This document shows, in pieces, positions 1 through 64,000 of a DNA stretch of 64,000 nt. Made by a program: the position numbers and the translations under genes. The stretch is from NCBI RefSeq assembly GCF_035918235.1, contig NZ_CP109485.1:1302001-1366000 (forward strand), in the 5' to 3' direction. The notes beneath the pieces were generated by a model. It made no database searches and was not told the origin of the DNA. It saw only the letters and a list, made by a program, of their open reading frames with translations. The stretch is from Streptomyces sp. NBC_01445. GTDB taxonomy: Bacteria > Actinomycetota > Actinomycetes > Streptomycetales > Streptomycetaceae. Position 1 is the stretch's first letter. The number at the start of each line of letters is the position of its first letter.

Positions 1-1
1 C

Positions 2-937
2 CGCCCGGTCACCGTCAGCCTCCTCAACCACACACCCAAGGGCGCCATCGGCCCGCTGCGCGGCGTCGCCTTCAGCCTCGCCCACCGGGCGCCGGAACGC
101 GACGGCGACCAGCTCATCGAGGAAGCGGTCGCCGCCGCGTCCGCCGCCGACGTCGCGGTCGTCGTGGTCGCCACCACCGAACACGTCGAGAGCGAGGGCT
201 TCGACCGCGCCACCCTGCGCCTGCCGGGGCGCCAGGACGAACTCGTCGCCCGCGTCGCCGCCGCCAACCCGCGCACCGTCGTGATCGTCAACTCCGGCGC
301 CCCCGTGGAGATGCCGTGGCGCGAGGACGTCGCCGCGGTACTGCTGAGCTGGTTCCCCGGGCAGGAGGGCGGCGCGGCCCTGGCCGATGTGCTCCTCGGC
401 CACGCCGAGCCGGGCGGCCGCCTGCCCACCACCTGGCCCGCCCGCCTCACCGACGCCCCCGTCACCCAGGTCACCCCCACCGCCGGCGTCCTGCGCTACG
501 ACGAGGGCGTCTTCATCGGCTACCGCGCCTGGCAACGCCACGCCACCGCCCCCGCCTACCCCTTCGGCCACGGACTCGGCTACACCGACTGGACGTACGA
601 GCACATCGAGATCACGGACACCACCACGGCCCGCATCCGGCTGCGCAACACCGGCGACCGCACCGGCCGGGAAGTGGTCCAGCTCTACGTCGCCCCCACC
701 CGGCCCGACACCGCGGAACGGCCGGAGCGCTGCCTCGCGGGATTCGCCGCCGTCACCGCGGAACCGGGCGAGGCCGCAACGGCTGAAATCCCGCTTCCCG
801 AGCGCGCGTTCATCCTCTGGGACGAGAACACCGGTGGCTGGACGACGATCCCCGGCGAGTACCAGGTACTGGCCGGCCACAGCGTCGCCGACACCCGCCT
901 CTCGGCCGTCATCGCCGTACCCGCCAAGGACGCCTGA
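2..937 (+). CDS. GH3 beta-glucosidase-type glycoside hydrolase, C-terminal part (5' end outside window)
   Basis: The reading frame is open from the window edge, so the N-terminal (alpha/beta) barrel carrying the GH3 nucleophile Asp lies outside. What is visible is the GH3 C-terminal alpha/beta sandwich (VVVVATTEHVESEGFDR, then VIVNSGAPVEMPW and the FPGQEGGAALADVLLG segment with GRLPTTWP) followed by the fibronectin-like third domain beginning at YPFGHGLGYT. This order is the usual GH3 layout. It ends 48 nt before the probable start of a sulfatase gene on the same strand, so the two are probably co-transcribed and may act on one glycan. Substrate cannot be read from this part; beta-glucosidase or beta-xylosidase are the common activities. 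Confidence 0.9.
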   Translation, partial: RPVTVSLLNHTPKGAIGPLRGVAFSLAHRAPERDGDQLIEEAVAAASAADVAVVVVATTEHVESEGFDRATLRLPGRQDELVARVAAANPRTVVIVNSGAPVEMPWREDVAAVLLSWFPGQEGGAALADVLLGHAEPGGRLPTTWPARLTDAPVTQVTPTAGVLRYDEGVFIGYRAWQRHATAPAYPFGHGLGYTDWTYEHIEITDTTTARIRLRNTGDRTGREVVQLYVAPTRPDTAERPERCLAGFAAVTAEPGEAATAEIPLPERAFILWDENTGGWTTIPGEYQVLAGHSVADTRLSAVIAVPAKDA

Positions 938-985
938 GACCCGGCCGCCTCCATGACGGCACTCCACGAAAGGCACTCCACTTCC

Positions 986-2473
986 ATGCAGTCCGCCCCG
1001 CCCGCCGGGCCTCTCAACGTCCTGTGGTTGTACTGCGACGAGCTGCGCGCAGACGCGCTCGGCTGCTACGCCACAGGCCCCTTCCGCCCGCACACGTCCG
1101 CCATCGACGAACTCGCGGCATCCGGAGCCGTGTTCAAGGAGTGCTACACCAACTCCCCAGTCTGCGTGCCCTCCCGCACCGCCCTGCTCACCGGTCAGCC
1201 ACCCGAGCGCACCGGCGTCTACCACAACGAGGCATACGCCGACGGCTTCCCACTGCCACCGGGCCTGACCACCTTCCCGGAGGTCTTCGCCCGCCACGGC
1301 TACCGCACGGCCAGTTTTGGCAAGGAACACATCCCGGCCGGGCTGACCCCGTGGCAGTTGCACGACCCCGCCGGCGGCGCCATGCGCGACCCGCTCAGCG
1401 GCCGGGACCCGGCGGACTGCGCCCTGACGGTCACCCCGAACGGGAAGACGGTCGTCGCCGGCACGCTCCCCGAAGGACAGCCGTACGGCCCCGCCCAAGT
1501 CACGGAGAACGCCGCCGCCTGGATCGCACAGGCCCAGGAACCCTTCCTCGTACGGGCTTCCTTCCTCCAGCCGCACACTCCGGTGATCGTTCCGCACGCG
1601 TACGGGCAGGTGCACAGGCCGGAGGACTTCCCGGACGTGCTCCCCGGCTCACGGGCGCCGGTGAGCCGGTTCGAGCGGCGCTTCGCCGAAGTCAGCGGCG
1701 GCGGCCAGGACGCCGACCCGGCCGTGGCCCGCCGGGCCCACGCGGCGTACCACAACCTGGTCAGCTGGGTCGACGCCCAACTCGCCGTCCTCATGGACGC
1801 CTTGCGCGCCAAGGGAGTTGCGGACCGCACCGTCGTCGTCCTCACCTCGGACCACGGCGCCCACCTCGGCGAGAACGGGGCGTACGGCAAACACACCTTC
1901 GCCCGCGGCTCCCACCGGGTGCCGCTGATCATCAGCGCACCCGGACGCCTCGCGCGCCAGGTCCGCACCGACCTGGCCCAGTCGCTCGACCTGGCCCGGA
2001 CCCTGTTCGGGCTGTGCGGCATCGAGGCACCGGAGTCGTTCGACGGACGCGACCTCTTCCACGACCCGGCACCGACCGGGATCTTCTCGACCATCGGCTA
2101 CGGCGCACCATGGAGCCGGGCCTTCCCCAACCAACAGCACGGAACCTACGACGACGGCCGAGGCTGGCCCCGCCGCTCGTGCATCCGCACCGACCGCTAC
2201 CGCCTCGACGCCACCGTCCGGATCGACGGCCGCCCACCACGCGACAGCGAAGAGGAGGACCTCGTCCTGATCGACCGCGTCGCCGACCCCGACGAGACGG
2301 TCAACCTGGCAGACGACCGTCAACTGGCCGACGTGGCGAAGGACTTGCACGCCCGGCTCCTGAAGAACGCCGCGGATGCCGTGGAAGTCGACGACGACCT
2401 GCTCAAGGACCTCGCCCTCAAGACCCTGGCCCGGCACCGGGAGCTGCGGCGTGGCGGCCGTAGTCCGCTGTGA
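986..2473 (+). CDS. Sulfatase (formylglycine-dependent, S1 family)
   Basis: Predicted 495-residue arylsulfatase-type hydrolase that would remove sulfate esters. The family signature C-x-P-S-R is present as CVPSRTALLTG (Cys about residue 60), the Cys converted to formylglycine by a maturation enzyme. Metal-site segments YCDELRADALG near the N terminus and TSDHGAHLGENG in the second half match the family. I chose the ATG at 986 because GAAAGG lies 12 nt upstream; an in-frame ATG at 953 would add 11 residues of non-family sequence. No signal peptide is seen, so it appears cytoplasmic. It follows a GH3 gene, suggesting joint breakdown of a sulfated glycoside. It runs tail-to-tail into the Lrp gene with 9 nt between the stops. 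Confidence 0.9.
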   Translation: MQSAPPAGPLNVLWLYCDELRADALGCYATGPFRPHTSAIDELAASGAVFKECYTNSPVCVPSRTALLTGQPPERTGVYHNEAYADGFPLPPGLTTFPEVFARHGYRTASFGKEHIPAGLTPWQLHDPAGGAMRDPLSGRDPADCALTVTPNGKTVVAGTLPEGQPYGPAQVTENAAAWIAQAQEPFLVRASFLQPHTPVIVPHAYGQVHRPEDFPDVLPGSRAPVSRFERRFAEVSGGGQDADPAVARRAHAAYHNLVSWVDAQLAVLMDALRAKGVADRTVVVLTSDHGAHLGENGAYGKHTFARGSHRVPLIISAPGRLARQVRTDLAQSLDLARTLFGLCGIEAPESFDGRDLFHDPAPTGIFSTIGYGAPWSRAFPNQQHGTYDDGRGWPRRSCIRTDRYRLDATVRIDGRPPRDSEEEDLVLIDRVADPDETVNLADDRQLADVAKDLHARLLKNAADAVEVDDDLLKDLALKTLARHRELRRGGRSPL

Positions 2474-2482
2474 CGCATGGCT

Positions 2483-3532
2483 TCAGGAAGGATCGGACCA
2501 GATGTCCATGGGGACGGTGCTCACGCTGCGGCCTGCCGGGTCGAGGATGCGGCCCATGCGCTTGACGAAGCGCAGCGAGACGGCCTGGTCCAGCACCTTC
2601 AGCTGGGGCAGTGCGCTGGTGAGGCGGGATTCGAGGCCGCGGGCCTCGGTGAGGGAGCGGAGCCAGACGCTGATGAGCAGGTTCGCCGTACCCCCGGCGA
2701 GGCCGATGCACGCCCGGATCTCTGGTACGGCGGCCAACAGTCTGTTCAGGGCGTCGCGGTCGTCGATCCGGGCCTGGGCCCAGATCGAGGTGGAGATCGG
2801 CCAGCCGCACAGGGGTTGAGCCACTTCGCAGCGCAGCTCCAGGTCCTCGTTGGCGATGAGGAGGGCGAGACGCTTTCGTACGGTGGTGATCCCGACGCCC
2901 AGCTCCTGCGCGAGGTCCGTGAGCGACGTACGGCCGTCGGCCCCGAGGCGCACGCTGAGGAGCCGGTCCCGCGCGGTGAACGTCTGGGGCGTCGACGGCG
3001 ACCTGGCCGGGCGTTCGGCGGTGATGTGAGCCCGCTGGCGGGGGTCGAGGGCGCGCAGGCGCCAGTCGGTGGCGTGCACGAAGACATGGGTGCCGAGCTG
3101 GGTGCGGGTGGCGCTGATTCCGGGGAGTGTGCCGAGGCGTTCGAGCAGGTATGCGGAGAGGGCGGGAAGCGTGGGCATCGACACGGTGAGCAGCAAGTCC
3201 CGGCCGCCACTGGTGTGTTCCACGGTCATGACGTGGGGCCACTGCGCGAGGGTGTTGGCCACGTCGAGCGCACGGCCGGCCGCACAGTCCACTTCTACGA
3301 AGGCCACGAAGCCCTGCGCGATCTGAGCGCGCCCGGGCTGTGCCGTGATCCACGCGACGCCCGTCTCGGTCAGTCGGGACCAGCGTCGGGCCACGGTGAC
3401 GGGGTCGAGGTCGAGTGCCCGTCCGATGCGCGACCAGGGGGCGCGGGGGTCGATCTGCAGCGTGTTGACCAAGCTGAGGTCGGCCTCGTCCAGTTGTGCC
3501 GGTTGAGCAGATTCCTGCAAACGATCAGGCAT
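2483..3532 (-). CDS. Lrp/AsnC family regulator with two tandem HTH/ligand domains
   Basis: About 349 residues, roughly twice a single Lrp, with two winged-helix segments. The first is LDEADLSLVNTLQIDPRAPW (about residues 12-31) and the second is LTDLAQELGVGITTVRKRLA around residues 195-215; each is followed by an Lrp ligand-binding-like region. This doubled form is common in actinomycetes. The start is set at MPDRLQES (3532); the longer open frame upstream to 3631 has no family similarity. It is divergent from the M20 amidohydrolase gene across about 100 bp, the usual arrangement for an Lrp-type regulator controlling its neighbour. The effector, probably an amino acid or aromatic acid, cannot be deduced. 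Confidence 0.87.
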   Translation of the reverse strand: MPDRLQESAQPAQLDEADLSLVNTLQIDPRAPWSRIGRALDLDPVTVARRWSRLTETGVAWITAQPGRAQIAQGFVAFVEVDCAAGRALDVANTLAQWPHVMTVEHTSGGRDLLLTVSMPTLPALSAYLLERLGTLPGISATRTQLGTHVFVHATDWRLRALDPRQRAHITAERPARSPSTPQTFTARDRLLSVRLGADGRTSLTDLAQELGVGITTVRKRLALLIANEDLELRCEVAQPLCGWPISTSIWAQARIDDRDALNRLLAAVPEIRACIGLAGGTANLLISVWLRSLTEARGLESRLTSALPQLKVLDQAVSLRFVKRMGRILDPAGRSVSTVPMDIWSDPS

Positions 3533-3633
3533 GGAACAAAAATCCTGCGTATTGGATGAGCGTACGTGTCGAGTATCCATCATCACTGGCAACCGAGCGA
3601 CAGCGAGGTGAACGTCAGTGAAAGGGGACAAGG
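3533..3633. promoter_or_regulatory. Divergent promoter region between the Lrp regulator and the amidohydrolase operon
   Basis: The only space between two head-to-head genes, 101 bp, moderately A/T-rich for this genome (AATCCTGCGTATTGGATGAG). It must hold both promoters and probably the Lrp site. The ribosome site for the rightward gene, AAAGGGGA, lies just before 3634. I could not define a convincing palindromic operator. Confidence 0.5.
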
Positions 3634-4845
3634 GTGTCGGTGCGCGAGGACGCGTGGAGTGTGCAGGGTGATCTGGTCCGCCTGCGGCGGGCGCTGCATG
3701 CCGAACCGGAGCTGGGCCTGGAGTTGCCGCGCACGCAGGACAAGGTCTTGGCCGCCTTGGGCGGGCTGCCGCTGGAGGTCACCACAGGGAACCGGCTGAC
3801 CTCCGTCACCGCGGTCCTGCGGGGTGCCCGTCCCGGTCCCACGGTGCTCCTGCGCGGTGACATGGACGCGCTGCCCGTCGCGGAACGCGCCGATCTTCCG
3901 TACGCCTCCCGTACGGAGGGGGTCATGCACGCCTGCGGTCACGACCTGCACACGTCCATGCTCGTCGGCGCGGCGCAGCTCCTCAGCTCTCGCCGGGACG
4001 AGCTCGCGGGCGATGTGGTCTTCATGTTCCAGCCCGGCGAGGAGGGTCAGGACGGCGCCGGCCACATGCTGGGCGAAGGGGTCCTTGAAGCCTCCGGTGA
4101 GCGGCCGGTGGCCGCCTACGCACTGCACGTGACGTCAGGGGTACTCCCGAGCGGGATGTTCGCGACCCGCCGGGGCCCGATCCTCGCGTCCTCCGACAGC
4201 CTTCGCGTGACCGTCCGCGGTGCGGGTGGTCACGGCTCGATGCCGCACGTCGCCAATGACCCCGTACCGGCGGCGTGCGAGATGGTCACCGCGCTGCAGA
4301 CGTTCATCAGCCGCAGGTTCGATCCGTTCGACCCCGTGGTACTGACCGTCGGCGACTTCCACGCGGGCACGGCCGCCAATGTCATTCCCGACGAGGCCCG
4401 GTTCACGGCGACCGTACGGTCGTTCTCCGCGTCGTCGCACGGCCGGATCAAGGACGGCGCCGTGCAGGTGTGCCGGGGTATCGCGGCCGCCCACGGACTC
4501 GATGTCGAGGTGGACTTCGCCGAGCTGTACCCCCTCGCCGTCAACGACGCGGCCGAAGCCGAGTTCGTCGCCGAAGTGGTGGCGGAGGTGCACGGAGAGG
4601 AACGCTTCGCGTGGGCGCCCCAGCCGGCCACCGGCTCGGAGGACTTCTCCCGGGTACTCGACGAGATCCCCGGCGCGTTCGTGGTCCTGGGTGCCTGCCC
4701 GCCCGACCGGGACGTACAGCAGGCCCCGTACAACCACTCGCCGAGGGCCGTCTTCGACGACCGCGTGCTCGGGGACGGCGCCGCGCTCTACGCCGAACTC
4801 GCCCTGCGGCGACTGTCGAAGGCAACGTCGGTCCCCGCCTCCTGA
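3634..4845 (+). CDS. M20D family metallo-amidohydrolase (hippurate / N-acyl amino acid hydrolase type)
   Basis: 403-residue enzyme expected to hydrolyse N-acyl or N-aroyl amino acid amide bonds in the cytoplasm. Family motifs are present in order: GDMDALPV, HACGHDLHTSMLVGAAQLL (metal ligands), FMFQPGEEGQDGAGHML (catalytic Glu pair), GGHGSMPH in the lid domain and ATGSEDFS near the C terminus. The GTG start at 3634 has AAAGGGGA at good spacing. It heads a same-strand set of transporter, esterase and acyl-CoA ligase and is divergent from an Lrp regulator. I infer that it releases an acid that the downstream ligase activates. The substrate (hippurate-like, IAA-conjugate-like or other) is unknown. 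Confidence 0.9.
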   Translation: MSVREDAWSVQGDLVRLRRALHAEPELGLELPRTQDKVLAALGGLPLEVTTGNRLTSVTAVLRGARPGPTVLLRGDMDALPVAERADLPYASRTEGVMHACGHDLHTSMLVGAAQLLSSRRDELAGDVVFMFQPGEEGQDGAGHMLGEGVLEASGERPVAAYALHVTSGVLPSGMFATRRGPILASSDSLRVTVRGAGGHGSMPHVANDPVPAACEMVTALQTFISRRFDPFDPVVLTVGDFHAGTAANVIPDEARFTATVRSFSASSHGRIKDGAVQVCRGIAAAHGLDVEVDFAELYPLAVNDAAEAEFVAEVVAEVHGEERFAWAPQPATGSEDFSRVLDEIPGAFVVLGACPPDRDVQQAPYNHSPRAVFDDRVLGDGAALYAELALRRLSKATSVPAS

Positions 4846-4942
4846 CCACTCCGTCCGCGGCTCCCACCCGCCGCGTCCCTCGCACCGCCGCACCGCCGTA
4901 CACAGCTCGTCCACGCTGTGTCTCGTCCCCCAGGAGGAACCC

Positions 4943-6268
4943 GTGCCCAACCATGCGCCCTCGGCCAACAGACCCGGCACGCCCGGCACCACGGTGAAGA
5001 GCGCCCCAGCCCCGTCCCGGCTCCACACCATCATGAGCACCGGCGTGGGCAACGCCCTGGAGTGGTACGACTGGAACGTCTACGCGATCTTCACCCCCTT
5101 CTTCGCCTCGCAGTTCTTCCCTTCCGCTGATCCGACCTCGGCGCTCCTGAGTACCCTGGCCATCTTCGCCGTCGGCTTCCTCATGCGTCCCCTGGGCGGC
5201 CTGGTCTTCGGCCGGCTCAGCGACCGCAAAGGGCGGCGTGCGGCGATGGTCGGCTCCATCGGATTGGCCGCCGCCGGAAGCCTCCTGATCGGCCTCGCAC
5301 CGACCTACGGCACGATCGGCGTGGGCGCCTCCGCCCTGCTGGTGTTCGCGCGACTCGTCCAGGGCTTGGCCCACGGCGGGGAGCTTCCCGCGGCCCAGAC
5401 GTACGTCGCGGAGATGGCCCCCCGCGAACGGCGCGGGCTCTGGTCGAGCCTGATCTACATCTCCGGCACCTGCGGCATCATGGTCGCCACCGTGATCGGG
5501 GCGGTCCTGGCCTCCTTCCTGAGCGAGGACCAACTCCACGCGTGGGGCTGGCGGGTGCCCTTCGTCATCGGTGGACTTCTGGGCCTGTACGCGCTGATCA
5601 TGCGGCTCCGCCTGGAGGAGACCGAAGCCTTCGAGAAGCAGGCCGACACCCCACACGACGAGCCGCGCCCTTCCGTGTGGCGGGGCTTCTGGGAGAACCG
5701 GGCGGCGTGCCTGCGCGTGATCGGCCTCACCCTGGGCGGAACAGTCGTCTACTACACCTGGGCCGTCTCCGCTCCCGCCCAGGCCATCTCCCTCAAGGGC
5801 ATCGACGCATCATCCGCGCTGTGGGCGGGAGTCCTCGCCAACCTGGTCTTCCTCCTGACGCTGCCCCTATTCGGGTCACTCTCCGACCGCGTCGGCCGCA
5901 AGCCCGTCCTGTACGGCTCCTACATCGGCGGAGCCATGCTGGCCTTCCCCCTGAACTGGTTCATCCAGGACCAGGTCTGGCAACTGGCCGTATCGATGAC
6001 GACGGCCATGCTCTTCATGTCCGCAGGCGCGGCGATCACCCCCGCGGTGTTCGCGGAGATGTTCCCAACCCGTCTCCGCACGACAGGCGTGGGCTTCCCC
6101 TACGCGATCGCCGTGGCCGCCTGCGGCGGCAGCGCGCCGTATCTTCAGACGTGGCTGACCAGCACCGGGAAGGGTGACCTCTTCCTCGGCTACACGGTGG
6201 TCCTGCTGCTCCTCGCCCTGGTCGTGGTGCACCGGATGCCCGAGACGAAGAACACCGACCTGACGTGA
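4943..6268 (+). CDS. MFS transporter, metabolite:H+ symporter (MHS) family
   Basis: About 441 residues with 12 hydrophobic segments. The N-terminal stretch GVGNALEWYDWNVYAIFTPF and the loop GRLSDRKGRRAAM are signatures of the MHS branch (KgtP, ProP, ShiA relatives), and GSLSDRVGRKPVL repeats the motif between helices 8 and 9. The GTG at 4943 is chosen because AGGAGG lies 5 nt before it. The frame is open much further upstream, but that part overlaps the amidohydrolase gene and is a shadow. It probably imports a small organic acid or conjugate for the flanking amidohydrolase and acyl-CoA ligase. Confidence 0.9.
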   Translation: MPNHAPSANRPGTPGTTVKSAPAPSRLHTIMSTGVGNALEWYDWNVYAIFTPFFASQFFPSADPTSALLSTLAIFAVGFLMRPLGGLVFGRLSDRKGRRAAMVGSIGLAAAGSLLIGLAPTYGTIGVGASALLVFARLVQGLAHGGELPAAQTYVAEMAPRERRGLWSSLIYISGTCGIMVATVIGAVLASFLSEDQLHAWGWRVPFVIGGLLGLYALIMRLRLEETEAFEKQADTPHDEPRPSVWRGFWENRAACLRVIGLTLGGTVVYYTWAVSAPAQAISLKGIDASSALWAGVLANLVFLLTLPLFGSLSDRVGRKPVLYGSYIGGAMLAFPLNWFIQDQVWQLAVSMTTAMLFMSAGAAITPAVFAEMFPTRLRTTGVGFPYAIAVAACGGSAPYLQTWLTSTGKGDLFLGYTVVLLLLALVVVHRMPETKNTDLT

Positions 6269-6315
6269 CACCGAAGAACACCGACGTCCAAGGACCTCGA
6301 GAACGGAGCCGTACT

Positions 6316-7215
6316 GTGCCGAGCCTGATCAGCAGAGCGATGCCGACCGTGGTGCGGCTCCGTGGCGCCAAGAAGGTGTTCAGCTCGGCGGAGGCCGTCC
6401 GGAAACAGGCCCTCGCCCGTTCCCTCCGGCCGACCGGATACGCACCGCCGCCCGGACTGGAGCGCACGGTCGACCTCGCCGTACGCCGTGTGGCCGGATG
6501 GCCCGTCTACGACGTCACCCCGCACGGCACTCGCGACTCCGGACGGCGGGCCATCTATCTGCACGGCGGCGCGTACATCAACGAGATAGCACCCCAGCAC
6601 TGGAAGCTGATCGCCCAGGTGGCCGTCGAGACCGGCACCCGGGTCACCGTGCCGATCTACCCCCTCGCTCCCCTGGCGACCGCGGCCGAGGTGGTGCCGG
6701 CCGTCACCGACCTGGCCGCCGAGATCCTCGGCGAAGGGGCCGACACGGCGCTCAGTCTCATCGGAGACTCCGCCGGCGGCGGAATGGCCCTCGCCGTCGC
6801 CGTCCATCTGCGGGACCGAGGACAGCCCGCGCCCGCCCGCACCGTCCTCATCTCCCCCTGGCTGGACATCAGCCTGACCGATCCGCGCATCACCCTGCTC
6901 GAGGACCGCGACCCCTGGCTCGCCGTCCCAGGTGCGCGCTACGCCGGGGACCTCTACCGCGGCGCGCTCCCCATCGACCACCCGCACGTCAGCCCTCTGC
7001 TCGCCGACCTGACCGGGTTGAACCCGATCACGCTGTTCAGCGGAACCCACGACATCGTCAACGCCGACGCACGGCGACTGGCCGCCCGCGCCACGGCCAC
7101 AGGCGTCGAGCTGGACTTCCACGAGGCGCCCGAGATGCTCCACGTCTACCCCCTCCTGCCGATCCCCGAAGGCAGAGCGGCCCGCGCCGCCCTCTGCGCC
7201 GCCCTGCTGAGCTGA
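6316..7215 (+). CDS. Alpha/beta hydrolase, hormone-sensitive-lipase type esterase
   Basis: About 299 residues. The HSL-family oxyanion motif appears as YLHGGAYIN and the nucleophile elbow as IGDSAGGGMAL; an Asp (NPITLFSGTHDIVNAD region) and a C-terminal His (LHVYPLLP) complete a plausible triad. The GTG at 6316 has GGAG 7 nt upstream. A GTG at 6265 would overlap the transporter stop but lacks a good ribosome site. It lies directly behind the MHS transporter and before an acyl-CoA ligase, and would hydrolyse a short-chain ester. It is followed by a strong hairpin terminator at 7276. Confidence 0.87.
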   Translation: MPSLISRAMPTVVRLRGAKKVFSSAEAVRKQALARSLRPTGYAPPPGLERTVDLAVRRVAGWPVYDVTPHGTRDSGRRAIYLHGGAYINEIAPQHWKLIAQVAVETGTRVTVPIYPLAPLATAAEVVPAVTDLAAEILGEGADTALSLIGDSAGGGMALAVAVHLRDRGQPAPARTVLISPWLDISLTDPRITLLEDRDPWLAVPGARYAGDLYRGALPIDHPHVSPLLADLTGLNPITLFSGTHDIVNADARRLAARATATGVELDFHEAPEMLHVYPLLPIPEGRAARAALCAALLS

Positions 7216-7275
7216 CGCGGAACGACCATCCGGTCTCATCCGTATGCACGGGCATCCACCCGGCGCGGACATACA

Positions 7276-7300
7276 GGAGGGTGCCGCCCACCCTCCCTTT
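7276..7300 (+). terminator. Intrinsic terminator after the esterase gene
   Basis: Perfect 8-bp stem GGAGGGTG / CACCCTCC with a 5-nt CCGCC loop, followed by CTTT, 60 nt after the esterase stop. It probably ends or attenuates the amidohydrolase operon before the acyl-CoA ligase gene. The rest of the 7216-7507 interval holds no convincing gene; a 25-codon frame at 7378 was not accepted. Confidence 0.6.
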
Positions 7301-7507
7301 AGGCGGCGCCCACCCCTGACTCCGCAGTACGTGTCGAGCACCAGCAGTTCGACGGACTCGTCCGCGGCTTCTAGGGCATGGACCACCTCAGCCCGGCCGG
7401 CGGCGAAGCAACAGCATGGATCAATACCGCTCTCAAGCGTCTGATCGGCTGAGACCGAACCGGATCCCTCCTCACCTCCACCAGCCCGCTCTCGGAAGGC
7501 AGTTGCC

Positions 7508-9430
7508 GTGAACATCCCTCAACCCGATCCGCTCTGGCCGACGTACGACCAGCCGGGCGACCTGAAGACGATCGAGTCCCTCGCACTCGAGGATCGCGGC
7601 CTGCCAGGTTCCACCTACGACGTTCTGGCCCGCGCCGCCATGCTGTGGCCCGACCGGCCGGCTCTCACCGTGCTGCCCAGCGCGGAGCAGTGGACGCGCG
7701 GCGAGGCCGTGGGCTTCGCCCAGCTGCGCGACCAGGTACACCGCATCGCGAACCTGTTCCACCAGCACGGTGTCCGCCGTACCACCGCCGTGGGCCTGCT
7801 GACCCCCAACACCGGCCTGCTGCCCGCCACGCTCCTGGCCGCACAGCTCGCGGGCATCGCCGCACCCGTCAACCCTTCCCTCGCCGCCGAGCACGCCGAA
7901 CGCCTGCTGGGACTGGGCGGGGCAAGGATCCTGGTCGCGGCCGGACCCGAACTCGACCCCGGCGCATGGCGGACGGCCCGCACCGTGGCGGCATCGCTCC
8001 GCTGCTCGGCACTCTTCGCGCTGCGTCCCGTCGGCGCGCCCGAACCCGTACCAGCTCTGGAGCCGGTCGAGGGGGTCGAGGTCGCCCATCTGCACATCGC
8101 GGCCGCCGCCCAGCCGACGGAACTCCGTCCCGGGGTGGTACCCCCGAAAGCCGGTGACCTGGCCGCGTACTTCCACACCGGCGGCACCACCGGCGCCCCC
8201 AAGCTGGCCGCGCACACCCACGCCAACGAGGTGACCGACGCCTGGATGATCGCGGCCAACAGCCTGCTGGACCCCGATTCCGCACTCTTCGCCGGGCTGC
8301 CGCTGTTCCACGTCAACGCCCTCGTCGTCACACTGCTGGCACCGCTGCTGCGCGGTCAGCACAGCGTGTGGGCCGGTCCCCTCGGATACCGCGAACCGGC
8401 GCTGTTCAAGGTCATCTGGAAGATCGTCGAACATTTCCGGATCGCCACCATGTCCGCCGTTCCGACCGTCTACGCCGGGCTCGCCCGGGTGCCGCTCGAC
8501 GCGGACATCACCTCGCTGCGCTTCGCGATCGTCGGGGCGTCCCCTCTGCCCTCGGCGGTACGCGCGGCGTTCGAGGACCACACCGGCGTCCCCCTGTGCC
8601 AGGGGTACGGCCTGACCGAGGCCACCTGTGGCAGCGCCCGAAGCTTCCTGCGCGAACACCAGCGCCCCGAGGCGGCGGGCCAGCGCATGCCCTACCAGCA
8701 GGTGAAGACGGTACGGATCGACAGCGACGGCCAGTGGCACGACCGTCCTCAGGGGGAACCCGGCATCCTCGCCATCAGCGGCCCCACCGTCTTCCCCGGC
8801 TACGTCGTCGGCCACGACGCCGACGGACCGCGCATGGACAGCCTCGGCAGTGTGCGCGACGGCTGGCTCAACACTGGTGACCTCGCGCGCGTGGATGCCG
8901 AGGGCTTCATCTACCTGCGCGGCCGCGCGAAGGACCTGATCATCCGCGGCGGCCACAACATAGACCCCGCCGTCATCGAGGACGCACTCCTCGCCCACCC
9001 GGCCGTCACCGGAGCGAGCGCCGTCGGCCGCCCCGACCCGCACTCCGGCGAAGTCCCCGTCGCCTACGTCACCCTGTCCCCCGGCATCGACACCTGCCCC
9101 GACGAACTGATCGCGTTCGCCGCACGACACGTACCCGAGCGAGCCGCGGCCCCCAAGGACGTCATCGTCCTGTCGGCGCTGCCCCTGACCGACATCGGCA
9201 AGCCCTCCAAGATCCCCCTGCACCTCGACGCCACCCGGCGCGCCTTCTCCAGCGCTCTGGCCTCCATCGGCATCGCCTACTCCCACAAGGAGATCCGATG
9301 CGACCTGGCCGACGGCCGCCCGACGGTATCCCTGCCTCCCGTCTCCGACCCCGACCTACGCCGCCGGATCACGGGCCAGCTTGCCCCGTACGGCGTGGAC
9401 TGGGCGTTCGCCGACTCCGGAAGCGACTGA
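7508..9430 (+). CDS. AMP-dependent acyl-CoA synthetase (ANL superfamily)
   Basis: 640 residues that would activate a carboxylic acid via acyl-AMP to acyl-CoA. The P-loop FHTGGTTGAPK is at about residues 222-232, then GYGLTEATCGSA, LNTGDLARVDAEGF and GRAKDLIIRGGHNIDP, and a C-terminal lysine region GKPSKIPL, so all core motifs are intact. The GTG start at 7508 follows GGAAGG. The protein is longer than most acyl-CoA ligases (500-560 residues) because of extra sequence at both ends. Same strand as the M20D amidohydrolase and MHS transporter, so it probably activates the acid they supply. Whether the acid is aliphatic or aromatic cannot be told. Confidence 0.88.
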   Translation: MNIPQPDPLWPTYDQPGDLKTIESLALEDRGLPGSTYDVLARAAMLWPDRPALTVLPSAEQWTRGEAVGFAQLRDQVHRIANLFHQHGVRRTTAVGLLTPNTGLLPATLLAAQLAGIAAPVNPSLAAEHAERLLGLGGARILVAAGPELDPGAWRTARTVAASLRCSALFALRPVGAPEPVPALEPVEGVEVAHLHIAAAAQPTELRPGVVPPKAGDLAAYFHTGGTTGAPKLAAHTHANEVTDAWMIAANSLLDPDSALFAGLPLFHVNALVVTLLAPLLRGQHSVWAGPLGYREPALFKVIWKIVEHFRIATMSAVPTVYAGLARVPLDADITSLRFAIVGASPLPSAVRAAFEDHTGVPLCQGYGLTEATCGSARSFLREHQRPEAAGQRMPYQQVKTVRIDSDGQWHDRPQGEPGILAISGPTVFPGYVVGHDADGPRMDSLGSVRDGWLNTGDLARVDAEGFIYLRGRAKDLIIRGGHNIDPAVIEDALLAHPAVTGASAVGRPDPHSGEVPVAYVTLSPGIDTCPDELIAFAARHVPERAAAPKDVIVLSALPLTDIGKPSKIPLHLDATRRAFSSALASIGIAYSHKEIRCDLADGRPTVSLPPVSDPDLRRRITGQLAPYGVDWAFADSGSD

Positions 9431-9437
9431 GACCGGC

Positions 9438-9456
9438 CTGCCGTATCGGGCGGCAG
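9438..9456 (+). terminator. Possible terminator after the acyl-CoA ligase
   Basis: Inverted repeat CTGCCG / CGGCAG with a 7-nt loop begins 8 nt after the ligase stop. The stem is only 6 bp and no T-tract follows, which is common in high-GC actinomycetes but weak as evidence. Confidence 0.4.
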
Positions 9457-9924
9457 CTCCGAGGGTTGAGGAAACCAGTGGTCTACGCCAACTTCTCCTC
9501 GGTGCATGATCAGCTGTTCCCCACACGGACGTTGAGCCGTGGGACGTCGACTGATCGACCTGCGCTTCGAACTCACCCAGCCGGATACCGAATTGGCCCG
9601 CACCTCGTTCGACAGCCCGTAACCTGCCCGTCGCAGTTCCACGTGCTGCGTGAACGCTTCGAGATGGCCGACCGACTGCCTCCGGCATGAGGACAGTTCT
9701 GCCGACCTGTGCCATGTGGTATCTCGGTGGCCCACTCGTCAGCACCCCAGGCAGCACGCCAAGATCCGGACCAGACTCGGACCAACTCGGCGTCACACCA
9801 TGCAATTTCCCCCTAAGCACAGGTCAGAAGCGACTAGGGCCGTGTACCACCAGCAGACGAAGAACCTTCTGGTGTCGTACTCGGCGCAGAAGCTCGGGTT
9901 CTTCTAGGGCCTCGAGTCGGGTAC
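9457..9924. other. Gene-free interval beside the TnpB element
   Basis: No credible coding sequence. Base composition is less G+C-rich than the neighbours, for example AAGAACCTTCTGGTGTCG near 9860, and open frames here lack the usual third-position bias. The last 20 nt (9905-9924) adjoin the TnpB right end and would form the guide of its omega-RNA. A 10-nt string GTGTCGTACT at 9872 recurs at 11457. Confidence 0.5.
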
Positions 9925-10004
9925 GTCAACTACCCGGTCGTGAAACGACCGGGCTTGCTGCTCGAGTCATCACTGGCTGTGATGGGTTCGGCTGCGTCCA
10001 GGAC
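9925..10004 (-). ncRNA. Predicted omega-RNA (reRNA) 3' part of the TnpB element
   Basis: In TnpB elements the guide RNA is transcribed from the 3' end of tnpB through the right end, the guide being the flanking DNA. Here 80 nt separate the tnpB stop from the right-end boundary. They contain the hairpin at 9933-9953, and the RNA would also take in the tnpB 3' coding end. The predicted guide is the minus-strand complement of 9905-9924. This is inferred from family knowledge; only the hairpin and spacing are seen. Confidence 0.5.
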
Positions 10005-11177
10005 TCACGCGATGAGGGTGAGTTCAGGGGCCGTTGACTGAGCCCCGCAGACCCACACGTACCACCCGCGGTGGGCGATGTTGTGGGACGCGTTGTGGTC
10101 CGCGTGATCAACGAATCCGCAGACCCGGCACGCGAAGCGGGCCTGGGCGGGCCTGTTTGCGCGTGCGGTGTGATGACACTGGGAGCATTCCTGGCTGGTG
10201 TAGGCCGGATCGACGTGCACGACCGGCACCCCGGCCCGCTTCGCCTTGTAGGCGATGAACGAGCCGAGCTGGGCGAAGGGCCAGGAGTGGAGCGTGGTGC
10301 GTTGGGGCTTTCTCAGCCGTGCCCGCTCGCGGATGCCCGTGAGTGTCTCCAGGGCGATCCCGCGATCGGTGCGTTCAGCCTCCGCCACGATCCGCTTCGA
10401 AATCTTGTGGTTGATGTCCTTGTTCCGCCGGGCTTCCTTGCCCGCGTACTTCTTCGCCCGCCGCTTGGCGGACTTGGTGTTCTTCTTCTGCAGCTTGGAC
10501 CGCAGCTTGCGATCCTGTTCCCGCTTGCGGTTGATCCGGCGACCGCAGTGTCGTGCCCCGTCGGAGGTGACCGCGATGTTCACGATCCCCAGGTCGACGC
10601 CCAGGAACCCGACCGGGTGGGTGTTCGGGGCGGCTTCGGGGATCTCGCAGGTTGCGATCAGGAACCATTTCCCGCCCTGGCACACCAGGTCGGATTCCCC
10701 CTTGCGGTGCGCGGCAAGGACCTCCAGCTGCTCGGCCTGCCCGGTGAACGCCACGTTCTTCAGCCGGCCTGCGGTGGTCCAGATCGATACCGTGTGTGCC
10801 TGGTGCTGCCAGGACAGCATCCGGTCGTCGTAAGGCTGCGCCGCCTGGGGCCGGAAAACCACCGGCTTGCCCGAGGCCCGGGCATGACGCCTGGAACCGG
10901 GCCGCCCGTAACGTCCCGCCCGGAGGTTCGCCTTCAAGGTGGTGTAGGCATCGCAGGTCTTCTTGATCGCGTGCTGGGCGGCCTGCGCGCCCAGGCCCCA
11001 CCTGACCCGGATCTCGGCATAGGTGTGCTTGCGGAGCTCCAGCGGACGTCGCGCCTCTTTCTCGAAGGCGACGGACGCGGCCCAGGTGGCGGCCTCGTTG
11101 CAGGCGTGCAGGGTCGCCTCAAGTGCCGCCGCCTGTAAGGGCGTCGGCAGCAGCTTCACCCGCACCACCAGCTTCAC
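10005..11177 (-). CDS. tnpB: TnpB RNA-guided endonuclease (IS1341-type)
   Basis: 390 residues, normal TnpB length. The RuvC residues are intact: GVDLGIVNIAVTSDG (Asp), IALETLTGIRERAR (Glu) and FVDHADHNASHNI (Asp), and the zinc ribbon is complete (CSQCHH ... CRVCGF). The N terminus VKLVVRVKLLPTPLQ is the usual start, so the GTG at 11177 was chosen; the longer frame to 11588 is not family-like. By known homologues it is an omega-RNA-guided DNA nuclease that helps keep the element at its site. No disruption is seen, so it is probably functional. A second, remnant right end lies behind its 5' side at 11434. Confidence 0.93.
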   Translation of the reverse strand: MKLVVRVKLLPTPLQAAALEATLHACNEAATWAASVAFEKEARRPLELRKHTYAEIRVRWGLGAQAAQHAIKKTCDAYTTLKANLRAGRYGRPGSRRHARASGKPVVFRPQAAQPYDDRMLSWQHQAHTVSIWTTAGRLKNVAFTGQAEQLEVLAAHRKGESDLVCQGGKWFLIATCEIPEAAPNTHPVGFLGVDLGIVNIAVTSDGARHCGRRINRKREQDRKLRSKLQKKNTKSAKRRAKKYAGKEARRNKDINHKISKRIVAEAERTDRGIALETLTGIRERARLRKPQRTTLHSWPFAQLGSFIAYKAKRAGVPVVHVDPAYTSQECSQCHHTARANRPAQARFACRVCGFVDHADHNASHNIAHRGWYVWVCGAQSTAPELTLIA

Positions 11178-11342
11178 GATCAGCGAACCTATACACCTGG
11201 ACGAAGACCCACCACACGTTCGCCCCACCTCACCCGAACGAGCGAAACCCGCCCCAGCCCTGACCGCGCACACCGCCGTAGCCCGTCTCCGCCGGAACGC
11301 CCCGGGCCGCTCCGCAGCCGTCATGGCCTGCGGCACATCACG

Positions 11343-11434
11343 GCGACGCTCCGCGTCGCACCCCGTGGATGCGATTCCTCCCGGGCGCGAACGCCCAGGG
11401 TTCCTCGCAAGAACCCGCTGAAGGGTACGTTGAC
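11343..11434 (+). mobile_element. Remnant right end of a second TnpB-type element (opposite orientation)
   Basis: Two hairpins in the style of TnpB omega-RNA ends: GCGACGC TCC GCGTCGC at 11343-11359 (7-bp perfect), then 11370-11409 where TGCGA and TCGCA enclose a stem GGGCG-CGAA-CGCCC within TTCCTCCCGGG...CCCAGGGTTCC. The segment ends in GTTGAC at 11429-11434, the same terminal string (TTGAC) as the intact element. No tnpB body is present on this strand, so it is a decayed or recombined copy. Confidence 0.5.
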
Positions 11435-11961
11435 CCTCAGGTACCCGACCTCCGTAGTGTCGTACTGCTCGTAGGGCAGGCCAGGCCGGTAAGTTCGAGG
11501 CTGCACAGGCTACGGCTCCCGCGGAGTCGTACAGGCCAGGAGCCGGTGTCCGCAGGGCTGTTGTGGACGCTGGAGGGTAGTCGGACACGACGGGGGCTCG
11601 CGTTGGATCGTCAGGCCGGAGCGGACCTGGAGGTCGCCCGAGTCCAGTTCGTGCTTGACGGGTTTGTCGTCGGGGCCGGAGAAGCAGCCGGCGACCAACG
11701 TCCCGGACGCGATGCTCTTGGCACGGGCACGGCCGGCAGTGGCCGCGACGATGCCGTTTCCGACCTGCTCGTGGCAGCCGCGGACCTGACGGGACACCTG
11801 GGCCGTGGCGTGTCCGGACCTATGGTCACCGGAGTCGCCCGGAAGCAACGCCCCTCCGTCGCGGGGCACCGGCAGGGCGGCGACGCAATCCCGCAACGCC
11901 CGACGCTGTGCACGGTGGACAAGAAGGTCACCACCGCAGGGCGACCGGACGCGGTGGGCGT
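11435..11961. other. Gene-poor interval before the PAP2 gene; possible lipoprotein gene fragment on minus strand
   Basis: No complete gene is supported. On the minus strand around 11620-11710 a frame reads SIASGTLVAGCFSGPDDKPV, whose LVAGC resembles a lipobox and whose composition looks protein-like. It lacks a proper hydrophobic signal segment and start, so it could be the remains of a lipoprotein gene damaged when the mobile elements arrived. Nothing else recognisable is seen. Confidence 0.25.
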
Positions 11962-12645
11962 GTGACCGGTCGGCCGGCGCCCGTGGTGCTGCCCCCGTCG
12001 TTGCGGATGCGGCTCGGGCTGGTTGCGGCCCTCGCCGCGCTGGTGGTCGTCGTGCTCGGGGTCCTGTATGCCGGGTCCGGCCGGCCCGGCAGGGTGGACG
12101 CGCGGATCTGGGCGGCGGTGGAGGGTGTGGGGCCGCTGTGGCGGCACGTCGCTGTGGCCACGGACTTCTTGGGCGACCCCGTGGGAGCGGCGATGCTGGT
12201 AGCGGCCACCGTGACGGGCTGCGTGCTGCTTCGGCTTCCTCGTGCAGCGGTGCTCGTCGTTGCCGGCGTCGGCATCACAGTGGGAACGACGACACTGCTC
12301 AAGCAACTGGTGGGACGCACCATCCATGGCGACGAGAACCTGTCGTACCCGAGCGGGCACACCGCCTTCGCCACTGCACTCGCCTTCGTGGTGGCGCTGC
12401 TCGCGACCGGCCGGTTCGGCCTCGGCAGGACGGCCGGCACCTCACTCGTGCTCGCCGCGGCGCTGGTCGGCGGCGCCGCCATGGGCTGGGCGCAGGTCGT
12501 CCTGGGCGCGCACTACCCGACCGACGTCGTCGGCGGCTGGTGCACCGCGCTGGTGGTGATACCGGCGACCGCGTGGCTGGTCGACCGGACGGCCGACCGG
12601 CTGGGCGACCGGACGGCCACCGCCGGTCGGCGGGCGCGACGCTGA
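11962..12645 (+). CDS. PAP2-type membrane phosphatase
   Basis: 227 residues with about five to six membrane segments (VAALAALVVVVLGVLYAG first). The three phosphatase motifs are present: KQLVGR, SYPSGHTAFATA and a C-terminal GAHYPTDVVGG with the catalytic His and Asp. It would dephosphorylate a lipid phosphate such as undecaprenyl pyrophosphate or phosphatidate at the membrane surface. The GTG at 11962 is preferred over 11908 because the extra residues are not family-like. It converges on the last gene of the exopolysaccharide locus with 7 nt between stops. A role in recycling the lipid carrier of that locus is possible but not shown. Confidence 0.85.
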   Translation: MTGRPAPVVLPPSLRMRLGLVAALAALVVVVLGVLYAGSGRPGRVDARIWAAVEGVGPLWRHVAVATDFLGDPVGAAMLVAATVTGCVLLRLPRAAVLVVAGVGITVGTTTLLKQLVGRTIHGDENLSYPSGHTAFATALAFVVALLATGRFGLGRTAGTSLVLAAALVGGAAMGWAQVVLGAHYPTDVVGGWCTALVVIPATAWLVDRTADRLGDRTATAGRRARR

Positions 12646-12652
12646 CGTCACG

Positions 12653-14044
12653 TCACGCCAAGCGGCGGAATACGGGCTTCACCGGCCGCCCGGCCAACCA
12701 GGGGGTGGGGTCGGCGGCGTCCAGTGCCTTCCGGTACACCGCACATGCCTGGGCCACCACGTCGACAGTGCGGTCGATGTCGGCGTCGCCGAGCGCGCTG
12801 CTCACCACGAACGACGGGGCCAGCACCCCACCGGCGAGGAGTTGGCGCAGGAACAGGGTGCGGTACTGCTGCGACGGCTGCCCGTTCTCGTCGAGGGTGG
12901 CGAAGACCAGGTTGCTGGCCCGGCCCCGGACGACGACGTGGTCGCCGACGCCCATGCTCGCCGCGGCCTCGCGGACACCGGTGGCCAACCTCTCGCCGAG
13001 GGCGTGCAGTTGTGCGGTGATGCCCTCCTCGACGTAGGTGGTGAGCACGGCCGTCGCGGCGGCCAGCGAGTGCGTTTCCGCACCGTGCGTGGTGGACAGC
13101 AGGAACACCCGCTCGCTGGAGTGACGAAGGCCGCCCCGCTCCATCAGATCGCGGCGGCCGGCCAGCGCGGACACGGCGAACCCGTTGCCCAGCGCCTTGC
13201 CGAACGTGGAGAGGTCGGGAACAACGCCGTACAGACCCTGGGCGCCCGCCTCGGACCAGCGCAGACCGGTGATCATCTCGTCGAAGATCAGTACACAGCC
13301 GTGCCGGTCGGCCAGCTCGCGCAGGCCGGCGAGGTACCCGGGAGTGGGGTCTCCACTGCTCCGGGGGCACCTCCCGGCCGAAGGCTCGGGGAGAAGTTGA
13401 GAGCTGGGGGGAGGCTCGGTGTGGCCGAGGGGTTCGAGGATCAGACAGGCGACCTCGTCCTGGTACCGGGTGAGCAGCTCCTCCGTGGCGGCCAGGTCCC
13501 CGTAGGGGAACGCCATGGTGAGCTCGGTGGTCGCCGCCGGAACACCGGCGGACATCGGCGATGTGCCGATGAACCAGTCGTCGACGGAGAAGAACGGATG
13601 GTCGCCGCAGATGGCCACCCGCGTGCGCCCGGTGACGGCGCGGGCGAGGCGCACCGCGGCGGTGGTGACGTCGGAGCCGTTCTTCGCGAACTTGACCATG
13701 TCGGCGGTCGGCACCGTGGCCAGGAAGCGTTCCGCGGCCTCGACCTCCACGATGGACGGCCGGACGAAGTTGCTGCCGCGGTCGAGTTCCCGCCGCACCG
13801 CCTCGAGCACGCGCGGGTGGGCGTGGCCGAGGCTGACCGACCGCAGGCCGGACCCGTACTCGATGTAGCGGTTGTCGTCGATGTCCCACACGTGGGCACC
13901 GCGGCCGTGGCTGATGACCGGGGCCAGGTTCTCGGGGTACTGGTCGTCGCCCTTGGCGTAGGTGTGCGCGCCCCCGGGGATCATGGCGTGCAGCCGCTCG
14001 TTCGCCAGCTGCGACCGGGGCAGGAGGAGCTCTTCGGCATCCAC
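12653..14044 (-). CDS. Class III PLP aminotransferase / glutamate-1-semialdehyde aminomutase-like
   Basis: 463 residues. Family hallmarks: HVWDIDDNRYIEYGSG, NGSDVTTAAVRLAR, LIFDEMITGLRW (PLP-binding Asp) and STFGKALGNGF (Schiff-base Lys). It is the last gene of the polysaccharide operon and more likely aminates a sugar or small acceptor than serves haem synthesis. Between EPLGHTEP and TPGYLAGL it carries about 25 extra residues (PPSSQLLPEPSAGRC...) encoded by a short repeat-like DNA insert at 13346-13424 that keeps frame. The insert is on a surface-type junction and the active-site motifs are intact, so the enzyme may still work. Start GTG at 14044; ribosome site AAGGAG lies inside the preceding gene's end. 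Confidence 0.85.
   Translation of the reverse strand: MDAEELLLPRSQLANERLHAMIPGGAHTYAKGDDQYPENLAPVISHGRGAHVWDIDDNRYIEYGSGLRSVSLGHAHPRVLEAVRRELDRGSNFVRPSIVEVEAAERFLATVPTADMVKFAKNGSDVTTAAVRLARAVTGRTRVAICGDHPFFSVDDWFIGTSPMSAGVPAATTELTMAFPYGDLAATEELLTRYQDEVACLILEPLGHTEPPPSSQLLPEPSAGRCPRSSGDPTPGYLAGLRELADRHGCVLIFDEMITGLRWSEAGAQGLYGVVPDLSTFGKALGNGFAVSALAGRRDLMERGGLRHSSERVFLLSTTHGAETHSLAAATAVLTTYVEEGITAQLHALGERLATGVREAAASMGVGDHVVVRGRASNLVFATLDENGQPSQQYRTLFLRQLLAGGVLAPSFVVSSALGDADIDRTVDVVAQACAVYRKALDAADPTPWLAGRPVKPVFRRLA
13346..13424. repeat. Short palindromic repeat inserted in frame within the aminotransferase gene
   Basis: The segment contains GGGGGCACCTCCCGGCCG, then GGCTCGGGGAG, then GAGAGCTGGGGGGAG. 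The halves CTCCCGGCC and GGCTCGGGGAG can pair into an imperfect hairpin. Its style matches the small G/C palindromes scattered through Streptomyces genomes (known to me from memory; copy number here not tested). It adds about 25 codons with no family counterpart and no stop. Confidence 0.6.
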
Positions 14045-14051
14045 GCTGACT

Positions 14052-14603
14052 TCACGTCTCCTTTTGCTTCAGGGCCTCGGCGAGTCCCGGCGCTTCCCGG
14101 TCCCGCTGGGACATCGACATGACCGGCAGCGGCCAGGGGATGGCGAGTTCCGGGTCGTCGAAGGCGATCGTCACGTCCTCGGCCGGATCGTGCGGGCGGT
14201 CGATCCGGTACGAGGTGTCGGCGGTTTCGGTCAGCGCCTGGAAGCCGTGCGCGCACCCCGCCGGGATGTACAGGGTCACCTGCGTCTCGCCGGACAGTTC
14301 GAAGAAGGCCCGGTTGCGGTAGGTCGGTGAGTCGGGCCGCAGGTCCACGACGACGTCGAAGATGCTCCCGTACGAGCACCGGACCAGCTTGGCTTCGCCT
14401 GCGCCGGTGCGCAGGTGCAGGCCGCGCAGCACGCCCCGGACCGAGCGGGACACGCTGTCCTGGACGAAGGCGTCCGGGTCGAGGCCCACCGAGCGGACCA
14501 CCTCGGCGTCGAAGGTGCGGCAGAAGAAGCCGCGTTCGTCTGCGTACGGCGTCGGCTCGAACAGGTACGCGCCGTCGATCGCCGTGACTTCGATCGCTTT
14601 CAT
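14052..14603 (-). CDS. dTDP-4-dehydrorhamnose 3,5-epimerase family (RmlC-like cupin)
   Basis: 183 residues, the usual RmlC length. Typical segments are YADERGFFCRTFD, SVSRSVRGVLRGLHL (catalytic His), LVRCSYGSIFDVVVDLR, and YIPAGCAHGFQAL. It would epimerise or otherwise process a nucleotide-linked keto-sugar. No RmlA, RmlB or RmlD is in the window, so the sugar is probably not plain rhamnose. The ATG at 14603 overlaps the stop of the preceding pyruvyl transferase by 4 nt. The aminotransferase follows 7 nt downstream. Confidence 0.88.
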   Translation of the reverse strand: MKAIEVTAIDGAYLFEPTPYADERGFFCRTFDAEVVRSVGLDPDAFVQDSVSRSVRGVLRGLHLRTGAGEAKLVRCSYGSIFDVVVDLRPDSPTYRNRAFFELSGETQVTLYIPAGCAHGFQALTETADTSYRIDRPHDPAEDVTIAFDDPELAIPWPLPVMSMSQRDREAPGLAEALKQKET

Positions 14604-15838
14604 AGGGCCTCTCGCATGGCGTGGGTGTGGGCGTGGTCGGCCGCCGGGAACAGGGCCGAGTCCAAGGCGCTGAACTGGTACTCGAGTTGCTGAACAGCGA
14701 CCAGGTTCCGTTCGGTGAGGGTCCGCCGCAGCTCCGCCGATCGCTGCTCCAGCGCCCGGAACTGCTCGAGCAGCCGGTCGGCGTCGACCTCGCGAGCCGG
14801 GTGGCAGTACGTGCCCAGGCCCATCTGGGCCATGAGCGCGTCGCTCTTCGCCGCATAGGTGAGGGCGAGCGTCGGCGTGCCGACCTTCAGCGCGCATATG
14901 AGGTTGTGGTAGCGGGTCGCCACCACGGTGTCGACCGCCGCCATCTCCTTCATCAGGTCGGCCAGCGAGGCCGCCTCGGCATTGGTGACCAGCGGCGAGT
15001 CCACCGCGTCGAGGATCGCGGCGACCACCGGTGTGTCGACCTCGTCGCCGGACAGCAGCCGGACCGGCCTGCCCTCCTCGACCAGCGCGCGGACGAAGCC
15101 GATCGTCCCGTCGAGGTAGCGCCGGTGGATCTCCTCGGCCCGGGCGCGGTCGTCGTTGCCGCCGTGGAAGTCCATGACGCCGACGCCGACCGGGCCCGGC
15201 AGGCCCGACGGCACGCTCGTCCGCAGCGTCGGCAGAGAGAAGGTGAGGTCCGGGTAGACCTCGTCGCGGGTGGTGTCCACGCCCATCGCCCGCATCGAGT
15301 CGCGGGACGGGGTGTCCCGGTACGACCGGTACGCGGCCAGCCGCGCCGACCAGCGCACCAGGGCCCGGGTGGGCGGGTTGCCGATCGGGGCGGCGCCGAC
15401 GCTGACCAGTGCGACCCGGGTGCCGAACAGCCGGCCGGATGCGCAGAGCAGGAACAGCGCGTACGGGAAGCCCCACGGCCGCAGCGGCAGCGTGGCCTCC
15501 AGGACGCCCATGCCCGGCACGATCACCACGTCGTGCCGACGCACCCAGGCGGCGGTGCGGACGGCGTCGACGAGTTTGCCCAGACCCTTCGCCACGATCG
15601 CGCCCGCCCGCGACGCGGTCCGGTATTCGCCGCGGTACCAGTGCAGCCGCGTCGCGCGGATCCCGAACCGGGTCGCCACGGCCTCGGGTCCGCCGCACAG
15701 CGCGTCCACGACCGCCTCCGGGTGTTCGGCGCGGAGGTACCCGAGCACGGCTTCGAGCGATCCGTCGTTGCCGAGGTTGCCGGAGCCGAGCAGGCCGAAG
15801 ATCCCGACGCGCACCGGAGTTTCGTCCGCGGACGTCAT
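14600..15838 (-). CDS. Polysaccharide pyruvyl transferase family protein
   Basis: 412 residues matching the pyruvyl-transferase fold: RVGIFGLLGSGNLGNDGSL at the N terminus, then PGMGVLEATLPLRPWG, LVSVGAAPIGN and the C-terminal VVATRYHNLICALK region that holds the donor-binding His. Members add a pyruvate ketal from PEP to sugar residues of exopolysaccharides. It overlaps both neighbours by 4 nt (ATGA), so it is translated as part of the block. It predicts an acidic pyruvylated sugar in the polymer. The true acceptor is unknown. Confidence 0.85.
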   Translation of the reverse strand: MTSADETPVRVGIFGLLGSGNLGNDGSLEAVLGYLRAEHPEAVVDALCGGPEAVATRFGIRATRLHWYRGEYRTASRAGAIVAKGLGKLVDAVRTAAWVRRHDVVIVPGMGVLEATLPLRPWGFPYALFLLCASGRLFGTRVALVSVGAAPIGNPPTRALVRWSARLAAYRSYRDTPSRDSMRAMGVDTTRDEVYPDLTFSLPTLRTSVPSGLPGPVGVGVMDFHGGNDDRARAEEIHRRYLDGTIGFVRALVEEGRPVRLLSGDEVDTPVVAAILDAVDSPLVTNAEAASLADLMKEMAAVDTVVATRYHNLICALKVGTPTLALTYAAKSDALMAQMGLGTYCHPAREVDADRLLEQFRALEQRSAELRRTLTERNLVAVQQLEYQFSALDSALFPAADHAHTHAMREAL

Positions 15839-16782
15839 GCCTGCCTCCCCTCACGGCCGGCGACGAGGGCGTCGACGGAGACAGTGAGCCCGCTCGGGTC
15901 GACCGGGGCGCGGTCCTCGACCCGCTCGCCGGCGCCGGGCCGGACCCGGCTGGACATCCATGCGGCCAGGTGGCGGTAGCACGCTCGCCGGTCGGCCTGG
16001 GACAACGGCGCCCGCCTGATCGCCGCGACGAAGCCCCAGACGTACTCGGCGAGCAGCCGGGGCGTCGGGTGCAGCAGGCCTGCCCGGCGTGGGTCCAGGT
16101 TGACGGACCGGGAGCGCTTGCCCGGGTTCGCCCGCTCGGCGCGGGTGGGGTGGTCGCGGCGGAAGTACAGCAGCTCCGGCACCTGGTGGAAGGGCCCGTG
16201 CAGGGTGATCTCGGCGACGAACGTGCGGTCCGCGTGGTGGTAGCTGTCGAGCGGCTTCACCCGGCGCAGCATGTCGGCCCGCATCACCCCGTAGAAGTCG
16301 TCGCCACCGGGCTCGAACAGCAGACTGCGGAAGCGCTCCGGCGGGTGCGGCGAGTCGGTGGCGAGCCCGTATTCGTACGGGACCTTCACCTGACCGTCGC
16401 CGTCGATGACCGCCTGGCCGCTGTGCGCGAGGATCACGTCCGGCCGCTCGTCCAGCGTCTGAACGCAGCGCTGCAGCAGGTCCCGGCCGTACAGGTCGTC
16501 GTGCGAGGCCCACTTGAACAGCTCGCCGCGGCACTCGGTGAACACACGGTTGTGGTTCGGCGTGGCGCCGATGTTCCGGGGCAGCCGGAGATACCGGATG
16601 CGCGAGTCCTGCGCGGCGTACCGGCGGCAGATGTCCTGGGTCCCGTCGGTCGAGGCGTTGTCGGAGATGACCAGCTCGAAGTCCTCGTAGGTCTGGCCGA
16701 GCAAGGCGTCGAGCGACTCGGCCAGGTATTCCTCGCCGTTGTACACGGGCAGGCCGATGCTCAGCCTGGGTTGGACGGTCAT
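15835..16782 (-). CDS. Family 2 glycosyltransferase
   Basis: 315 residues with a GT-A fold start LSIGLPVYNGEEYLAESLDALL, the NDP-binding VISDNASTDGTQDIC and a WASHDDLYG metal-binding DD motif. It lacks membrane helices, so it acts at the cytoplasmic face on a lipid-linked intermediate. It overlaps the flippase stop by 4 nt and the pyruvyl transferase start by 4 nt. It is one of three non-initiating transferases in the locus, suggesting a small repeat unit. Confidence 0.9.
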   Translation of the reverse strand: MTVQPRLSIGLPVYNGEEYLAESLDALLGQTYEDFELVISDNASTDGTQDICRRYAAQDSRIRYLRLPRNIGATPNHNRVFTECRGELFKWASHDDLYGRDLLQRCVQTLDERPDVILAHSGQAVIDGDGQVKVPYEYGLATDSPHPPERFRSLLFEPGGDDFYGVMRADMLRRVKPLDSYHHADRTFVAEITLHGPFHQVPELLYFRRDHPTRAERANPGKRSRSVNLDPRRAGLLHPTPRLLAEYVWGFVAAIRRAPLSQADRRACYRHLAAWMSSRVRPGAGERVEDRAPVDPSGLTVSVDALVAGREGRQA

Positions 16783-18077
16783 GAGGTCCTCACTTCGGGG
16801 ATGCGGTTGTGGCGGTCCTCACGCAGGGCGGACCGCAGTTGAAGCCACCACACGGCCGAACCGCTGACGGTCGCGGCGGCGACGCCCCAGGCCGAGCCGA
16901 CCGTGCCGGCGACGGCCGCCCCGCCGAGCCCGCAGCTCACGTAGCAGGCGGAGGCGAACAGCTGGCAGCGCAGGCTGCGCCGGGCCGCGGCGAGCGCGCG
17001 CAGCCCGGCCGCCGCGCCGGTGCCGAGGCCGGCGCCCGCGACGCCGAGGGTGATCGGCACGATGAGCTCAGCGGCGGAGTGCCAGACGCCGCCGAGCACG
17101 AGCTCGCCGAGCCGGTCCGGCATCAGCAGCAGCGCCCCGCCCCAGAGCAGCGCGGCGACGGCCTGCCCGCCGCCCAGCAGGAGGCAGAACGAACCGAGGC
17201 GCTGCGGGGCCCGCCGCAGCACCCGTGCCGCCTCCGGGACGGTGACGAGCGAAAGACCCATCAGTACGGCGAGGAACGGGCCGAGCAGCAACTCGGCACC
17301 CCGGACCGCACCCACCGCACTGACCCCGACGATCGCGCCGAGCCCGTACGCCCGCAGCTGGTTCGCGCCGCTGAGGCTGACGTTCTCGACCAGGTACCGG
17401 TAGCCGAGATCGCGCTGCTCGCGAAGCCACCCGCGCGCTCCCGTCATCCGGGGCCGGATGCCGGACTGGAAGTAGCCGTACCCCGCCGCCACCGTGGCGG
17501 ACGCACCCCAGGCGAGCACGAAAGCGGCCACGGTGCCCACGCGGGCCGCCACGACCAGGGCCGGGACGAGTGCGACGCCCCAGACGAGGTCGTTCACGAA
17601 CGCCTTCCGCCCGGTGCCGGCGGCGAAGAACGAGAACCGCCAGGCGTCCTGCAGCAGCAGCCCGGGCAGCATGACGCCGAGGCAGGCGAACGCGGGCCCC
17701 ACGCTGCCGCCGAGACCGAGCCCGACCACCAGACACGCCACGCCGATGGCGGCGCCGACGCCGAGCGCGGTACCCGACGACCGGGCCACCGCCCCGCGCC
17801 AGGAGGCGTCCGGCGCTCCGCTGAAGCGGACCACCAGCGGGTCGGTGGCAAGGCCGCGGGAGACGTTGAGCACCACGCCGTAGGTCACCCAGGCCAGGCT
17901 GAACACGCCGAACGCGGTCACCCCCAGCGAGCGGGCCACGTAGATCCCCACCACGAAGTTGCTCATGCTGGAGGCCGCCTGGTCGGCCAGTCCCCAGGAC
18001 AGCCGGCCGACAAGGGCCCGCCGGGCGGATCCGCCCGGCATCGTCGCCTTCTCCCCCGCGGTGGTCATCGGCGTCAT
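16779..18077 (-). CDS. Wzx-type polysaccharide flippase (MOP superfamily)
   Basis: 432 residues with 12 or more hydrophobic segments, beginning LSWGLADQAASSMSNFVVGI, a typical Wzx/oligosaccharide-flippase opening. It would move the lipid-linked repeat unit across the membrane. The ATG at 18077 overlaps the stop of the DUF4910 gene by 4 nt; an ATG at 18068 is an alternative. The frame open beyond 18077 belongs to another gene's shadow. It works with the Wzy-like polymerase at 24285 and the Wzz-like pair. Confidence 0.85.
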   Translation of the reverse strand: MTPMTTAGEKATMPGGSARRALVGRLSWGLADQAASSMSNFVVGIYVARSLGVTAFGVFSLAWVTYGVVLNVSRGLATDPLVVRFSGAPDASWRGAVARSSGTALGVGAAIGVACLVVGLGLGGSVGPAFACLGVMLPGLLLQDAWRFSFFAAGTGRKAFVNDLVWGVALVPALVVAARVGTVAAFVLAWGASATVAAGYGYFQSGIRPRMTGARGWLREQRDLGYRYLVENVSLSGANQLRAYGLGAIVGVSAVGAVRGAELLLGPFLAVLMGLSLVTVPEAARVLRRAPQRLGSFCLLLGGGQAVAALLWGGALLLMPDRLGELVLGGVWHSAAELIVPITLGVAGAGLGTGAAAGLRALAAARRSLRCQLFASACYVSCGLGGAAVAGTVGSAWGVAAATVSGSAVWWLQLRSALREDRHNRIPEVRTS

Positions 18078-19348
18078 GCCTTGATCAGCCCGGCGCCGTG
18101 CAGGGCGTCGGCCGCGACGGCGACGGTGTCGAACGGCAGCCCGGACCGCTCGGCGACGTCCAGCAGACTGTGCTCGCCGTCGGAGAGGCTGAGCACCCAG
18201 AGCATGGCCATCTGGGCCTGCTTCGCGTCGCTGCGGCCGCCGAGGGAGTCGTACAACCCGCGCCGGCCCAGCTGTGGTTCGCCGTAGGGGCTGAGGTTGA
18301 GGTACCGCCGGTTTCGGTCGAGGACGGCGAATGCCTCGCGGCAGACGGCGAGCGTGTCCGCCATTGCCTCCGGGGAGACGAAGTCCGGGTTGTCGGCCGA
18401 GGTGTGGTATTCGGGGTACCCGGCGTACGGGGTCCGGCTGAGCGAGCCCACGCCGAGATCGAACCCGGGCGAGCAGAACTGCCGCTCGTCGTAGCCGTAC
18501 GGGGTGAACTCGGTGACGTGGTGCGGGCGTTCGGAGGCGCCCAGCACATGCCGCAGCACCCGGTCGATCTCCGCGTCGCCGCGCCTGCTCTGCTTGTACG
18601 TCAGTTGGCCCGAGTCCCCCGCGCAGGCCAGCACCAGGCCGTGCTTGACCCGGTCGATCCGCTCCTTGTTGCGGGCCAGCCAAGTGATCGCCCCGATGGT
18701 GCCGGGCGCGTAGATGAACCGGTAGGTGTAGTACGGCGTCTGCCCGGCCAGCGCCCGGGCCAGGTACGTCGCCACCGCGATACCGGCCAGGTTGTCGTTG
18801 GCCAGCGACGGGTGGCACACGTGGCAGGAGACGATCACCTCGTCGGGGACCTGCCCGGGAATCACATGCTCGGCGTAGGTGAGGTGGCCGTCCGCGAGCG
18901 TGGAGTCGATGCGCACCTCGTACTCGCCGTCCGGCAACGCGTCCAAGGTCTCCTGGGCCAGGCAGAACCCCCATGTCGGCTGGTAGTAACTGGTGCGGTA
19001 CGGCACCCAGGCCGGGCGGTCCGGCAGGGTGTGCAGGTGTTCCCGCAGCTCGGCCAGCGGCATGGTCGCCGACACCGGCACGCTGTAGCCGAGCACGTGC
19101 AGGCTGGACGCGGCGAAGTCGACGACCCGGTTGCCGGCGGTGTCGGCGATGTACGCGTCCCGGATGTTCCACTCCTGCGGCACCGTCCAGTCGAGCACTT
19201 GCGTCCCTGTCGGCACTTCGTGCACCTGGAGCGGGACGTACTCGCCGACGATGTCCAGGGTGGCACGCACACCGTCGCCGGTGATGCTCCGGCAGAGCGG
19301 GTACAGCCGCTCCACCAGTGCATGCATCTCTTCGCCGACCGCTGTCAT
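18074..19348 (-). CDS. DUF4910/DUF2172 aminopeptidase-like protein
   Basis: 424 residues. N-terminal DUF2172-type region (LVERLYPLCRSITGDG, QEWNIRDAYIAD), an M28-like core with the metal-site string SCHVCHPSLANDNLAGI, and a C-terminal winged-helix-like tail (LLDVAERSGLPFDTVAVAAD). The putative metal ligands His, Asp and later residues (YHTSADNPDF) are intact. No signal peptide, so it is cytoplasmic. Members recur in surface-polysaccharide loci but their reaction is not established to my knowledge. An amide-forming or amide-cleaving step on an amino sugar is a guess. It overlaps both neighbours by 4 nt. Confidence 0.82.
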   Translation of the reverse strand: MTAVGEEMHALVERLYPLCRSITGDGVRATLDIVGEYVPLQVHEVPTGTQVLDWTVPQEWNIRDAYIADTAGNRVVDFAASSLHVLGYSVPVSATMPLAELREHLHTLPDRPAWVPYRTSYYQPTWGFCLAQETLDALPDGEYEVRIDSTLADGHLTYAEHVIPGQVPDEVIVSCHVCHPSLANDNLAGIAVATYLARALAGQTPYYTYRFIYAPGTIGAITWLARNKERIDRVKHGLVLACAGDSGQLTYKQSRRGDAEIDRVLRHVLGASERPHHVTEFTPYGYDERQFCSPGFDLGVGSLSRTPYAGYPEYHTSADNPDFVSPEAMADTLAVCREAFAVLDRNRRYLNLSPYGEPQLGRRGLYDSLGGRSDAKQAQMAMLWVLSLSDGEHSLLDVAERSGLPFDTVAVAADALHGAGLIKA

Positions 19349-20370
19349 CGGCGCCACCGCAGGGTGCCGTCGACAGCGCCGGCCTCGGACGCCGCGCGCA
19401 GCACGGCGAGGCGGGTGAAGCGTCGCTCGAAGTCCTCCCGGGTCAGCCCGAACTTCCGGTAGGCGTCGGCGAGTTCGAGCGCTCCCTGCTTCACCGTCCA
19501 CGTGCAGTCGAAGCCGGGGATCGCGGCGCGGAACCGGGAGAAGTCCACCTTGTAGGACCGCGGATCGGCACCGGTCTCCCCGGTGATCACCACCTTCGAA
19601 CCGGACACCGCCTCTGCGACCTGCTCGGCGATCTCGGCGACCGTGACGTTGTTGATCTCGCTGCCGATGTTGAACGCCCGGTCGTGGACCGCTTCGCGCG
19701 GCGCGGTCAGCGCGGCCGTGAAGGCATGTGCGATGTCGGCGGCGTGCACGAGCGGGCGCCACGGAGTGCCGTCGGACATCACAAGCACCTCGCCGGACAG
19801 GAGCGCGTGGCCCACCAGGTTGTTCAGCACGATGTCGGCGCGCAGCCGGGGTGAGTAGCCGAAGGCGGTGGCGTTGCGCATGAACACCGGGCTGAAGTCG
19901 CCGTCGGCGAGCGCGTGCAGGTCGTCCTCGACCCGCACCTTGGACTCCGCGTACGGCGTCACCGGGCGCAGCGGGGCGTCCTCGCCCACCAGGTCGTCCC
20001 CGCCGGCGGCGCCGTAGACAGAGCAGGTCGACGCGTACAGGAAGCGCCGCACTCCGGCGTCGCGGGCCAGCCCGGCCAGGCGTACGGACGCGTGGTGATT
20101 GATGTCGTAGGTGAGGTCCGGTGCCAGCGATCCCAGCGGGTCGTTGGACAGCGCGGCCAGGTGGATCACGGCATCAACTCCGGTCACGTGGTCGGCCGTG
20201 ACGTCGCGCAGGTCCACCCGATGCCCCGCAGGGTCCGCGGGCGGCGGGCCGAGGACGCAGTCGGTGAACAGGCCGGCGTCGAGACCGACGACGTCGTGCC
20301 CGGCGGCCGTGAGGACCGGGGCCATCACGGTGCCCAGGTAGCCCTGGTGTCCGGTGAGCAGTACGCGCAA
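19345..20370 (-). CDS. NAD-dependent epimerase/dehydratase (extended SDR)
   Basis: 341 residues. Rossmann motif LLTGHQGYLGTVMAP at the N terminus, catalytic YASTCSVYG (Ser) and TPYAESKVRVE (Tyr-x3-Lys), and SDGTPWRPLVHAADIA typical of nucleotide-sugar enzymes. The start is TTG at 20370 with GGGGGA just upstream, inside the previous gene end. It follows the RfbF-like nucleotidyltransferase and PIG-L protein, so it probably acts on the same activated sugar. Whether it is a 4,6-dehydratase, epimerase or ketoreductase cannot be read. Confidence 0.85.
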   Translation of the reverse strand: MRVLLTGHQGYLGTVMAPVLTAAGHDVVGLDAGLFTDCVLGPPPADPAGHRVDLRDVTADHVTGVDAVIHLAALSNDPLGSLAPDLTYDINHHASVRLAGLARDAGVRRFLYASTCSVYGAAGGDDLVGEDAPLRPVTPYAESKVRVEDDLHALADGDFSPVFMRNATAFGYSPRLRADIVLNNLVGHALLSGEVLVMSDGTPWRPLVHAADIAHAFTAALTAPREAVHDRAFNIGSEINNVTVAEIAEQVAEAVSGSKVVITGETGADPRSYKVDFSRFRAAIPGFDCTWTVKQGALELADAYRKFGLTREDFERRFTRLAVLRAASEAGAVDGTLRWRR

Positions 20371-20373
20371 GGT

Positions 20374-21021
20374 TCAGTCCCCCAGATTGAGCGTGAGTTT
20401 GGTGACGGCGAAGGCCTCGGCGTAGCGCGCGTGGCATTCGATGCCGCGGATCCGGGCCAGGCCGAGGAAGGCCTCCCGGTCGTACCAGGGCCGGTGCCGT
20501 TGCGAGGGGTAGTGCTCCTGCAGCAGCCGCACCTTCTGTTCGGCGATCTCCGGCGACAGCGGCTGGTACGCCGCCGGACGGCCGAGATCGCCGTCCCACT
20601 TGACGATCTCGTAGCCGAGCACGAGGTGGTCGCGGAATGCCGTGGTCATCAGCTTCGCCAGGCCGCGGTGATCCTGGTGCGCGTCGTCGGTACGCGGGGC
20701 AAGGACCAGGTCCGGCTCGGTCTGCCCGCGCAGCTCCTCGACCGCGGCTTTGGCCTCTTCCCAATGCGCGGGCATCCGGCCGTCCGGCAGCTTGAGCACG
20801 GTCAGCCGCAGGTCGGCGCCGGGGCAGAAGGCGGCGAGCGCGGCCTGCTCCTCCTGCTCCCGCTCGCTGCCACCGCCGGAGAGCACCAGCGCGTCGACGC
20901 GGATCCCCGGCCGTGCGTGACACAGCGTCAGTAGTGTGCCGCCGGCGCCGATGGCGATGTCGTCGCAGTGCGCCCCCACCGCGACGATCCGGTTCAAGGG
21001 CCCGGCCCCGAGCCGGATCAC
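20374..21021 (-). CDS. PIG-L family deacetylase
   Basis: 215 residues. The zinc-site motif reads AVGAHCDDIAIGAGG (His-x-Asp-Asp) and the second ligand PRTDDAHQDHRGLAK, both diagnostic. It would remove an N-acetyl (or other acyl) group from an amino sugar in the cytoplasm. GTG start at 21021 overlaps the nucleotidyltransferase stop by 4 nt (GTGA). Beside an aminotransferase and DUF4910 protein in the same operon, it suggests an amino sugar whose acyl group is exchanged. Confidence 0.88.
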   Translation of the reverse strand: MIRLGAGPLNRIVAVGAHCDDIAIGAGGTLLTLCHARPGIRVDALVLSGGGSEREQEEQAALAAFCPGADLRLTVLKLPDGRMPAHWEEAKAAVEELRGQTEPDLVLAPRTDDAHQDHRGLAKLMTTAFRDHLVLGYEIVKWDGDLGRPAAYQPLSPEIAEQKVRLLQEHYPSQRHRPWYDREAFLGLARIRGIECHARYAEAFAVTKLTLNLGD

Positions 21022-21812
21022 GCCCGAGCTCCGGCACTGTCCCGTTCCCACACGGCCCACGGCCGGTCGCCCCGGGCGTACGCGTCGTCGAGCGCGGCCC
21101 TCTCCTTCACGGTGTCGGTCGGCTTCCAGAAGCCGCGGTGCTGATGTGCCACAAGACGGCCTTGCTTGGCCAGTTGGGCACATCCGTCGGCGACCAGGTC
21201 CCCGTTCTCCGGTATGTGGTCGAAGACCTCCTGGCGGAGCACGAAGTAGCCGCCGTTCTCCCACAGCGGCATGTCGCTCACCGCGGTGATGCCCCCCACC
21301 AGGCCGTCCTCGCCCAGGTCTACGCAGTGGAACGAGGACTGCGGCGGCACCACCATCATCGACGCACCGGCGTCGCGCCGGGCGAACCGGTCGATCATCT
21401 CCGGCAGCGGGGCATCGGTGAGCACGTCGGCGTAGTTGGCGAGGAACATCTCGTCGCCGTCTAGGTGGTGCCGCACCCGGCGCAGCCGCTCCCCGATCGG
21501 CGACTCGATGCCGGTCTGCGCGAAAGTGATCGTCCAGTCGGCTATGTCGGTGGACAGCAGCTCGGTCTGCCCGCCCCGCAGCACGAAGTCGTTGGACGTC
21601 GTCTCCTCGTAGTTGAGGAAGAAGTTCTTGATGTGGTGCGCCCCGTACCCGAGGCACAGGATGAACTCCGTGTGCCCGTAGTACGCGTAGTAGCGCATGA
21701 CGTGCCAGATCAGCGGTCGCGGCCCGACCATCGCCATCGGCTTGGGCATGTCGTCGGAGGCTCCGCTGCGCATGCGCAGCCCGTAACCGCCGCAGAACAG
21801 AACGACCTTCAT
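21018..21812 (-). CDS. RfbF-like sugar-1-phosphate nucleotidyltransferase (glucose-1-phosphate cytidylyltransferase type)
   Basis: 264 residues, close to RfbF (257). The N terminus KVVLFCGGYGLRMRSG is a modified G-G-x-G-x-R loop, and DMPKPMAMVGPRPLIWHVMR, LGYGAHHIKNFFLNYE, WENGGYFVLRQEVFD and HRGFWKPTDTVKERA follow RfbF closely by memory. It would activate a hexose-1-phosphate, probably as CDP-sugar. ATG at 21812 overlaps the methyltransferase stop by 4 nt. No clear CDP-glucose 4,6-dehydratase (RfbG) lies nearby, so the SDR at 19345 may take that step or the sugar path is different. Confidence 0.85.
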   Translation of the reverse strand: MKVVLFCGGYGLRMRSGASDDMPKPMAMVGPRPLIWHVMRYYAYYGHTEFILCLGYGAHHIKNFFLNYEETTSNDFVLRGGQTELLSTDIADWTITFAQTGIESPIGERLRRVRHHLDGDEMFLANYADVLTDAPLPEMIDRFARRDAGASMMVVPPQSSFHCVDLGEDGLVGGITAVSDMPLWENGGYFVLRQEVFDHIPENGDLVADGCAQLAKQGRLVAHQHRGFWKPTDTVKERAALDDAYARGDRPWAVWERDSAGARA

Positions 21813-23044
21813 GACTTGACCTCGACAATGCTCAGTTCCGGTATGGGGAAGACCAGCCGGCCGCCCCAGTCGTGGATGAAGGACAGTTGCTCGACCAGCT
21901 CGTCCCGCAGGTTCCACGGGAGGACGAGGACGTAGTCGGGCTTGTCGGCTGCTATCTGCTCGGGCGGCAGGATCGGGATGCGGGTGCCCGGGGTGTACCT
22001 GCCGTGCTTGTAGGGGTTGCGGTCGACCGTGTACGGGAGCAGGTCGGGCCGGATGCCGCAGTGGTTGAGCAGGGTGTTGCCCTTGCCCGGGGCGCCGTAG
22101 CCGACGACCGTCTCGCCGCGCTCGGCCGCCTCGATGAGGAACTTCAGGAGGTCCCGGCGCACCTTGGCCACCCGAGCGGAGAACTCGGTGTACCCGGACA
22201 GCTCCTGGAGTCCGGCTGCCTTCTCCCGGTCCAGGACGTCGGCCACTCGAGCGGAGGGCTCGCCGGCCACCTCGGCCGGCCGGGCCCACAGCCGGATGGA
22301 TCCGCCGTGCGTGGGCAGCAACTCGACGTCCACGAGCGCGAGTCCGCCGCTCGCGAGGGCCCGGATCGCGGACGCGACCGTGTAGTACTGGAAGTGCTCG
22401 TGGTAGATCGTGTCGTACTGGTTCTCCTCGATCAGGGTCAGCAGGTGCTGCACCTCGATGGAGACCCAGCCGTCGTCGGCGACCAGGGCGCGCAGCCCCT
22501 GGGTGAACCCGACCACGTCGGGGATGTGCGCGTACACGTTGTTGGCCACGACCAGGTCCGCCGGGCCGTGCTCGGCGCGGACGGCCGAGCCGGTGGCCGG
22601 GTCCAGGAACTCCGTGAGCGTGGGCACACCCGCGTCCCGCGCCGCGGCGCCGACGTTCACCGACGGCTCGATGCCGAGGCAGCGGATCCCGCGGTCCACC
22701 ATGTGCCGGAGCAGGTAGCCGTCGTTGCTCGCGACCTCGACCACGAAGGCGTCGGCGCCGAGATCAAGGCGCTGTACGGCGTCGGCGGTGAACCTGCGCG
22801 CGTGCTCCACCCAGGAGGTCGAGAAGGAAGAGAAGTAGGCGTACTCGCTGAACGTCTCCTCCGGCGTGATCAGCGGCGGGATCTGCGCGAGCCAGCAGTC
22901 GGTGCAGACCCGCAGGTGCAGCGGGTACGCCGGCTCCGGCTGGTCCAGTTGGTCCGCGGCGAGAAAGCTCTCACACGGCGGGGTCGCCCCCAGGTCGACG
23001 ACGCTCCCCATCGCCGCCGAGCCGCACAGTCGGCATCGTGTCAT
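21809..23044 (-). CDS. Sugar C-methyltransferase (SAM-dependent, three-domain NDP-hexose methyltransferase type)
   Basis: 411 residues with the three-part layout of NDP-sugar C-methyltransferases. The N-terminal zinc-binding domain is CRLCGS ... CTDCWLAQ, the middle SAM domain has VVEVASNDGYLLRHM, and the C-terminal domain has VVGYGAPGKGNTLLNHCG. The catalytic-type YHEHFQYYT string is present. It should add a branch methyl group to a keto-sugar nucleotide. It sits between a GT4 and the RfbF-like gene with 4-nt overlaps on both sides, which points to a C-methyl branched sugar in the polymer. Confidence 0.88.
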   Translation of the reverse strand: MTRCRLCGSAAMGSVVDLGATPPCESFLAADQLDQPEPAYPLHLRVCTDCWLAQIPPLITPEETFSEYAYFSSFSTSWVEHARRFTADAVQRLDLGADAFVVEVASNDGYLLRHMVDRGIRCLGIEPSVNVGAAARDAGVPTLTEFLDPATGSAVRAEHGPADLVVANNVYAHIPDVVGFTQGLRALVADDGWVSIEVQHLLTLIEENQYDTIYHEHFQYYTVASAIRALASGGLALVDVELLPTHGGSIRLWARPAEVAGEPSARVADVLDREKAAGLQELSGYTEFSARVAKVRRDLLKFLIEAAERGETVVGYGAPGKGNTLLNHCGIRPDLLPYTVDRNPYKHGRYTPGTRIPILPPEQIAADKPDYVLVLPWNLRDELVEQLSFIHDWGGRLVFPIPELSIVEVKS

Positions 23045-24282
23045 TTACTGCCCCCATCCCCCCTGGTCGCGCGGGTGCCCCCGCCGCGAGCCAGTGCTGA
23101 CCGACCCGCGATCGCGGTGCGGTACTCCTCCACCAGGCGCTCAAGGCCGACGGCCGGACTGAACCCCTGCTCGTAACGGCGCCGGGCCGCCTGGCCCATC
23201 TCCTGGTTGCGGGCCGTCCCGGCCGTGATCCGGCGCATGCGGTCCGCGAGCGAGGCAACCTCGCCCGGGCGGTGCAGCAGCCCGGTCACCCCGTCCTCGA
23301 CGAGTTCGACGAAGGCGCCGTGACCGGCGGCGACGGTCGGGACCCCGGCCGCCATCGCCTCCACGACCACCAGGCCGAACGCCTCCAGCCATGTGGAGGG
23401 CGCCACCACGGCGACCGATCGCGCGATGGCCTGCCGGCACTGGGCGGTGTCGTACAGGCCGACGTACCGGACGTCGTCCCGGCCCGCCGCCCAGGCGGTG
23501 ACCTCGCGCTCCAGCGGTCCCGTGCCGGCGATCACGAGCGGTACGCCCACACCCCCGTCCGCGGCGATCCGGTCCCACGCGGCCATGAGCAGCCGCACGC
23601 CCTTGGCCTCCGCGAGGCGGCCGAGATAGAGCAGATGCTCGCCGGTGCCCGTTCGGCAAGTGCCCGGCTCCGGCACGAAGTTGTGCTTCACCGCCAGCCG
23701 CTCGGGTGGCATGCCGGCCCGGACCAGGACGTCGCGCTGCGCCGCGGAGATGCAGAAGAACCGCTCCACGCCCGACCACCACCGCCGCCGGTTGACCGAC
23801 AGGCTGACCGCGAGCGGCACCGTCGCAAGCCGGGAGTTCCGGTAGCAGCCGTGCCGGACGGCGGGCAGTGGTGCGGAGCCGACGCACTCGGTGCACGGTC
23901 GGCCGTCCCGCTGCAGCGTGCCGGGTGGGCAGACCTGGGTGTAGTTGTGCAGCGTGGCGACGGCGGGGACGCCGGCGTCGGCGCAGGCGGCAAGGACCGC
24001 GGGCGACAGGAGCGGGAAGACGTTGTGGACGTGGACCACGTCCGGCCGCTCGGTGCGCAGCCGGGCGGCGAGTTCCGCGCGGACCGCCGGGTTCCACGGC
24101 ACAAGGAGCGGCACCGCGACCTTGCCCGGCAGGGACCGCGCGGCGATGGTGTCGCTGCGCCGCTCGAACACCTCGACCCGGTGGCCGGCCGCGCGCAGCA
24201 GCTCCACCTCCTGGTCGACGACCTTGTTCTCCCCGCTCGGCTGCGCCGAGGCGTAGCGGTTGTGCACTACGAGGACGTGCAT
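23041..24282 (-). CDS. Family 4 glycosyltransferase
   Basis: 413 residues, GT-B fold: VLVVHNRYASAQPSGENKVV at the N terminus, HLLYLGRLAEAKGVRLLM and the donor-site EAFGLVVVEAMAAGVPTVA. It contains a Cys-rich segment CPPGTLQRDGRPCTECVG seen in one GT4 subgroup. It starts 2 nt after the polymerase stop and overlaps the methyltransferase start. It is expected to act at the inner membrane face on the lipid-linked repeat. Confidence 0.9.
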   Translation of the reverse strand: MHVLVVHNRYASAQPSGENKVVDQEVELLRAAGHRVEVFERRSDTIAARSLPGKVAVPLLVPWNPAVRAELAARLRTERPDVVHVHNVFPLLSPAVLAACADAGVPAVATLHNYTQVCPPGTLQRDGRPCTECVGSAPLPAVRHGCYRNSRLATVPLAVSLSVNRRRWWSGVERFFCISAAQRDVLVRAGMPPERLAVKHNFVPEPGTCRTGTGEHLLYLGRLAEAKGVRLLMAAWDRIAADGGVGVPLVIAGTGPLEREVTAWAAGRDDVRYVGLYDTAQCRQAIARSVAVVAPSTWLEAFGLVVVEAMAAGVPTVAAGHGAFVELVEDGVTGLLHRPGEVASLADRMRRITAGTARNQEMGQAARRRYEQGFSPAVGLERLVEEYRTAIAGRSALARGGGTRATRGDGGSK

Positions 24283-24284
24283 GC

Positions 24285-25589
24285 TCAGGTCATCTCCGAT
24301 CTCCGGGCCCATCGCGGGATGTGCCGTCGAGGGGCTGCGGGCGTCGGGAGGGGCGTGGCCGCGGCGGGTGCCGCCAACAGCGAGGCGGCCACGGCCAGAT
24401 GCAGCAGATACGGCGAGGCGTCGCCAAGGCCTGCCTCGGTGTACGACGCGATCGCGCAGTAGCTGATCAGGAAGATCGCGCAGGCCCTCGACAGTGACGG
24501 TGGCCGCAGCAACGCGACGCCGCCCAGGACGATGATGATCGCCGCCACCAGGGTGACGCCGGTCAGACCCTGCTCCTGGTAAACGGCCAGCCAGCTGTTG
24601 TCGATCGGCAGCCCGCCGAACGACTTGTCGCCCAGGCCCATGCCGAACAGCTGCTCCGAGGTCGTCCGGGGCGCTGCCAGCAGGGCATCCCAGACCTTGG
24701 CCCGGCCCGTGAGGCTGGCGAAGTTCTCCTGGCTCTGTCCGCGCAGGAACCACGCCTGCAGCGCGGAGCCGAACCCCACCGCGGCCACGGCGGCGCACAG
24801 CACTGCCCAGGTGAAGAACCGGCGGGCGGCGGCGCTGGTCAGGATGAGTGAGCCGATCGCCAGGACAAGGCCGATGACCAGGCCGAGCGTGGCCGTCCGG
24901 GTATGGGTCAGCGCGAGCAGGACGAGTGACGGCACGATGACCATCGCCGCGCTTGCCCTGTCGGTCCGGCGCCCCAGTACGAGCAGCACGGTGAGCCCGG
25001 TGATCACCGCGGCGTACTGTCCGATCTGTGGCGGGGTGAGCGGCCACAACGCGCCGACGAGGCGTCCGCCGTAGAGGTCGGGCAGGGCCGCGCCCGGTGA
25101 GATGACCAGGCCGGCCGCCACCGACCCGAGCACCGCGAAGTACATCCGGATGTGGTGCCGGACGAACGTCAGGCCGCCGTCCCACCAGCGGCTGAGCAGC
25201 CACAGCGTGCCGATGAAGAGAGCCAGCCTGGCGCAGCGGAACAGCGCGCCGAACCCGGACTCCAGGTTCACGCTGGAGATCACGCTCGGCACAAGGAGCA
25301 GGGTGAGCAGGAACACGAAGGCGCCGGGTCGGATGCGCAGACGGAGATTGACTGCGAGCGCCAGCGCGAACGCGGCGACCAGCGCGCCCATGGTGACCAT
25401 CTGGATGAGGGAACGGGGCAGCGGGATGATGGTCTCCGCCCCGGCGGAGCCGAGCGTGTTGAGGACCAGCAACCCCCAGACGATCCCGACGATCTTCGCT
25501 GCGCCGGCAGGGCGCGATTCCGCGCGGGGCTGCGTGTCCGCCGTGACCGGTCCGCCCGGCAGCTCACTGCTCCTCAGGCTCTCCCCCAT
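24285..25589 (-). CDS. Wzy-like O-antigen polymerase/ligase membrane protein
   Basis: 434 residues with about ten to twelve hydrophobic helices and a large periplasmic-type loop (QAWFLRGQSQENFASLTGR...WLAVYQEQGLTG) characteristic of the O-antigen ligase/polymerase family. RxxxW-type loop residues are present (TGRAKVWDALL). It would polymerise flipped repeat units outside the membrane. The ATG at 25589 follows the beta-helix gene stop by 1 nt. The open frame upstream to 25814 is not family-like. Confidence 0.82.
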   Translation of the reverse strand: MGESLRSSELPGGPVTADTQPRAESRPAGAAKIVGIVWGLLVLNTLGSAGAETIIPLPRSLIQMVTMGALVAAFALALAVNLRLRIRPGAFVFLLTLLLVPSVISSVNLESGFGALFRCARLALFIGTLWLLSRWWDGGLTFVRHHIRMYFAVLGSVAAGLVISPGAALPDLYGGRLVGALWPLTPPQIGQYAAVITGLTVLLVLGRRTDRASAAMVIVPSLVLLALTHTRTATLGLVIGLVLAIGSLILTSAAARRFFTWAVLCAAVAAVGFGSALQAWFLRGQSQENFASLTGRAKVWDALLAAPRTTSEQLFGMGLGDKSFGGLPIDNSWLAVYQEQGLTGVTLVAAIIIVLGGVALLRPPSLSRACAIFLISYCAIASYTEAGLGDASPYLLHLAVAASLLAAPAAATPLPTPAAPRRHIPRWARRSEMT

Positions 25590-25590
25590 C

Positions 25591-27132
25591 TCAACCACCC
25601 GCCCGTGAGTCGAGGGTGCTGCCCGCGTCCTGCTGGTACGGCGTGCCCTGCCACTGCCCGAATTCGAGCACCCGGCTCTGGTCCTGGGCGACAAATTTCC
25701 AGGGCCCGAGGTAGACGTTGTCGTGCCAGCGGTTGTGTTGCTTGTTGGTGATGGCCTCAGCCACCCGCTCGCCCTGGTACGGCGACCAGTCCGGATAGGT
25801 GCCGTAGTTGGCAAGCACCGCCATCCGGTCGCACTTCACCGTGCACTTGACGACGGACTTGTCCAGCACGAAGCGGTTGTCGTGGATGTCCACCCGCTGC
25901 GTCTTCCACCGGCAGTCGGCGTAAAGCGGTGCGGTGGCGATGGCCGGCTTCGCGCAGCGGTCGGTGTCCTTCACCAGCAAGGTGCAGTCACCGGACGAGG
26001 TGTTGGCCGGGCTGTTGCAGAACCGGTCGGCGTTCTCCCACAGGGTGATCCCGGACCAGTTGTTCTCCAGTACGTTCCGGTAGATCTCGATCTTGTTGGT
26101 GCGGGCCCGGATCCGTGGTTCGCCGCCGGACTCGGACAGATAGACGGTCGCGAACGGGAAGGTGTCGCCGCGGTCGGCTTCCCTGCGGCCCTCGACCCAG
26201 TTGTTCCGCCGGATCGTGTTGTTCCGGATGACCGCGTTGTAGCTGGTCTCGTAGATCAGCGCGGCACCGTCGTTGTCCTCGAGCACGTTCTTCTCGATGC
26301 GGAAGTCGTTGTTGTTGGTGTCCGCCCACAGCCCGGTTCCACGGTTGTCGTGCACCCAGTTGCCGCGGACGTCGGCGCCGTTGACGGCCCAGAACTTGAT
26401 GCCTCCGGTGCAGCCGCAGCCCTTCCGCCGCCGCTCCCAGTCGCCGGTGTTGTTGCCCACGATCTCGTTGCCCTCGACCACCAGGCCGCTGATGCGGCCG
26501 GTGGCCTTGTACGCGTTCATTCCGTACTGACCGTTTTCGCGCAGGCAGTTGGCGCGGACCTTCTGGCGGGCACCGGCCATCAGTCCGGCACCGGAGTTGT
26601 GCTGGATCGTCGCGTGCTCGATGGCCCACCCGTCGGCCGAGTCATGGTTGACCACGCCCTCGTCCTGCGGCGCAACGAAACGTTGCACGGTCAGATAGCG
26701 GATGGTGACGTTGCGGGCGGTACCGCCGAACGCGTACTGGTTCTTCTTCCCGCCGTCGAGCACCGCGCCCGGCGCACCGAGGTAGCGGTTCCCCTCCTTG
26801 GGGATGACCTGGGCGTAGCGGTCAGGGTCGAGCCTGTGCTTGCCCGGTCGAAGCCAGAACGTGGTGTTCGGGGGGCTGCTCTTGGTCTTCGCTGCCAGGT
26901 CACCGACCACCGTGGGGTCGACCGTCACCGCGCCCGCCGGCGCCTTCGCCGGCCCGGCCGCGGGCTTGGCGCACACCCGGGCCACGGGCGTGGATGGCGC
27001 GGCGGTCGGGTTTGCCCGGGCGCCCGGCGTGTTTGCCCGGGCGCCCGGCGTGCTCTCACAGCCGGTCGCCGCCAGCAGGGCCAGCGCCAGCGGTGCCGCC
27101 GCCAACGCCCAGTGCCGCCCGTTGATCCCCAC
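25591..27132 (-). CDS. Right-handed parallel beta-helix lipoprotein
   Basis: 513 residues. Signal peptide with lipobox-like LLAATGC (Cys 25), then a Pro/Ala linker containing a duplicated TPGARAN, then a beta-helix of repeating N-x-I/V-x-x-N rungs (VRANCLRENG, IVGNNTG, IEKNVLEDND, IRNNTIRRNNW, IYRNVLENNWSG). It is exported and lipid-anchored. Such folds bind or modify polysaccharide; pectate lyases and the alginate epimerase AlgG share it. I do not see the DPHD motif of AlgG, only VVNHDSADGW, so catalysis is unproven. It lies between the polymerase and heparinase genes. Confidence 0.85.
   Translation of the reverse strand: MGINGRHWALAAAPLALALLAATGCESTPGARANTPGARANPTAAPSTPVARVCAKPAAGPAKAPAGAVTVDPTVVGDLAAKTKSSPPNTTFWLRPGKHRLDPDRYAQVIPKEGNRYLGAPGAVLDGGKKNQYAFGGTARNVTIRYLTVQRFVAPQDEGVVNHDSADGWAIEHATIQHNSGAGLMAGARQKVRANCLRENGQYGMNAYKATGRISGLVVEGNEIVGNNTGDWERRRKGCGCTGGIKFWAVNGADVRGNWVHDNRGTGLWADTNNNDFRIEKNVLEDNDGAALIYETSYNAVIRNNTIRRNNWVEGRREADRGDTFPFATVYLSESGGEPRIRARTNKIEIYRNVLENNWSGITLWENADRFCNSPANTSSGDCTLLVKDTDRCAKPAIATAPLYADCRWKTQRVDIHDNRFVLDKSVVKCTVKCDRMAVLANYGTYPDWSPYQGERVAEAITNKQHNRWHDNVYLGPWKFVAQDQSRVLEFGQWQGTPYQQDAGSTLDSRAGG
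27010..27051. repeat. Two-copy 21-bp tandem repeat
   Basis: Perfect duplication, units 27010-27030 and 27031-27051, in the linker of the beta-helix lipoprotein. It encodes TPGARAN twice on the minus strand. As a multiple of three it can expand or shrink without breaking frame. Confidence 0.9.
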
Positions 27133-27140
27133 ACGCCCCC

Positions 27141-29117
27141 CTAGCCGCGGAACCTGAGTACGGTGGTGAACCCCTCAGCGCCGTCGGCGAAGCCGCTGCC
27201 GACCAGCGTTGTGGTGGGTTCCTTGCGGCCGAAGCCGGCGGAGTACCAGCCCAGCGGCGGGTCGGTCTCTCCGCGATGCGCCCGCCAGCTCAGCTGCCCG
27301 GGCAGGTCGAGCACCGCGGAGCGGTCCTCGCCGTCCCGGGTCCAGGTGAGCACAGCCCGGTTGCCCACCAGGTCCGCGGCGATCGCCGGGCCGAGGTGGA
27401 ATGCCAGGCGCACGTCCCGGCGCGGGCCGCGCACCTCGTCAACCACCCGCAACTCCTGGCTCGCGGCGGTCAGTTCCACCTGACGGCGGTGCACGGAACC
27501 CTGGTAGCCGTCGTGTTCGGCGCTCCAGCGGTCTGTCCCCCTGTCGGAGGCGCCCGATGTGTCCGTGGCCAGGACGCGACTGCGGGCATGCCGGGTCCAC
27601 AGGAACGGGCCGCCGGAGACGGACTGGTCGCTGCCGTCCATTTGCAGGGTGTTGTGGCCGAGGGTCGACCGGAAGTACTGCCGCCACTCGGGTTGCCCGT
27701 GGTAGCAGAACGTTCCCGGGTCGGCGAGCACGTCGACCCCGTCGTGCCGGACCTCCACGGACAGCGCGTCCGCGTGGGCATGCGCGGCGATGGACAGGAA
27801 GCCGTGCGGACCACCGTCGCAGCGGCACCAGATCTCCTCCGGACCGCGCAGGATGGTCATGCCCGCGTCGGCGAAGTGGGCCGGTCGGCTTGCCGGGCGG
27901 ATCACGGCCGGTGCGGTTTCGCTTTTCGGGTACGGCCGGATGAGCGCGGCAAGGAGCGGGGTGCGCACATCGGTGCCGGTCACCGCCGGCCACCAGTCGA
28001 GCCGGCCGAACACGGCGTCCCCGGTGGCAAGGAGCGAGGCCCAGCGGTCGGTGCCCGCGCCGTCCACGATCAGACCGTGCCCGTCGTCCGCGTCCCCCTG
28101 CCGGGGCGGACGTAGCCGGTTGTCCACGAGGGCCGCGAGCGCGTCGGTCATCCGCAGCAGTACCAGCCGGATCGACGCGGGGACCGGCACGCCTGCGGCA
28201 TCCGCCTCGGCCACCGCGGCCAGGCCGAGTTCAAGGACAAGTCCGTGATATTCGGTGGCCAGCTCGCGATTGAGGCCGGAGCCGAAGGTGTTGCCGCGCA
28301 GATGCCGCTCAAGGGACCGCAGCGCACCGGCGCGCCAACGCGCCGAGGAGGGGAACCAGCCGAACGCGCAGGCTGCGGCCAACTGCCCGCCGGCCTCGGC
28401 GATGACGTGGTTGTTCGCCGAGGACCCCCTGCTGGGGAAGGCGGCCAGCCAGCGCTGATGGTGCCAGATCTGGTTCAGCGCCACCGGGTTGCCCTCGAAC
28501 AGCTCGGCCGCGCCCGGCCAGCCGTCGAGCAGCCGGCGGATCCACACCCAGGAAAGGAGCCGGATCCCCAGCTCGATGCCGCTGATCCAGTGCACGCCGC
28601 GCAGCGGTGGGTTGGCCTTCCACCACGACCGCAGGTGCTCGGCGACTCGCTCGGCGTACCGCTCGTTCCCGGTGATCGCGTAGGCGGCGGCGAGCACGGT
28701 GAGGTACTGGTGCCGGGACAGCTCCCAGATCTGCTTGATGTCCCCGACCGCGTCCTCGTTCCGGTACGGCACGTCGAAGGCGTAGCCCCAGGGAGCCCGG
28801 CGCCCCGTCTTCGGGTCGCACCACCAGTCCGGGTCGTCCAGGTCGTCGCGGACCACCCCGAAATACTCGACGTGCCCGTACATCAGCCGATCCGCCTCGG
28901 CGATGAGCCGTTTCGCGGCGTCCGGAGGTATCGCTGCGATCGTCCCGGCGGGCAGGACCGCGGTGAACCGGGCGCCGGTCACGCTCGGGCAGGTGGGCCG
29001 CGCCGACCGCCACCGCCGCCTGCGCACCGCGTCGCCCACCCGGCCGCCGACCTCCCGCGGTCCCATCCGGGACAGCCGCCGCAGGTACCAGCCCGGACTC
29101 CCCGAACTCACCGTCAT
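27141..29117 (-). CDS. Heparinase II/III family protein (alginate-lyase-like fold)
   Basis: 658 residues. An N-terminal (alpha/alpha) toroid includes the family segment SSANNHVIAEAGGQLAAAC, and the C-terminal beta-sandwich includes AAHAHADALSVEVRHDG, DPGTFCYHG and STLGHNTLQMDG, the usual catalytic/metal region. Members cleave uronate-containing polysaccharide by beta-elimination. No signal peptide is evident, as in many locus-encoded homologues. It overlaps the two-domain oxidoreductase stop by 4 nt. With an AlgD-like dehydrogenase in the operon, a uronic-acid polymer is the likely target. Confidence 0.87.
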   Translation of the reverse strand: MTVSSGSPGWYLRRLSRMGPREVGGRVGDAVRRRRWRSARPTCPSVTGARFTAVLPAGTIAAIPPDAAKRLIAEADRLMYGHVEYFGVVRDDLDDPDWWCDPKTGRRAPWGYAFDVPYRNEDAVGDIKQIWELSRHQYLTVLAAAYAITGNERYAERVAEHLRSWWKANPPLRGVHWISGIELGIRLLSWVWIRRLLDGWPGAAELFEGNPVALNQIWHHQRWLAAFPSRGSSANNHVIAEAGGQLAAACAFGWFPSSARWRAGALRSLERHLRGNTFGSGLNRELATEYHGLVLELGLAAVAEADAAGVPVPASIRLVLLRMTDALAALVDNRLRPPRQGDADDGHGLIVDGAGTDRWASLLATGDAVFGRLDWWPAVTGTDVRTPLLAALIRPYPKSETAPAVIRPASRPAHFADAGMTILRGPEEIWCRCDGGPHGFLSIAAHAHADALSVEVRHDGVDVLADPGTFCYHGQPEWRQYFRSTLGHNTLQMDGSDQSVSGGPFLWTRHARSRVLATDTSGASDRGTDRWSAEHDGYQGSVHRRQVELTAASQELRVVDEVRGPRRDVRLAFHLGPAIAADLVGNRAVLTWTRDGEDRSAVLDLPGQLSWRAHRGETDPPLGWYSAGFGRKEPTTTLVGSGFADGAEGFTTVLRFRG

Positions 29118-31318
29118 CGCGCCCTCGCCAGCGTCACGGGCGCGCCGCCGACCAGGCCTGCCTCCACCGCGAGGGTGGCCGTCGTGGTGGCGACCAGCGA
29201 CTCCAGCGGCACCGGCATCGGCCCGCCGGTCCGCACGGCCTTGATGAACGCGGCCAGTTCGGCGGACTGGCCCTTGTCCCGGGCCTTGGGCAGCCGCGAA
29301 CTGACCCACCGCTTGCGGCCGGCCCTGCCGTCCGAATACAACGAGGCACGGACGAAGTCGTCGAGCCGCAGCACCTTGCCGTCCGCGACAAGGTCCAGCG
29401 TCTCCTTGGGGAAGCCGGCCGCGCCGGTGGTGACGTAGCTGATGGTGGCGGTGGACCCGTCCGGGTAGCGCAGCACGACCTGCAGGTCCTCGTTGCCGGA
29501 CGTGGCGACCGCGTACACCGAGACCGGGTCGGCGTCGAGCAGCCAGCTCGCCGTGTCGATGAAGTGTCCGCCCTCGCCGGTGAACCGCGAGCCCTCGGTG
29601 CCCTGTTGGAGGTACCAGCTGCCGTGTCCAAGGCGGCCCGCGTTGACCAGGTAGCGGAGGCTCGCCGGACCGGTGCGGGCGCCGAACCGCTTCCTGGCCT
29701 CCTGCAACAGGGGCGCGAACCGGCGGTTGAAGCCCACCTGCAGCCGGTCGTTGCCGGACTCCTCCACCGCCGCGAGCACGCCGGCCAGCTCGTCCTCGGT
29801 GAGGGCCAGGGGCTTCTCCACGAACACCGTCTTGCCGGCAAGCAGCGCCCTGCGGGTCAGTTCGGCGTGCGAGCTGTGCCGGGTGACCACGAACACCGCG
29901 TCGATGGACTTGTCGCCGAGCACGGCGTCGAGGTCGGTGGTCGCCTCGGCGAAGCCGAACTTCCGCTTCGCGTTGGCGGCGGACAGCGCCGTCGTGGTGA
30001 CGACCGTGGACAACTCGACGCCGTCGCGCTGTGCCAGGTGCGGCAGCAGCATCGACGTCGCGTAGTTGCCCGCGCCGACGAACGCGAGGCGCACCGGCGT
30101 CTTGGCGGACCGGGCCGGAGTGGACGTTCCGCCGCCGCGTCGCACCTCGGGCACGGACACCGTCGGGGCCGCCGATTCCCCTTCTTCCTCGGCCTGTTCG
30201 GGGTACCGGAACAGCACAGCCACGGCCTTGAGGCCGCCGTCCTTCAAACGCTGGTACGTCTCGACGGCGTCGTCGAAGTCGGCGATGTGGGAGACCAGGG
30301 GCTCCACGTCGACGCTGCCGCGGGCGAGGAGATCGAGGAAGCACGCCAGGTTTCGGCGCTCGGTCCAGCGCACGTAGCCGATCGGGTAGTCCCGCCCCTC
30401 GAGCTCGTACTCCGGGTCGTAGCGCCCGGGGCCGTAACTGCGCGAGAACCGGACGTCGAGCTCTTTCTCGTAGTACGCGTTCCACGGCAGGTCCAGGCGG
30501 CACTTGCCGATGTCGACGACCCGGCCGCGGTCCCGGCAGAGCCGGGCGGCCAGCTCGACGGGCTGGTTGCTGCCGCCGCCGGCGGCCAGATACACCTGGT
30601 CCACGCCGTGCCCGTCGGTGAGTTCGGCGACGGCGGCCTCCACGGCCGCGGACTCGGGATCGCCGCAGGCCGCGGCGCCGAGGCGTTCGGCGAGCTCGCA
30701 GCGCACCGGGTCGGGGTCGACGCCGACGACACGGACCCCGGAGGCGGCAAGGAGCTGCACCACCAGCTGCCCGATCAGTCCGAGGCCGATGACAAGGGCC
30801 ACGTCGCCAAGTTGGGGTTCGCCGCGGCGGACGCCCTGCATCGCGATCGACCCGACGGTGCCGAAGGCCGCGTGCCGCGGCGCGAGGCCGTCCGGCACCG
30901 GGGCGTAGAGGTTCTTCGGCACCCAGTTCAACTCGGCGTGCAACGCGTGCTCGTTGCCGGCGCAGGCCACGAGGTCGCCGACCTTCACGTCGTCGATCCC
31001 GGGGCCGACCTGCTCGACCACCCCGCACAGGGAGTAGCCCAGCGGCGTGTAGGAGTCCAGCTTGCCCATCACCTTGCGGTACGTGGCGGGCACCCCGTTG
31101 GTGGCCACGCTCTGCATGACCTTGGCCACCTGGTCAGGACGGGAGCGGGCCTTGCCCAGCATCGACATGCCGGCCTCGGACACCTTCATGAGCTCGGTCC
31201 CGGTGGATATCAGCGAGTAGGCGGTGCGGACCAGCACACCGCCCGGCTTGCATCCCGGCACTGGCACGTCGAGCACCGCGAGCTCGCCGCTCTTGTAGTT
31301 CTGAACTACCTGCTTCAC
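29114..31318 (-). CDS. Two-domain oxidoreductase: zinc-type alcohol dehydrogenase fused to Gfo/Idh/MocA
   Basis: 734 residues. Residues 1-375 are a medium-chain dehydrogenase (VIGLGLIGQLVVQLLAASG, Rossmann at about 177) with YSLISTGTELM where classical zinc enzymes have CGxCGTD. Residues 410-734 are a Gfo/Idh/MocA oxidoreductase (FVGAGNYATSML, EKPLALTEDEL, GGHFIDTASWLLD). The fusion recurs beside heparinase II/III and AsnB-type genes in surface-polysaccharide loci, by memory. It probably oxidises and reduces a sugar nucleotide using internally recycled NAD(H). Start GTG at 31318. Confidence 0.88.
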   Translation of the reverse strand: MKQVVQNYKSGELAVLDVPVPGCKPGGVLVRTAYSLISTGTELMKVSEAGMSMLGKARSRPDQVAKVMQSVATNGVPATYRKVMGKLDSYTPLGYSLCGVVEQVGPGIDDVKVGDLVACAGNEHALHAELNWVPKNLYAPVPDGLAPRHAAFGTVGSIAMQGVRRGEPQLGDVALVIGLGLIGQLVVQLLAASGVRVVGVDPDPVRCELAERLGAAACGDPESAAVEAAVAELTDGHGVDQVYLAAGGGSNQPVELAARLCRDRGRVVDIGKCRLDLPWNAYYEKELDVRFSRSYGPGRYDPEYELEGRDYPIGYVRWTERRNLACFLDLLARGSVDVEPLVSHIADFDDAVETYQRLKDGGLKAVAVLFRYPEQAEEEGESAAPTVSVPEVRRGGGTSTPARSAKTPVRLAFVGAGNYATSMLLPHLAQRDGVELSTVVTTTALSAANAKRKFGFAEATTDLDAVLGDKSIDAVFVVTRHSSHAELTRRALLAGKTVFVEKPLALTEDELAGVLAAVEESGNDRLQVGFNRRFAPLLQEARKRFGARTGPASLRYLVNAGRLGHGSWYLQQGTEGSRFTGEGGHFIDTASWLLDADPVSVYAVATSGNEDLQVVLRYPDGSTATISYVTTGAAGFPKETLDLVADGKVLRLDDFVRASLYSDGRAGRKRWVSSRLPKARDKGQSAELAAFIKAVRTGGPMPVPLESLVATTTATLAVEAGLVGGAPVTLARAR

Positions 31319-31346
31319 CCGAAGTCCCCTTGTTTCTAGCCGTCTT

Positions 31347-33281
31347 CTACGCTGCCGAGCGAGTGCTCCGGGCGGATCCGGAGGTCGCGTCGCGGTACCA
31401 GTACTCGAGGGTCAGCACATGCCACAGATGCTTGGAGAAGTCCCGCTGCCCGGCGGCGTCCTCGGCGACCATGCGCGCCAGCGCGTCGCGGCGCAGGAGC
31501 CCGGAACTGACGAGCACGCCATCGTTGACCACCTCGCGCACCAGCGGTGCCAGATCCCGGCTCATCCAGGCCCGCAGCGGCGCGCTGAACAGGCCCTTGG
31601 GCCGGTACACGATCTCCCGGGGCAGGATCGAGGTGGCCGCCTCCTTGAGGACGGCCTTGCCCTGTCGTCCGACGATCTTGCGGTCGCCGGGCACGGCGAA
31701 CGCGGCCTTGACCACCTCGACGTCCACGTACGGCACCCGGACCTCGGTCGAGGCGGCCATGCTCGACCGGTCCGTGTAAGCGAGGTTCAGGCCCGGCAGG
31801 AACATCCGGGCGTCGCCCAGGCACATGCGGTTGACGAAGTCGTCGAGCTCGTTGTCCTGGTAGATGTCCGCATGCTCGGTCAGCACGTCGTCGACCGTCC
31901 CGGCCAGGTCTGGACTGACCAGGGCGAGCAGCTCGTCCTGGTCGTACATGGTGTAGCTGCGCCGGAACGCGGTCTCCTCGGGCAGGTCGGCGAAGGAGAG
32001 GAACCGCTTCGCGAAGCGCACCGACCGGTACCCCCTGCGGGCCGTGGCGACCGGCAGCCTGTCCACGGCCTTGAACACCCCGCGCCGCAGGGGCCGCGGG
32101 ACGCGCTGGTAGCGCAGTGCGAGGAGGTTGGCCAGGTGTTTGCGATATCCGGCGAACAGCTCGTCGGCACCCATCCCCGAGAGCATCACCTTGACCCCGG
32201 CCTCCCGGGCGGCCGAGCAGATCAGGAACGTGTTGATCGCGGCGGGGTCGCCGATCGGCTCGTCCAGGTGGTACGTCATCTGCGGCAACAGGTCGAGCAC
32301 GTTCGGGGCGATCTCGATCTCGTGCAGGTCGACGCCGAACCGCTCGGCCACCTGCCGGGCATAGCGCAGGTCGTCCGGCATCGCCTCGAACCTGGCGTCC
32401 TCTGCGCGGAACCCGATTGTGTAAGCGGATATCCCGGGTCTGTCGCGGGCCGCAAGCGCGGTCAGGTAGCTGGAGTCAAGACCGCCGGAGAGGAAGGTCG
32501 CCACGGGTACGTCGGAGAGCAGGTGCTGCCGGGTCGACTCCTCGACGATGGCGGCCAGGTCCGGCTGCTCGCCGCTGCGTGCTCGCTCCCGGCCCTCGGC
32601 GGCGACGTCCTTCAGGTTCCAGTACCGGCCGCGCTCCACTCGGCCGTCGGGCCGGCACCTGAGCCAACTGCCCGGCGGCAGCTTCTCCGCTTCGCGGAAC
32701 GCACAGCGCGAGTCCGGCACCCAGTAGTACAGCAGCGAGGCCACCAGCGCCGCATGATCGACCTGCAGCGACCCGTCGGTGACGGCGGCGAGCGCCTTGA
32801 GCTCGGAGGCGAACACCAGGCCCGCCCCGCGCCGGAGCAGGAACAGCGGCTTGATGCCCAACTGGTCGCGGGCGAGGACCAGTTCACCGGTGCGCTCGTC
32901 GAAGATCCCGAACGCGAACATGCCGCGCAGCCGGGGCAGGCAGTCGGTGCCCCAGCGCCGCCAGGCCTCAAGGAGCACCTCGGTGTCGGACGTACCGCGG
33001 AAGCGCACCCCGGCGGCTGCCAGTTCGGCACGCAGCTCGGGCGCGTTGTACAGCTCGCCGTTGTACGTCAGGACGAGGCCGCCCGAGACCATCGGCTGGG
33101 CGCCGGTCTCGGACAGGTCGATGATGGCCAGACGGCGGTGCCCGAGGTGCACTTCGCCGTCGCCGGCGGGGTGGCTGTACCGGCCCGCCCCGTCCGGACC
33201 GCGGTGGGCGAGGGTGTCGGTGAGCCGGTCGGTCACGACCTTCCCGTCCGGCCATCGATAAGTGCCTGCGATGCCACACAT
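31347..33281 (-). CDS. Asparagine-synthase-type glutamine amidotransferase
   Basis: 644 residues. N-terminal glutaminase starts MCGIAGTY with catalytic Cys2 and has HRGPDGAG and YNGELYN. The synthetase domain has the PP-loop FLSGGLDSS (residues 263-271). In a polysaccharide operon this family usually amidates a uronic acid to a uronamide or an amino-acid substituent, rather than making asparagine. Here it lies with an AlgD-like dehydrogenase that supplies a uronic acid. It begins 4 nt after the Wzz-like gene stop, and a 28-nt gap separates its stop from the oxidoreductase start. Confidence 0.9.
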   Translation of the reverse strand: MCGIAGTYRWPDGKVVTDRLTDTLAHRGPDGAGRYSHPAGDGEVHLGHRRLAIIDLSETGAQPMVSGGLVLTYNGELYNAPELRAELAAAGVRFRGTSDTEVLLEAWRRWGTDCLPRLRGMFAFGIFDERTGELVLARDQLGIKPLFLLRRGAGLVFASELKALAAVTDGSLQVDHAALVASLLYYWVPDSRCAFREAEKLPPGSWLRCRPDGRVERGRYWNLKDVAAEGRERARSGEQPDLAAIVEESTRQHLLSDVPVATFLSGGLDSSYLTALAARDRPGISAYTIGFRAEDARFEAMPDDLRYARQVAERFGVDLHEIEIAPNVLDLLPQMTYHLDEPIGDPAAINTFLICSAAREAGVKVMLSGMGADELFAGYRKHLANLLALRYQRVPRPLRRGVFKAVDRLPVATARRGYRSVRFAKRFLSFADLPEETAFRRSYTMYDQDELLALVSPDLAGTVDDVLTEHADIYQDNELDDFVNRMCLGDARMFLPGLNLAYTDRSSMAASTEVRVPYVDVEVVKAAFAVPGDRKIVGRQGKAVLKEAATSILPREIVYRPKGLFSAPLRAWMSRDLAPLVREVVNDGVLVSSGLLRRDALARMVAEDAAGQRDFSKHLWHVLTLEYWYRDATSGSARSTRSAA

Positions 33282-33285
33282 GTGC

Positions 33286-34812
33286 TTACCGCGCCTCCTG
33301 GTCGCTGTCCGGGACTCGTACCGCCCATGACGGCCGTTCCGTCCGCACCCGGCCCGTCAGGTTCTCCCGTGCCAGCCGCTCGTTGTGGCCGCGCAGCGCG
33401 GTGTGCAGCCCGTCCCACAGGGTGCCGTCGGTCCGGTCCCGCGGATCTGGGTCGATCAGCACCACGCCGATCACCGGAATGAGCAGGTCGGCGAGCTGCC
33501 GCGCCACGGTGTGCAGCCACGCGGCGCTGCCGTGCCCGGCACGCACGACGAGCACGGTCCGGGTACCGAGGTCCGGGAGGCCGGTCCACGCCGTGCCGGG
33601 CGCGACCGAGCCGACGCCGAGCCGGCGCACCTCATGCGGCACGGCCGCGGCACCCTCGACGCCGACCACGTCCGGGCCTCCTGGCTTCTGGCCGCGGTGG
33701 GCGCGCCGCAGGGCCGGCAGATCGTCGATGACGACCACCGGTCCCTCCGCCGCCAGTGCCCTGGCGAGGTCCAGGGCGATCACGCTCGTGCTGCGCGCAC
33801 AGCCCAGTTCCAGCAGTGACACCGGTTCCGCGGAGCCACGCACGGTGCGGGCCAGCGTCGCGGTGAGCCGTTCGCGTGCCGCCCGGGTCCGTCGGCGCTG
33901 CCACCGCCTGGCCGGCCGGTGGGGCGCGCGGCGCAGTTCGGCGATGACCGATGCGCCCAGGTTCGCCGCGATCTCCCGGCGCAGCACGGGGCGGTCCGCC
34001 ACCACCGTGCCGACCGCGGCAGCCGCGAGCCCGAGGACGAGCCCGAGGACGAGCCCGATCGCGGCGTTGGTGGCAGCGGTCCTGGGCAGGGAGTGCCGCA
34101 CCGCTCGTGGGGCGTCCACGATCTGGGTGCCGGCGACAATCTGAGGCGTTCCCATGCGCGCCTCCTCGGCGCGCTGGTCGAAATCGGCGATCCGCGAGTT
34201 GAGTTCCGCCCGGCGGGCGAAGAGCGACTCGATGCTCGCCGACGCCGTCGGGTCGCTCTCCGGCGTTCTGTCCCCGATCGCCTTGTTGACCTGGGCGAGT
34301 TCGCTCCGCATTCGGTCGCCCTGGTCGCGCAGGGCCTTGGCCTCGGCCTTCGCCGCTTCCTGCATCCGCCTCACATGGTCCGCGACGAACGCATCCGCCA
34401 ACGCCTTGGCTCGGGCCACCGCGTCCGCGTCGCTGTCACCTGTCACCTCGATCTGCAGCAGGTTGTTGGTCAAGCCGGTGCCCCGGTAGTCCCGCATGAA
34501 GTCTTCCGTGCGTTCCGGGGAGTTGAGGGACTGCAGGGCCTTGTCGGCGATCCGCGTGGTCCGCAGCAGCTCCACGTCGGTGCGGATCAGCGTTCCGGGG
34601 TCGTTCGGCTGGTCCGCCTGATGCGCGACCAGCACCTTGGCCTGCGCGGTCGGCGGCGGCGGCCGCAGGACGGCAAGCGCCGCGCCGACCAGCAGCCCCA
34701 GTAGCGCCAGGGAGTACCAGAGGCGGCGGCGCCTGCGCACCGCCACCACCAGTGCCTGCAGGTCCAGCAGGTGAGTGGCTGCCGACGACTCCGAAGTCGT
34801 GCTCGTCGTCAC
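33286..34812 (-). CDS. Wzz-like chain-length protein with degenerate tyrosine-kinase-like C-terminal domain
   Basis: 508 residues. TM1 at about 33-50 (WYSLALLGLLVGAALAVL), a coiled-coil-like external region (MQEAAKAEAKALRDQGD), TM2 at about 245-270 (AAIGLVLGLVLGLAAAAVGT), then a cytoplasmic domain. At the place of a BY-kinase Walker A it has LELGCARSTSVIALDLA, lacking the G-K-S/T lysine, though VVVIDDLP resembles a Walker A' aspartate string. So it probably regulates length without ATP hydrolysis. It overlaps the next Wzz-like gene by 4 nt. Confidence 0.8.
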   Translation of the reverse strand: MTTSTTSESSAATHLLDLQALVVAVRRRRRLWYSLALLGLLVGAALAVLRPPPPTAQAKVLVAHQADQPNDPGTLIRTDVELLRTTRIADKALQSLNSPERTEDFMRDYRGTGLTNNLLQIEVTGDSDADAVARAKALADAFVADHVRRMQEAAKAEAKALRDQGDRMRSELAQVNKAIGDRTPESDPTASASIESLFARRAELNSRIADFDQRAEEARMGTPQIVAGTQIVDAPRAVRHSLPRTAATNAAIGLVLGLVLGLAAAAVGTVVADRPVLRREIAANLGASVIAELRRAPHRPARRWQRRRTRAARERLTATLARTVRGSAEPVSLLELGCARSTSVIALDLARALAAEGPVVVIDDLPALRRAHRGQKPGGPDVVGVEGAAAVPHEVRRLGVGSVAPGTAWTGLPDLGTRTVLVVRAGHGSAAWLHTVARQLADLLIPVIGVVLIDPDPRDRTDGTLWDGLHTALRGHNERLARENLTGRVRTERPSWAVRVPDSDQEAR

Positions 34813-36179
34813 GCGGAACCTCCCGTCGAGTGGCCGGGTACCGCGAGCGCCGGAGTGGCGTCGTGCGGAGGAAGGCCGGCGGATCGCGTCGGACGGTCCC
34901 GGACCGTGCCGGCGACGACGATGCCGACGACTTCATGTCTGCCGTCCGCACACGCCTCGGCGATGCCGGCGAGCTGCCCTGCGGTCCAGTTGCCCGCGCT
35001 GAGCACGACCAGGGCGCCGGACTCGGTGCCGCGGTCCGGCACCATCGGCCGGTCCACCGAGACGTCGACCACCCGCAGCAGCGGATCGCCCTTGGCCTCG
35101 GCCACGAGCTGCCCGGCGGCCCGGCGGGCGATCTCGTCGCCGTTCGGTACGACAACCAACAGCCGCCGGGGAGCCGGTAGTCGGTCCCGGAGGCGAGCGC
35201 ACACCCGCCGGTAGCGGATCCGCCTGCCGGCCTCGTCGCCGGACCTCTGCGGGGTCGGTATGTCCCACCGGGTGTCGATGCCGAGGAGTCGGCGGATCCG
35301 GGCTCGCGTGCCACGGTCTTCCGGCCGGTCCGCGGGCCGTTCACCCGGCACGTCGACGGTGCCGAGGAGCGTCGAGCCCAGCGCCGCGGCGATCTCCGGT
35401 TCGGTGCGCAGTCGGCGGTTCACCCGTGCGACGGCGAGATGGCCGATGACCGCGAGCAGGAAGAACAGCAGCGCCCCAGCGACGGTGAGTTGCATCCTCG
35501 TCGGCGGCGCCTCGCCGGTCGGCCGGGCCGCCGGCCCCATGACGACCAGGCCGGCCTTGTCGGCCGCCGGGTCCGCCTGGTCCAGCTTCGTCATGGCCTC
35601 CTCCAGCGAGGTGCGCAGCTTCTCGAGCTCGGTGCGGGCCTGCACGCTCTCCACGGACTTGCCCGGATTGGCCGCATTGGCCAGGTCAGTGATGCGACGG
35701 TTGGTCTCCACCACCTGCTGCCGCAGCGCCTCGGGCCCGGTAGCCGCGTCGGGGTCGGTGCTGCCGCCCGCGAGCCGCGCGGCGAATCCGACGAATTCCT
35801 CGGCCACCCGGTCGGAGAGCTGCTGCGCGCGCTTCGGGGTGTCGGCCGTTCCCGAGATCTTGATGATGTTCCCGTCGGCGGCCTTGGCGCTCACCCGGTC
35901 CCGCAGCCCGGCGGCGCTGACGCCCCTCCAGCCGAGCTTGGCCGCCACGGGGTCGACCACCGACGAACTGGTCGCGATGTCCACCTGGGTCAGTAGTTCG
36001 CGCTCTTCCCACTGCCCCGGCAGCAGTACCGATGTCGACGCCGTGTAGCGAGGCGGAAACACCACCACCGAGGCGCCGTAGCCGACGAGCGCGCCCACCA
36101 CGGTGAGAACGGCGAGAAGCCGCCAGCGCCGACTGAGAATCCGTCCGATCGTGACCAGACGTATCGTGTCTTCGCTCAA
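34809..36179 (-). CDS. Wzz-like polysaccharide co-polymerase
   Basis: 456 residues. A Wzz domain begins IRLVTIGRILSRRWRLLAVL with TM1, followed by PPRYTASTSVLLPG, a helical external region (VETNRRITDLANAANPG) and TM2 near 230-250 (LTVAGALLFFLLAVIGHLAV). The cytoplasmic part (RRLLVVVPNGDEIARRAAGQL) again lacks a clear Walker A. It overlaps both neighbours by 4 nt. It is the second of two related co-polymerases; they may form a mixed ring or set two chain lengths. Confidence 0.82.
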   Translation of the reverse strand: MSEDTIRLVTIGRILSRRWRLLAVLTVVGALVGYGASVVVFPPRYTASTSVLLPGQWEERELLTQVDIATSSSVVDPVAAKLGWRGVSAAGLRDRVSAKAADGNIIKISGTADTPKRAQQLSDRVAEEFVGFAARLAGGSTDPDAATGPEALRQQVVETNRRITDLANAANPGKSVESVQARTELEKLRTSLEEAMTKLDQADPAADKAGLVVMGPAARPTGEAPPTRMQLTVAGALLFFLLAVIGHLAVARVNRRLRTEPEIAAALGSTLLGTVDVPGERPADRPEDRGTRARIRRLLGIDTRWDIPTPQRSGDEAGRRIRYRRVCARLRDRLPAPRRLLVVVPNGDEIARRAAGQLVAEAKGDPLLRVVDVSVDRPMVPDRGTESGALVVLSAGNWTAGQLAGIAEACADGRHEVVGIVVAGTVRDRPTRSAGLPPHDATPALAVPGHSTGGSA

Positions 36180-37441
36180 GGGTGCTGCCTCCCCCGCGCC
36201 CGGACCGGGTCGCCCGCCGACACCGGAGTGTGGTCACGGCACGCGGCGGCGTAGGCGGCGAGCAGCGACGCCTGCGAGTTCTTCCAGGAAAGGTGCCCGC
36301 TGATCCGCTCCTGGCCGATCTTGCCCATCCGGGCCCGCTGCTCCGGATCGTCAAGCAGCAGCATGATGAGCTTGGCGAATTCGGCCTCGTCGTTGGCGGG
36401 CGCGTAGACGGCGGCGTCACCGGCGGAGACGCGCGCCTCCCGGAGGTCGAAGGAGACGATCGGACGGCCCATCACCATGTACTCCAGGACCTTGTTCATG
36501 GTCGAGACGTCGTTGAGCGGATTGCGCGGGTCGGGGGAAAGGCACACGTCCGCGGTGGACAAGTAGCGCACCAGGTCGGCGTCCGGAACGCGCCCGGTGA
36601 ACTGCACCTGCTCCGAGAGCCCGAGCCGTTGGGACAGCTCCACCATCGCGTCGAACGCGTCGCCGGCGCCGACGAACACCGCATGCCAGTCGGTCCGCCC
36701 GAGTTCGTCGCGCAGCTTCGCGAGGGCCCGCAAGGCGTAGTCGACGCCGTCCTGCGGTCCCATGACGCCGAGGTAGCACAGCAGATGAGGCTTGCCGCGC
36801 CTCAACTCCGGCTCGGGCGGCACCGGATGGAACCGGTCGATGTCGGGTGCGCTGCGCACCACGAAGACGTCCGCCGGCCGCCGACCGCCACGGCGCACCG
36901 CGACGTCCCGGTAGCTCTCGTTCGTGGCGAGCACGATGTCCGCGGCCCGGTAGGTCCGCCGTTCCAGCGCGCACACAGCGCGGTAGAGCAGGTCCTCGCC
37001 GCGGTCGAACCGGGAGAGGTACAGCTCGGGTACCAGGTCGTGCTGGTCGAAGATGAACCGCGCCCCGTGCCGCTTCATCCACAGTGCCGGCAGGAACAGC
37101 AGGTCGGGCGGGTTGCAGGCGTGCACCACGTCGACGGGGCCGACCTTGCGGGCCAGCCGGAGCGTATGCCACAACGCCGTTCCGTACTCCCGCAGGTAGC
37201 CGGCCGGACCGCCGGTGGCCGCGCGCAACGGGTAGCGGTGGATCCGCACCCCGTCGATCGAAGCCTCCAACTCCGTGTCCCGCTTCTCCCCTTGAGGACA
37301 GATGACGTGCACCGTCCAGCCCGCGTCGCGCAGTGTCGTGCACTCCTGCCACACACGCCGGTCGAACGGCACCGACAGGTTCTCCACCAGGATCAGCGCG
37401 CGCCGGGCAGGCCCGGCGCCGCTGCGTACGTCACCAGACAA
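36176..37441 (-). CDS. Family 4 glycosyltransferase
   Basis: About 421 residues, GT-B fold: RALILVENLSVPFDRRVWQE at the N terminus, FDQHDLVPELYLSRFD, LLCYLGVMGPQDGVDYALRA and the donor-site NDVSTMNKVLEYMVMGRPIV. The best start is TTG at 37441, which overlaps the GDP-mannose dehydrogenase stop by 11 nt; no ATG or GTG lies before the conserved start. Family members such as WcaL/WbpY types add early sugars to the lipid-linked unit. Being next to the initiating transferase and dehydrogenase, it may add a mannuronic residue. Confidence 0.87.
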   Translation of the reverse strand: MSGDVRSGAGPARRALILVENLSVPFDRRVWQECTTLRDAGWTVHVICPQGEKRDTELEASIDGVRIHRYPLRAATGGPAGYLREYGTALWHTLRLARKVGPVDVVHACNPPDLLFLPALWMKRHGARFIFDQHDLVPELYLSRFDRGEDLLYRAVCALERRTYRAADIVLATNESYRDVAVRRGGRRPADVFVVRSAPDIDRFHPVPPEPELRRGKPHLLCYLGVMGPQDGVDYALRALAKLRDELGRTDWHAVFVGAGDAFDAMVELSQRLGLSEQVQFTGRVPDADLVRYLSTADVCLSPDPRNPLNDVSTMNKVLEYMVMGRPIVSFDLREARVSAGDAAVYAPANDEAEFAKLIMLLLDDPEQRARMGKIGQERISGHLSWKNSQASLLAAYAAACRDHTPVSAGDPVRARGRQHP

Positions 37442-38747
37442 GGCCCATGTATCCCGGTTCGGCCCGGCGCGCATCGGCGTCGGGAATGCGGATGAGGTCG
37501 ACGAGCAGCGTGCCGTCGTCATGGGGCAGCGCCGACAGCACGGCCGGATCCTTGGTCCCGACCAGGCACACCTCGGCGTGCTCGAGCACCTCGTCGACGG
37601 AGTCCACGAGCAGCTGCGCGATGTGCGGCAGCCGGGTCTCGATGTACTCACGGTTGGCGCCGAGCAGTCGTGACAGGTTCACGTTGGCGTCATAGATCCG
37701 CAGGTCGTATCCCTTGCCGATGAGCCGCTCCGCCAGCTCGACGAGCGGGCTCTCGCGGAGGTCGTCGGTGCCGGGTTTGAAGGACAGCCCGAACAGACCC
37801 GCCCGGCGCTTGCCGGTGCGCTCGACCAGCTCCACCGCGCGTTGCAGATGTGCGGAGTTGGAGGTCAGCACGTGGGCGAGTATGGGCACCGAGACGTCGG
37901 CCCGCTGCGCCGCGTGGACCAGGCTGCGCAGGTCCTTGGGCAGGCAGGAACCGCCGAAGGCGAAGCCGGGCCGCAGGTAGGCGGGGCTGATGTTCAGCTT
38001 GCGGTCGGCCAGGAACACGTCCATCACCTGGTGCGAGTCCACCCCGAGCGCCTGGCACACCGCGCCCAGCTCGTTCGCGAAGCCGATCTTCAGGCCGTGG
38101 AACGCGTTGTCCGCGTATTTGATGGCCTCGGCCGTCGAGATCGGCACCCTGAACAGCTCGCCGGGCAGGCCTTCGTACAGCGCCGCCACCGCGTCGCCGC
38201 TTGCCGGATCGAGCTCGCCGATGACGGTCTTCGGCGGGTCGAAGAAGTCCTGCACGCTCGTACCCTCGCGCAGGAACTCCGGGTTGACCGCGACCCCGAA
38301 GTCCACCCCGGCCGTGCCGCCGACGTACTTCTCCAGGATCGGTACCAGGAGGTTCAGGCAGGTGCCCGGGAGCATGGTGCTGCGGAGCACGACAGTATGC
38401 CGACCGCTCCGCTCGGCCAGCGCGGCGCCGATCTGCTCGGTGACCCGCTCCAAGTACGTCGTGCACAGGCTGCCGTTGGGCTCCGACGGCGTGCCCACGC
38501 AGACCAGCGACACCTCGCTGCCCATGATCGCCTCGTGGACGTCGACGGTGGCGCGCAACGCTCCGGTCCGCACGGCCTCGGCGGTGAGCTCGCCGATCCG
38601 CTCCTCGACCACCGGCGCCTTGCCGTCGTTGACCAGGTCGACCTTGACCTGGTTCACGTCCACGCCGATGACCTCGTGACCCAGGCTGGCCAAGCACGCG
38701 GCCGACACGCAGCCCACGTAGCCGAGCCCGAAAACACTTACTCTCAT
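37431..38747 (-). CDS. AlgD-like GDP-mannose 6-dehydrogenase (UDP-glucose/GDP-mannose dehydrogenase family)
   Basis: 438 residues, near AlgD length (436). It opens MRVSVFGLGYVGCVSAACLA; catalytic residues fall at the AlgD positions: Glu157 in NPEFLRE, Lys210 in AEAIKYADN and Cys268 in GFAFGGSCLPKD. Further AlgD-like strings are GLSFKPGTDDLRESPLVELA and NREYIETRLPHI. It would oxidise GDP-mannose twice to GDP-mannuronate, though UDP-glucose is not excluded without an alignment. ATG at 38747 with GGAGGAAC upstream. It supplies an acidic sugar to the operon. Confidence 0.87.
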   Translation of the reverse strand: MRVSVFGLGYVGCVSAACLASLGHEVIGVDVNQVKVDLVNDGKAPVVEERIGELTAEAVRTGALRATVDVHEAIMGSEVSLVCVGTPSEPNGSLCTTYLERVTEQIGAALAERSGRHTVVLRSTMLPGTCLNLLVPILEKYVGGTAGVDFGVAVNPEFLREGTSVQDFFDPPKTVIGELDPASGDAVAALYEGLPGELFRVPISTAEAIKYADNAFHGLKIGFANELGAVCQALGVDSHQVMDVFLADRKLNISPAYLRPGFAFGGSCLPKDLRSLVHAAQRADVSVPILAHVLTSNSAHLQRAVELVERTGKRRAGLFGLSFKPGTDDLRESPLVELAERLIGKGYDLRIYDANVNLSRLLGANREYIETRLPHIAQLLVDSVDEVLEHAEVCLVGTKDPAVLSALPHDDGTLLVDLIRIPDADARRAEPGYMGLVW

Positions 38748-38820
38748 GACCCGTTCCTCCCCCCAGGCAGGCCTTTTTGGCCTGCGGTCCGCGCGCCGGC
38801 CGGACGATGACCCTCGCGCA

Positions 38821-40344
38821 TCAGTAAGCCCCCTGCCCCTGCAGCACCGCACGCAGCGTCTTCCACAAGATCACTGCGTCCAGGGCGAGCGACCAGTCCT
38901 CCACGTACCGCAGGTCGAGCCGGACCGCCTCCTCCCACGGCAGGTCGCTGCGTCCGCTGATCTGCCACAGACCGGTGAGCCCGGGCTTGACCAGCAGCCG
39001 CCGCCGGATGTCCGGGCCGTACGCAGCGGACTCCTCCGGCAGCGGAGGCCTCGGACCGACGAGCGACATCGATCCGCTGAGCACGTTGAAAAGCTGCGGT
39101 AGTTCGTCGATCGAGTACCGGCGCAGCACTGCCCCCACCCGGGTCACCCGCGGATCCCGGCGAAGCTTGAACAGCAGGCCTGCGCCCTCATTGCGGTCGG
39201 CCAGCGCGGCCCGGGCCCCGTCAGCCCCGGCGACCATGGTGCGGAACTTGAAAATGGTGAACTCGTGGCCGTCCTTGCCGACTCTGCGCTGGCGATAGAC
39301 CGCCCCGCCCCGGCTGTCCACCAGTACGAGCAGCCCGACGAGCACCATCAGCGGCGCGAACAGGAGCAGCAGGACCGCCGCGCCCATCCGATCGACGACC
39401 CCTTTGACCGCCCGGCGGCCCCCGGTGAAGGTCGGCATGCTGACCCGCAGCAGCGGGATCCCGAGCACCGCGTCGACGTGCAGCCGCGGGCCGGCCACCT
39501 CCATCAGCACGGGGGCCACGACCATCTCGGCATCGCTGCCTTCGAGGTTCCAGGCCAACCGCTGCAGCCGGTCCGGTGACCAGTGCGGGTCCGGTGTGAC
39601 CGCGACGACACGGTAGCCGTCGCGGCGGACGTGGCCCGCGACGTCCGACAGCCGGCCGACGACCGGCACCCCCTCCAGTTGGTCACCGTCGAGCCCGAGA
39701 CCGTCCGTCGTGCACACCGCATCCACCCGCCAGCCGAGGTGCGGGAACTTGCGGGTTCGGGCGATCAGGTCGCGCACGGTGGCCACACTCCCGGCAGCAA
39801 GCACCGGTCTCAGGCACCGTCCTGCCTTCCGCTGTTTGTGCAGCGAGACGCGGAGCAGATACCGCTCAGTCATGGTGACGAGCGCGATCGCGGGAATCGC
39901 GACGAAGATCCAGAGCTTGATGTTGCGCGAGGTGAGGGCGATCCCGCCGAGCGCCAGCACGACGGTCGCCATGAACAGCGAGCGTCCGAGCCGGCGGAAT
40001 TCCTCGGCGCCCTGGCCGAGCACGGCCGGAGCCCACGACCGGCTCACCGCAAGCGCTCCCAGCACAAGGAGCTCGGTGCCGAATGCGAGAATTCCCCACT
40101 TCTCGTGCCAGTTGGCCGCGTCCCGGGCCCCGAAAAAGTTGCCGATCGCCGCCACCACCAAGGCGGTGGCCACCGTATCGCTGGTGATCACGGTACGGCG
40201 GTACCGCTGCTCCCAATCGTTGGCCAGCTGACTGATCGCCCCGTTCGCCAGACGCTCGCGCGCCGACGTTAAAGGGCCGACCAATTCCCCCTGCCGCACA
40301 GAACCCACCCCGGTCCCCAGTCGTTCGACGTGGTCGCCCAACAC
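38821..40344 (-). CDS. Initiating polyprenyl glycosylphosphotransferase (WbaP/WcaJ type)
   Basis: 507 residues. Four N-terminal membrane helices, a CoA-binding-like middle, and a helix (about 320-340, AAVLLLLFAPLMVLVGLLVLV) leading into the bacterial sugar transferase domain: YRQRRVGKDGHEFTIFKFRTM, YSIDELPQLFNVLSGSMSLVGPRP and KPGLTGLWQISGRSD. It transfers a sugar-1-phosphate to undecaprenyl phosphate, starting the repeat unit. The GTG at 40344 has GGGGGGAGGGA just upstream; a longer frame to 40452 would add low-complexity residues encoded by leader repeats. First gene of the locus. Confidence 0.9.
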   Translation of the reverse strand: MLGDHVERLGTGVGSVRQGELVGPLTSARERLANGAISQLANDWEQRYRRTVITSDTVATALVVAAIGNFFGARDAANWHEKWGILAFGTELLVLGALAVSRSWAPAVLGQGAEEFRRLGRSLFMATVVLALGGIALTSRNIKLWIFVAIPAIALVTMTERYLLRVSLHKQRKAGRCLRPVLAAGSVATVRDLIARTRKFPHLGWRVDAVCTTDGLGLDGDQLEGVPVVGRLSDVAGHVRRDGYRVVAVTPDPHWSPDRLQRLAWNLEGSDAEMVVAPVLMEVAGPRLHVDAVLGIPLLRVSMPTFTGGRRAVKGVVDRMGAAVLLLLFAPLMVLVGLLVLVDSRGGAVYRQRRVGKDGHEFTIFKFRTMVAGADGARAALADRNEGAGLLFKLRRDPRVTRVGAVLRRYSIDELPQLFNVLSGSMSLVGPRPPLPEESAAYGPDIRRRLLVKPGLTGLWQISGRSDLPWEEAVRLDLRYVEDWSLALDAVILWKTLRAVLQGQGAY

Positions 40345-40347
40345 TGT

Positions 40348-40455
40348 CCCTCCCCCCAGAAGGCCCCCGCCCCGCACAGTTTTTCCCCTCGGAGGCCCCC
40401 GCCCCCCGCGCCGCGCTGTTCCTCCCCCGGGAGGCCCCCGCCCCCCGCGCACGAC
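40348..40455 (-). repeat. Threefold imperfect repeat carrying the ribosome-binding region of the locus leader
   Basis: On the minus strand three units of about 36-40 nt each contain GCGGGGGC(C)CT followed by a purine run and ACAG or ACTG. The unit nearest the gene holds the actual ribosome site GGGGGGAGGGACAGTG, with its start. The two upstream units carry GAGGGGAAAAACTGTG and GGGGGAGGAACAGCG. It looks like duplication of a translation-initiation region. Confidence 0.6.
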
Positions 40456-41270
40456 ATCCCCGCTATTTCAGCGCTACTTGAGCAACCCACCCCGGCGACC
40501 GCAGAATCACATGTCCTGCCAGGCCCTCGATGTGCGTGCGAACCCGTCGCAACCTCGGGTGCTCCCCGCACCCAAAGCCCCTCGCAGGCCCCAAGAATTG
40601 ATCACCCCCACGTCCGGCGCCGGAGACGCAGCTGCCGGCCGTCCGTCACACCTGACCTATAGATCATCATTTGTCGCCTCGTGTCCCAGCATGCGAAGCA
40701 CGGTCAATCTAGACCATCGGGGCCCATCTGGAGAGAGGGATGTGTGGAATTTGTGCTCAAGATTTGAAGCTGGATCCACGGGCCGGTGGCCATCCGCGGT
40801 GCCGTGACGACGAAGAAGTGGCTCTGACCTGTGATGGCGGGAGTTCTCCGGCTGCCGGCACCGGCAATCCCGTGGCGTCCTGGCACTGCCAACTGGGCGG
40901 CCTGTCCGGCGGATCGTGCCGGTGAGCACGGGACGATGGATGTCGGGTGCGACCGATCGACGGCACGTGAGAACGGATCGCAAACGGTCGATCGGACTGC
41001 CACACGCAGACGCCATGGCAGATCCACGGGCCCGGGCACACACCTTTGAAGTCGACGCATCGCCGCCACGCGACAGACGACACCCCCCCCGCGCGCACCA
41101 GGCCGCAGCTCGCGCATCGGGCACTACGCTGCGGGCCATGGAATGTTTTGCCGCTTGGCGTACCCGTCGCTGAGGGCCCGGCTCACCGTCGATCCTTCGG
41201 CTGCGAGCGGGCCGACCGATGCCCTTGTTCCGTCCGGGTATCAAGCCCTCAGCCCGAAAGGAAGACTTCC
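40456..41270. other. Large intergenic region upstream of the polysaccharide locus and of the GNAT gene
   Basis: About 815 bp with no accepted gene. It should contain the promoter of the 27.7-kb minus-strand locus and that of the GNAT gene. A minus-strand TTGACC at 40702-40707 is a possible -35 hexamer, and a less G+C-rich stretch (CTATAGATCATCATTTG, 40659-40675) lies between it and the gene, but no full consensus was identified. Short open frames here lack codon bias. Confidence 0.4.
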
Positions 41271-41753
41271 ATGTTCATCCGCGCGTTCTCCCAGCGCGAC
41301 CTGGCGCCACTCACCGAACTGACCATCGAGACGTTCCGGCCGTTCTACGAGGACTCCTTCCGCCCTTTGACAGGCGACGTCATCTTTGCCATCCAGCACG
41401 GCAATTGGCGTGACGACTACCGCAAGCAGGTCGCCGAGCTCCACGCACCCGAACGGCACGCATACGTCGCCGTCGCCGAGGCCGAGGACGGCATCGCGGG
41501 CTACGTGGCGTGGAGTGTCGAACCGGTCGGCAGGAAGGGCAGTGTCACGATCCTCGCCGTCTCGGCCAAGCACCGTCGACACCGCGTAGGCACCGCACTG
41601 TGCGAGCACGCCTTCGCACAGATGCGGGCCCTCGGAGCCGAACTGGTCGAGATCGGTACCGGAGGAGACCCCTTCCACGCACCTGCTCGTGCCCTCTACG
41701 AGCAGCTCGGGTGCACGCCGTTTCCGGCGATGGTCTACTTCCGGCAGCTGTGA
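41271..41753 (+). CDS. GNAT family N-acetyltransferase
   Basis: 160 residues. Opens MFIRAFSQRDLAPLTELTIE and has the acetyl-CoA pyrophosphate loop KHRRHRVGTALCEHAFAQM (R/Q-x-x-G-x-A type), then ALYEQLGCTPFP near the C terminus, all standard for GNAT. The ATG at 41271 is fixed by AAAGGAAG 6 nt before; the longer frame to 41046 is not family-like. Stand-alone, ended by a strong terminator 3 nt after the stop. Substrate unknown. Confidence 0.88.
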   Translation: MFIRAFSQRDLAPLTELTIETFRPFYEDSFRPLTGDVIFAIQHGNWRDDYRKQVAELHAPERHAYVAVAEAEDGIAGYVAWSVEPVGRKGSVTILAVSAKHRRHRVGTALCEHAFAQMRALGAELVEIGTGGDPFHAPARALYEQLGCTPFPAMVYFRQL

Positions 41754-41756
41754 AGA

Positions 41757-41789
41757 CCTGGGACGGGCGCCCTCAACGCCCGTCCCAGG
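41757..41789. terminator. Bidirectional terminator between GNAT and methyltransferase genes
   Basis: Perfect 13-bp stem CCTGGGACGGGCG (41757-41769) and CGCCCGTCCCAGG (41777-41789) with a 7-nt CCCTCAA loop. It lies 3 nt after the GNAT stop and about 90 nt past the stop of the converging methyltransferase. Confidence 0.8.
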
Positions 41790-41882
41790 CTTGGCGACCG
41801 CCCATCTCAGCGCCGCTCGTCACTTGCAGCGCGGACATCGCCCCCGGCCCACGATCGTCCCCTCAGGAGCTGTGCAACCGGC

Positions 41883-42617
41883 TCAGCGCTGCTTGACGGC
41901 ATGCAGAAGTGTGACGCCGAGCCACGGGCCGCCGTACCAGTACTCGGGGCCCAGTCCACGCAGCGTGCCCCGCCCGATGTGCTCGGCGTACTTCCTGGCC
42001 ATGGGCCAGAAGTCGGCGACGATCAACTGGCCGCCGGGGCGCAGCACCCGCACGGCCTCGTCCACCGCGCGGTACCGCTCCTCGGGCGACGGGATGTTGT
42101 GGATCGCCAGCGCGCTCGTCACGACGTCGAAGGAGCCGTCCGCAAACGGCAACTCGGTCATGTCGGCGGTACGTACCTCCACCCGGTCGGCGACCCCTGC
42201 CGCAGCCGCGTTGGCGAGCGTGACTTCGGGCCGGTTCCCGCTCTGGTCCTTTCCGGACCACAGGTCCACGCCCACGGCCTGTCCCGTCGGCAGCCGCCTG
42301 GCCGCCTCGATCAGCACCGCGCCGCGACCGCAGCCGAGGTCGAGGAGCTGCTCGTCGCCCTTCAAGTCGGCCCGGTCCAACTCCCGCCTCCAGACCCGCA
42401 GTTTGCCGTGCAGCGTGGTGTGCAGGTAGATGCCGGTGTGGGCGATCAGTACTGTGCCCGCAGCTGTCAGCGCTTCCCGTCCCGGCCGCCATCGGCCGGC
42501 GGCCAGGCAGCAGGCCGCGCCGGCGGCGCCGAGCACCGCCGGGAACGCTGGGGCGTCAATGCCGTACCGCGGCCACTGGACGCGCGGCAGCGGGGAGTCT
42601 TTCCGGTTCTTGGACAT
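41883..42617 (-). CDS. Membrane-associated class I SAM methyltransferase
   Basis: 244 residues. Two N-terminal hydrophobic stretches (AFPAVLGAAGAACCLAAG, LTAAGTVLIAHTGIYLHT) precede a methyltransferase-11-type domain: LLDLGCGRGAVLIEAARRLP (SAM motif I) and LPFADGSFDVVTSALAIHNI. It would methylate a membrane or lipid-soluble substrate. The ATG at 42617 (MSKNRKDS) is chosen because the extra sequence to 42719 has no support. It is single-gene, between the shared terminator and the AraC gene. Confidence 0.82.
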   Translation of the reverse strand: MSKNRKDSPLPRVQWPRYGIDAPAFPAVLGAAGAACCLAAGRWRPGREALTAAGTVLIAHTGIYLHTTLHGKLRVWRRELDRADLKGDEQLLDLGCGRGAVLIEAARRLPTGQAVGVDLWSGKDQSGNRPEVTLANAAAAGVADRVEVRTADMTELPFADGSFDVVTSALAIHNIPSPEERYRAVDEAVRVLRPGGQLIVADFWPMARKYAEHIGRGTLRGLGPEYWYGGPWLGVTLLHAVKQR

Positions 42618-42714
42618 GCTCGCAGTGTCACCGGCTCGATTGCCGGGCGTCTTGTAGAAATGTTCCCCCGTGAACCGCGCGACCGCCCTCGTGCCTGCCG
42701 GGTGCGGACCGTGG

Positions 42715-42745
42715 GTCAAGGGTCAAGACGTCAAGACGTCAAGAC
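42715..42745. repeat. Tandem 8-nt repeat GTCAAGAC
   Basis: Three full units at 42722-42729, 42730-42737 and 42738-42745 with a partial unit at 42715-42720. The stop codon of the AraC-type gene (42739-42741) is within the array. Confidence 0.9.
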
Positions 42746-43593
42746 GGGGACAGGTATGCGGGGGCGGCCCACGCGACGTCGTCGACCGCGAGCCACGGCG
42801 CGACCGCGACGGCCGTGGGCGTCACACCGGCGAAGGCCATGACGTCGCGATGGAGGTGGGACTGGTCGGCGTAGCCGATCTCCGCCGCCACCCGTGCGGC
42901 GCTGTGCCCCACGGCCAGACGGTGGGCCGCGTGGTCGAAACGGACCAGCTGCGCGGCGCGCTTGGGGTTGAGACCGATCTGGGCTCGGAACCGGGACCAC
43001 AGACGCTTACGGCTCCAGCCGACCTCGGCTGCCAGGCGCTCGACCCGAACCGCTCCCCGATGCGTCACCATCTGCCCCCACACGAAGGCGACTTCAGGCT
43101 CGACGGCTCGGCGGCCTGCCGCGTGTCGTCGGACGAGTGCGGCCTGCGCGACCGCGAACCGGTCGTCCCAGGTCGCGGCAGCGCGTAGTTGCTCTTGGGT
43201 GCGCGCGGCGTCGCGGCCCCAGAGGTCGTCGAGGGAGACCACCGTGGCGCCCGACTCCGCACCGGCGCCGAGCACCGCGTGCGCGACCAGCGGCGACAGC
43301 CGTATCTGCAGGCATTCGACGTCCCGGCCGCGGGCTCGAACGCCGCCGGACCCGAGTCCCAGGACGACGCTGCCGCTCTGCTGCCGGCCGCTGAAGTCGT
43401 CGACGACGATCGGCCCGTCGCCGAGGTCGACGGCCACCGTGACGGCCGGGTACGGGACCACACCCAGGTCGACGAGGCCGGTCGTACGGGCGCGGAATCC
43501 GGCCATGCTGACCCCGGGCAACCGACCGTGCCGCGAGGGGGTGGCGATGTCCCACACCGACGCTGCGTCATGGGCCGGCTCGGCGGATCGCAT
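42739..43593 (-). CDS. AraC family transcriptional regulator
   Basis: 284 residues with an N-terminal effector-type domain and a C-terminal two-helix-turn-helix domain: RVERLAAEVGWSRKRLWSRF and AARVAAEIGYADQSHLHRD...FAGVTP. Effector unknown. It is divergent from an amidase gene across about 110 bp, which it may regulate. The reading frame ends inside an octanucleotide tandem repeat, so the very C terminus may vary between strains. Confidence 0.88.
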   Translation of the reverse strand: MRSAEPAHDAASVWDIATPSRHGRLPGVSMAGFRARTTGLVDLGVVPYPAVTVAVDLGDGPIVVDDFSGRQQSGSVVLGLGSGGVRARGRDVECLQIRLSPLVAHAVLGAGAESGATVVSLDDLWGRDAARTQEQLRAAATWDDRFAVAQAALVRRHAAGRRAVEPEVAFVWGQMVTHRGAVRVERLAAEVGWSRKRLWSRFRAQIGLNPKRAAQLVRFDHAAHRLAVGHSAARVAAEIGYADQSHLHRDVMAFAGVTPTAVAVAPWLAVDDVAWAAPAYLSPS

Positions 43594-43663
43594 GGCGCCA
43601 AGCTACGGGACATTCGTCCAAGACGCGACGGTCGTGACGCGACGACACTGACGGCTCCTGCAG

Positions 43664-43699
43664 GCCCCGTAAGCCCTGCAAGCCCTGCAAGCCCCGCAC
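43664..43699. repeat. Four-unit 9-nt tandem repeat upstream of the amidase
   Basis: Units GCCCCGTAA, GCCCTGCAA, GCCCTGCAA and GCCCCGCAC run directly into the amidase start region. The array replaces a normal ribosome-site zone. Confidence 0.8.
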
Positions 43700-43702
43700 C
43701 AG

Positions 43703-45154
43703 ATGGGAACACTCGTGACGCATTCGCCGATCGACCCGTTCATGCCCGCCGTCGAACTCGCCGCGGCCGTCCGCCGCAAGGAGGTGAGCCCCGTCGAGGT
43801 GGCCGACTGCTTCCTCGAGCGGATGGACCGGCTCGACCCCGACCTCAACGCCTTCTGCCACCGGGCCGACGACGACGTCCGCAAAGCCGCGTCCGCCGCG
43901 GCCGACGCAGTGGCGAGGGCCACGTCGGCCGACGACCTCCCGCCGTTCCACGGCGTCCCGCTGCCGGTCAAGGACCTTGTCGACGTTGCCGGTTGGCCCA
44001 CCACCTACGGATCCGCAGGCGCCGGACAGGCACCGGCGCAGACATCGGACCCTGTCGTGCGACGGTTCGCGGACGCGGGCTTCGTCCTGCTCGGCAAAAC
44101 CACCACCTCCGAGTTCGGCAGCCTGCCGTTCACCGAGAGCGCTGCCCTGGGCATCTCGCGCAACCCGTGGGACCCGGACCGCACGCCCGGCGGGTCGTCG
44201 AGCGGAGCGGGCGCCGCCGTCGCCGCCGGGATGGCGCCCATAGCCCACGCGGAGGACGGCGGCGGGTCCATTCGTATCCCCGCGTCGTGCAACGGCCTCG
44301 TCGGCCTCAAACCCACCCGCGGCCTGGTCACCAACGCCGTCGTGGAGGTGGAGGGCCTCGGCACCAGCGGCGTGCTCACCCACTCGGTGGCGGACGCCGC
44401 GGCGGCCCTCGATGTGCTGGCGCGTCACGATCCGGCCGCGTGGTGGTCGCCTCCGACGCCGCGCACGTCCTTCGCCGCCGCCCTGAGGACGGACCTGCCG
44501 ACCGGGCTGCGGATCGCCGCGCTCACCGACTCCCCCATCGACGGGATACGCGTGCACCCGGCGTGTATCGCAGCCGTCGACAGAACTCTCCGGACGCTCG
44601 AATCGGCCGGAGCGCACCTCGTCGACACTCCTCTTCCGCTGCCGCCGACCGACGAGCTGGTCACGGCGTTCACGACCCTGTGGAACGTCGGCGGTGCCGG
44701 AATCGCGCTCGCGGAGCCGGACCGGGTCGAGCCGCACAATCGCGCCCTGCGTGCGGCGGCACGAGCGATCGACTCGTGGGCGTACGCGGAAGGGGTGCGG
44801 AAGACCCAGCAGTTGTCTCGGCGCATCGTCGAAGGTTTCCTCGCCGGCTTCGACCTCCTCGTGACGCCGACGATGGCCTGTCTTCCGCCGCTCGTCGGTG
44901 CCTGGCGGACAGGCACCGACGACGATCCCCTGAGGGCGCTGCGGAACAGCTACCCGATGGGGGTGTTCACGTCGGTGTTCAACGTGACCGGTCAGCCGGC
45001 GATCTCCCTCCCCATCCACCACGACGAGGCCACCGGCCTGCCCGTCGGCGTACAGATCGTCGCCGCACCCTGGCGGGAGGATCTCCTGCTCCAGGTGTCC
45101 CGCGCCCTCGAACTCGCACTCCCCTGGGCCGCTCGACGCCCGCCTGTCAGCTGA
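43703..45154 (+). CDS. Amidase (amidase-signature family)
   Basis: 483 residues. Catalytic Ser-cisSer-Lys signature: PVKDLVDVAG (Lys), TPGGSSSGAGAAVAAGM and EDGGGSIRIPASCNGLVGLKPTRG (nucleophile Ser region). It hydrolyses a carboxamide in the cytoplasm. Start is ATG 43703 or GTG 43715; the latter has GGGA at a better distance because the region before 43703 is a pyrimidine-rich 9-nt repeat. GatA is unlikely because no gatB/gatC neighbours exist. The divergent AraC gene is a likely regulator. It ends 24 nt before the converging SDR gene. Confidence 0.88.
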   Translation: MGTLVTHSPIDPFMPAVELAAAVRRKEVSPVEVADCFLERMDRLDPDLNAFCHRADDDVRKAASAAADAVARATSADDLPPFHGVPLPVKDLVDVAGWPTTYGSAGAGQAPAQTSDPVVRRFADAGFVLLGKTTTSEFGSLPFTESAALGISRNPWDPDRTPGGSSSGAGAAVAAGMAPIAHAEDGGGSIRIPASCNGLVGLKPTRGLVTNAVVEVEGLGTSGVLTHSVADAAAALDVLARHDPAAWWSPPTPRTSFAAALRTDLPTGLRIAALTDSPIDGIRVHPACIAAVDRTLRTLESAGAHLVDTPLPLPPTDELVTAFTTLWNVGGAGIALAEPDRVEPHNRALRAAARAIDSWAYAEGVRKTQQLSRRIVEGFLAGFDLLVTPTMACLPPLVGAWRTGTDDDPLRALRNSYPMGVFTSVFNVTGQPAISLPIHHDEATGLPVGVQIVAAPWREDLLLQVSRALELALPWAARRPPVS

Positions 45155-45177
45155 TCCCGCGGCCGGGGGTGCACCTG

Positions 45178-46749
45178 CTACTGCCGCAGTCTTCGCCCGC
45201 GGCGTGAGCGCCGGATGCGGCCAGCTGGTGACGCGCTCCCTCGCGCGCTCATGCCCTTGGCGGCGGCTTGGGTGATGTTGCGGGCCATGCCGCCGAAGAC
45301 GACGGCGTGGAAGGGGGAGACGGACCACCAGTAGGCATGGCCCAGGAGGCCGCGGGGGTGGAACAGAGCGCGCTGCCGGTAGCGGGTACCGCCGTCGGCG
45401 CCCGTCTCGACATACATCTCCAGCCACGCCAGGCCCGGCAGCCGCATCTCCGCGCGCAGCCGCAGTAGTTGTAGGGGCTCGATCTCCTCGACCCGCCAGA
45501 AGTCCAGCGAGTCGCCGACGCGCAGACGCTCCGCGTCGCGTCGTCCGCGGCGCAGGCCGACTCCGCCCACGAAGCGGTCCAGCCAGCCGCGGACCGCCCA
45601 GGCCAGCGGGAAGGAGTACCAGCCGTTGTCGCCGCCGATGCCCTCGATCACCTTCCACAGGGCCTCCCGGGATGCCGCGACAGGCAGTTGCCGCTCGTCC
45701 TCGTAGAGGCTGCCGCCGGCCCAGTCGGGGTCGGTGGGCAGCGGATCGCTGGGCGCCCCGGGGACGGCGGCGGACGACCACCGGGTGGCGACCTGCGCCT
45801 CCCGTACCCTCCGCAGGGCCAGGGCCAGAGCCTCGTCGAACGGCAGAGGCCGGCCCGGCGGGTCGGGCACGTAGCAGGCGATGTCGTGCTCGTGGCAGAC
45901 GACCTCGTGGCGGAGCGACTCCGTCAGGGGCCGGGCGATGGATGCCGGTACCGGCGTCACGAGGCCGACCCAGTGGCTGGACAGTCCCGGAGTGAGCATG
46001 GGCACCGGCAAGATGATCCGCCGCCGCAGTCCGGCGACCTCGGCGTAGCGGCGCATCATCTCACGGTAGGTCAGGACGTCCGGCCCGCCGATGTCGAAAG
46101 CCCGGTCGACGTCGGTCGGCATGGTGGCCGAGCCGACGAGATAGCGCAGCACGTCGCGGACCCCGATGGGCTGCGTGCGGGTGTGGACCCAGCTGGGGGT
46201 GACCATCACCGGCAGCCGCTCGGTCAGATAGCGCAGCATCTCGAAGGACGCCGATCCCGAGCCGATCACCACAGCGGCCCTCAGCACGGTGGCGGGCACC
46301 GGGGCGTCGAGGAAGATGCGACCGACCTCAGCCCTGGAGCGCAGGTGCGGGGAGAGGTCGTGCTCGGGTACGTCCCGCGGAGTGAGCCCGCCGAGGTAGA
46401 CGATGCGCCGTACGCCGGCAGCGTGTGCCCGATCGGCGAAGATCCGGGCCGCGCGCCGGTCGGTGTCCTCGAACCCGGAGCCGGATCCGAGGGAGTGCAC
46501 CAGGTAGTACGCGACATCAACGCCGCGCATGGCCGCGGCGACCGACTCGGCGTCGGTGACGTCTCCGCCCACCGTCTCCACGGCGGCCGCCCAGGGGTAG
46601 TCACGCAGCTTGCCCGGCGAGCGGGCCATGCAGCGAACCCGGTGACCGGCCTCCAGCAGTTCCGGTACCAAGCGACCTCCGATGTACCCGGACGCTCCGG
46701 TCACCAGACAGTGCAGCTGCTCCGCGCTGTGCTCTGAGTCCGTGTCCAC
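45178..46749 (-). CDS. NAD(P)-binding SDR fused to DUF2867-type domain
   Basis: About 523 residues. N-terminal Rossmann CLVTGASGYIGGRLVPELLE (atypical SDR), AYYLVHSLGSGSGFED and VYLGGLTPRD; the C-terminal half (DNGWYSFPLAWAVRGWLDRFVGG, LLGHAYWWSVSPFH) matches the DUF2867 part of this actinobacterial family. Function unestablished. GTG 46749 has GGGGAG 6 nt upstream; the ATG at 46755 abuts that site. Single gene; its promoter would be in the 46750-47034 interval, where nothing else is seen. Confidence 0.83.
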   Translation of the reverse strand: MDTDSEHSAEQLHCLVTGASGYIGGRLVPELLEAGHRVRCMARSPGKLRDYPWAAAVETVGGDVTDAESVAAAMRGVDVAYYLVHSLGSGSGFEDTDRRAARIFADRAHAAGVRRIVYLGGLTPRDVPEHDLSPHLRSRAEVGRIFLDAPVPATVLRAAVVIGSGSASFEMLRYLTERLPVMVTPSWVHTRTQPIGVRDVLRYLVGSATMPTDVDRAFDIGGPDVLTYREMMRRYAEVAGLRRRIILPVPMLTPGLSSHWVGLVTPVPASIARPLTESLRHEVVCHEHDIACYVPDPPGRPLPFDEALALALRRVREAQVATRWSSAAVPGAPSDPLPTDPDWAGGSLYEDERQLPVAASREALWKVIEGIGGDNGWYSFPLAWAVRGWLDRFVGGVGLRRGRRDAERLRVGDSLDFWRVEEIEPLQLLRLRAEMRLPGLAWLEMYVETGADGGTRYRQRALFHPRGLLGHAYWWSVSPFHAVVFGGMARNITQAAAKGMSARGSASPAGRIRRSRRGRRLRQ

Positions 46750-47034
46750 GACCATCTCCCCGCACACTCGATCCGACGCTGCTCCTGGCTCTCCTGTTTG
46801 ATCATGGCCGATCGCCCCTCGACTTCCCGTCTCATGACGTGTTGTCGGCGCGCTCCCCAGCGGCGACGGCGAACGGCGGGGCCGCGGGCTGTTCAGTCCT
46901 CCGGACGGCCGGCGTTGCGGCGTCGCCGGGGCATGGGCGGAATGGTGGACGTCCGAGGCCCCGGACGCCGCAGATCCGTGCGGGCCCAAGGGGCGCAACG
47001 GACAGGCACCTCAGGATCGGCGACTACCGTTCCG

Positions 47035-47817
47035 TCACGCCCCCGCGGGCGGGGCGATCTCGACCCGCACCCCGCTGGCCTCGAAGGCGCGGATCTGTGC
47101 GTCGGGCGCCGATGCGTCCGTGACCAGGGTCCACTCCTTCCGCAGCTTCGCCCAGGCGTGGAACGGCGCGCGCCCCAGCTTGGCGCCGTGGGCGAGTACG
47201 TAGACCCGGTCGGCGCGGCGGGCCATCAGCTCCTTGAGGCGGGTCTGGCGCAGGTCCGCCTCGCAGATGCCGCGGTCGACGGTGACGCCGTCGGCACCGA
47301 GGAAGACCCGGTCGAAGGACATGTGCTCGAGCGCGGCCTCCGTGAGCGGGCCGACGAAACCCTGGCTGAGCGGGCGGAGCGTGCCGCCGAGGCATTCGAC
47401 GTCCACGCCTTCCGCGTCCGCGAGGGCGTGCAGGGCCGTCAGGCCCGTGGTCGCGACCGTCAACTCCTTGGCGCCGCGCAGCTCGTGGGCCAGCGCGCCC
47501 ACCGTCGTACCGGCGTCGAGGAGCAGGGTCTCGCCCGGCTCGACCTGCCGGGCGGCCCACTGCGCGATGGCCCGCTTCTCCTCGTACGCCTCCCCCGTGC
47601 GCTGCCGCAGCGACGCCTCGGGGTGCGCGGACAGCGCCATCGCGCCGCCGTAGGTGCGCGCGAGGCGGCCCTCCGTGGTGAGGCGGGCGAGGTCGCGGCG
47701 GATGGTCGAGGGGGTGACGTCGAAGAGCTGCGAGAGTTCCTCGACGCTGGCGAGGCCGGTGGTGGTGGCGAGGTGGACGATGCGGTCGCGTCGTGCCTGG
47801 GATGTGGTCGGCGGCAT
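47035..47817 (-). CDS. DeoR/GlpR family transcriptional regulator
   Basis: 260 residues. N-terminal HTH SQARRDRIVHLATTTGLASV...LFDVTPSTIRRDLARL followed by the sugar-phosphate-sensing DeoRC domain (LLLDAGTTVGALAHEL, LGADGVTVDRGICEAD). It represses sugar catabolism in most cases, with a phosphorylated intermediate as inducer. It is 51 nt downstream of the PdxA-type gene on the same strand, ending the leftward arm of the four-carbon acid cluster, and is its probable regulator. Confidence 0.92.
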   Translation of the reverse strand: MPPTTSQARRDRIVHLATTTGLASVEELSQLFDVTPSTIRRDLARLTTEGRLARTYGGAMALSAHPEASLRQRTGEAYEEKRAIAQWAARQVEPGETLLLDAGTTVGALAHELRGAKELTVATTGLTALHALADAEGVDVECLGGTLRPLSQGFVGPLTEAALEHMSFDRVFLGADGVTVDRGICEADLRQTRLKELMARRADRVYVLAHGAKLGRAPFHAWAKLRKEWTLVTDASAPDAQIRAFEASGVRVEIAPPAGA

Positions 47818-47868
47818 CTACGGAGTCCTCTACGGTGCGGTGGTAACGGCGGTGCAGGGGACGGCGGT

Positions 47869-48882
47869 TCAGGCCGCCGGAGCGACCGGCGCCGTCGCCA
47901 TCTCAGCCGCCTGGCGCAGCGCCTCGACCATGCTACCGGCCTCCGCCGCGCCCGTTCCGGCGATGTCGAACGCGGTGCCGTGGTCGACGGACGTGCGGAT
48001 GACGGGCAGTCCCACGGTGAGATTGACACCCGCCTCGATGCCCAGGACCTTGACCGGGCCGTGGCCCTGGTCGTGGTACATCGCCACGATCAGGTCGTAG
48101 TCGCCACGCGCGGCGAGGAAGAAGGCGGTGTCGGCGGGGAGCGGGCCGCGGGCGTCGACGCCCTCGGCGCGCAGCTTCTCGAGGGCCGGGACGATCTTCT
48201 CGCCCTCCTCGCCGTAGCCGAACAGGCCGTTCTCGCCTGCGTGCGGGTTGATGCCGCAGACTCCGATGACGGGGTTCGGGGTGCCGGCGCGCACCATGGC
48301 CTCGTGACCGCGGCGCACCGTGCGCTCGACGAGGCCCGGTTCGATGCGGTTGACGGCGTCGATCAGGCCGATGTGCGTGGTGACGTGGATGACCTTCACC
48401 TTCTCGGTGGAGAGCATCATCGAGACCTCCTCGGTCCCGGTCAGGTGGGCGAGGAGTTCGGTGTGACCGGGGTAGAGGTGGCCCGCGGCGTGCAGGGCCT
48501 CCTTGTTGAGGGGGGCGGTGCAGATGGCGTGCACGTCCCCTGCCACGGCGAGTTCGGCGGCACGCGCGATGTACGCGTACGCGGCGTCGCCCGCGACCGG
48601 CGACAGCTTGCCCCAGGGCAGGTCGGCGGGGAGCAGGCCGAGGTCGACGACATTGACGCGGCCCGGCGTGAACTCGGCGTCGCGCGGGTGGTCGACGGCG
48701 GCGATCTCGCAGTCCAGACCGAGAATGCGGGCGGCCTCGCGCAGGCGCTGGGCGTCGCCGATCACGACCGGACGGCAGCGGGTGAGGACGGCGTCGTCGA
48801 GCAGGGCCGCGATGACGACCTCGGGGCCGACGCCGGCACCGTCGCCCATGGTGACGGCGATGAGAGGGAGGGGGGTGCTCAT
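47869..48882 (-). CDS. PdxA2-type 4-phospho-D-threonate/erythronate 3-dehydrogenase
   Basis: 337 residues of the PdxA family: MGDGAGVGPEVVIAAL, metal-site His in AGHLYPGHTELLAHL, INPHAGENGLFGYGEE and YHDQGHGPVKVLGIE. Context decides: it sits beside a DUF1537 kinase and DeoR regulator, the known arrangement for D-threonate or D-erythronate breakdown, in which PdxA2 oxidatively decarboxylates the 4-phosphate to dihydroxyacetone phosphate. A vitamin B6 role is less likely. It begins 38 nt after the kinase stop. Confidence 0.85.
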   Translation of the reverse strand: MSTPLPLIAVTMGDGAGVGPEVVIAALLDDAVLTRCRPVVIGDAQRLREAARILGLDCEIAAVDHPRDAEFTPGRVNVVDLGLLPADLPWGKLSPVAGDAAYAYIARAAELAVAGDVHAICTAPLNKEALHAAGHLYPGHTELLAHLTGTEEVSMMLSTEKVKVIHVTTHIGLIDAVNRIEPGLVERTVRRGHEAMVRAGTPNPVIGVCGINPHAGENGLFGYGEEGEKIVPALEKLRAEGVDARGPLPADTAFFLAARGDYDLIVAMYHDQGHGPVKVLGIEAGVNLTVGLPVIRTSVDHGTAFDIAGTGAAEAGSMVEALRQAAEMATAPVAPAA

Positions 48883-48920
48883 ACGGACAACTCCTTGACG
48901 GGAGGCGGGTGGTGAAGGGT

Positions 48921-50186
48921 TCAGGTGGCTACCGGGGCGGCGGCCAGGCGGGGTCGTAGCGCGGCAGCGATGCGCAGCAGCGAGTCCTCGGCGCCGTAGC
49001 TGCCGGGGCGGGTGACGACGCGGCGGCCGTCAGGGGTGCGGGAGTGGACGGCGCCGTGGTGGATCTCGCCGAGCGGCTCCAACTCTCTTATTCCCAGGGC
49101 ATCCAGGGTGGTGCGAGCAGTCTCGCCGCCGGTCAGGACGAGGTCGGGGCGGCCCGGGTGCGCAGCGGCGAGTGCGCCCAGGGCGGCACTGAGGGACCGC
49201 CCCGCGCCGGGGCGCAGTCCTGCCGAACCGTCGATGGACAGCACGGTCAGGGCAGGAGCGGCGGCGATGCGCGGCAGACGGACGGTGGTGCCCGCCGCCA
49301 AGTCGGCGGGATCCAGCCGCACATGGTGAGCGCCGAGCGCCGTGAGGTGCGCGATCTGCGCAGCCGCGGCGGGCTCCGCGGTCCCGACGACGAAGAGCAG
49401 CGGGGCGCGGTCCTGGGCGGGTGCGGGCGGGTGAGTGACGGCAGCGGGACGCACCAGCGCGTGCCCGAGCGCGAGTGCCAGACCAGCGCTGCCCAGAAGC
49501 CGGTATCCGGGGCCGAGCCGCAGCGCCGCCGCGGCCACGGCATCCAGGTCGGCGTCTGTCTCGGCGTCCGGAGCGGGGTGCGCACCGGAGCCGGCGATCC
49601 GCCGGAACTCCGCTTCCAGTACGGCGGGTTCGGACCGTACGACGTCGAGGGGAACCGTTCGGACCGGCAGGCCGGACAGCGCCTCGGGGAGTGAGCGGGG
49701 CGCGGCCGCGCGCTCCGCGCGCCAGCCGTCGGTGCAGTGCAGCGGAACGCCGTTCACGTGCACCACGCCGCCGGTCACGGTGCGCCCGGCTGCGGGCAGC
49801 GCGGGGGCGATGACGACGGCCCCGGCCCCTTCGGCGTAGGCGGCTGCCTCCGCGGCGAGGTGGCCGCGCAGCTGTGAGTCGACCTTCTTGTACAGCAGCC
49901 GGGGCGGGCCGGCCTGCGCCGCGCGGAGCGCCGTCCGCACGGCGTACGCCGCTTCGGCGGCCGGCAGGTGCCGGGTGTCCAGGTCCACGACGAGGTCGTG
50001 CGCGGCAGGGCTCTCGGCCACGTCGGCGGCGGTGAGCGACAGACGGACGGGACCGCCGAGCGCACAGGCGGTCTCGGCCGCCCCGGACAGGTCGTCCGAG
50101 AGCGCGAGGACGTACCGCGGTACGGGCACAGACACGGCCGGCAGGACAGAAGGGCGTGGGCGTGGGGGCGGGGGCAGGGAAGCCAC
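48921..50186 (-). CDS. Four-carbon acid sugar kinase (DUF1537, DtnK/OtnK/DenK family)
   Basis: 421 residues. The N-terminal substrate domain has LALSDDLSGAAETACALGG and YKKVDSQLRGHLAAEA; the C-terminal nucleotide domain has LVLTGGETARTTLDALGI and TRPGSYGAEDSLL. It phosphorylates O4 of D-threonate, D-erythronate or a 3-oxo-tetronate. The GTG at 50186 follows AAGGAGG, giving a Pro-rich N-terminal extension of about 24 residues before the conserved domain. It is first in the leftward operon with pdxA-type and deoR genes. Confidence 0.87.
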   Translation of the reverse strand: MASLPPPPRPRPSVLPAVSVPVPRYVLALSDDLSGAAETACALGGPVRLSLTAADVAESPAAHDLVVDLDTRHLPAAEAAYAVRTALRAAQAGPPRLLYKKVDSQLRGHLAAEAAAYAEGAGAVVIAPALPAAGRTVTGGVVHVNGVPLHCTDGWRAERAAAPRSLPEALSGLPVRTVPLDVVRSEPAVLEAEFRRIAGSGAHPAPDAETDADLDAVAAAALRLGPGYRLLGSAGLALALGHALVRPAAVTHPPAPAQDRAPLLFVVGTAEPAAAAQIAHLTALGAHHVRLDPADLAAGTTVRLPRIAAAPALTVLSIDGSAGLRPGAGRSLSAALGALAAAHPGRPDLVLTGGETARTTLDALGIRELEPLGEIHHGAVHSRTPDGRRVVTRPGSYGAEDSLLRIAAALRPRLAAAPVAT

Positions 50187-50587
50187 GGGATCGAACCTCC
50201 TTGGGCGCGCCCGGCGTTGGGCGGCCCGGTCCGGATCATGGCACAGATTGCGCGAAGTGCGCGAGACCTCTTGCGTGATTCACGCAGTCGTGCGAGCGTT
50301 CCGGTGGCGCCGACGGCCCTCACCCGCGGACCGCGTCGCCCTCGTGGACGCGACGCGTACCGGCTCAAACAGCACGGCGCACACCGGCTTGCACCGCACA
50401 TCGCAGCACATCGCACCGCACATGGCCGCAGTGCAGCGCAGGGCCGGAAACCACCGCGGCGACCGGCCGAAGCCGCGCAGCCGCACGCCACACCCCCGCG
50501 ATGCGCACATCACGCACGAGATCGCGTACGAGCACGAGACCGCACGACCCGCACCACTTGCGCTACCCGCACCGGAAGGAACCCGCC
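50187..50587. promoter_or_regulatory. Divergent promoter/operator region of the four-carbon acid cluster
   Basis: 401 bp between the kinase and the aldo/keto reductase genes, with no credible coding. It must drive both arms. Repeated half sites are TTGCGCGA (50248), GTGCGCGA (50257), TTGCGTGA (50271) and TCACGCA (50280, 50510). The central TGCGTGA-T-TCACGCA is a 15-nt palindrome. The site cluster lies close to the leftward gene. Confidence 0.6.
50248..50286. promoter_or_regulatory. Candidate DeoR operator cluster
   Basis: Three direct half sites of the form TTGCGYGA within 31 nt, the last one completed into a 7+1+7 palindrome at 50272-50286. DeoR regulators often bind several such repeats; assignment to the cluster's DeoR protein is inferred. 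Confidence 0.45.
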
Positions 50588-51568
50588 GTGACCGTCGGCC
50601 TTGAACTCCCGCACGTCCCTGTCCCGTTGTCCCCTCTCGTCCTCGGCACGATGACCTTCGGCGACACCGCGGACCGCGCGACGGCCGCTGCGATGCTGGA
50701 CGCCGCGCTCGACGCCGGGATCACCGGCGTGGACACCGCCAACGGCTACGCGGGCGGCGAGAGCGAGCGCATCCTCGCCGAGCTGCTGCCCGGCCGACGC
50801 GACCAGGTGGTTCTCGCCACCAAGGCCGGCATCCCGCACCCCGACCAGGGCGACCACGCGCCGCTCTGTGCCGAGGGCCTGCGCACCGCACTCGACGGAA
50901 GCCTCAAGCGCCTGGGCACCGACCACGTCGACCTCTTCTATCTGCACCAGCCCGACCGCAGGACACCGCTCGCCGAAACCCTGGCCACCGTCGCCGAGTT
51001 CGTACAGGCGGGCAAGGTCCTCGCCCTCGGCGTCTCCAACTTCGCGGCCTGGCAGATCGCCGAGCTCAGCCGCGTGGCCGACGAGGTCGGCGCCCCGCGC
51101 CCGGTCGTCGCCCAGCAGCTGCACAACCTTCTCGCGCGCCGTATCGAGGAGGAGTACGTCGAGTACGCCGCCGTCACCGGCCTGCGCACGATGGTCTACA
51201 ACCCGCTCGGCGGCGGCCTGCTCACCGGCCGCCACAGCTTCGAACAGGCCCCGGACGGCGGGCGCTTCGGCGACTCGAAGCTGGCCGCGATGTACCGCGA
51301 GCGGTACTGGAACGAGGATCTGTTCCGCGCCGTCACCGACCTCACCCGCATCGCCACAGACGCGGGCCTGCCGCTCACCGAGCTGGCCCTGCGCTGGCTC
51401 CTTTCACGGCCCTCCACCGACGCGCTGCTGCTCGGCGGCTCCCAGGTCGAGCACCTGAAGGCCAACATCGCCGCCGCGGCCGCCGGCCCGCTGCCCGCAG
51501 ACGTCCTGGCCGCCTGCGACGAGGTCGGTGCCCGCCTTCGCGGCCCGATGCCCGCCTACAACCGCTGA
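50588..51568 (+). CDS. Aldo/keto reductase
   Basis: 326 residues: LVLGTMTFGDTADRATAAAM, GVDTANGYAGGESE (catalytic Asp/Tyr), LATKAGIP (Lys), DLFYLHQPDR (His), LGVSNFAAWQI and a C-terminal LLLGGSQVEHLKANIAAA nucleotide-site string. It is an NADPH-dependent carbonyl reductase of the AKR superfamily. GTG at 50588 has GGAAGGA 7 nt before; the longer frame to 50501 is rejected. First of a four-gene rightward arm, probably reducing or oxidising a sugar-derived carbonyl. Confidence 0.9.
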   Translation: MTVGLELPHVPVPLSPLVLGTMTFGDTADRATAAAMLDAALDAGITGVDTANGYAGGESERILAELLPGRRDQVVLATKAGIPHPDQGDHAPLCAEGLRTALDGSLKRLGTDHVDLFYLHQPDRRTPLAETLATVAEFVQAGKVLALGVSNFAAWQIAELSRVADEVGAPRPVVAQQLHNLLARRIEEEYVEYAAVTGLRTMVYNPLGGGLLTGRHSFEQAPDGGRFGDSKLAAMYRERYWNEDLFRAVTDLTRIATDAGLPLTELALRWLLSRPSTDALLLGGSQVEHLKANIAAAAAGPLPADVLAACDEVGARLRGPMPAYNR

Positions 51569-51601
51569 CCTCGCCCCCATCCTCGTAACGGAGACAACAA
51601 C

Positions 51602-52387
51602 ATGGCCACCGGCCGCAGTTCTGCCGAGTTCACCGCCGCCCTGCGCAATCGCGAACAGCTCATCGGCTACTGGTCGTTGCTCGACTCGCCGATCGCCGCC
51701 GAGCGCCTCGCCCGCGTCGGCTACGACTACCTGGCCTTCGACGCCCAGCACGGTCTCTTCGGCTACCAGGGCATGCTGAACAACCTCCTCGCCACCGACA
51801 CCAGGGGCAGCACCTCCGTCGGCATGGTGCGCGTCGAGGCCAACGACCTCACCTACATCGGCAAGGCCCTGGACGCGGGCGCGACCGCCGTCATCGTCCC
51901 GCTGATCGACACCGCGCAGGACGCCGCCGACGCCGTCTCCGCCGTCCGCTATCCGCCTCTGGGCCGCCGCTCGTACGGCCCGATGCGCGCCCAGCTGCGC
52001 ATCGGCCCGAACCCGGCCGACACACACGAGCAGACCGCCGTCCTCGCGATGATCGAGACGGCCGACGGCCTGGCCAACGTCGAGGAGATCTGCGCGACCC
52101 CCGGCCTCGACGGCATCTACGTCGGCCCGTCCGACCTGCGCCTGGCCATCGGCGGCGCGTCCTCCACCGACGCGTCCGTGCAGGACGAGTTCGAGCAGGC
52201 CCTCACCCGCGTCCGCAAGGCGGCCGAGACGGCGGGCATCGCGGCCGGCATCCACAACGCCGACGGCACGAGCGCCGCCCGCCGCCTCGCCGAGGGCTTC
52301 ACGTTCGCGACGGTCGCGGCCGACGTCGTACACCTGCAGCAGATCGCCACGTCCCACCTCCAGTCGGCACGCGGCGAGGCACGCTGA
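51602..52387 (+). CDS. HpcH/HpaI family class II aldolase
   Basis: 261 residues: LDSPIAAERLARVGYDYLAFDAQHG (His/Asp), VRVEANDLTYIGKALDAGAT, YGPMRAQL, MIETADGLANVEEI (metal Glu) and IYVGPSDLRLAIGG (metal Asp). It would split a 2-keto-3-deoxy sugar acid to pyruvate plus an aldehyde. In this cluster it could handle a dehydrated four-carbon or longer sugar acid. Its TGA overlaps the next start by 1 nt (TGATG), so they are coupled. Confidence 0.9.
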   Translation: MATGRSSAEFTAALRNREQLIGYWSLLDSPIAAERLARVGYDYLAFDAQHGLFGYQGMLNNLLATDTRGSTSVGMVRVEANDLTYIGKALDAGATAVIVPLIDTAQDAADAVSAVRYPPLGRRSYGPMRAQLRIGPNPADTHEQTAVLAMIETADGLANVEEICATPGLDGIYVGPSDLRLAIGGASSTDASVQDEFEQALTRVRKAAETAGIAAGIHNADGTSAARRLAEGFTFATVAADVVHLQQIATSHLQSARGEAR

Positions 52388-53340
52388 TGCCGACCACCCT
52401 CATCACGACGCCCACCTTCGCCCGGCACTCGGCGCGCCCCTGGCAGATCCTGGAGGAGGCCGGAGCCGGTCCCCGGCGCCCGTCCGAGGACGCGGCGCTG
52501 CCCGCCGCCGAACTCCTCAAGTACGCGGCCGCCGCGGACGCGTTGATCGTCGGCATGGATCCGATCACCGCCGAGGTGATGGACGCCGCGCCCTGCCTCA
52601 AGGTGATCGCCAAACACGGCGTCGGCGTCGACACCATCGACGTGGCCGCCGCCCGCGCGCGAGGGATTCCGGTCGTGTGCGCGCCGGGCAGCAACTCGCG
52701 TGCGGTGGCCGAGTACACCTTCGGCCTGCTGCTCTCCGCGACCCGCTCACTCGCCGCCTCGCACACCGCGGTGGAGGCCGGCGGCTGGCCGAAGCTCTTC
52801 GGCCCCGAACTGCACGGCAAGACGCTGGGCATCGTCGGCTTCGGCCGCATCGGCCGCCTTCTGGCCGGTTACGCCCGCGCTTTCGGGATGGAGCTGCTCG
52901 CCCACGACCCGTATGTCCCGGACGCCGACGTACGCGCGCACGGCGCCGAACCGGCCGCGCTCGAAGCCCTGTTGGCGCGCGCCGACGCCGTCAGCCTCCA
53001 CATGCCGCCCGACCTGTCCGGCACACCGCTGCTCGACCGGGCACGCCTGGCGGCGATGAAGGAGGGCGCGGTCCTGGTCAACGCCGCGCGTGGCGGCCTC
53101 GTCGACGAGCGCGCGCTCGCCGACCTGCTCGGCTCCGGACACCTCGGGGCTGCGGCCCTCGACGCGTTCAGTACCGAGCCACTGCCCGCCGACCACCCGC
53201 TGCGCGCGGCCCCGCGCACGCTCCTCACCTCGCACATGGCCGCCTGTACGCCCGAGGCCAACCAGGCCATGGGCGCGATGGTGGCCGAGGACGTCGTCCG
53301 CGTACTGGCGGGCAAGGAGCCGCACCACCAGGCGAGTTGA
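52387..53340 (+). CDS. D-isomer 2-hydroxyacid dehydrogenase
   Basis: 317 residues: NAD motif LGIVGFGRIGRLLAGYARAF, catalytic Arg/Glu/His regions VLVNAARGGLVDE, LDAFSTEPLPADHPL and TSHMAACTPEANQAMG. It is a phosphoglycerate-dehydrogenase-like enzyme lacking a C-terminal ACT domain. It could reduce glyoxylate or a keto-acid produced by the aldolase, or oxidise the input acid. Coupled to the aldolase gene; a 120-nt spacer separates it from the transporter gene. Confidence 0.9.
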   Translation: MPTTLITTPTFARHSARPWQILEEAGAGPRRPSEDAALPAAELLKYAAAADALIVGMDPITAEVMDAAPCLKVIAKHGVGVDTIDVAAARARGIPVVCAPGSNSRAVAEYTFGLLLSATRSLAASHTAVEAGGWPKLFGPELHGKTLGIVGFGRIGRLLAGYARAFGMELLAHDPYVPDADVRAHGAEPAALEALLARADAVSLHMPPDLSGTPLLDRARLAAMKEGAVLVNAARGGLVDERALADLLGSGHLGAAALDAFSTEPLPADHPLRAAPRTLLTSHMAACTPEANQAMGAMVAEDVVRVLAGKEPHHQAS

Positions 53341-53460
53341 GACACGGAGCACCCCCTCAGTACCTGCACCCCCGCACTACGACACCTCGGTACCACGGCA
53401 CCACCCCCGTCCCATTCCGGATTCCGGCGACGACGCCGGAAGATCCCCCAAGGACCTGAC

Positions 53461-54888
53461 ATGGCCACCTCGACCGATGGCGCCACGGCGGCGCCACCCT
53501 CCGCGCAGACCGACCCGTACGCACTGCGCGCCGAAGACGCCCGCCCGGCCCCCGAGACCTTCCGCGGCCGACTGCGCCGGCTCGGCCCCGGACTCGTGCT
53601 GTCCGCCGCCGTCGTCGGCTCCGGTGAACTGATCACCACGACCTCGCTCGGCGCAAAGGCCGGCTTCGCCCTGCTGTGGCTGGTGATCGTCTCCACCATG
53701 GTCAAGGTGTGGGTCCAGATGGAGCTGGCCCGCTGGACCATCCTCAACGGCCGCCCCGCGCTCGACGGCTTCCGTGACGTCGGCCCCCGGATCGGCCGGC
53801 TGAGCTGGATCAACTGGCTCTGGATCGGCATGGACTTCGCCAAGATGTTCCAGCGCGGCGGCATCATCGGCGGTACCGCGGCGGCCTGTTCCATCCTCCT
53901 GCCGCTCCACGGTGCGTCCCTGAGCACGTCGTCGCTGACGATCTGGGCCCTCATCGTCACCGCCGCCGCCGTCCTCATCCTCCAGACGGGCAAGTACCAC
54001 GTCGTGGAGCGGGTCGAGGTCATCGGCATCACACTCAAGACGGTCATCACCGTCGGCCTGGCACTCGCCCTGCCCCTCACCGCCTTCGGGTACGGCACCG
54101 AGCAGCTCGCCGACGGACTGAGCTTCCAGATCCCCGCGGGCACGGTCGGCATCGCGCTCGCCATGTTCGGCATCACCGGCGTCGGCGCCGACGAGATGAC
54201 GACGTACACGTACTGGTGCCTGGAGAAGGGCTACGCCCGCTGGACCGGCCCCGACGACGGCACCGAACAGCGCGCCCGCCGGGCCGAGGGCTGGCTCAAG
54301 GTCATGCGGCTCGACGTGGGCGTGTCCTGGATCGTGTGCACCCTCTGCACCCTGTCCTTCTACGTGATCGGCGCCTCGGTGCTCCATCCGCAGGGCCTGG
54401 TGCCCGAAGGCAACGACATGATCACCACGCTGTCGCACATCTACACCGACACCCTGGGCCCGTGGGCCGAGTACCTGTTCCTGGCCGGCGCGATCGCTGT
54501 CCTGTTCTCGGTCACCGTCGCCTCGTCGGCGAGCGTGCCGCGCCTGTGGACCAACACCCTCGGCCTGCTCGGCGTGGTGAACTGGCACGACCTGCGCTCA
54601 CGCACCCGCACGATCCGCATCCTCACCTGCTGCCTGCCCCCGGTGTGGATGTGCTTCTTCCTGTGGATCCAGTCCCCCGTACTGATGGTGCAGATCGGCG
54701 GTATCGGCGGCGGCGTCTTCCTGCTCGCTGTCGTGGTCGCGGTCTGGCGCCTGCGATACACCGGCGTCCCGCCCCGCTTCCGCGCCAACCCCTGGCTGAC
54801 CGCCGCCCTCGTCATGAGCAGCGCGGCGATTCTGTTCCTCGGGGTGTACGCGGTGCTCGACACGCTGGGGCTCACGCCCGGCAGCTGA
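53461..54888 (+). CDS. NRAMP-fold transporter lacking the canonical metal-binding motifs
   Basis: 475 residues with about 11 membrane helices and NRAMP-like order: LGPGLVLSAAVVGSGELITT in TM1 and IALAMFGITGVGADEMTTYT in TM6. The diagnostic DPGN is replaced by GSGE (residues 53-56) and MPHN by VGAD (241-244). These are the residues that hold Mn/Fe in true NRAMPs, so a divalent metal substrate is doubtful. As the only transporter of the four-carbon acid cluster it may import the sugar acid. ATG at 53461 follows AAGGACCTGAC. Confidence 0.85.
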   Translation: MATSTDGATAAPPSAQTDPYALRAEDARPAPETFRGRLRRLGPGLVLSAAVVGSGELITTTSLGAKAGFALLWLVIVSTMVKVWVQMELARWTILNGRPALDGFRDVGPRIGRLSWINWLWIGMDFAKMFQRGGIIGGTAAACSILLPLHGASLSTSSLTIWALIVTAAAVLILQTGKYHVVERVEVIGITLKTVITVGLALALPLTAFGYGTEQLADGLSFQIPAGTVGIALAMFGITGVGADEMTTYTYWCLEKGYARWTGPDDGTEQRARRAEGWLKVMRLDVGVSWIVCTLCTLSFYVIGASVLHPQGLVPEGNDMITTLSHIYTDTLGPWAEYLFLAGAIAVLFSVTVASSASVPRLWTNTLGLLGVVNWHDLRSRTRTIRILTCCLPPVWMCFFLWIQSPVLMVQIGGIGGGVFLLAVVVAVWRLRYTGVPPRFRANPWLTAALVMSSAAILFLGVYAVLDTLGLTPGS

Positions 54889-54970
54889 ATGCGGCGGCGG
54901 CGCACAGTGGAGCCATGAACGCGGACGCGGCCGGGGGCGGCCGTCGGCGGGCATCGGTGACACTTGGGGC

Positions 54971-56617
54971 ATGCAGCTTCCACCGCCCGGCCCTCCCCCT
55001 TCGCCCGATGCTGCCGCCACGCACAGCGGTGGTGCTCCCACGCTGGGGCAGGCCGTCGGTGTGGTCGGGCCCGACGTGGTGGAGGTGCTGCGGGCGCCAT
55101 GCGGGACCGACGTGCCGGTGAGCGGGGCCGGGGTGTTCGACGAGGGCGAGACGCTGCAGGCACGGGGGCGGATTCTCATCGCACCCGGCGTCGACACGTC
55201 CGCGCCGGGCGCCGCGGGCGTGCTGCGCGCGGCGGACCGCGCGGGGGCGGCGGCCGTGGTGCTGCGACGTGGCGCTCACGGCGTCGCGCCGTCGCTCGCC
55301 GAGGCGGCCGATGAGGTGTCCACCGCCCTGCTCTCCCGGGCCCCGTGGATCGAGTGGGGCGAGCTGATCGGGCTGCTGCGGGCGGCCATCGCCCGCACCG
55401 GAACGGCGGCGCCCGCCGAGGCGTCGGCCGATGTGGCACTCGGTGATCTGTCGGGGCTCGCCCTCGCGCTTGCCGCGCTGGTGGGCGGCGCGATCACCGT
55501 CGAGGACCCCGAGTCGAACGTGCTGGCGTACTCGCCGACCGCCGACACCGCCGACCCGCTGCGCAGGCTGACGATCCTGGGCCGCAGGGTGCCGAGCTGG
55601 CGGGTGACCGAACTCGCCGAGAGCGGGTTCCTCACCACGCTGTGGGCGAGCGGCGACGTGGTGCACCGGCCCGCGGACGCGCGGTTTCCCGAACGCCTCG
55701 CTGTCGCCGTGCGGGCCGGCGACGAGATTCTCGGGTCGCTGTGGGCGGCCGCCGACGGTGAACCGTTGCCGCCCGGGGCCAGGGAAGCGCTGCGGCAGGC
55801 GGCCGCCATCGCCGTACCGCATCTGCTGCACCACCGGCTGCGGTCCCGGTCCGCAGCCAGTCGTCGCCGGTACGCGGTGCGGGCCCTGTTCGAGGAGCGC
55901 CCGCCGGACGTGTCCGCGGCGGCGGTCGTACTCGGGGTCGAGGCCGGACAGCCGTGCACCGTACTCACGGCGGCCGTCGCGGTGCCGATCGCACCGGACG
56001 TACTGGACCGGGCCTACCACCTGGCCTCCCTGCGCGTCGCCGCGCATCACACCCCGGCCTTCGCCCACCGCGACGGCGACCGGCTCGACGTGCTGCTGGC
56101 CGGTACCGGGGCGGGGGACGGCGTGGACCGGCTGGCACGCGACCTGGCCGGCGTGCTGCGCGGCGCCGGGGCGCGGCCGCTGGTCGCGATAGGGCCCGCA
56201 GTGGGGAGGCTCGGCGACGCCGCCGCCTCCCGTGCGGGGGCCGCCCAGGTGTTGCGGGTACTGCGCGAGCGCGGCGGGCCCGAGACGGCCTGCGCCGAGG
56301 ATGTCCGGTTCGCCATGGACGCGCTGAGGGTGACCGATGCGGTCGCCGAGCACGTGCCTTCGGCCGCGGACGCGGTGGCGGCGCTGCTCGAGCACGACGA
56401 GCGGCACGGAACGGACCTGCCGCGCACCGTCGCCGCCCACCTGGTGTTCTTCGGCGACGCGGCAGCCACCGCCCGCTATGTGGGGGTGCACACCAATACG
56501 CTGCGGTACCGGCTGCGCCGGGCCGGGGAGCTGTGCGGCATCGACCTCACCGATCCCGACGTACGGCTCCTTGTGGAGCTGGGGCTGCGGCGGGCCGGGC
56601 TGATCCCACTGCCGTGA
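54971..56617 (+). CDS. PucR family transcriptional regulator
   Basis: 548 residues. The C terminus is the PucR HTH: ARYVGVHTNTLRYRLRRAGE and LTDPDVRLLVELGLRRAGL. The middle is GGDEF-like/GAF-like in size (SGLALALAALVGGAITVEDP, then VLTAAVAVPIAPDVLDRAY). Such proteins sense amino-acid or purine-related ligands. It precedes a same-strand decarboxylase gene by 290 nt with a palindromic region between, so it is the probable regulator of that gene. Start at ATG 54971. Confidence 0.88.
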   Translation: MQLPPPGPPPSPDAAATHSGGAPTLGQAVGVVGPDVVEVLRAPCGTDVPVSGAGVFDEGETLQARGRILIAPGVDTSAPGAAGVLRAADRAGAAAVVLRRGAHGVAPSLAEAADEVSTALLSRAPWIEWGELIGLLRAAIARTGTAAPAEASADVALGDLSGLALALAALVGGAITVEDPESNVLAYSPTADTADPLRRLTILGRRVPSWRVTELAESGFLTTLWASGDVVHRPADARFPERLAVAVRAGDEILGSLWAAADGEPLPPGAREALRQAAAIAVPHLLHHRLRSRSAASRRRYAVRALFEERPPDVSAAAVVLGVEAGQPCTVLTAAVAVPIAPDVLDRAYHLASLRVAAHHTPAFAHRDGDRLDVLLAGTGAGDGVDRLARDLAGVLRGAGARPLVAIGPAVGRLGDAAASRAGAAQVLRVLRERGGPETACAEDVRFAMDALRVTDAVAEHVPSAADAVAALLEHDERHGTDLPRTVAAHLVFFGDAAATARYVGVHTNTLRYRLRRAGELCGIDLTDPDVRLLVELGLRRAGLIPLP

Positions 56618-56625
56618 AACGGTGT

Positions 56626-56672
56626 GGTGCGCCCGCACCACGTCGTCCCCCTCTCTGTCGTGCGGGCGCACC
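56626..56672. promoter_or_regulatory. Twin palindromes GTGCG-N2-CGCAC forming a 13-bp inverted repeat
   Basis: Arms GGTGCGCCCGCAC (56626-56638) and GTGCGGGCGCACC (56660-56672) are perfect inverted copies with a 21-nt loop, and each arm is itself a 5+2+5 palindrome. It could terminate pucR or be paired operators for the downstream gene. Confidence 0.5.
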
Positions 56673-56907
56673 ATGGAGAGGTGGACGGCCCCCGGGCTTT
56701 GTGCGCGGCCACGAGGGGAGCGGCGCGGACTTCGTGCCGGTGCACGCAGACAGTGCGGGGCTCGGGGCTGCACAGTGAAATCGGGCGGAGCGCACGGGCG
56801 ACAAGCCGGTGGCATGGACACCGCCCGCGGCCGCCGTATTAGGCGGCCCGCCCGGCGATCCCCCGGGCACGTAGCCGGCAGTGCGCAGCGAGAAGGCAGG
56901 AACACCC

Positions 56908-58260
56908 ATGACCATGGCCCCGGAATCCGTCGTCCGCAGGGAGGCGGCCGTGCGAGCCGCCGCCGCGCAGGGCCTGGTCGGCGCGCAGGCGCCGGTCCTC
57001 GGCCTGCTCGATGTGGACGGGATCCGTGGCGCCGCCCGCGAGCTGCGCGAGGCCTTCGCCTTCGACGGGGTCTCGGTGCAGCACACGTTCGCGGTGAAGG
57101 CCGCCTCGCTGGTGCCGGTCCTCGCGCTGCTGGACGAGGAGGGCATCGGCGCGGAGGTGGCCAGCGCCGGTGAGCTGGCACTGGCCCGCGCCGCGGGCGT
57201 CCCCGCCGAGCGGATCGTCTTCGACTCCCCGGCCAAGACGATGGACGAGCTGCGCGACGCTCTCGCCCACGGCATCGCGGTCAACGCCGACAACCCGCAG
57301 GAGCTTGACCGTGTCGACGCCGTCGTCGCCGATCTCGGGGTCGGCCGCGCGCCCGTGGGCCTGCGGGTCAACCCGCAGGTCGGCAGCGGTTCGATCGGGG
57401 CGATGAGCACGGCGACGGCCACGTCCAAGTTCGGTGTGGCGCTGCGCGACGAGGGCGCGGAACAGTGGGTGCTCGACGCCTACCGGCTGCGTCCGTGGAT
57501 GACCCGGCTGCACACCCACACCGGCTCCCAGGGTGTCGCCCTGGAACTGATGGCCGAAGGGGTGCGGGCCGCGTACGAGCTGGCGGAGAAGATCAACGCA
57601 CAGGTCGGCCGGCAGCAGATCGACACCCTCGACATCGGCGGCGGCCTGCCGGTGAACTTCGCCTCGGACGAGGTGACCCCGACGTTCGCGCAGTACGCGC
57701 GGCTGCTGCGGGAGACCGTGCCCGGCCTGTTCGACGGGCGCTACACGCTCGTCACCGAGTTCGGCCGTTCGCTGCTGGCCAAGCAGGGGCTGATCGTGGC
57801 GCACGTCGAGTACACCAAGTCCTCCGGCGGCCGGCGGATCGCCGTCACACACGCCGGCGCGCAGGTGGCCACCCGCACCGTGTTCGTGCCCGAGGCGTGG
57901 CCGCTGCGCGTGGGCGCGTACGACCCCGCCGGGCGGCCCAGGGCGACCGAGCCGCTGGTACAGGACGTCGCCGGGCCGTGCTGCTTCGCCGGGGACCTGG
58001 TCGCGCGGGAGCGGGAGCTGCCCGAGCTGGCGCCCGGTGATCTGGTCGCGCTGTACGACACCGGGGCCTACTACTTCTCGACCCATTTCCACTACAACAG
58101 CCTGCCGCGTCCCGCGGTGTACGGATATGTCGTGTCCGATGCGGGGGTTGTGACGTTCGCTCCGGTCAGGCCCGCGCAGACGGTGGCCGAGGTGGTCGCG
58201 GAGTCCGGTGCGGCGCAGGCCGGTTCGCTTCTCGGGCTGACCGACCGGCCCTCCTCGTAG
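56908..58260 (+). CDS. PLP-dependent decarboxylase, fold type III (lysA/ornithine-arginine decarboxylase class 2 family)
   Basis: 450 residues. PLP Lys in HTFAVKAASLVPVL, phosphate and substrate segments TRLHTHTGSQGVAL, IDTLDIGGGLPVNF and TEFGRSLLAKQG, and the interface cysteine region PCCFAGD. This resembles diaminopimelate decarboxylase but the specificity strings differ (HTGSQG, CCFAGD), so another D- or L-amino acid is possible. ATG at 56908 after GGCAGGAA. Paired with a PucR regulator rather than lysine genes. Confidence 0.82.
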   Translation: MTMAPESVVRREAAVRAAAAQGLVGAQAPVLGLLDVDGIRGAARELREAFAFDGVSVQHTFAVKAASLVPVLALLDEEGIGAEVASAGELALARAAGVPAERIVFDSPAKTMDELRDALAHGIAVNADNPQELDRVDAVVADLGVGRAPVGLRVNPQVGSGSIGAMSTATATSKFGVALRDEGAEQWVLDAYRLRPWMTRLHTHTGSQGVALELMAEGVRAAYELAEKINAQVGRQQIDTLDIGGGLPVNFASDEVTPTFAQYARLLRETVPGLFDGRYTLVTEFGRSLLAKQGLIVAHVEYTKSSGGRRIAVTHAGAQVATRTVFVPEAWPLRVGAYDPAGRPRATEPLVQDVAGPCCFAGDLVARERELPELAPGDLVALYDTGAYYFSTHFHYNSLPRPAVYGYVVSDAGVVTFAPVRPAQTVAEVVAESGAAQAGSLLGLTDRPSS

Positions 58261-58593
58261 GGGCCCCTCCCCACCTGGGGAAAGTCGCCCCAGGAAACGG
58301 TCTAAAGCGGCGTGTCGCCGCGTGGTACTCCCGCGGCGCCCCACCGGGAACACTGTGTTCCGCTGCCCGGTACTGCTCGCGCAGCGGACGGGAGGCGAGG
58401 CGGGGCGGGGATTGCTCCGGATGGAGCCTCTCCCCCGCGCAGATGACGATCTTCTGGCCCCCTCCGTGCTGCGGATCGAATTCCCGCGCGACATGGTCGT
58501 AACAGCGCACGCATCGCCCGAGCTGCGGCGACAATCGACCGGAGAGCCGCCGACGCTCTCGCCCGCACTCGGCCAACTCATGTGGAGCCGCTG
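58261..58593. other. Interval between decarboxylase and GPP34 gene
   Basis: 333 bp with no supported gene. A short TCCCC-ACCT-GGGGA hairpin (about 58266-58279) just after the decarboxylase stop may be a weak terminator. Nothing else stands out. Confidence 0.4.
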
Positions 58594-59199
58594 ATGACCA
58601 CCGCACGTGACCTCGCGATCGTTGCCCTGGCGGTGACACCCGACCACCCCGTCGAGCAGGGCGAGCTGTCGCTGGCGCTCGCGGGGGCCGAGGTGTTCGA
58701 CCTCATCGAGGCCAAGGCCCTGGTCCTGGACGGCGACCACATGCTGCCCAGCGCTCAGGCACCGACAGGGGACCGCCTGCTGGATGAAGCCACCGGGGCT
58801 CTGGTGCGGCAGGAGCCGTACGAGTCGGTCGAGGACTGGCTGTGGCGCCGGGGCCGCGGGCTCTCCTCGGCGTACATCGACGAGCTGGAGCGGGAGGGGC
58901 TGACGACCCGGCCGCGGGGCCTGCGGAATCCGCTGCGGGCCGGGCGGACGGAGCCGGTCGACTCGGCGGACCGGCACCAGGCAGAGGAGCGCTTGGCGTC
59001 GGGTGAACCCGTGCTCGCCGCGCTGGCGGCCGCCGCCGGAATCCGGGACGAGCCGGCCGAGGACGCGCCCGAGCTCTCCGGGGACGCGGTCGCGGCGGTA
59101 CTCGCCGCCGTCGGGAACGCCGTCCAGGAGCTGCAGGCCGTACGACAGCGCAGGGCGATCGAGGACGCGGCGTACGACAACGTTTGGCGCGGCTACTGA
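58594..59199 (+). CDS. GPP34 (GOLPH3/Vps74) family protein
   Basis: 201 residues. The N terminus TTARDLAIVALAVTPDHPVEQGELSLALAGAE is the bacterial GPP34 start, followed by the family's WLWRRGRGLSSAYIDELERE. In eukaryotes the family binds phosphatidylinositol-4-phosphate; the role in Streptomyces is not established. ATG at 58594 with GGAG 6 nt before. Monocistronic; just beyond its stop lies a solo TnpB right end. Confidence 0.82.
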   Translation: MTTARDLAIVALAVTPDHPVEQGELSLALAGAEVFDLIEAKALVLDGDHMLPSAQAPTGDRLLDEATGALVRQEPYESVEDWLWRRGRGLSSAYIDELEREGLTTRPRGLRNPLRAGRTEPVDSADRHQAEERLASGEPVLAALAAAAGIRDEPAEDAPELSGDAVAAVLAAVGNAVQELQAVRQRRAIEDAAYDNVWRGY

Positions 59200-59239
59200 G
59201 AAACGGTCCCTGACCCGGCCCATCGCCTGAGACAGTGCG

Positions 59240-59267
59240 GTCAACTGCCCGGTCGTGAAACGACCGG
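59240..59267 (-). mobile_element. Solo TnpB-type right end (copy of the end at 9925)
   Basis: Identical at 27 of 28 positions to 9925-9952, including GTCAACT and the hairpin CCGGTCG-TGAAA-CGACCGG. On the minus strand it ends in AGTTGAC, as the intact element does. No tnpB follows on the inner (right) side; a truncated gene begins there instead. Confidence 0.7.
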
Positions 59268-59751
59268 CGAGGGCGAGCAGGCCGGGGCGAAGCCCAAGGA
59301 GAGCGCCGGGAGCTCGACGTCGACCAGCGGCGCCAACGGCTCCGACACAGCCAGCGGCTCCAACGGCGGCGCCACCAGTAGCGGGTCCGGATCGTCGAGT
59401 TCGGACGGCGGAGGTTCCTCCGGCGCCGGCGGTTCGTCCGCCGGCTCCCCGCCGCCCGCTATGAAGAGCTACAGCGTCAAATACACGAATTCCTGCGTCG
59501 GCGCATGCTCCATGCCGGTCCTCGTGAGCTGGCCGGCGATCTCCCGAGCGACCCGCTACGACATCCACTACACGAACAAGGGCAGCCAGTACACCGAGAA
59601 GAACGTCGACACCATCCATTCGACCGGCAACACCAGCTACACGATCACTGGGCCGTACTCCGGTGACGAGGTCTGCTTCTCGGTGCGCGCCGCCAACAAG
59701 TACGGAGCCTCTGCCTGGGCGGAGACCTGGTGCACCACGGTGCCCTACTAG
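59268..59751 (+). pseudogene. 5'-truncated gene: Ser/Gly-rich linker plus fibronectin-III-like domain
   Basis: The frame is open from before the mobile-element end to TAG at 59749-59751 but has no start before an internal ATG at 59461. It reads as a low-complexity Gly/Ser/Thr linker (GSSTSTSGANGSD ... SSSDGGGSSGAGGSS) followed by an FN3-like domain (SMPVLVSWPAISRATRYDI, YTITGPYSGDEVCFSVRAAN). This is how the C terminus of an exported or membrane-anchored protein looks. The 5' part, with signal or membrane segment, is missing exactly at the TnpB end, so it is probably dead. Confidence 0.7.
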
Positions 59752-59835
59752 GGCGTTTCTTGCGGGGTATTCGAGGTGCCCCGGCTCACCCGGCGGGAGG
59801 TGCCTGCCCCGTTGACTCGCGGGAGTCCTGGGCCC

Positions 59836-61590
59836 TCAGAAGTCCAGTACGTGTGGCAGCCCGAGACGGTAGCGCGTCCGGTCGGTGGCCTTGAGTACGT
59901 CGAAGCCGGGCGGCTCGGCGCCGGTGATGAGGCGGACCTCGTCCGCGCCGTCGGCTCCGGCGGCCGCGAGGACGCCGTTCGCGGCGCGCCGGCCCGTCTC
60001 GTTCGCGGTCTCCATGCACGTGAAGTCGGTGTTGCTGTGGGCGCGGACGTGGTCGCCCGCGAGGAAGAGGTTCGGGATCGCGGTGACCGCCTCGGAGCGC
60101 AGTTCCCAGGACGAGACGTCGTTGAGGAAGTACTCGTCGTCGTTGGTGAGCCCACCGCTCGCGGCCCGGGTGACCGCCGGGTCGAGGAACCAGGAGTGCA
60201 CGATCCCCTCGGGCAGGACGACATCGCCGTTGTCCTCCAGGCCCGCCTTCATCTGCGCCCAGACTTCGTCGGCGATCTCCTTCGGCGTGCACTGCCGCGC
60301 GGGCTTTCCGTGGATCCGGCCCGGTGTCTCCCAGTCGGAGATGACGACGGAGAGGGACTCGGCGGCCACCCCGTCGCCCCAGGTACCGGCGAAGGGCTCC
60401 GACCAGAAGCGGGACTGCGCCACCGGGCACAGCGCCCACGGCGAGTCCATGAGACTGAGATGGGCGAGCGGCCCGCGGAACCTCTCCTTGAGCCAGAACA
60501 CGATGCCCTGGCACCAGGCCGTGCGCAGCTTGTCCATCGCGGCGAGCTGCGGATCCGCACGGCGGATGCCGTCGGACCACAACTGCCGTACCCGGTCGAC
60601 CGGGAGAGCCGCCACGAACCAGTCGGCGTCGATGCGCGCGGGCCCGGCCGCCGTGCGGGCGCGGGCGGCGGTGATGCGCCCGCCGGAGCCGAGTTCGAGG
60701 GACTCGACGAGATGTCCGGTCACGAACCGGACGCCGAGCGAGGTCAGATGCCGCACCCATGGGTCGATGAAGCGTTCACTGGTGGGGCCGTCGAGGATCC
60801 GGTCGAAGGGACCGTCGGGGCCCATGCCGAGTATCGAGTAGAGAATCTTGCTGATGCCCTGCCCGCAGGTGCGCGTGCTGGCCGTCTCGGGGCGCAGCGC
60901 CTGGATCACCTTCGCCGAGCCGCCCCACATCACCTGGTAGAAGTCGGACTTGTCCGCCGCCTCGATGAACTTCAGCCAGTTCAGGTGCTCCCACTGCCCG
61001 AACTGCCGCTCGTCGCAGCTCGTCATGACGATCGCCAGCTTGCGGGCGAGCAACACGACTTCCTGCGGCAGGAGTTGGGGCATGACCCGCAGCAGGCCCT
61101 CCAGGACGGCCGGCAGCGTAACGGGGTCGAGGGTGCGAGTGCTGGGCGGCAGGGTGGGCAGGAACAGGTCGCCCTTCCCGTTCTCCCGGTTGAACGCGAA
61201 GTACGGCACGGTGGTGAGGTTGTCCCAGACACCGTGTGCCTGCCCCTCGAAGGGGATCCGGCGCATGGTGTCGGGCAGGTTGGTGTAGAAGCCGAAGAAG
61301 CCACGGTGTCCGTGTTCCCCGGGCAGATCGCGGCGGCCACCGGAGGCCGTACCGCTCACCGGCACGCTGCGCGCCTTGCCGCCCCACTCGGCCCGCCGGT
61401 CGTACACCGTCACGTCGAAGCCGCGCTCGGCGAGCTCGTGGGCGGCGGTGAGGCCGCCGATCCCACCGCCGAGCACCGCCACTCTCGTACGCGCCCGCTG
61501 CGCCGCGGTCGCCCGCGAGGGCCGCAGCCCCAGTGCGCCCGCCGCCGCCATCGATCCACCCAGGGCCAGTAACTGCCTGCGTCCCGGCAT
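59836..61590 (-). CDS. FAD-dependent oxidoreductase with twin-arginine-like signal (amine oxidase/HpnE-like)
   Basis: 584 residues. N-terminal MPGRRQLLALGGSMAAAGAL resembles a Tat signal (RR then hydrophobic stretch, ATAAQ). FAD site VAVLGGGIGGLTAAHELAERG, then DRRAEWGGKARS. C-terminal second FAD motif PNLFLAGDHVRAHSNTDFTC. The family includes hydroxysqualene dehydroxylase-like and amine-oxidase-like flavoproteins; substrate unknown. Converges on the truncated FN3 gene with about 84 nt between stops. Confidence 0.82.
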   Translation of the reverse strand: MPGRRQLLALGGSMAAAGALGLRPSRATAAQRARTRVAVLGGGIGGLTAAHELAERGFDVTVYDRRAEWGGKARSVPVSGTASGGRRDLPGEHGHRGFFGFYTNLPDTMRRIPFEGQAHGVWDNLTTVPYFAFNRENGKGDLFLPTLPPSTRTLDPVTLPAVLEGLLRVMPQLLPQEVVLLARKLAIVMTSCDERQFGQWEHLNWLKFIEAADKSDFYQVMWGGSAKVIQALRPETASTRTCGQGISKILYSILGMGPDGPFDRILDGPTSERFIDPWVRHLTSLGVRFVTGHLVESLELGSGGRITAARARTAAGPARIDADWFVAALPVDRVRQLWSDGIRRADPQLAAMDKLRTAWCQGIVFWLKERFRGPLAHLSLMDSPWALCPVAQSRFWSEPFAGTWGDGVAAESLSVVISDWETPGRIHGKPARQCTPKEIADEVWAQMKAGLEDNGDVVLPEGIVHSWFLDPAVTRAASGGLTNDDEYFLNDVSSWELRSEAVTAIPNLFLAGDHVRAHSNTDFTCMETANETGRRAANGVLAAAGADGADEVRLITGAEPPGFDVLKATDRTRYRLGLPHVLDF

Positions 61591-61816
61591 CGCGCTTCCC
61601 CCGTCCCCTCCGACATTGCTGTCGGCGGGACGCTAGGGGCGACTGCTCAAGATCGGAACGAGCGGCCCGCGATATTCGCAGCTTTCACACGTGGTGGGCG
61701 CCCACTGTTGCGCCACGCGCACTGCCCACTCCTGGCTCGCGAACCGCGTCCCTACGAGCTACGTGCCCGGTGCCGAGACGTTCGGGCCCGTCCCGTCATG
61801 CGCCTCACCAGCGCTC

Positions 61817-63766
61817 TCAGCTCTGCCCCAGCCCGGCCGCGAAGTCCGCGAACCAAGCCAGCATGTCGGGGCGGGTCACCGCACCTTCCGCGCTGACATC
61901 CGTGACGCGGGCGCCCTGGAGGATGCGCTTGACGGGGACCTCCAGCTTCTTGCCCGTCAGGGTGCGGGGCACGGCCTCGATGGGCACCACTGCGTCGGGG
62001 ACGTGCCGGGGAGACAGGCTGTGCCTGATCGCGCCGACGATCTCGTCGCGCAGCGCGTCGTCGAACCGTTCGCCGTCCGCAGGCACCACGAACAGCGGCA
62101 TGTAGTAGCGGCCGTCCGCCATTTCGGCGCCGATGACAAGGCTGTCCGCGATCCGCGGGAGCCGTTCGACGACGGCGTAGAGGTCGGCGGATCCCATGCG
62201 CACGCCCATGCGGTTGAGCGTGGAGTCGGAGCGTCCGGCCAGGAAGACGGACAGGTCGGAGTCCAGGGTGACCCAGTCGCCGTGCCGCCACACGCCGGGA
62301 TAGACGTCGAAGTAGCTGCTCCTGTAGCGCTCGTGGTCGGGGTCGTCGACGAAGTGGAGCGGCATCGACGGCAGGGGTGCCGTGACCACGAGTTCGCCCT
62401 GCTCCCCCACGAGCGGCTGCCCGGTGGCGTCCCAGGAGGCGAGGGCGACGCCCAAGGAGGGGCCGGAAAGCCGGCCCGTGCGCACCGGCAGCAGCGGGGA
62501 GCCTCCGGCGAGCACCGAGCAGATGTCGGTGCCGCCGCAGATCGACTGGAGCCGGGAGTCGGGGGCGAGCCGGTCGTGGACCCAGCCCCAGGTGCTGTCA
62601 GGCATCGCCGATCCCGTCTGCAGGATCGTCCGCAGCGCGCCGAGGTCCGTATCGGCGGCCGGGTGGGCGCCGGCCTTCTCCGCCGCGATCAGGTAGGCGG
62701 CGCCGACGCCGACCGTCGTGGCGCGGGAGCGTTCGGCGATCCGCCAGAGACCGTTGATGTCGGGGTGGGTGGGGCTGCCGTCGTAGAGGACGAGCGTGCT
62801 GCCGTGCAGGAGGCCCGCGACCATGAAGTTCCACACCATCCAGCTGGTGGAGGTGTGGAAGAGGTAGCGGTCGTCGGCGCGCAGGTCCACGCCGAGCCCG
62901 AGTGCCTTCAGCAGTTCGACGACGATGCCGCCGTGGCCGTGAACGATTCCCTTCGGGACGCCGGTGGTGCCCGAAGACCAGAGGATCCACAGCGGATCGT
63001 CGAACGCGACGTCGGCATACGTGAGTTGGGCTTCGCCGTCGGCCAGGTCGGACCAGTGGTGCTGTGTCACGTCCGGCCGCCGTGACCATGCCGGTCCACC
63101 GGCGGACGCGTGCAGGCGGTCGACGGCGACGAGGTGGCGGACCGTGGGCAGACCGTCCAGGATCTCGGTGATGTGCGGGCGCCGGTCGTACTCCTTGCCG
63201 CCGTGGGCGTAGCCGTCCGCGGCGACCAGGACCGTCGGCCGGGCCTGGCGCAGCCGCGCGAGGACACTGGGCGTGCCGAACTCCGGAGAGCAGACCGTCC
63301 AGGTCGCGCCGACGGCGGCGGTGGCCAGGAGGGCGACCACGGCCTGCGGGATGTTCGGCAGGTACCCGGCGACGCAGTCACCGGGGCCGACGCCCATCTC
63401 ACGCAGGGCCGCGGCCGTGCCCGCCACTTCCTGGGTGAGCCGGTCCCAGGAGATCTCCACGGCGTCGCCGGTCTCGGACACGGCGATGAGCGCGGGGCGT
63501 TCGTCGGTGGCTTGGGCGAGGCACTGCTGCGCGAAGTTGAGGCGTGCTCCGGTGAACCAGGTCGCGCCGGGCATCCTCGCGTCGGCGAGCACCTCGTCGT
63601 AGTCGCTGACCGTGTCCAGGCCGTAGAACTCCCACACGGCCGACCAGAAGCCGGGCAGGTCGTCGGTGCTCCACCGCCACAGCTCGGCGTAGTCGGTGAA
63701 CGACAGTCCGCGCTCCTGCGCCAACCAGCCCAGGAATTCCGTGACGTTGGAGTTCCGGGCGCTCAT
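61817..63766 (-). CDS. Acetoacetate-CoA ligase
   Basis: 649 residues. N terminus NVTEFLGWLAQERGLSFTDY, P-loop LWILWSSGTTGVPKGIVHG, ICGGTDICSVLAGG, MPLHFVDDPDHERYRSSYFD and C-terminal lysine TGKKLEVPVKRIL are typical of acetoacetyl-CoA synthetase. It activates acetoacetate to acetoacetyl-CoA. ATG 63766 overlaps the stop of the upstream hydrolase by 4 nt. The 226-bp gap to the FAD gene holds nothing recognised. Confidence 0.92.
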   Translation of the reverse strand: MSARNSNVTEFLGWLAQERGLSFTDYAELWRWSTDDLPGFWSAVWEFYGLDTVSDYDEVLADARMPGATWFTGARLNFAQQCLAQATDERPALIAVSETGDAVEISWDRLTQEVAGTAAALREMGVGPGDCVAGYLPNIPQAVVALLATAAVGATWTVCSPEFGTPSVLARLRQARPTVLVAADGYAHGGKEYDRRPHITEILDGLPTVRHLVAVDRLHASAGGPAWSRRPDVTQHHWSDLADGEAQLTYADVAFDDPLWILWSSGTTGVPKGIVHGHGGIVVELLKALGLGVDLRADDRYLFHTSTSWMVWNFMVAGLLHGSTLVLYDGSPTHPDINGLWRIAERSRATTVGVGAAYLIAAEKAGAHPAADTDLGALRTILQTGSAMPDSTWGWVHDRLAPDSRLQSICGGTDICSVLAGGSPLLPVRTGRLSGPSLGVALASWDATGQPLVGEQGELVVTAPLPSMPLHFVDDPDHERYRSSYFDVYPGVWRHGDWVTLDSDLSVFLAGRSDSTLNRMGVRMGSADLYAVVERLPRIADSLVIGAEMADGRYYMPLFVVPADGERFDDALRDEIVGAIRHSLSPRHVPDAVVPIEAVPRTLTGKKLEVPVKRILQGARVTDVSAEGAVTRPDMLAWFADFAAGLGQS

Positions 63767-64000
63767 GCCGACGCCTTCGGCTTCGGTGTCGTACGGCAGC
63801 CGAAGGCCTGGAGGAATTCCAGGGCGCGGGGCCACTCGCCGTACCCGGAGGCGGGGTTGAGGTGTCCCACCGGGCCGAGGTCCACCAGACGACTGCCCCA
63901 CGCGTCGGCCAGTGCGGCGACCCGGTCGAAGCGGGCCAGGGGGTCGTTCGTGCTCGCCGCGACGACGCTGGGGAACGGCAGTGTGGCGCTCGGCGTCGGC
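63763..64000 (-). CDS. RBBP9/YdeN family alpha/beta hydrolase, C-terminal part (5' end outside window)
   Basis: 78 visible residues, LPFPSVVAASTNDPLARFDR then AWGSRLVDLGPVGHLNPASG and YGEWP, which is the C-terminal third of RBBP9/YdeN serine hydrolases with the catalytic Asp (STNDP) and His (GHLN). The stop overlaps the acetoacetate-CoA ligase start by 4 nt (ATGA), so they are co-translated. Substrate unknown. Confidence 0.85.
   Translation of the reverse strand, partial: PTPSATLPFPSVVAASTNDPLARFDRVAALADAWGSRLVDLGPVGHLNPASGYGEWPRALEFLQAFGCRTTPKPKASA

Follow-up and report, generated by a model that had tools for sequence, protein, structure and literature searches.

A conserved 21-gene Streptomyces operon proposed to direct synthesis of an acidic, mannuronate-containing Wzx/Wzy heteropolysaccharide

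Streptomyces sp. NBC_01445 carries a 21-gene operon, all on the minus strand, at positions 12653 to ~40299 of the window (the whole 64,000-nucleotide stretch of contig NZ_CP109485.1 that was analysed). Its predicted product is one conserved acidic heteropolysaccharide of the Wzx/Wzy type that contains mannuronate, a reading to which we give a probability of roughly 60%. The features observed here that bear on it are the gene content of the operon and its conservation, the position of its dehydrogenase in the AlgD clade, and a heparinase II/III-fold protein (Hep) with retained catalytic residues and no N-terminal hydrophobic stretch. The initial annotation had described an alginate-like locus. 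This description holds for the AlgD-type dehydrogenase; the locus as a whole is not alginate-like and is a Wzx/Wzy-type operon with a deoxysugar cassette and a pyruvyltransferase. In the literature searched, no polymer, polymer composition or enzyme assay tied to the operon was found.

We infer every chemical step of the pathway as follows. The initiating transferase (PHPT) would load hexose-1-phosphate onto undecaprenyl phosphate, the AlgD-type enzyme would produce GDP-mannuronate, and the glycosyltransferase GT4a would transfer the mannuronate. GT4b and GT2 would attach two further sugars, of which one is probably a 3-C-methyl-branched deoxysugar that originates from a cytidylyltransferase/SDR/C-methyltransferase/PIG-L/DUF4910/RmlC/aminotransferase cassette. 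In the cytosol, Hep (with its fused oxidoreductase partner, BiOx) and AsnS may act on the uronate of the lipid-linked unit by C5-epimerisation or beta-elimination and by amidation. Pyruvate would be added, Wzx would flip the unit, Wzy would polymerise it with two Wzz-like proteins controlling chain length, and a beta-helix lipoprotein would trim or modify the chain after export. The three glycosyltransferases and the initiating enzyme together suggest a tetrasaccharide repeat.

Organization and conservation of the operon

Of the 20 junctions between the 21 genes, the one that follows the first gene has a gap of 73 bp, and the others lie between −14 and +28 bp, with approximate starts for five of the genes. 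The genes named in the initial annotation and their near-continuous coupling were recovered, each gene lying on the minus strand where it had been placed; BiOx, the pyruvyltransferase and seven sugar genes (12653–23044) were not on that first list. The synteny search that had been proposed as a check was run with tblastn (hits >60 bits and >45% identity), and all 21 genes were found in one order and on one strand in 20/20 fetched relatives, while the named loci were colinear in 80/80 cases across the portion of the operon covered by each. This colinearity exceeds chance, and its extent over all 21 genes across relatives is new in this analysis. The operon occurs in about a third of the sampled Streptomyces genomes. 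A convergent PAP2 phosphatase gene (11908–12645, plus strand; Pfam PAP2) adjoins it and is kept beside it in 20/20 relatives. Wzx/Wzy loci tend to be variable, so one that is kept gene for gene across the genus is unusual and points to a single defined polymer that serves a common role in development.

The assembly genes differ in how clearly they match known families. PHPT, a polyprenyl glycosylphosphotransferase (38821–40299), matches TIGR03025 with 388 bits, above the cut-off, as well as Pfam Bac_transf; its open frame extends to 40452, and the start was set by length from the KN37 annotation. The two Wzz-like chain-length proteins, A (34809–36179) and B (33286–34812), score 41.8 and 30.2 bits with Pfam Wzz (cut-off 25.5). 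The putative O-antigen-ligase-type polymerase Wzy (24285–25604, start approximate) reaches 25.7 bits with Pfam Wzy_C, under the cut-off of 31.7, and is annotated 'O-antigen ligase domain' in KN37. We read the product of 16779–18077, which is colinear in 20/20 relatives, as a Wzx-type flippase from its hydrophobic sequence and position; neither Pfam nor NCBIfam gave a match for it at the thresholds applied. The Wzx/Wzy route of the initial annotation is thus upheld by PHPT and the two Wzz-like proteins, and is less firm for Wzy, below its cut-off, and for Wzx, which has no family match. The set also comprises the glycosyltransferases GT4b (23041–24264, start approximate) and GT2 (15835–16782), both assigned with Pfam, and a polysaccharide pyruvyl transferase (14600–15838; PF04230, 91 bits).

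The heparinase-fold protein and other candidate modifying enzymes

Hep (27141–29117) combines an (alpha/alpha) toroid with a beta-sandwich. Its residues N236, Y290 and H446 align to the Asn, Tyr and His of heparinase III that we take to be the catalytic set, and these residues are present in 100, 100 and 102 of the 105 rows of the alignment, respectively. In four Deinococcus rows, as aligned, most of the seven checked active-site positions are lost, and in the one Deinococcus locus read, Hep lies beside AlgD despite these losses. A hydrophobicity test, which is crude in that AlgD itself scores above its line, detected no N-terminal hydrophobic stretch or signal peptide in Hep, so an extracellular alginate lyase is unlikely. 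The heparinase fold named in the initial annotation stands, with intact catalytic residues. Hep differs from heparinase III (PL12), PL17 alginate lyases and human dermatan sulfate epimerase 1, whose substrates are polymers located outside the cytosol, in having no N-terminal hydrophobic stretch. These enzymes share their fold and catalytic residues with Hep (PMC8006597, PMC11848413, in the portions available). Taken together, the sequence features suggest that Hep is a cytosolic uronate-editing enzyme, either an epimerase or a lyase.

The closest folds of Hep are lyases, with heparinase III and alginate lyases ranked over the epimerase 6hzn, and its catalytic set is that of lyases. Both points would fit a Wzx/Wzy polymer that is made while Hep, as a housekeeping lyase, does not shape the product and instead degrades lipid-linked uronate oligosaccharides that have stalled or been misassembled, or recycles the polymer. 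We consider this alternative unlikely, although it retains some weight, since the missing N-terminal hydrophobic stretch and a 4-bp overlap between Hep and BiOx place Hep in the synthetic machinery, and Hep is present in 72/72 genus genomes that have the DUF4910 gene of the operon. Moreover, small active-site changes are said to convert a lyase into an epimerase (PMC8006597, available portion), so the fold alone cannot decide the activity of Hep.

Two genes upstream of Hep encode further candidates for the cytosolic editing of the uronate. BiOx (29114–31318) is a zinc-dehydrogenase fused to a Gfo/Idh/MocA oxidoreductase, as assigned with Pfam, and is called 'bi-domain-containing oxidoreductase' in annotated relatives. 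AsnS (31347–33281) is a glutamine amidotransferase/asparagine synthase that scores above the cut-off with TIGR01536 and holds both active-site motifs, MCGI and SGGLDS, in agreement with the amidotransferase that was called initially. Its nearest model is the XrtA amidotransferase of the XrtA/PEP-CTERM exopolysaccharide loci (TIGR03108), with 460 bits, below the curated cut-off of 817.

The beta-helix lipoprotein (25591–27132; Pfam Beta_helix) has a hydrophobic N-terminus in 40/40 rows, and its best Foldseek match is AlgE4. The AlgG-like fold that had been suggested for it is borne out to the extent that the fold resembles AlgE/AlgG, but the scores of other beta-helix proteins come close to or exceed that of the AlgE/AlgG-type match, and DPH, from what we take to be the DPH[D/E] motif of AlgG/AlgE-type C5-epimerases, is found in 0/40 rows.

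The AlgD-type dehydrogenase and GT4a within and outside Streptomyces

The dehydrogenase (37431–38747) aligns to Pseudomonas aeruginosa AlgD (1mfz) with 484 bits, versus 223 bits to the best UDP-glucose dehydrogenase. In a tree of 24 rows it falls within the AlgD clade (support 100/99), apart from the UDP-glucose and ManNAc dehydrogenases. By sequence, it is an AlgD-type GDP-mannose 6-dehydrogenase and not of the UDP-glucose type, as the initial annotation had it; clustering with UDP-glucose dehydrogenases had been named beforehand as the outcome that would speak against this, and the opposite was found. Clade membership is no substrate test, and the pair of BiOx and a heparinase-type gene also adjoins UDP-ManNAc dehydrogenase genes, so the enzyme might oxidise a different GDP-sugar and yield a polymer with a different uronic acid. 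This is improbable given that the similarity to AlgD spans residues 1–421 of 438, including the catalytic motif GGSCLPKD at residue 265, and that none of the other operon genes was recognised as coding for an enzyme that modifies a GDP-sugar. If the uronate is indeed mannuronate, Streptomyces would have a route for it into a polymer besides alginate synthase.

GT4a (36176–37441, start approximate; Pfam GT4) is the candidate mannuronosyltransferase. A homologue that is 47–66% identical is present in 9/9 non-Streptomyces regions that have the AlgD-type dehydrogenase with Hep. A Loktanella locus contains an AlgD-type dehydrogenase and no GT4a match. Both GT4a and GT4b give weak scores with XrtA glycosyltransferase models, below the curated cut-offs.

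Beyond Streptomyces, loci in three phyla, a minority of the distant ones, have Hep together with the AlgD-type dehydrogenase and a GT4a homologue. The dehydrogenase occurs with Hep in 6/6 plasmid regions read and in 3/23 distant loci in the phylum; in the other 20 it is absent within about 10 kb (contig ends truncate several of these 20, and in two of them tblastn did not recover Hep itself), so the wider Hep family is not tied to mannuronate. On two plasmids, the heparinase-type gene is paired with UDP-ManNAc dehydrogenase genes instead, and the Rhizobium and Shinella regions contain neither AsnS nor BiOx. A more specific and rather doubtful proposal is that Hep works in the cytosol as a C5-epimerase (or elimination enzyme) on the undecaprenyl-linked repeat unit beside GT4a, so that the uronate would be edited before export, and that AlgD, GT4a and Hep form a portable module, found in three phyla, that would introduce D-mannuronate or L-guluronate into Wzx/Wzy polymers independently of alginate synthase and AlgG/AlgE. 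The linkage of AlgD, GT4 and the heparinase fold in three phyla provides a testable function for proteins annotated merely as 'alginate lyase family'.

The deoxysugar cassette and relation to described loci

Seven genes look like a separate branched-deoxysugar pathway. They encode a sugar 3-C-methyltransferase (21809–23044; D-mycarose 3-C-methyltransferase 4rv9, 288 bits), a glucose-1-phosphate cytidylyltransferase-like protein (21018–21812; 1tzf, 148 bits; TIGR02623, 185 bits over the full length, cut-off 300), a PIG-L deacetylase (20374–21018, start approximate; Pfam), an SDR nucleotide-sugar epimerase/dehydratase (19345–20370; Pfam Epimerase; 6vo6, 95 bits), a DUF4910/DUF2172/HTH_47 protein of modified-sugar operons (18074–19345, start approximate; Pfam; family in PMC4000134), an RmlC-type 3,5-epimerase (14052–14603; TIGR01221, 160.4 bits, above cut-off) and a class III aminotransferase of the GSA-aminomutase group (12653–14044; PRK06209, 688 bits, above cut-off). 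With this cassette and the addition of pyruvate, the polymer should be a heteropolysaccharide. The older label of a secondary-metabolite deoxysugar cluster, in which the branched deoxysugar would be attached to a small molecule or lipid and no polymer made, draws on the D-mycarose-type methyltransferase, the listing of the S. coelicolor locus among secondary metabolism genes in the part of the source available and the presence of Hep on large plasmids in three Streptomyces records, but is very unlikely because the same operon encodes the initiating transferase, the pyruvyl transferase, two Wzz-like proteins and proteins that resemble a flippase and a polymerase, and none of its 21 genes was recognised as one for building an aglycone.

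The S. coelicolor 'deoxysugar/glycosyltransferase cluster' SCO0381–SCO0401, described as a possible single operon, likewise comprises 21 genes with compatible annotations in the same order (PMC2000904, PMC3610822). In the available portions of these sources no difference from the operon was seen, the match being one of annotation order and not of sequence, for which SCO0388, SCO0390 and SCO0394 (just 'hypothetical') and SCO0399 ('possible membrane protein') are uninformative. On this basis, the operon is most likely the orthologous locus. SCO0382 has been predicted to make GDP-mannuronate within an operon whose features are those of extracellular polysaccharide synthesis (PMC5982138, available portion), so the central idea had already been published.

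The operon shares with the alg operon of P. aeruginosa and Azotobacter an AlgD-type dehydrogenase, an AlgE/AlgG-like beta-helix and an alginate-lyase-fold protein. Unlike alginate, its polymer is expected to arise from multi-sugar Wzx/Wzy repeat units, its lyase-fold protein is probably cytosolic and its beta-helix protein lacks DPH. The distinction drawn initially from the synthase-dependent alginate system is supported, as none of the 21 genes was recognised as an Alg8/Alg44-type synthase (Pfam; NCBIfam for part of the genes). In the DUF4910 modified-carbohydrate operons (Das et al. 2014, PMC4000134), a nucleotidyltransferase, an epimerase/dehydratase, a glycosyltransferase and a sugar methylase are linked as they are here, and several of those operons also have a pyruvyltransferase and a flippase-like exporter; the AlgD/heparinase module is not named in the available part of that description. 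By description, the operon can also be likened to the imp, wps-1 and gsf loci of Actinoplanes missouriensis, actinomycete polysaccharide clusters, several of them of the Wzx/Wzy type, that are needed in development; the wps/gsf paper does not use the terms heparinase, alginate and asparagine in its main text.

Upstream of the operon lies the inverted repeat GGTCTAGATTGACC (40702–40715, minus strand), which is exact in 18/21 upstream stretches. A 21-base pattern that contains it has one occurrence in the genome with ≤2 mismatches allowed, and the repeat is a possible operator of the operon.

Operon content and predicted product

All 21 genes of the operon lie on the minus strand, from the initiating transferase, which starts at about position 40299, to a class III aminotransferase ending at 12653; the window itself spans positions 1,302,001–1,366,000 on a contig of 10.43 Mb, and the genome totals 11.47 Mb. 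Intergenic gaps range from −14 to +28 bp (starts are approximate for five genes), with the exception of 73 bp behind the first gene. Families were assigned by profile searches; the gene list of the initial annotation was correct for the genes it named but omitted the fused oxidoreductase and most of the segment 12653–23044. The former (29114–31318) is a 734-residue zinc-dehydrogenase/Gfo-Idh-MocA protein whose gene shares 4 bp with that of the heparinase II/III-fold protein (Hep, 27141–29117). The latter, likewise on the minus strand, encodes a 3-C-methyltransferase (288 bits to D-mycarose 3-C-methyltransferase, its nearest solved structure), a glucose-1-phosphate cytidylyltransferase-like protein (1tzf, 148 bits), a PIG-L deacetylase, an SDR, a DUF4910 protein, a GT2, a pyruvyltransferase, an RmlC protein and the class III aminotransferase.

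The operon dehydrogenase (AlgD, 37431–38747) matched P. aeruginosa AlgD (1mfz) at 483.7 bits, compared with 223.1 bits for its highest-scoring UDP-glucose dehydrogenase. A tree of 24 rows placed it inside a 13-row AlgD clade (support 100/99); UDP-glucose dehydrogenases, ManNAc dehydrogenases and four further dehydrogenases of the same genome fell outside. The clustering with UDP-glucose dehydrogenases that the initial annotation held to count against an alginate-like reading was thus not observed. A UDP-glucose dehydrogenase model is named in the NCBIfam table, far under its cut-off, and is outweighed by the tree and the scores. By sequence the enzyme is AlgD-type, with GDP-mannose as the predicted substrate.

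The operon product is best read as a Wzx/Wzy heteropolysaccharide with AlgD-derived uronate. The uronate would enter a polymer made by the Wzx/Wzy route, probably together with a branched deoxysugar and pyruvate, and the uronate polymer unit would be edited in the cytosol prior to export. Hep has a heparinase fold, its catalytic residues are intact and it is probably cytosolic, an assignment newly added here along with the all-or-none conservation of the operon and the linkage of AlgD, Hep and a candidate mannuronosyltransferase (GT4a, 36176–37441) across three phyla. A modifier role had also been proposed for the beta-helix lipoprotein. Its predicted model is partly confident (pLDDT 62), and the top Foldseek matches are the mannuronan epimerases AlgE4 and AlgE6 (∼1e-5); however, a second alignment placed a glycoside hydrolase first with unrelated beta-helices close after, and the DPH motif was found in none of the beta-helix rows. 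The lipoprotein remains a candidate polysaccharide-modifying or -trimming protein.

Conservation in Streptomyces and the S. coelicolor cluster

Hep and the DUF4910 protein are each present in 72 of 199 genus genomes, the same ones in a by-eye comparison of the lists. AlgD is present in 73 (E ≤ 1e-150), the additional genome being rated 82% complete. Twenty of the 72 were fetched, selected by long contigs and identity spread. The synteny search proposed in the initial annotation found the whole operon colinear in all 20 (counted from hits >60 bits and >45% identity), with all 21 genes in a single order and strand at 63–96% identity, one Wzz match spanning at most half of the query. The 80 best of 387 named stretches that encode a relative were likewise all colinear across the part covered, and all except two of these were titled Streptomyces. 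The convergent phosphatase gene PAP2 (11908–12645, plus strand) adjoins the operon in 20/20 relatives; six of seven other flanking proteins sought there were found in none and one in a single relative, one of the absent six (7508–9430) lying mostly outside the fetched stretches. The conserved unit is therefore the 21 genes plus PAP2. An OrfB/TnpB-type protein of the IS605 group (10005–11588), near the operon end, was absent beside the operon in the 20 relatives. Three Streptomyces records carry Hep on large plasmids; one of these plasmids was seen to contain the complete operon together with PAP2.

By annotation order, the operon fits SCO0381-0401 of S. coelicolor, all 21 genes of which are listed in Table 4 of PMC3610822 as up in the second mycelium. 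The order in this table starts with a glycosyl transferase, a dehydrogenase, a hypothetical protein and two exopolysaccharide transport proteins, continues with asparagine synthetase, a bi-domain oxidoreductase, a hypothetical protein and a lipoprotein, and ends with glutamate-1-semialdehyde aminomutase, all of which fits the operon; SCO0388, 0390 and 0394 ('hypothetical') and SCO0399 ('possible membrane protein') carry little weight in the match. Other papers name SCO0383 a glycosyl transferase and SCO0397 an integral membrane protein (PMC5826349, PMC4021200). The locus is thus not new, and since the mannuronate prediction for SCO0382, in an operon with hallmarks of extracellular polysaccharide synthesis, is already in print (PMC5982138), the main inference of the initial annotation is not new either. 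No structure of a polymer from a locus of this type was found in the literature consulted.

The passages of PMC2000904 on this cluster state that its 21 genes could be a single operon, that SCO0383 and SCO0399 contain TTA codons, and that four of five detected proteins were reduced in a bldA mutant. Six cluster genes were down on mutation of the sigma factor SCO4117 (PMC5826349), nine on mutation of adpA in S. lividans (PMC4021200) and two in a dispersed strain (PMC6629963). In the aligned operon parts, TTA codons occur in 13/20 relatives, most commonly in the first two genes (12/20 and 9/20); the window operon has a single one, in the first gene.

Positions 40702–40715 hold an inverted repeat of 14 bp, GGTCTAGATTGACC, which lies ∼416 bp upstream of where the first gene is proposed to start. 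It is found without mismatch in 18/21 upstream stretches, and a 21-base pattern containing it occurs once in the genome; it is a possible operator. At 40335–40450, tandem repeats with GC-rich units of 33 and 39 bp (overlapping rows) fall either in the leader or within the upstream portion of the first open frame, and related units occur in relatives in variable copy number. Elsewhere, an open frame of 602 residues that includes a dehydrogenase domain has three equal-scoring copies (C1:137139, C1:10295674, C2:137137) ∼137 kb from contig ends, which fits long terminal repeats common to the chromosome and the second contig.

Hep, AlgD and GT4a outside Streptomyces

Hep at E ≤ 1e-12 was present in 28/396 Actinomycetota genomes, 23 of them outside Streptomyces. 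All 23 regions were fetched, several shortened by contig ends, and two (L187 and L193) gave no tblastn match, not even to Hep. In 3/23 regions, those with the top three Hep scores outside Streptomyces, Hep has both an AlgD-type dehydrogenase and a homologue of GT4a within ∼10 kb. The fused oxidoreductase is present in 10/23 and the glutamine amidotransferase/asparagine synthase (AsnS; 31347–33281 in the window) in 9/23, and two further regions carry dehydrogenases of other types.

Hep also matched 14 plasmid records outside Streptomyces. The six regions with long matches were read (Shinella, three Rhizobium, Deinococcus and Paroceanicella; a second Shinella record, sister to the one read, and seven records with short matches fall outside this count), and all six contain an AlgD-type dehydrogenase together with a homologue of GT4a (47–51% identity), which adjoin Hep in five and lie ∼7–10 kb off in Paroceanicella. 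Hep is divided into two frames in one Rhizobium record. In Sphingobium and Parabacteroides plasmids (L166, L167), the fused oxidoreductase is followed directly by a gene annotated as heparinase/alginate-lyase family, with UDP-ManNAc dehydrogenase genes close by and wecB/wecC alongside; Thalassospira has the oxidoreductase without either, and on a Loktanella plasmid (L169) an AlgD-type dehydrogenase occurs but no match to GT4a. These loci indicate that near relatives of Hep track AlgD and GT4a, and that the wider family is not linked to mannuronate alone. L169, which also encodes a beta-helix protein, MBOAT, AlgF and a member of the alginate-lyase family, is a more alginate-like locus.

In the Deinococcus Hep rows (P0121–P0124), most checked active-site positions are lost as aligned; despite these losses, the Hep whose locus was read adjoins AlgD and AsnS. 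On this Deinococcus aetherius plasmid (L165), AsnS-Hep-AlgD-GT4a is adjoined by an opposite-strand set (19785–24708) of RmlC, an SDR (51% identity to the window SDR) and a cytidylyltransferase, so that the deoxysugar cassette, too, may in part be transferred.
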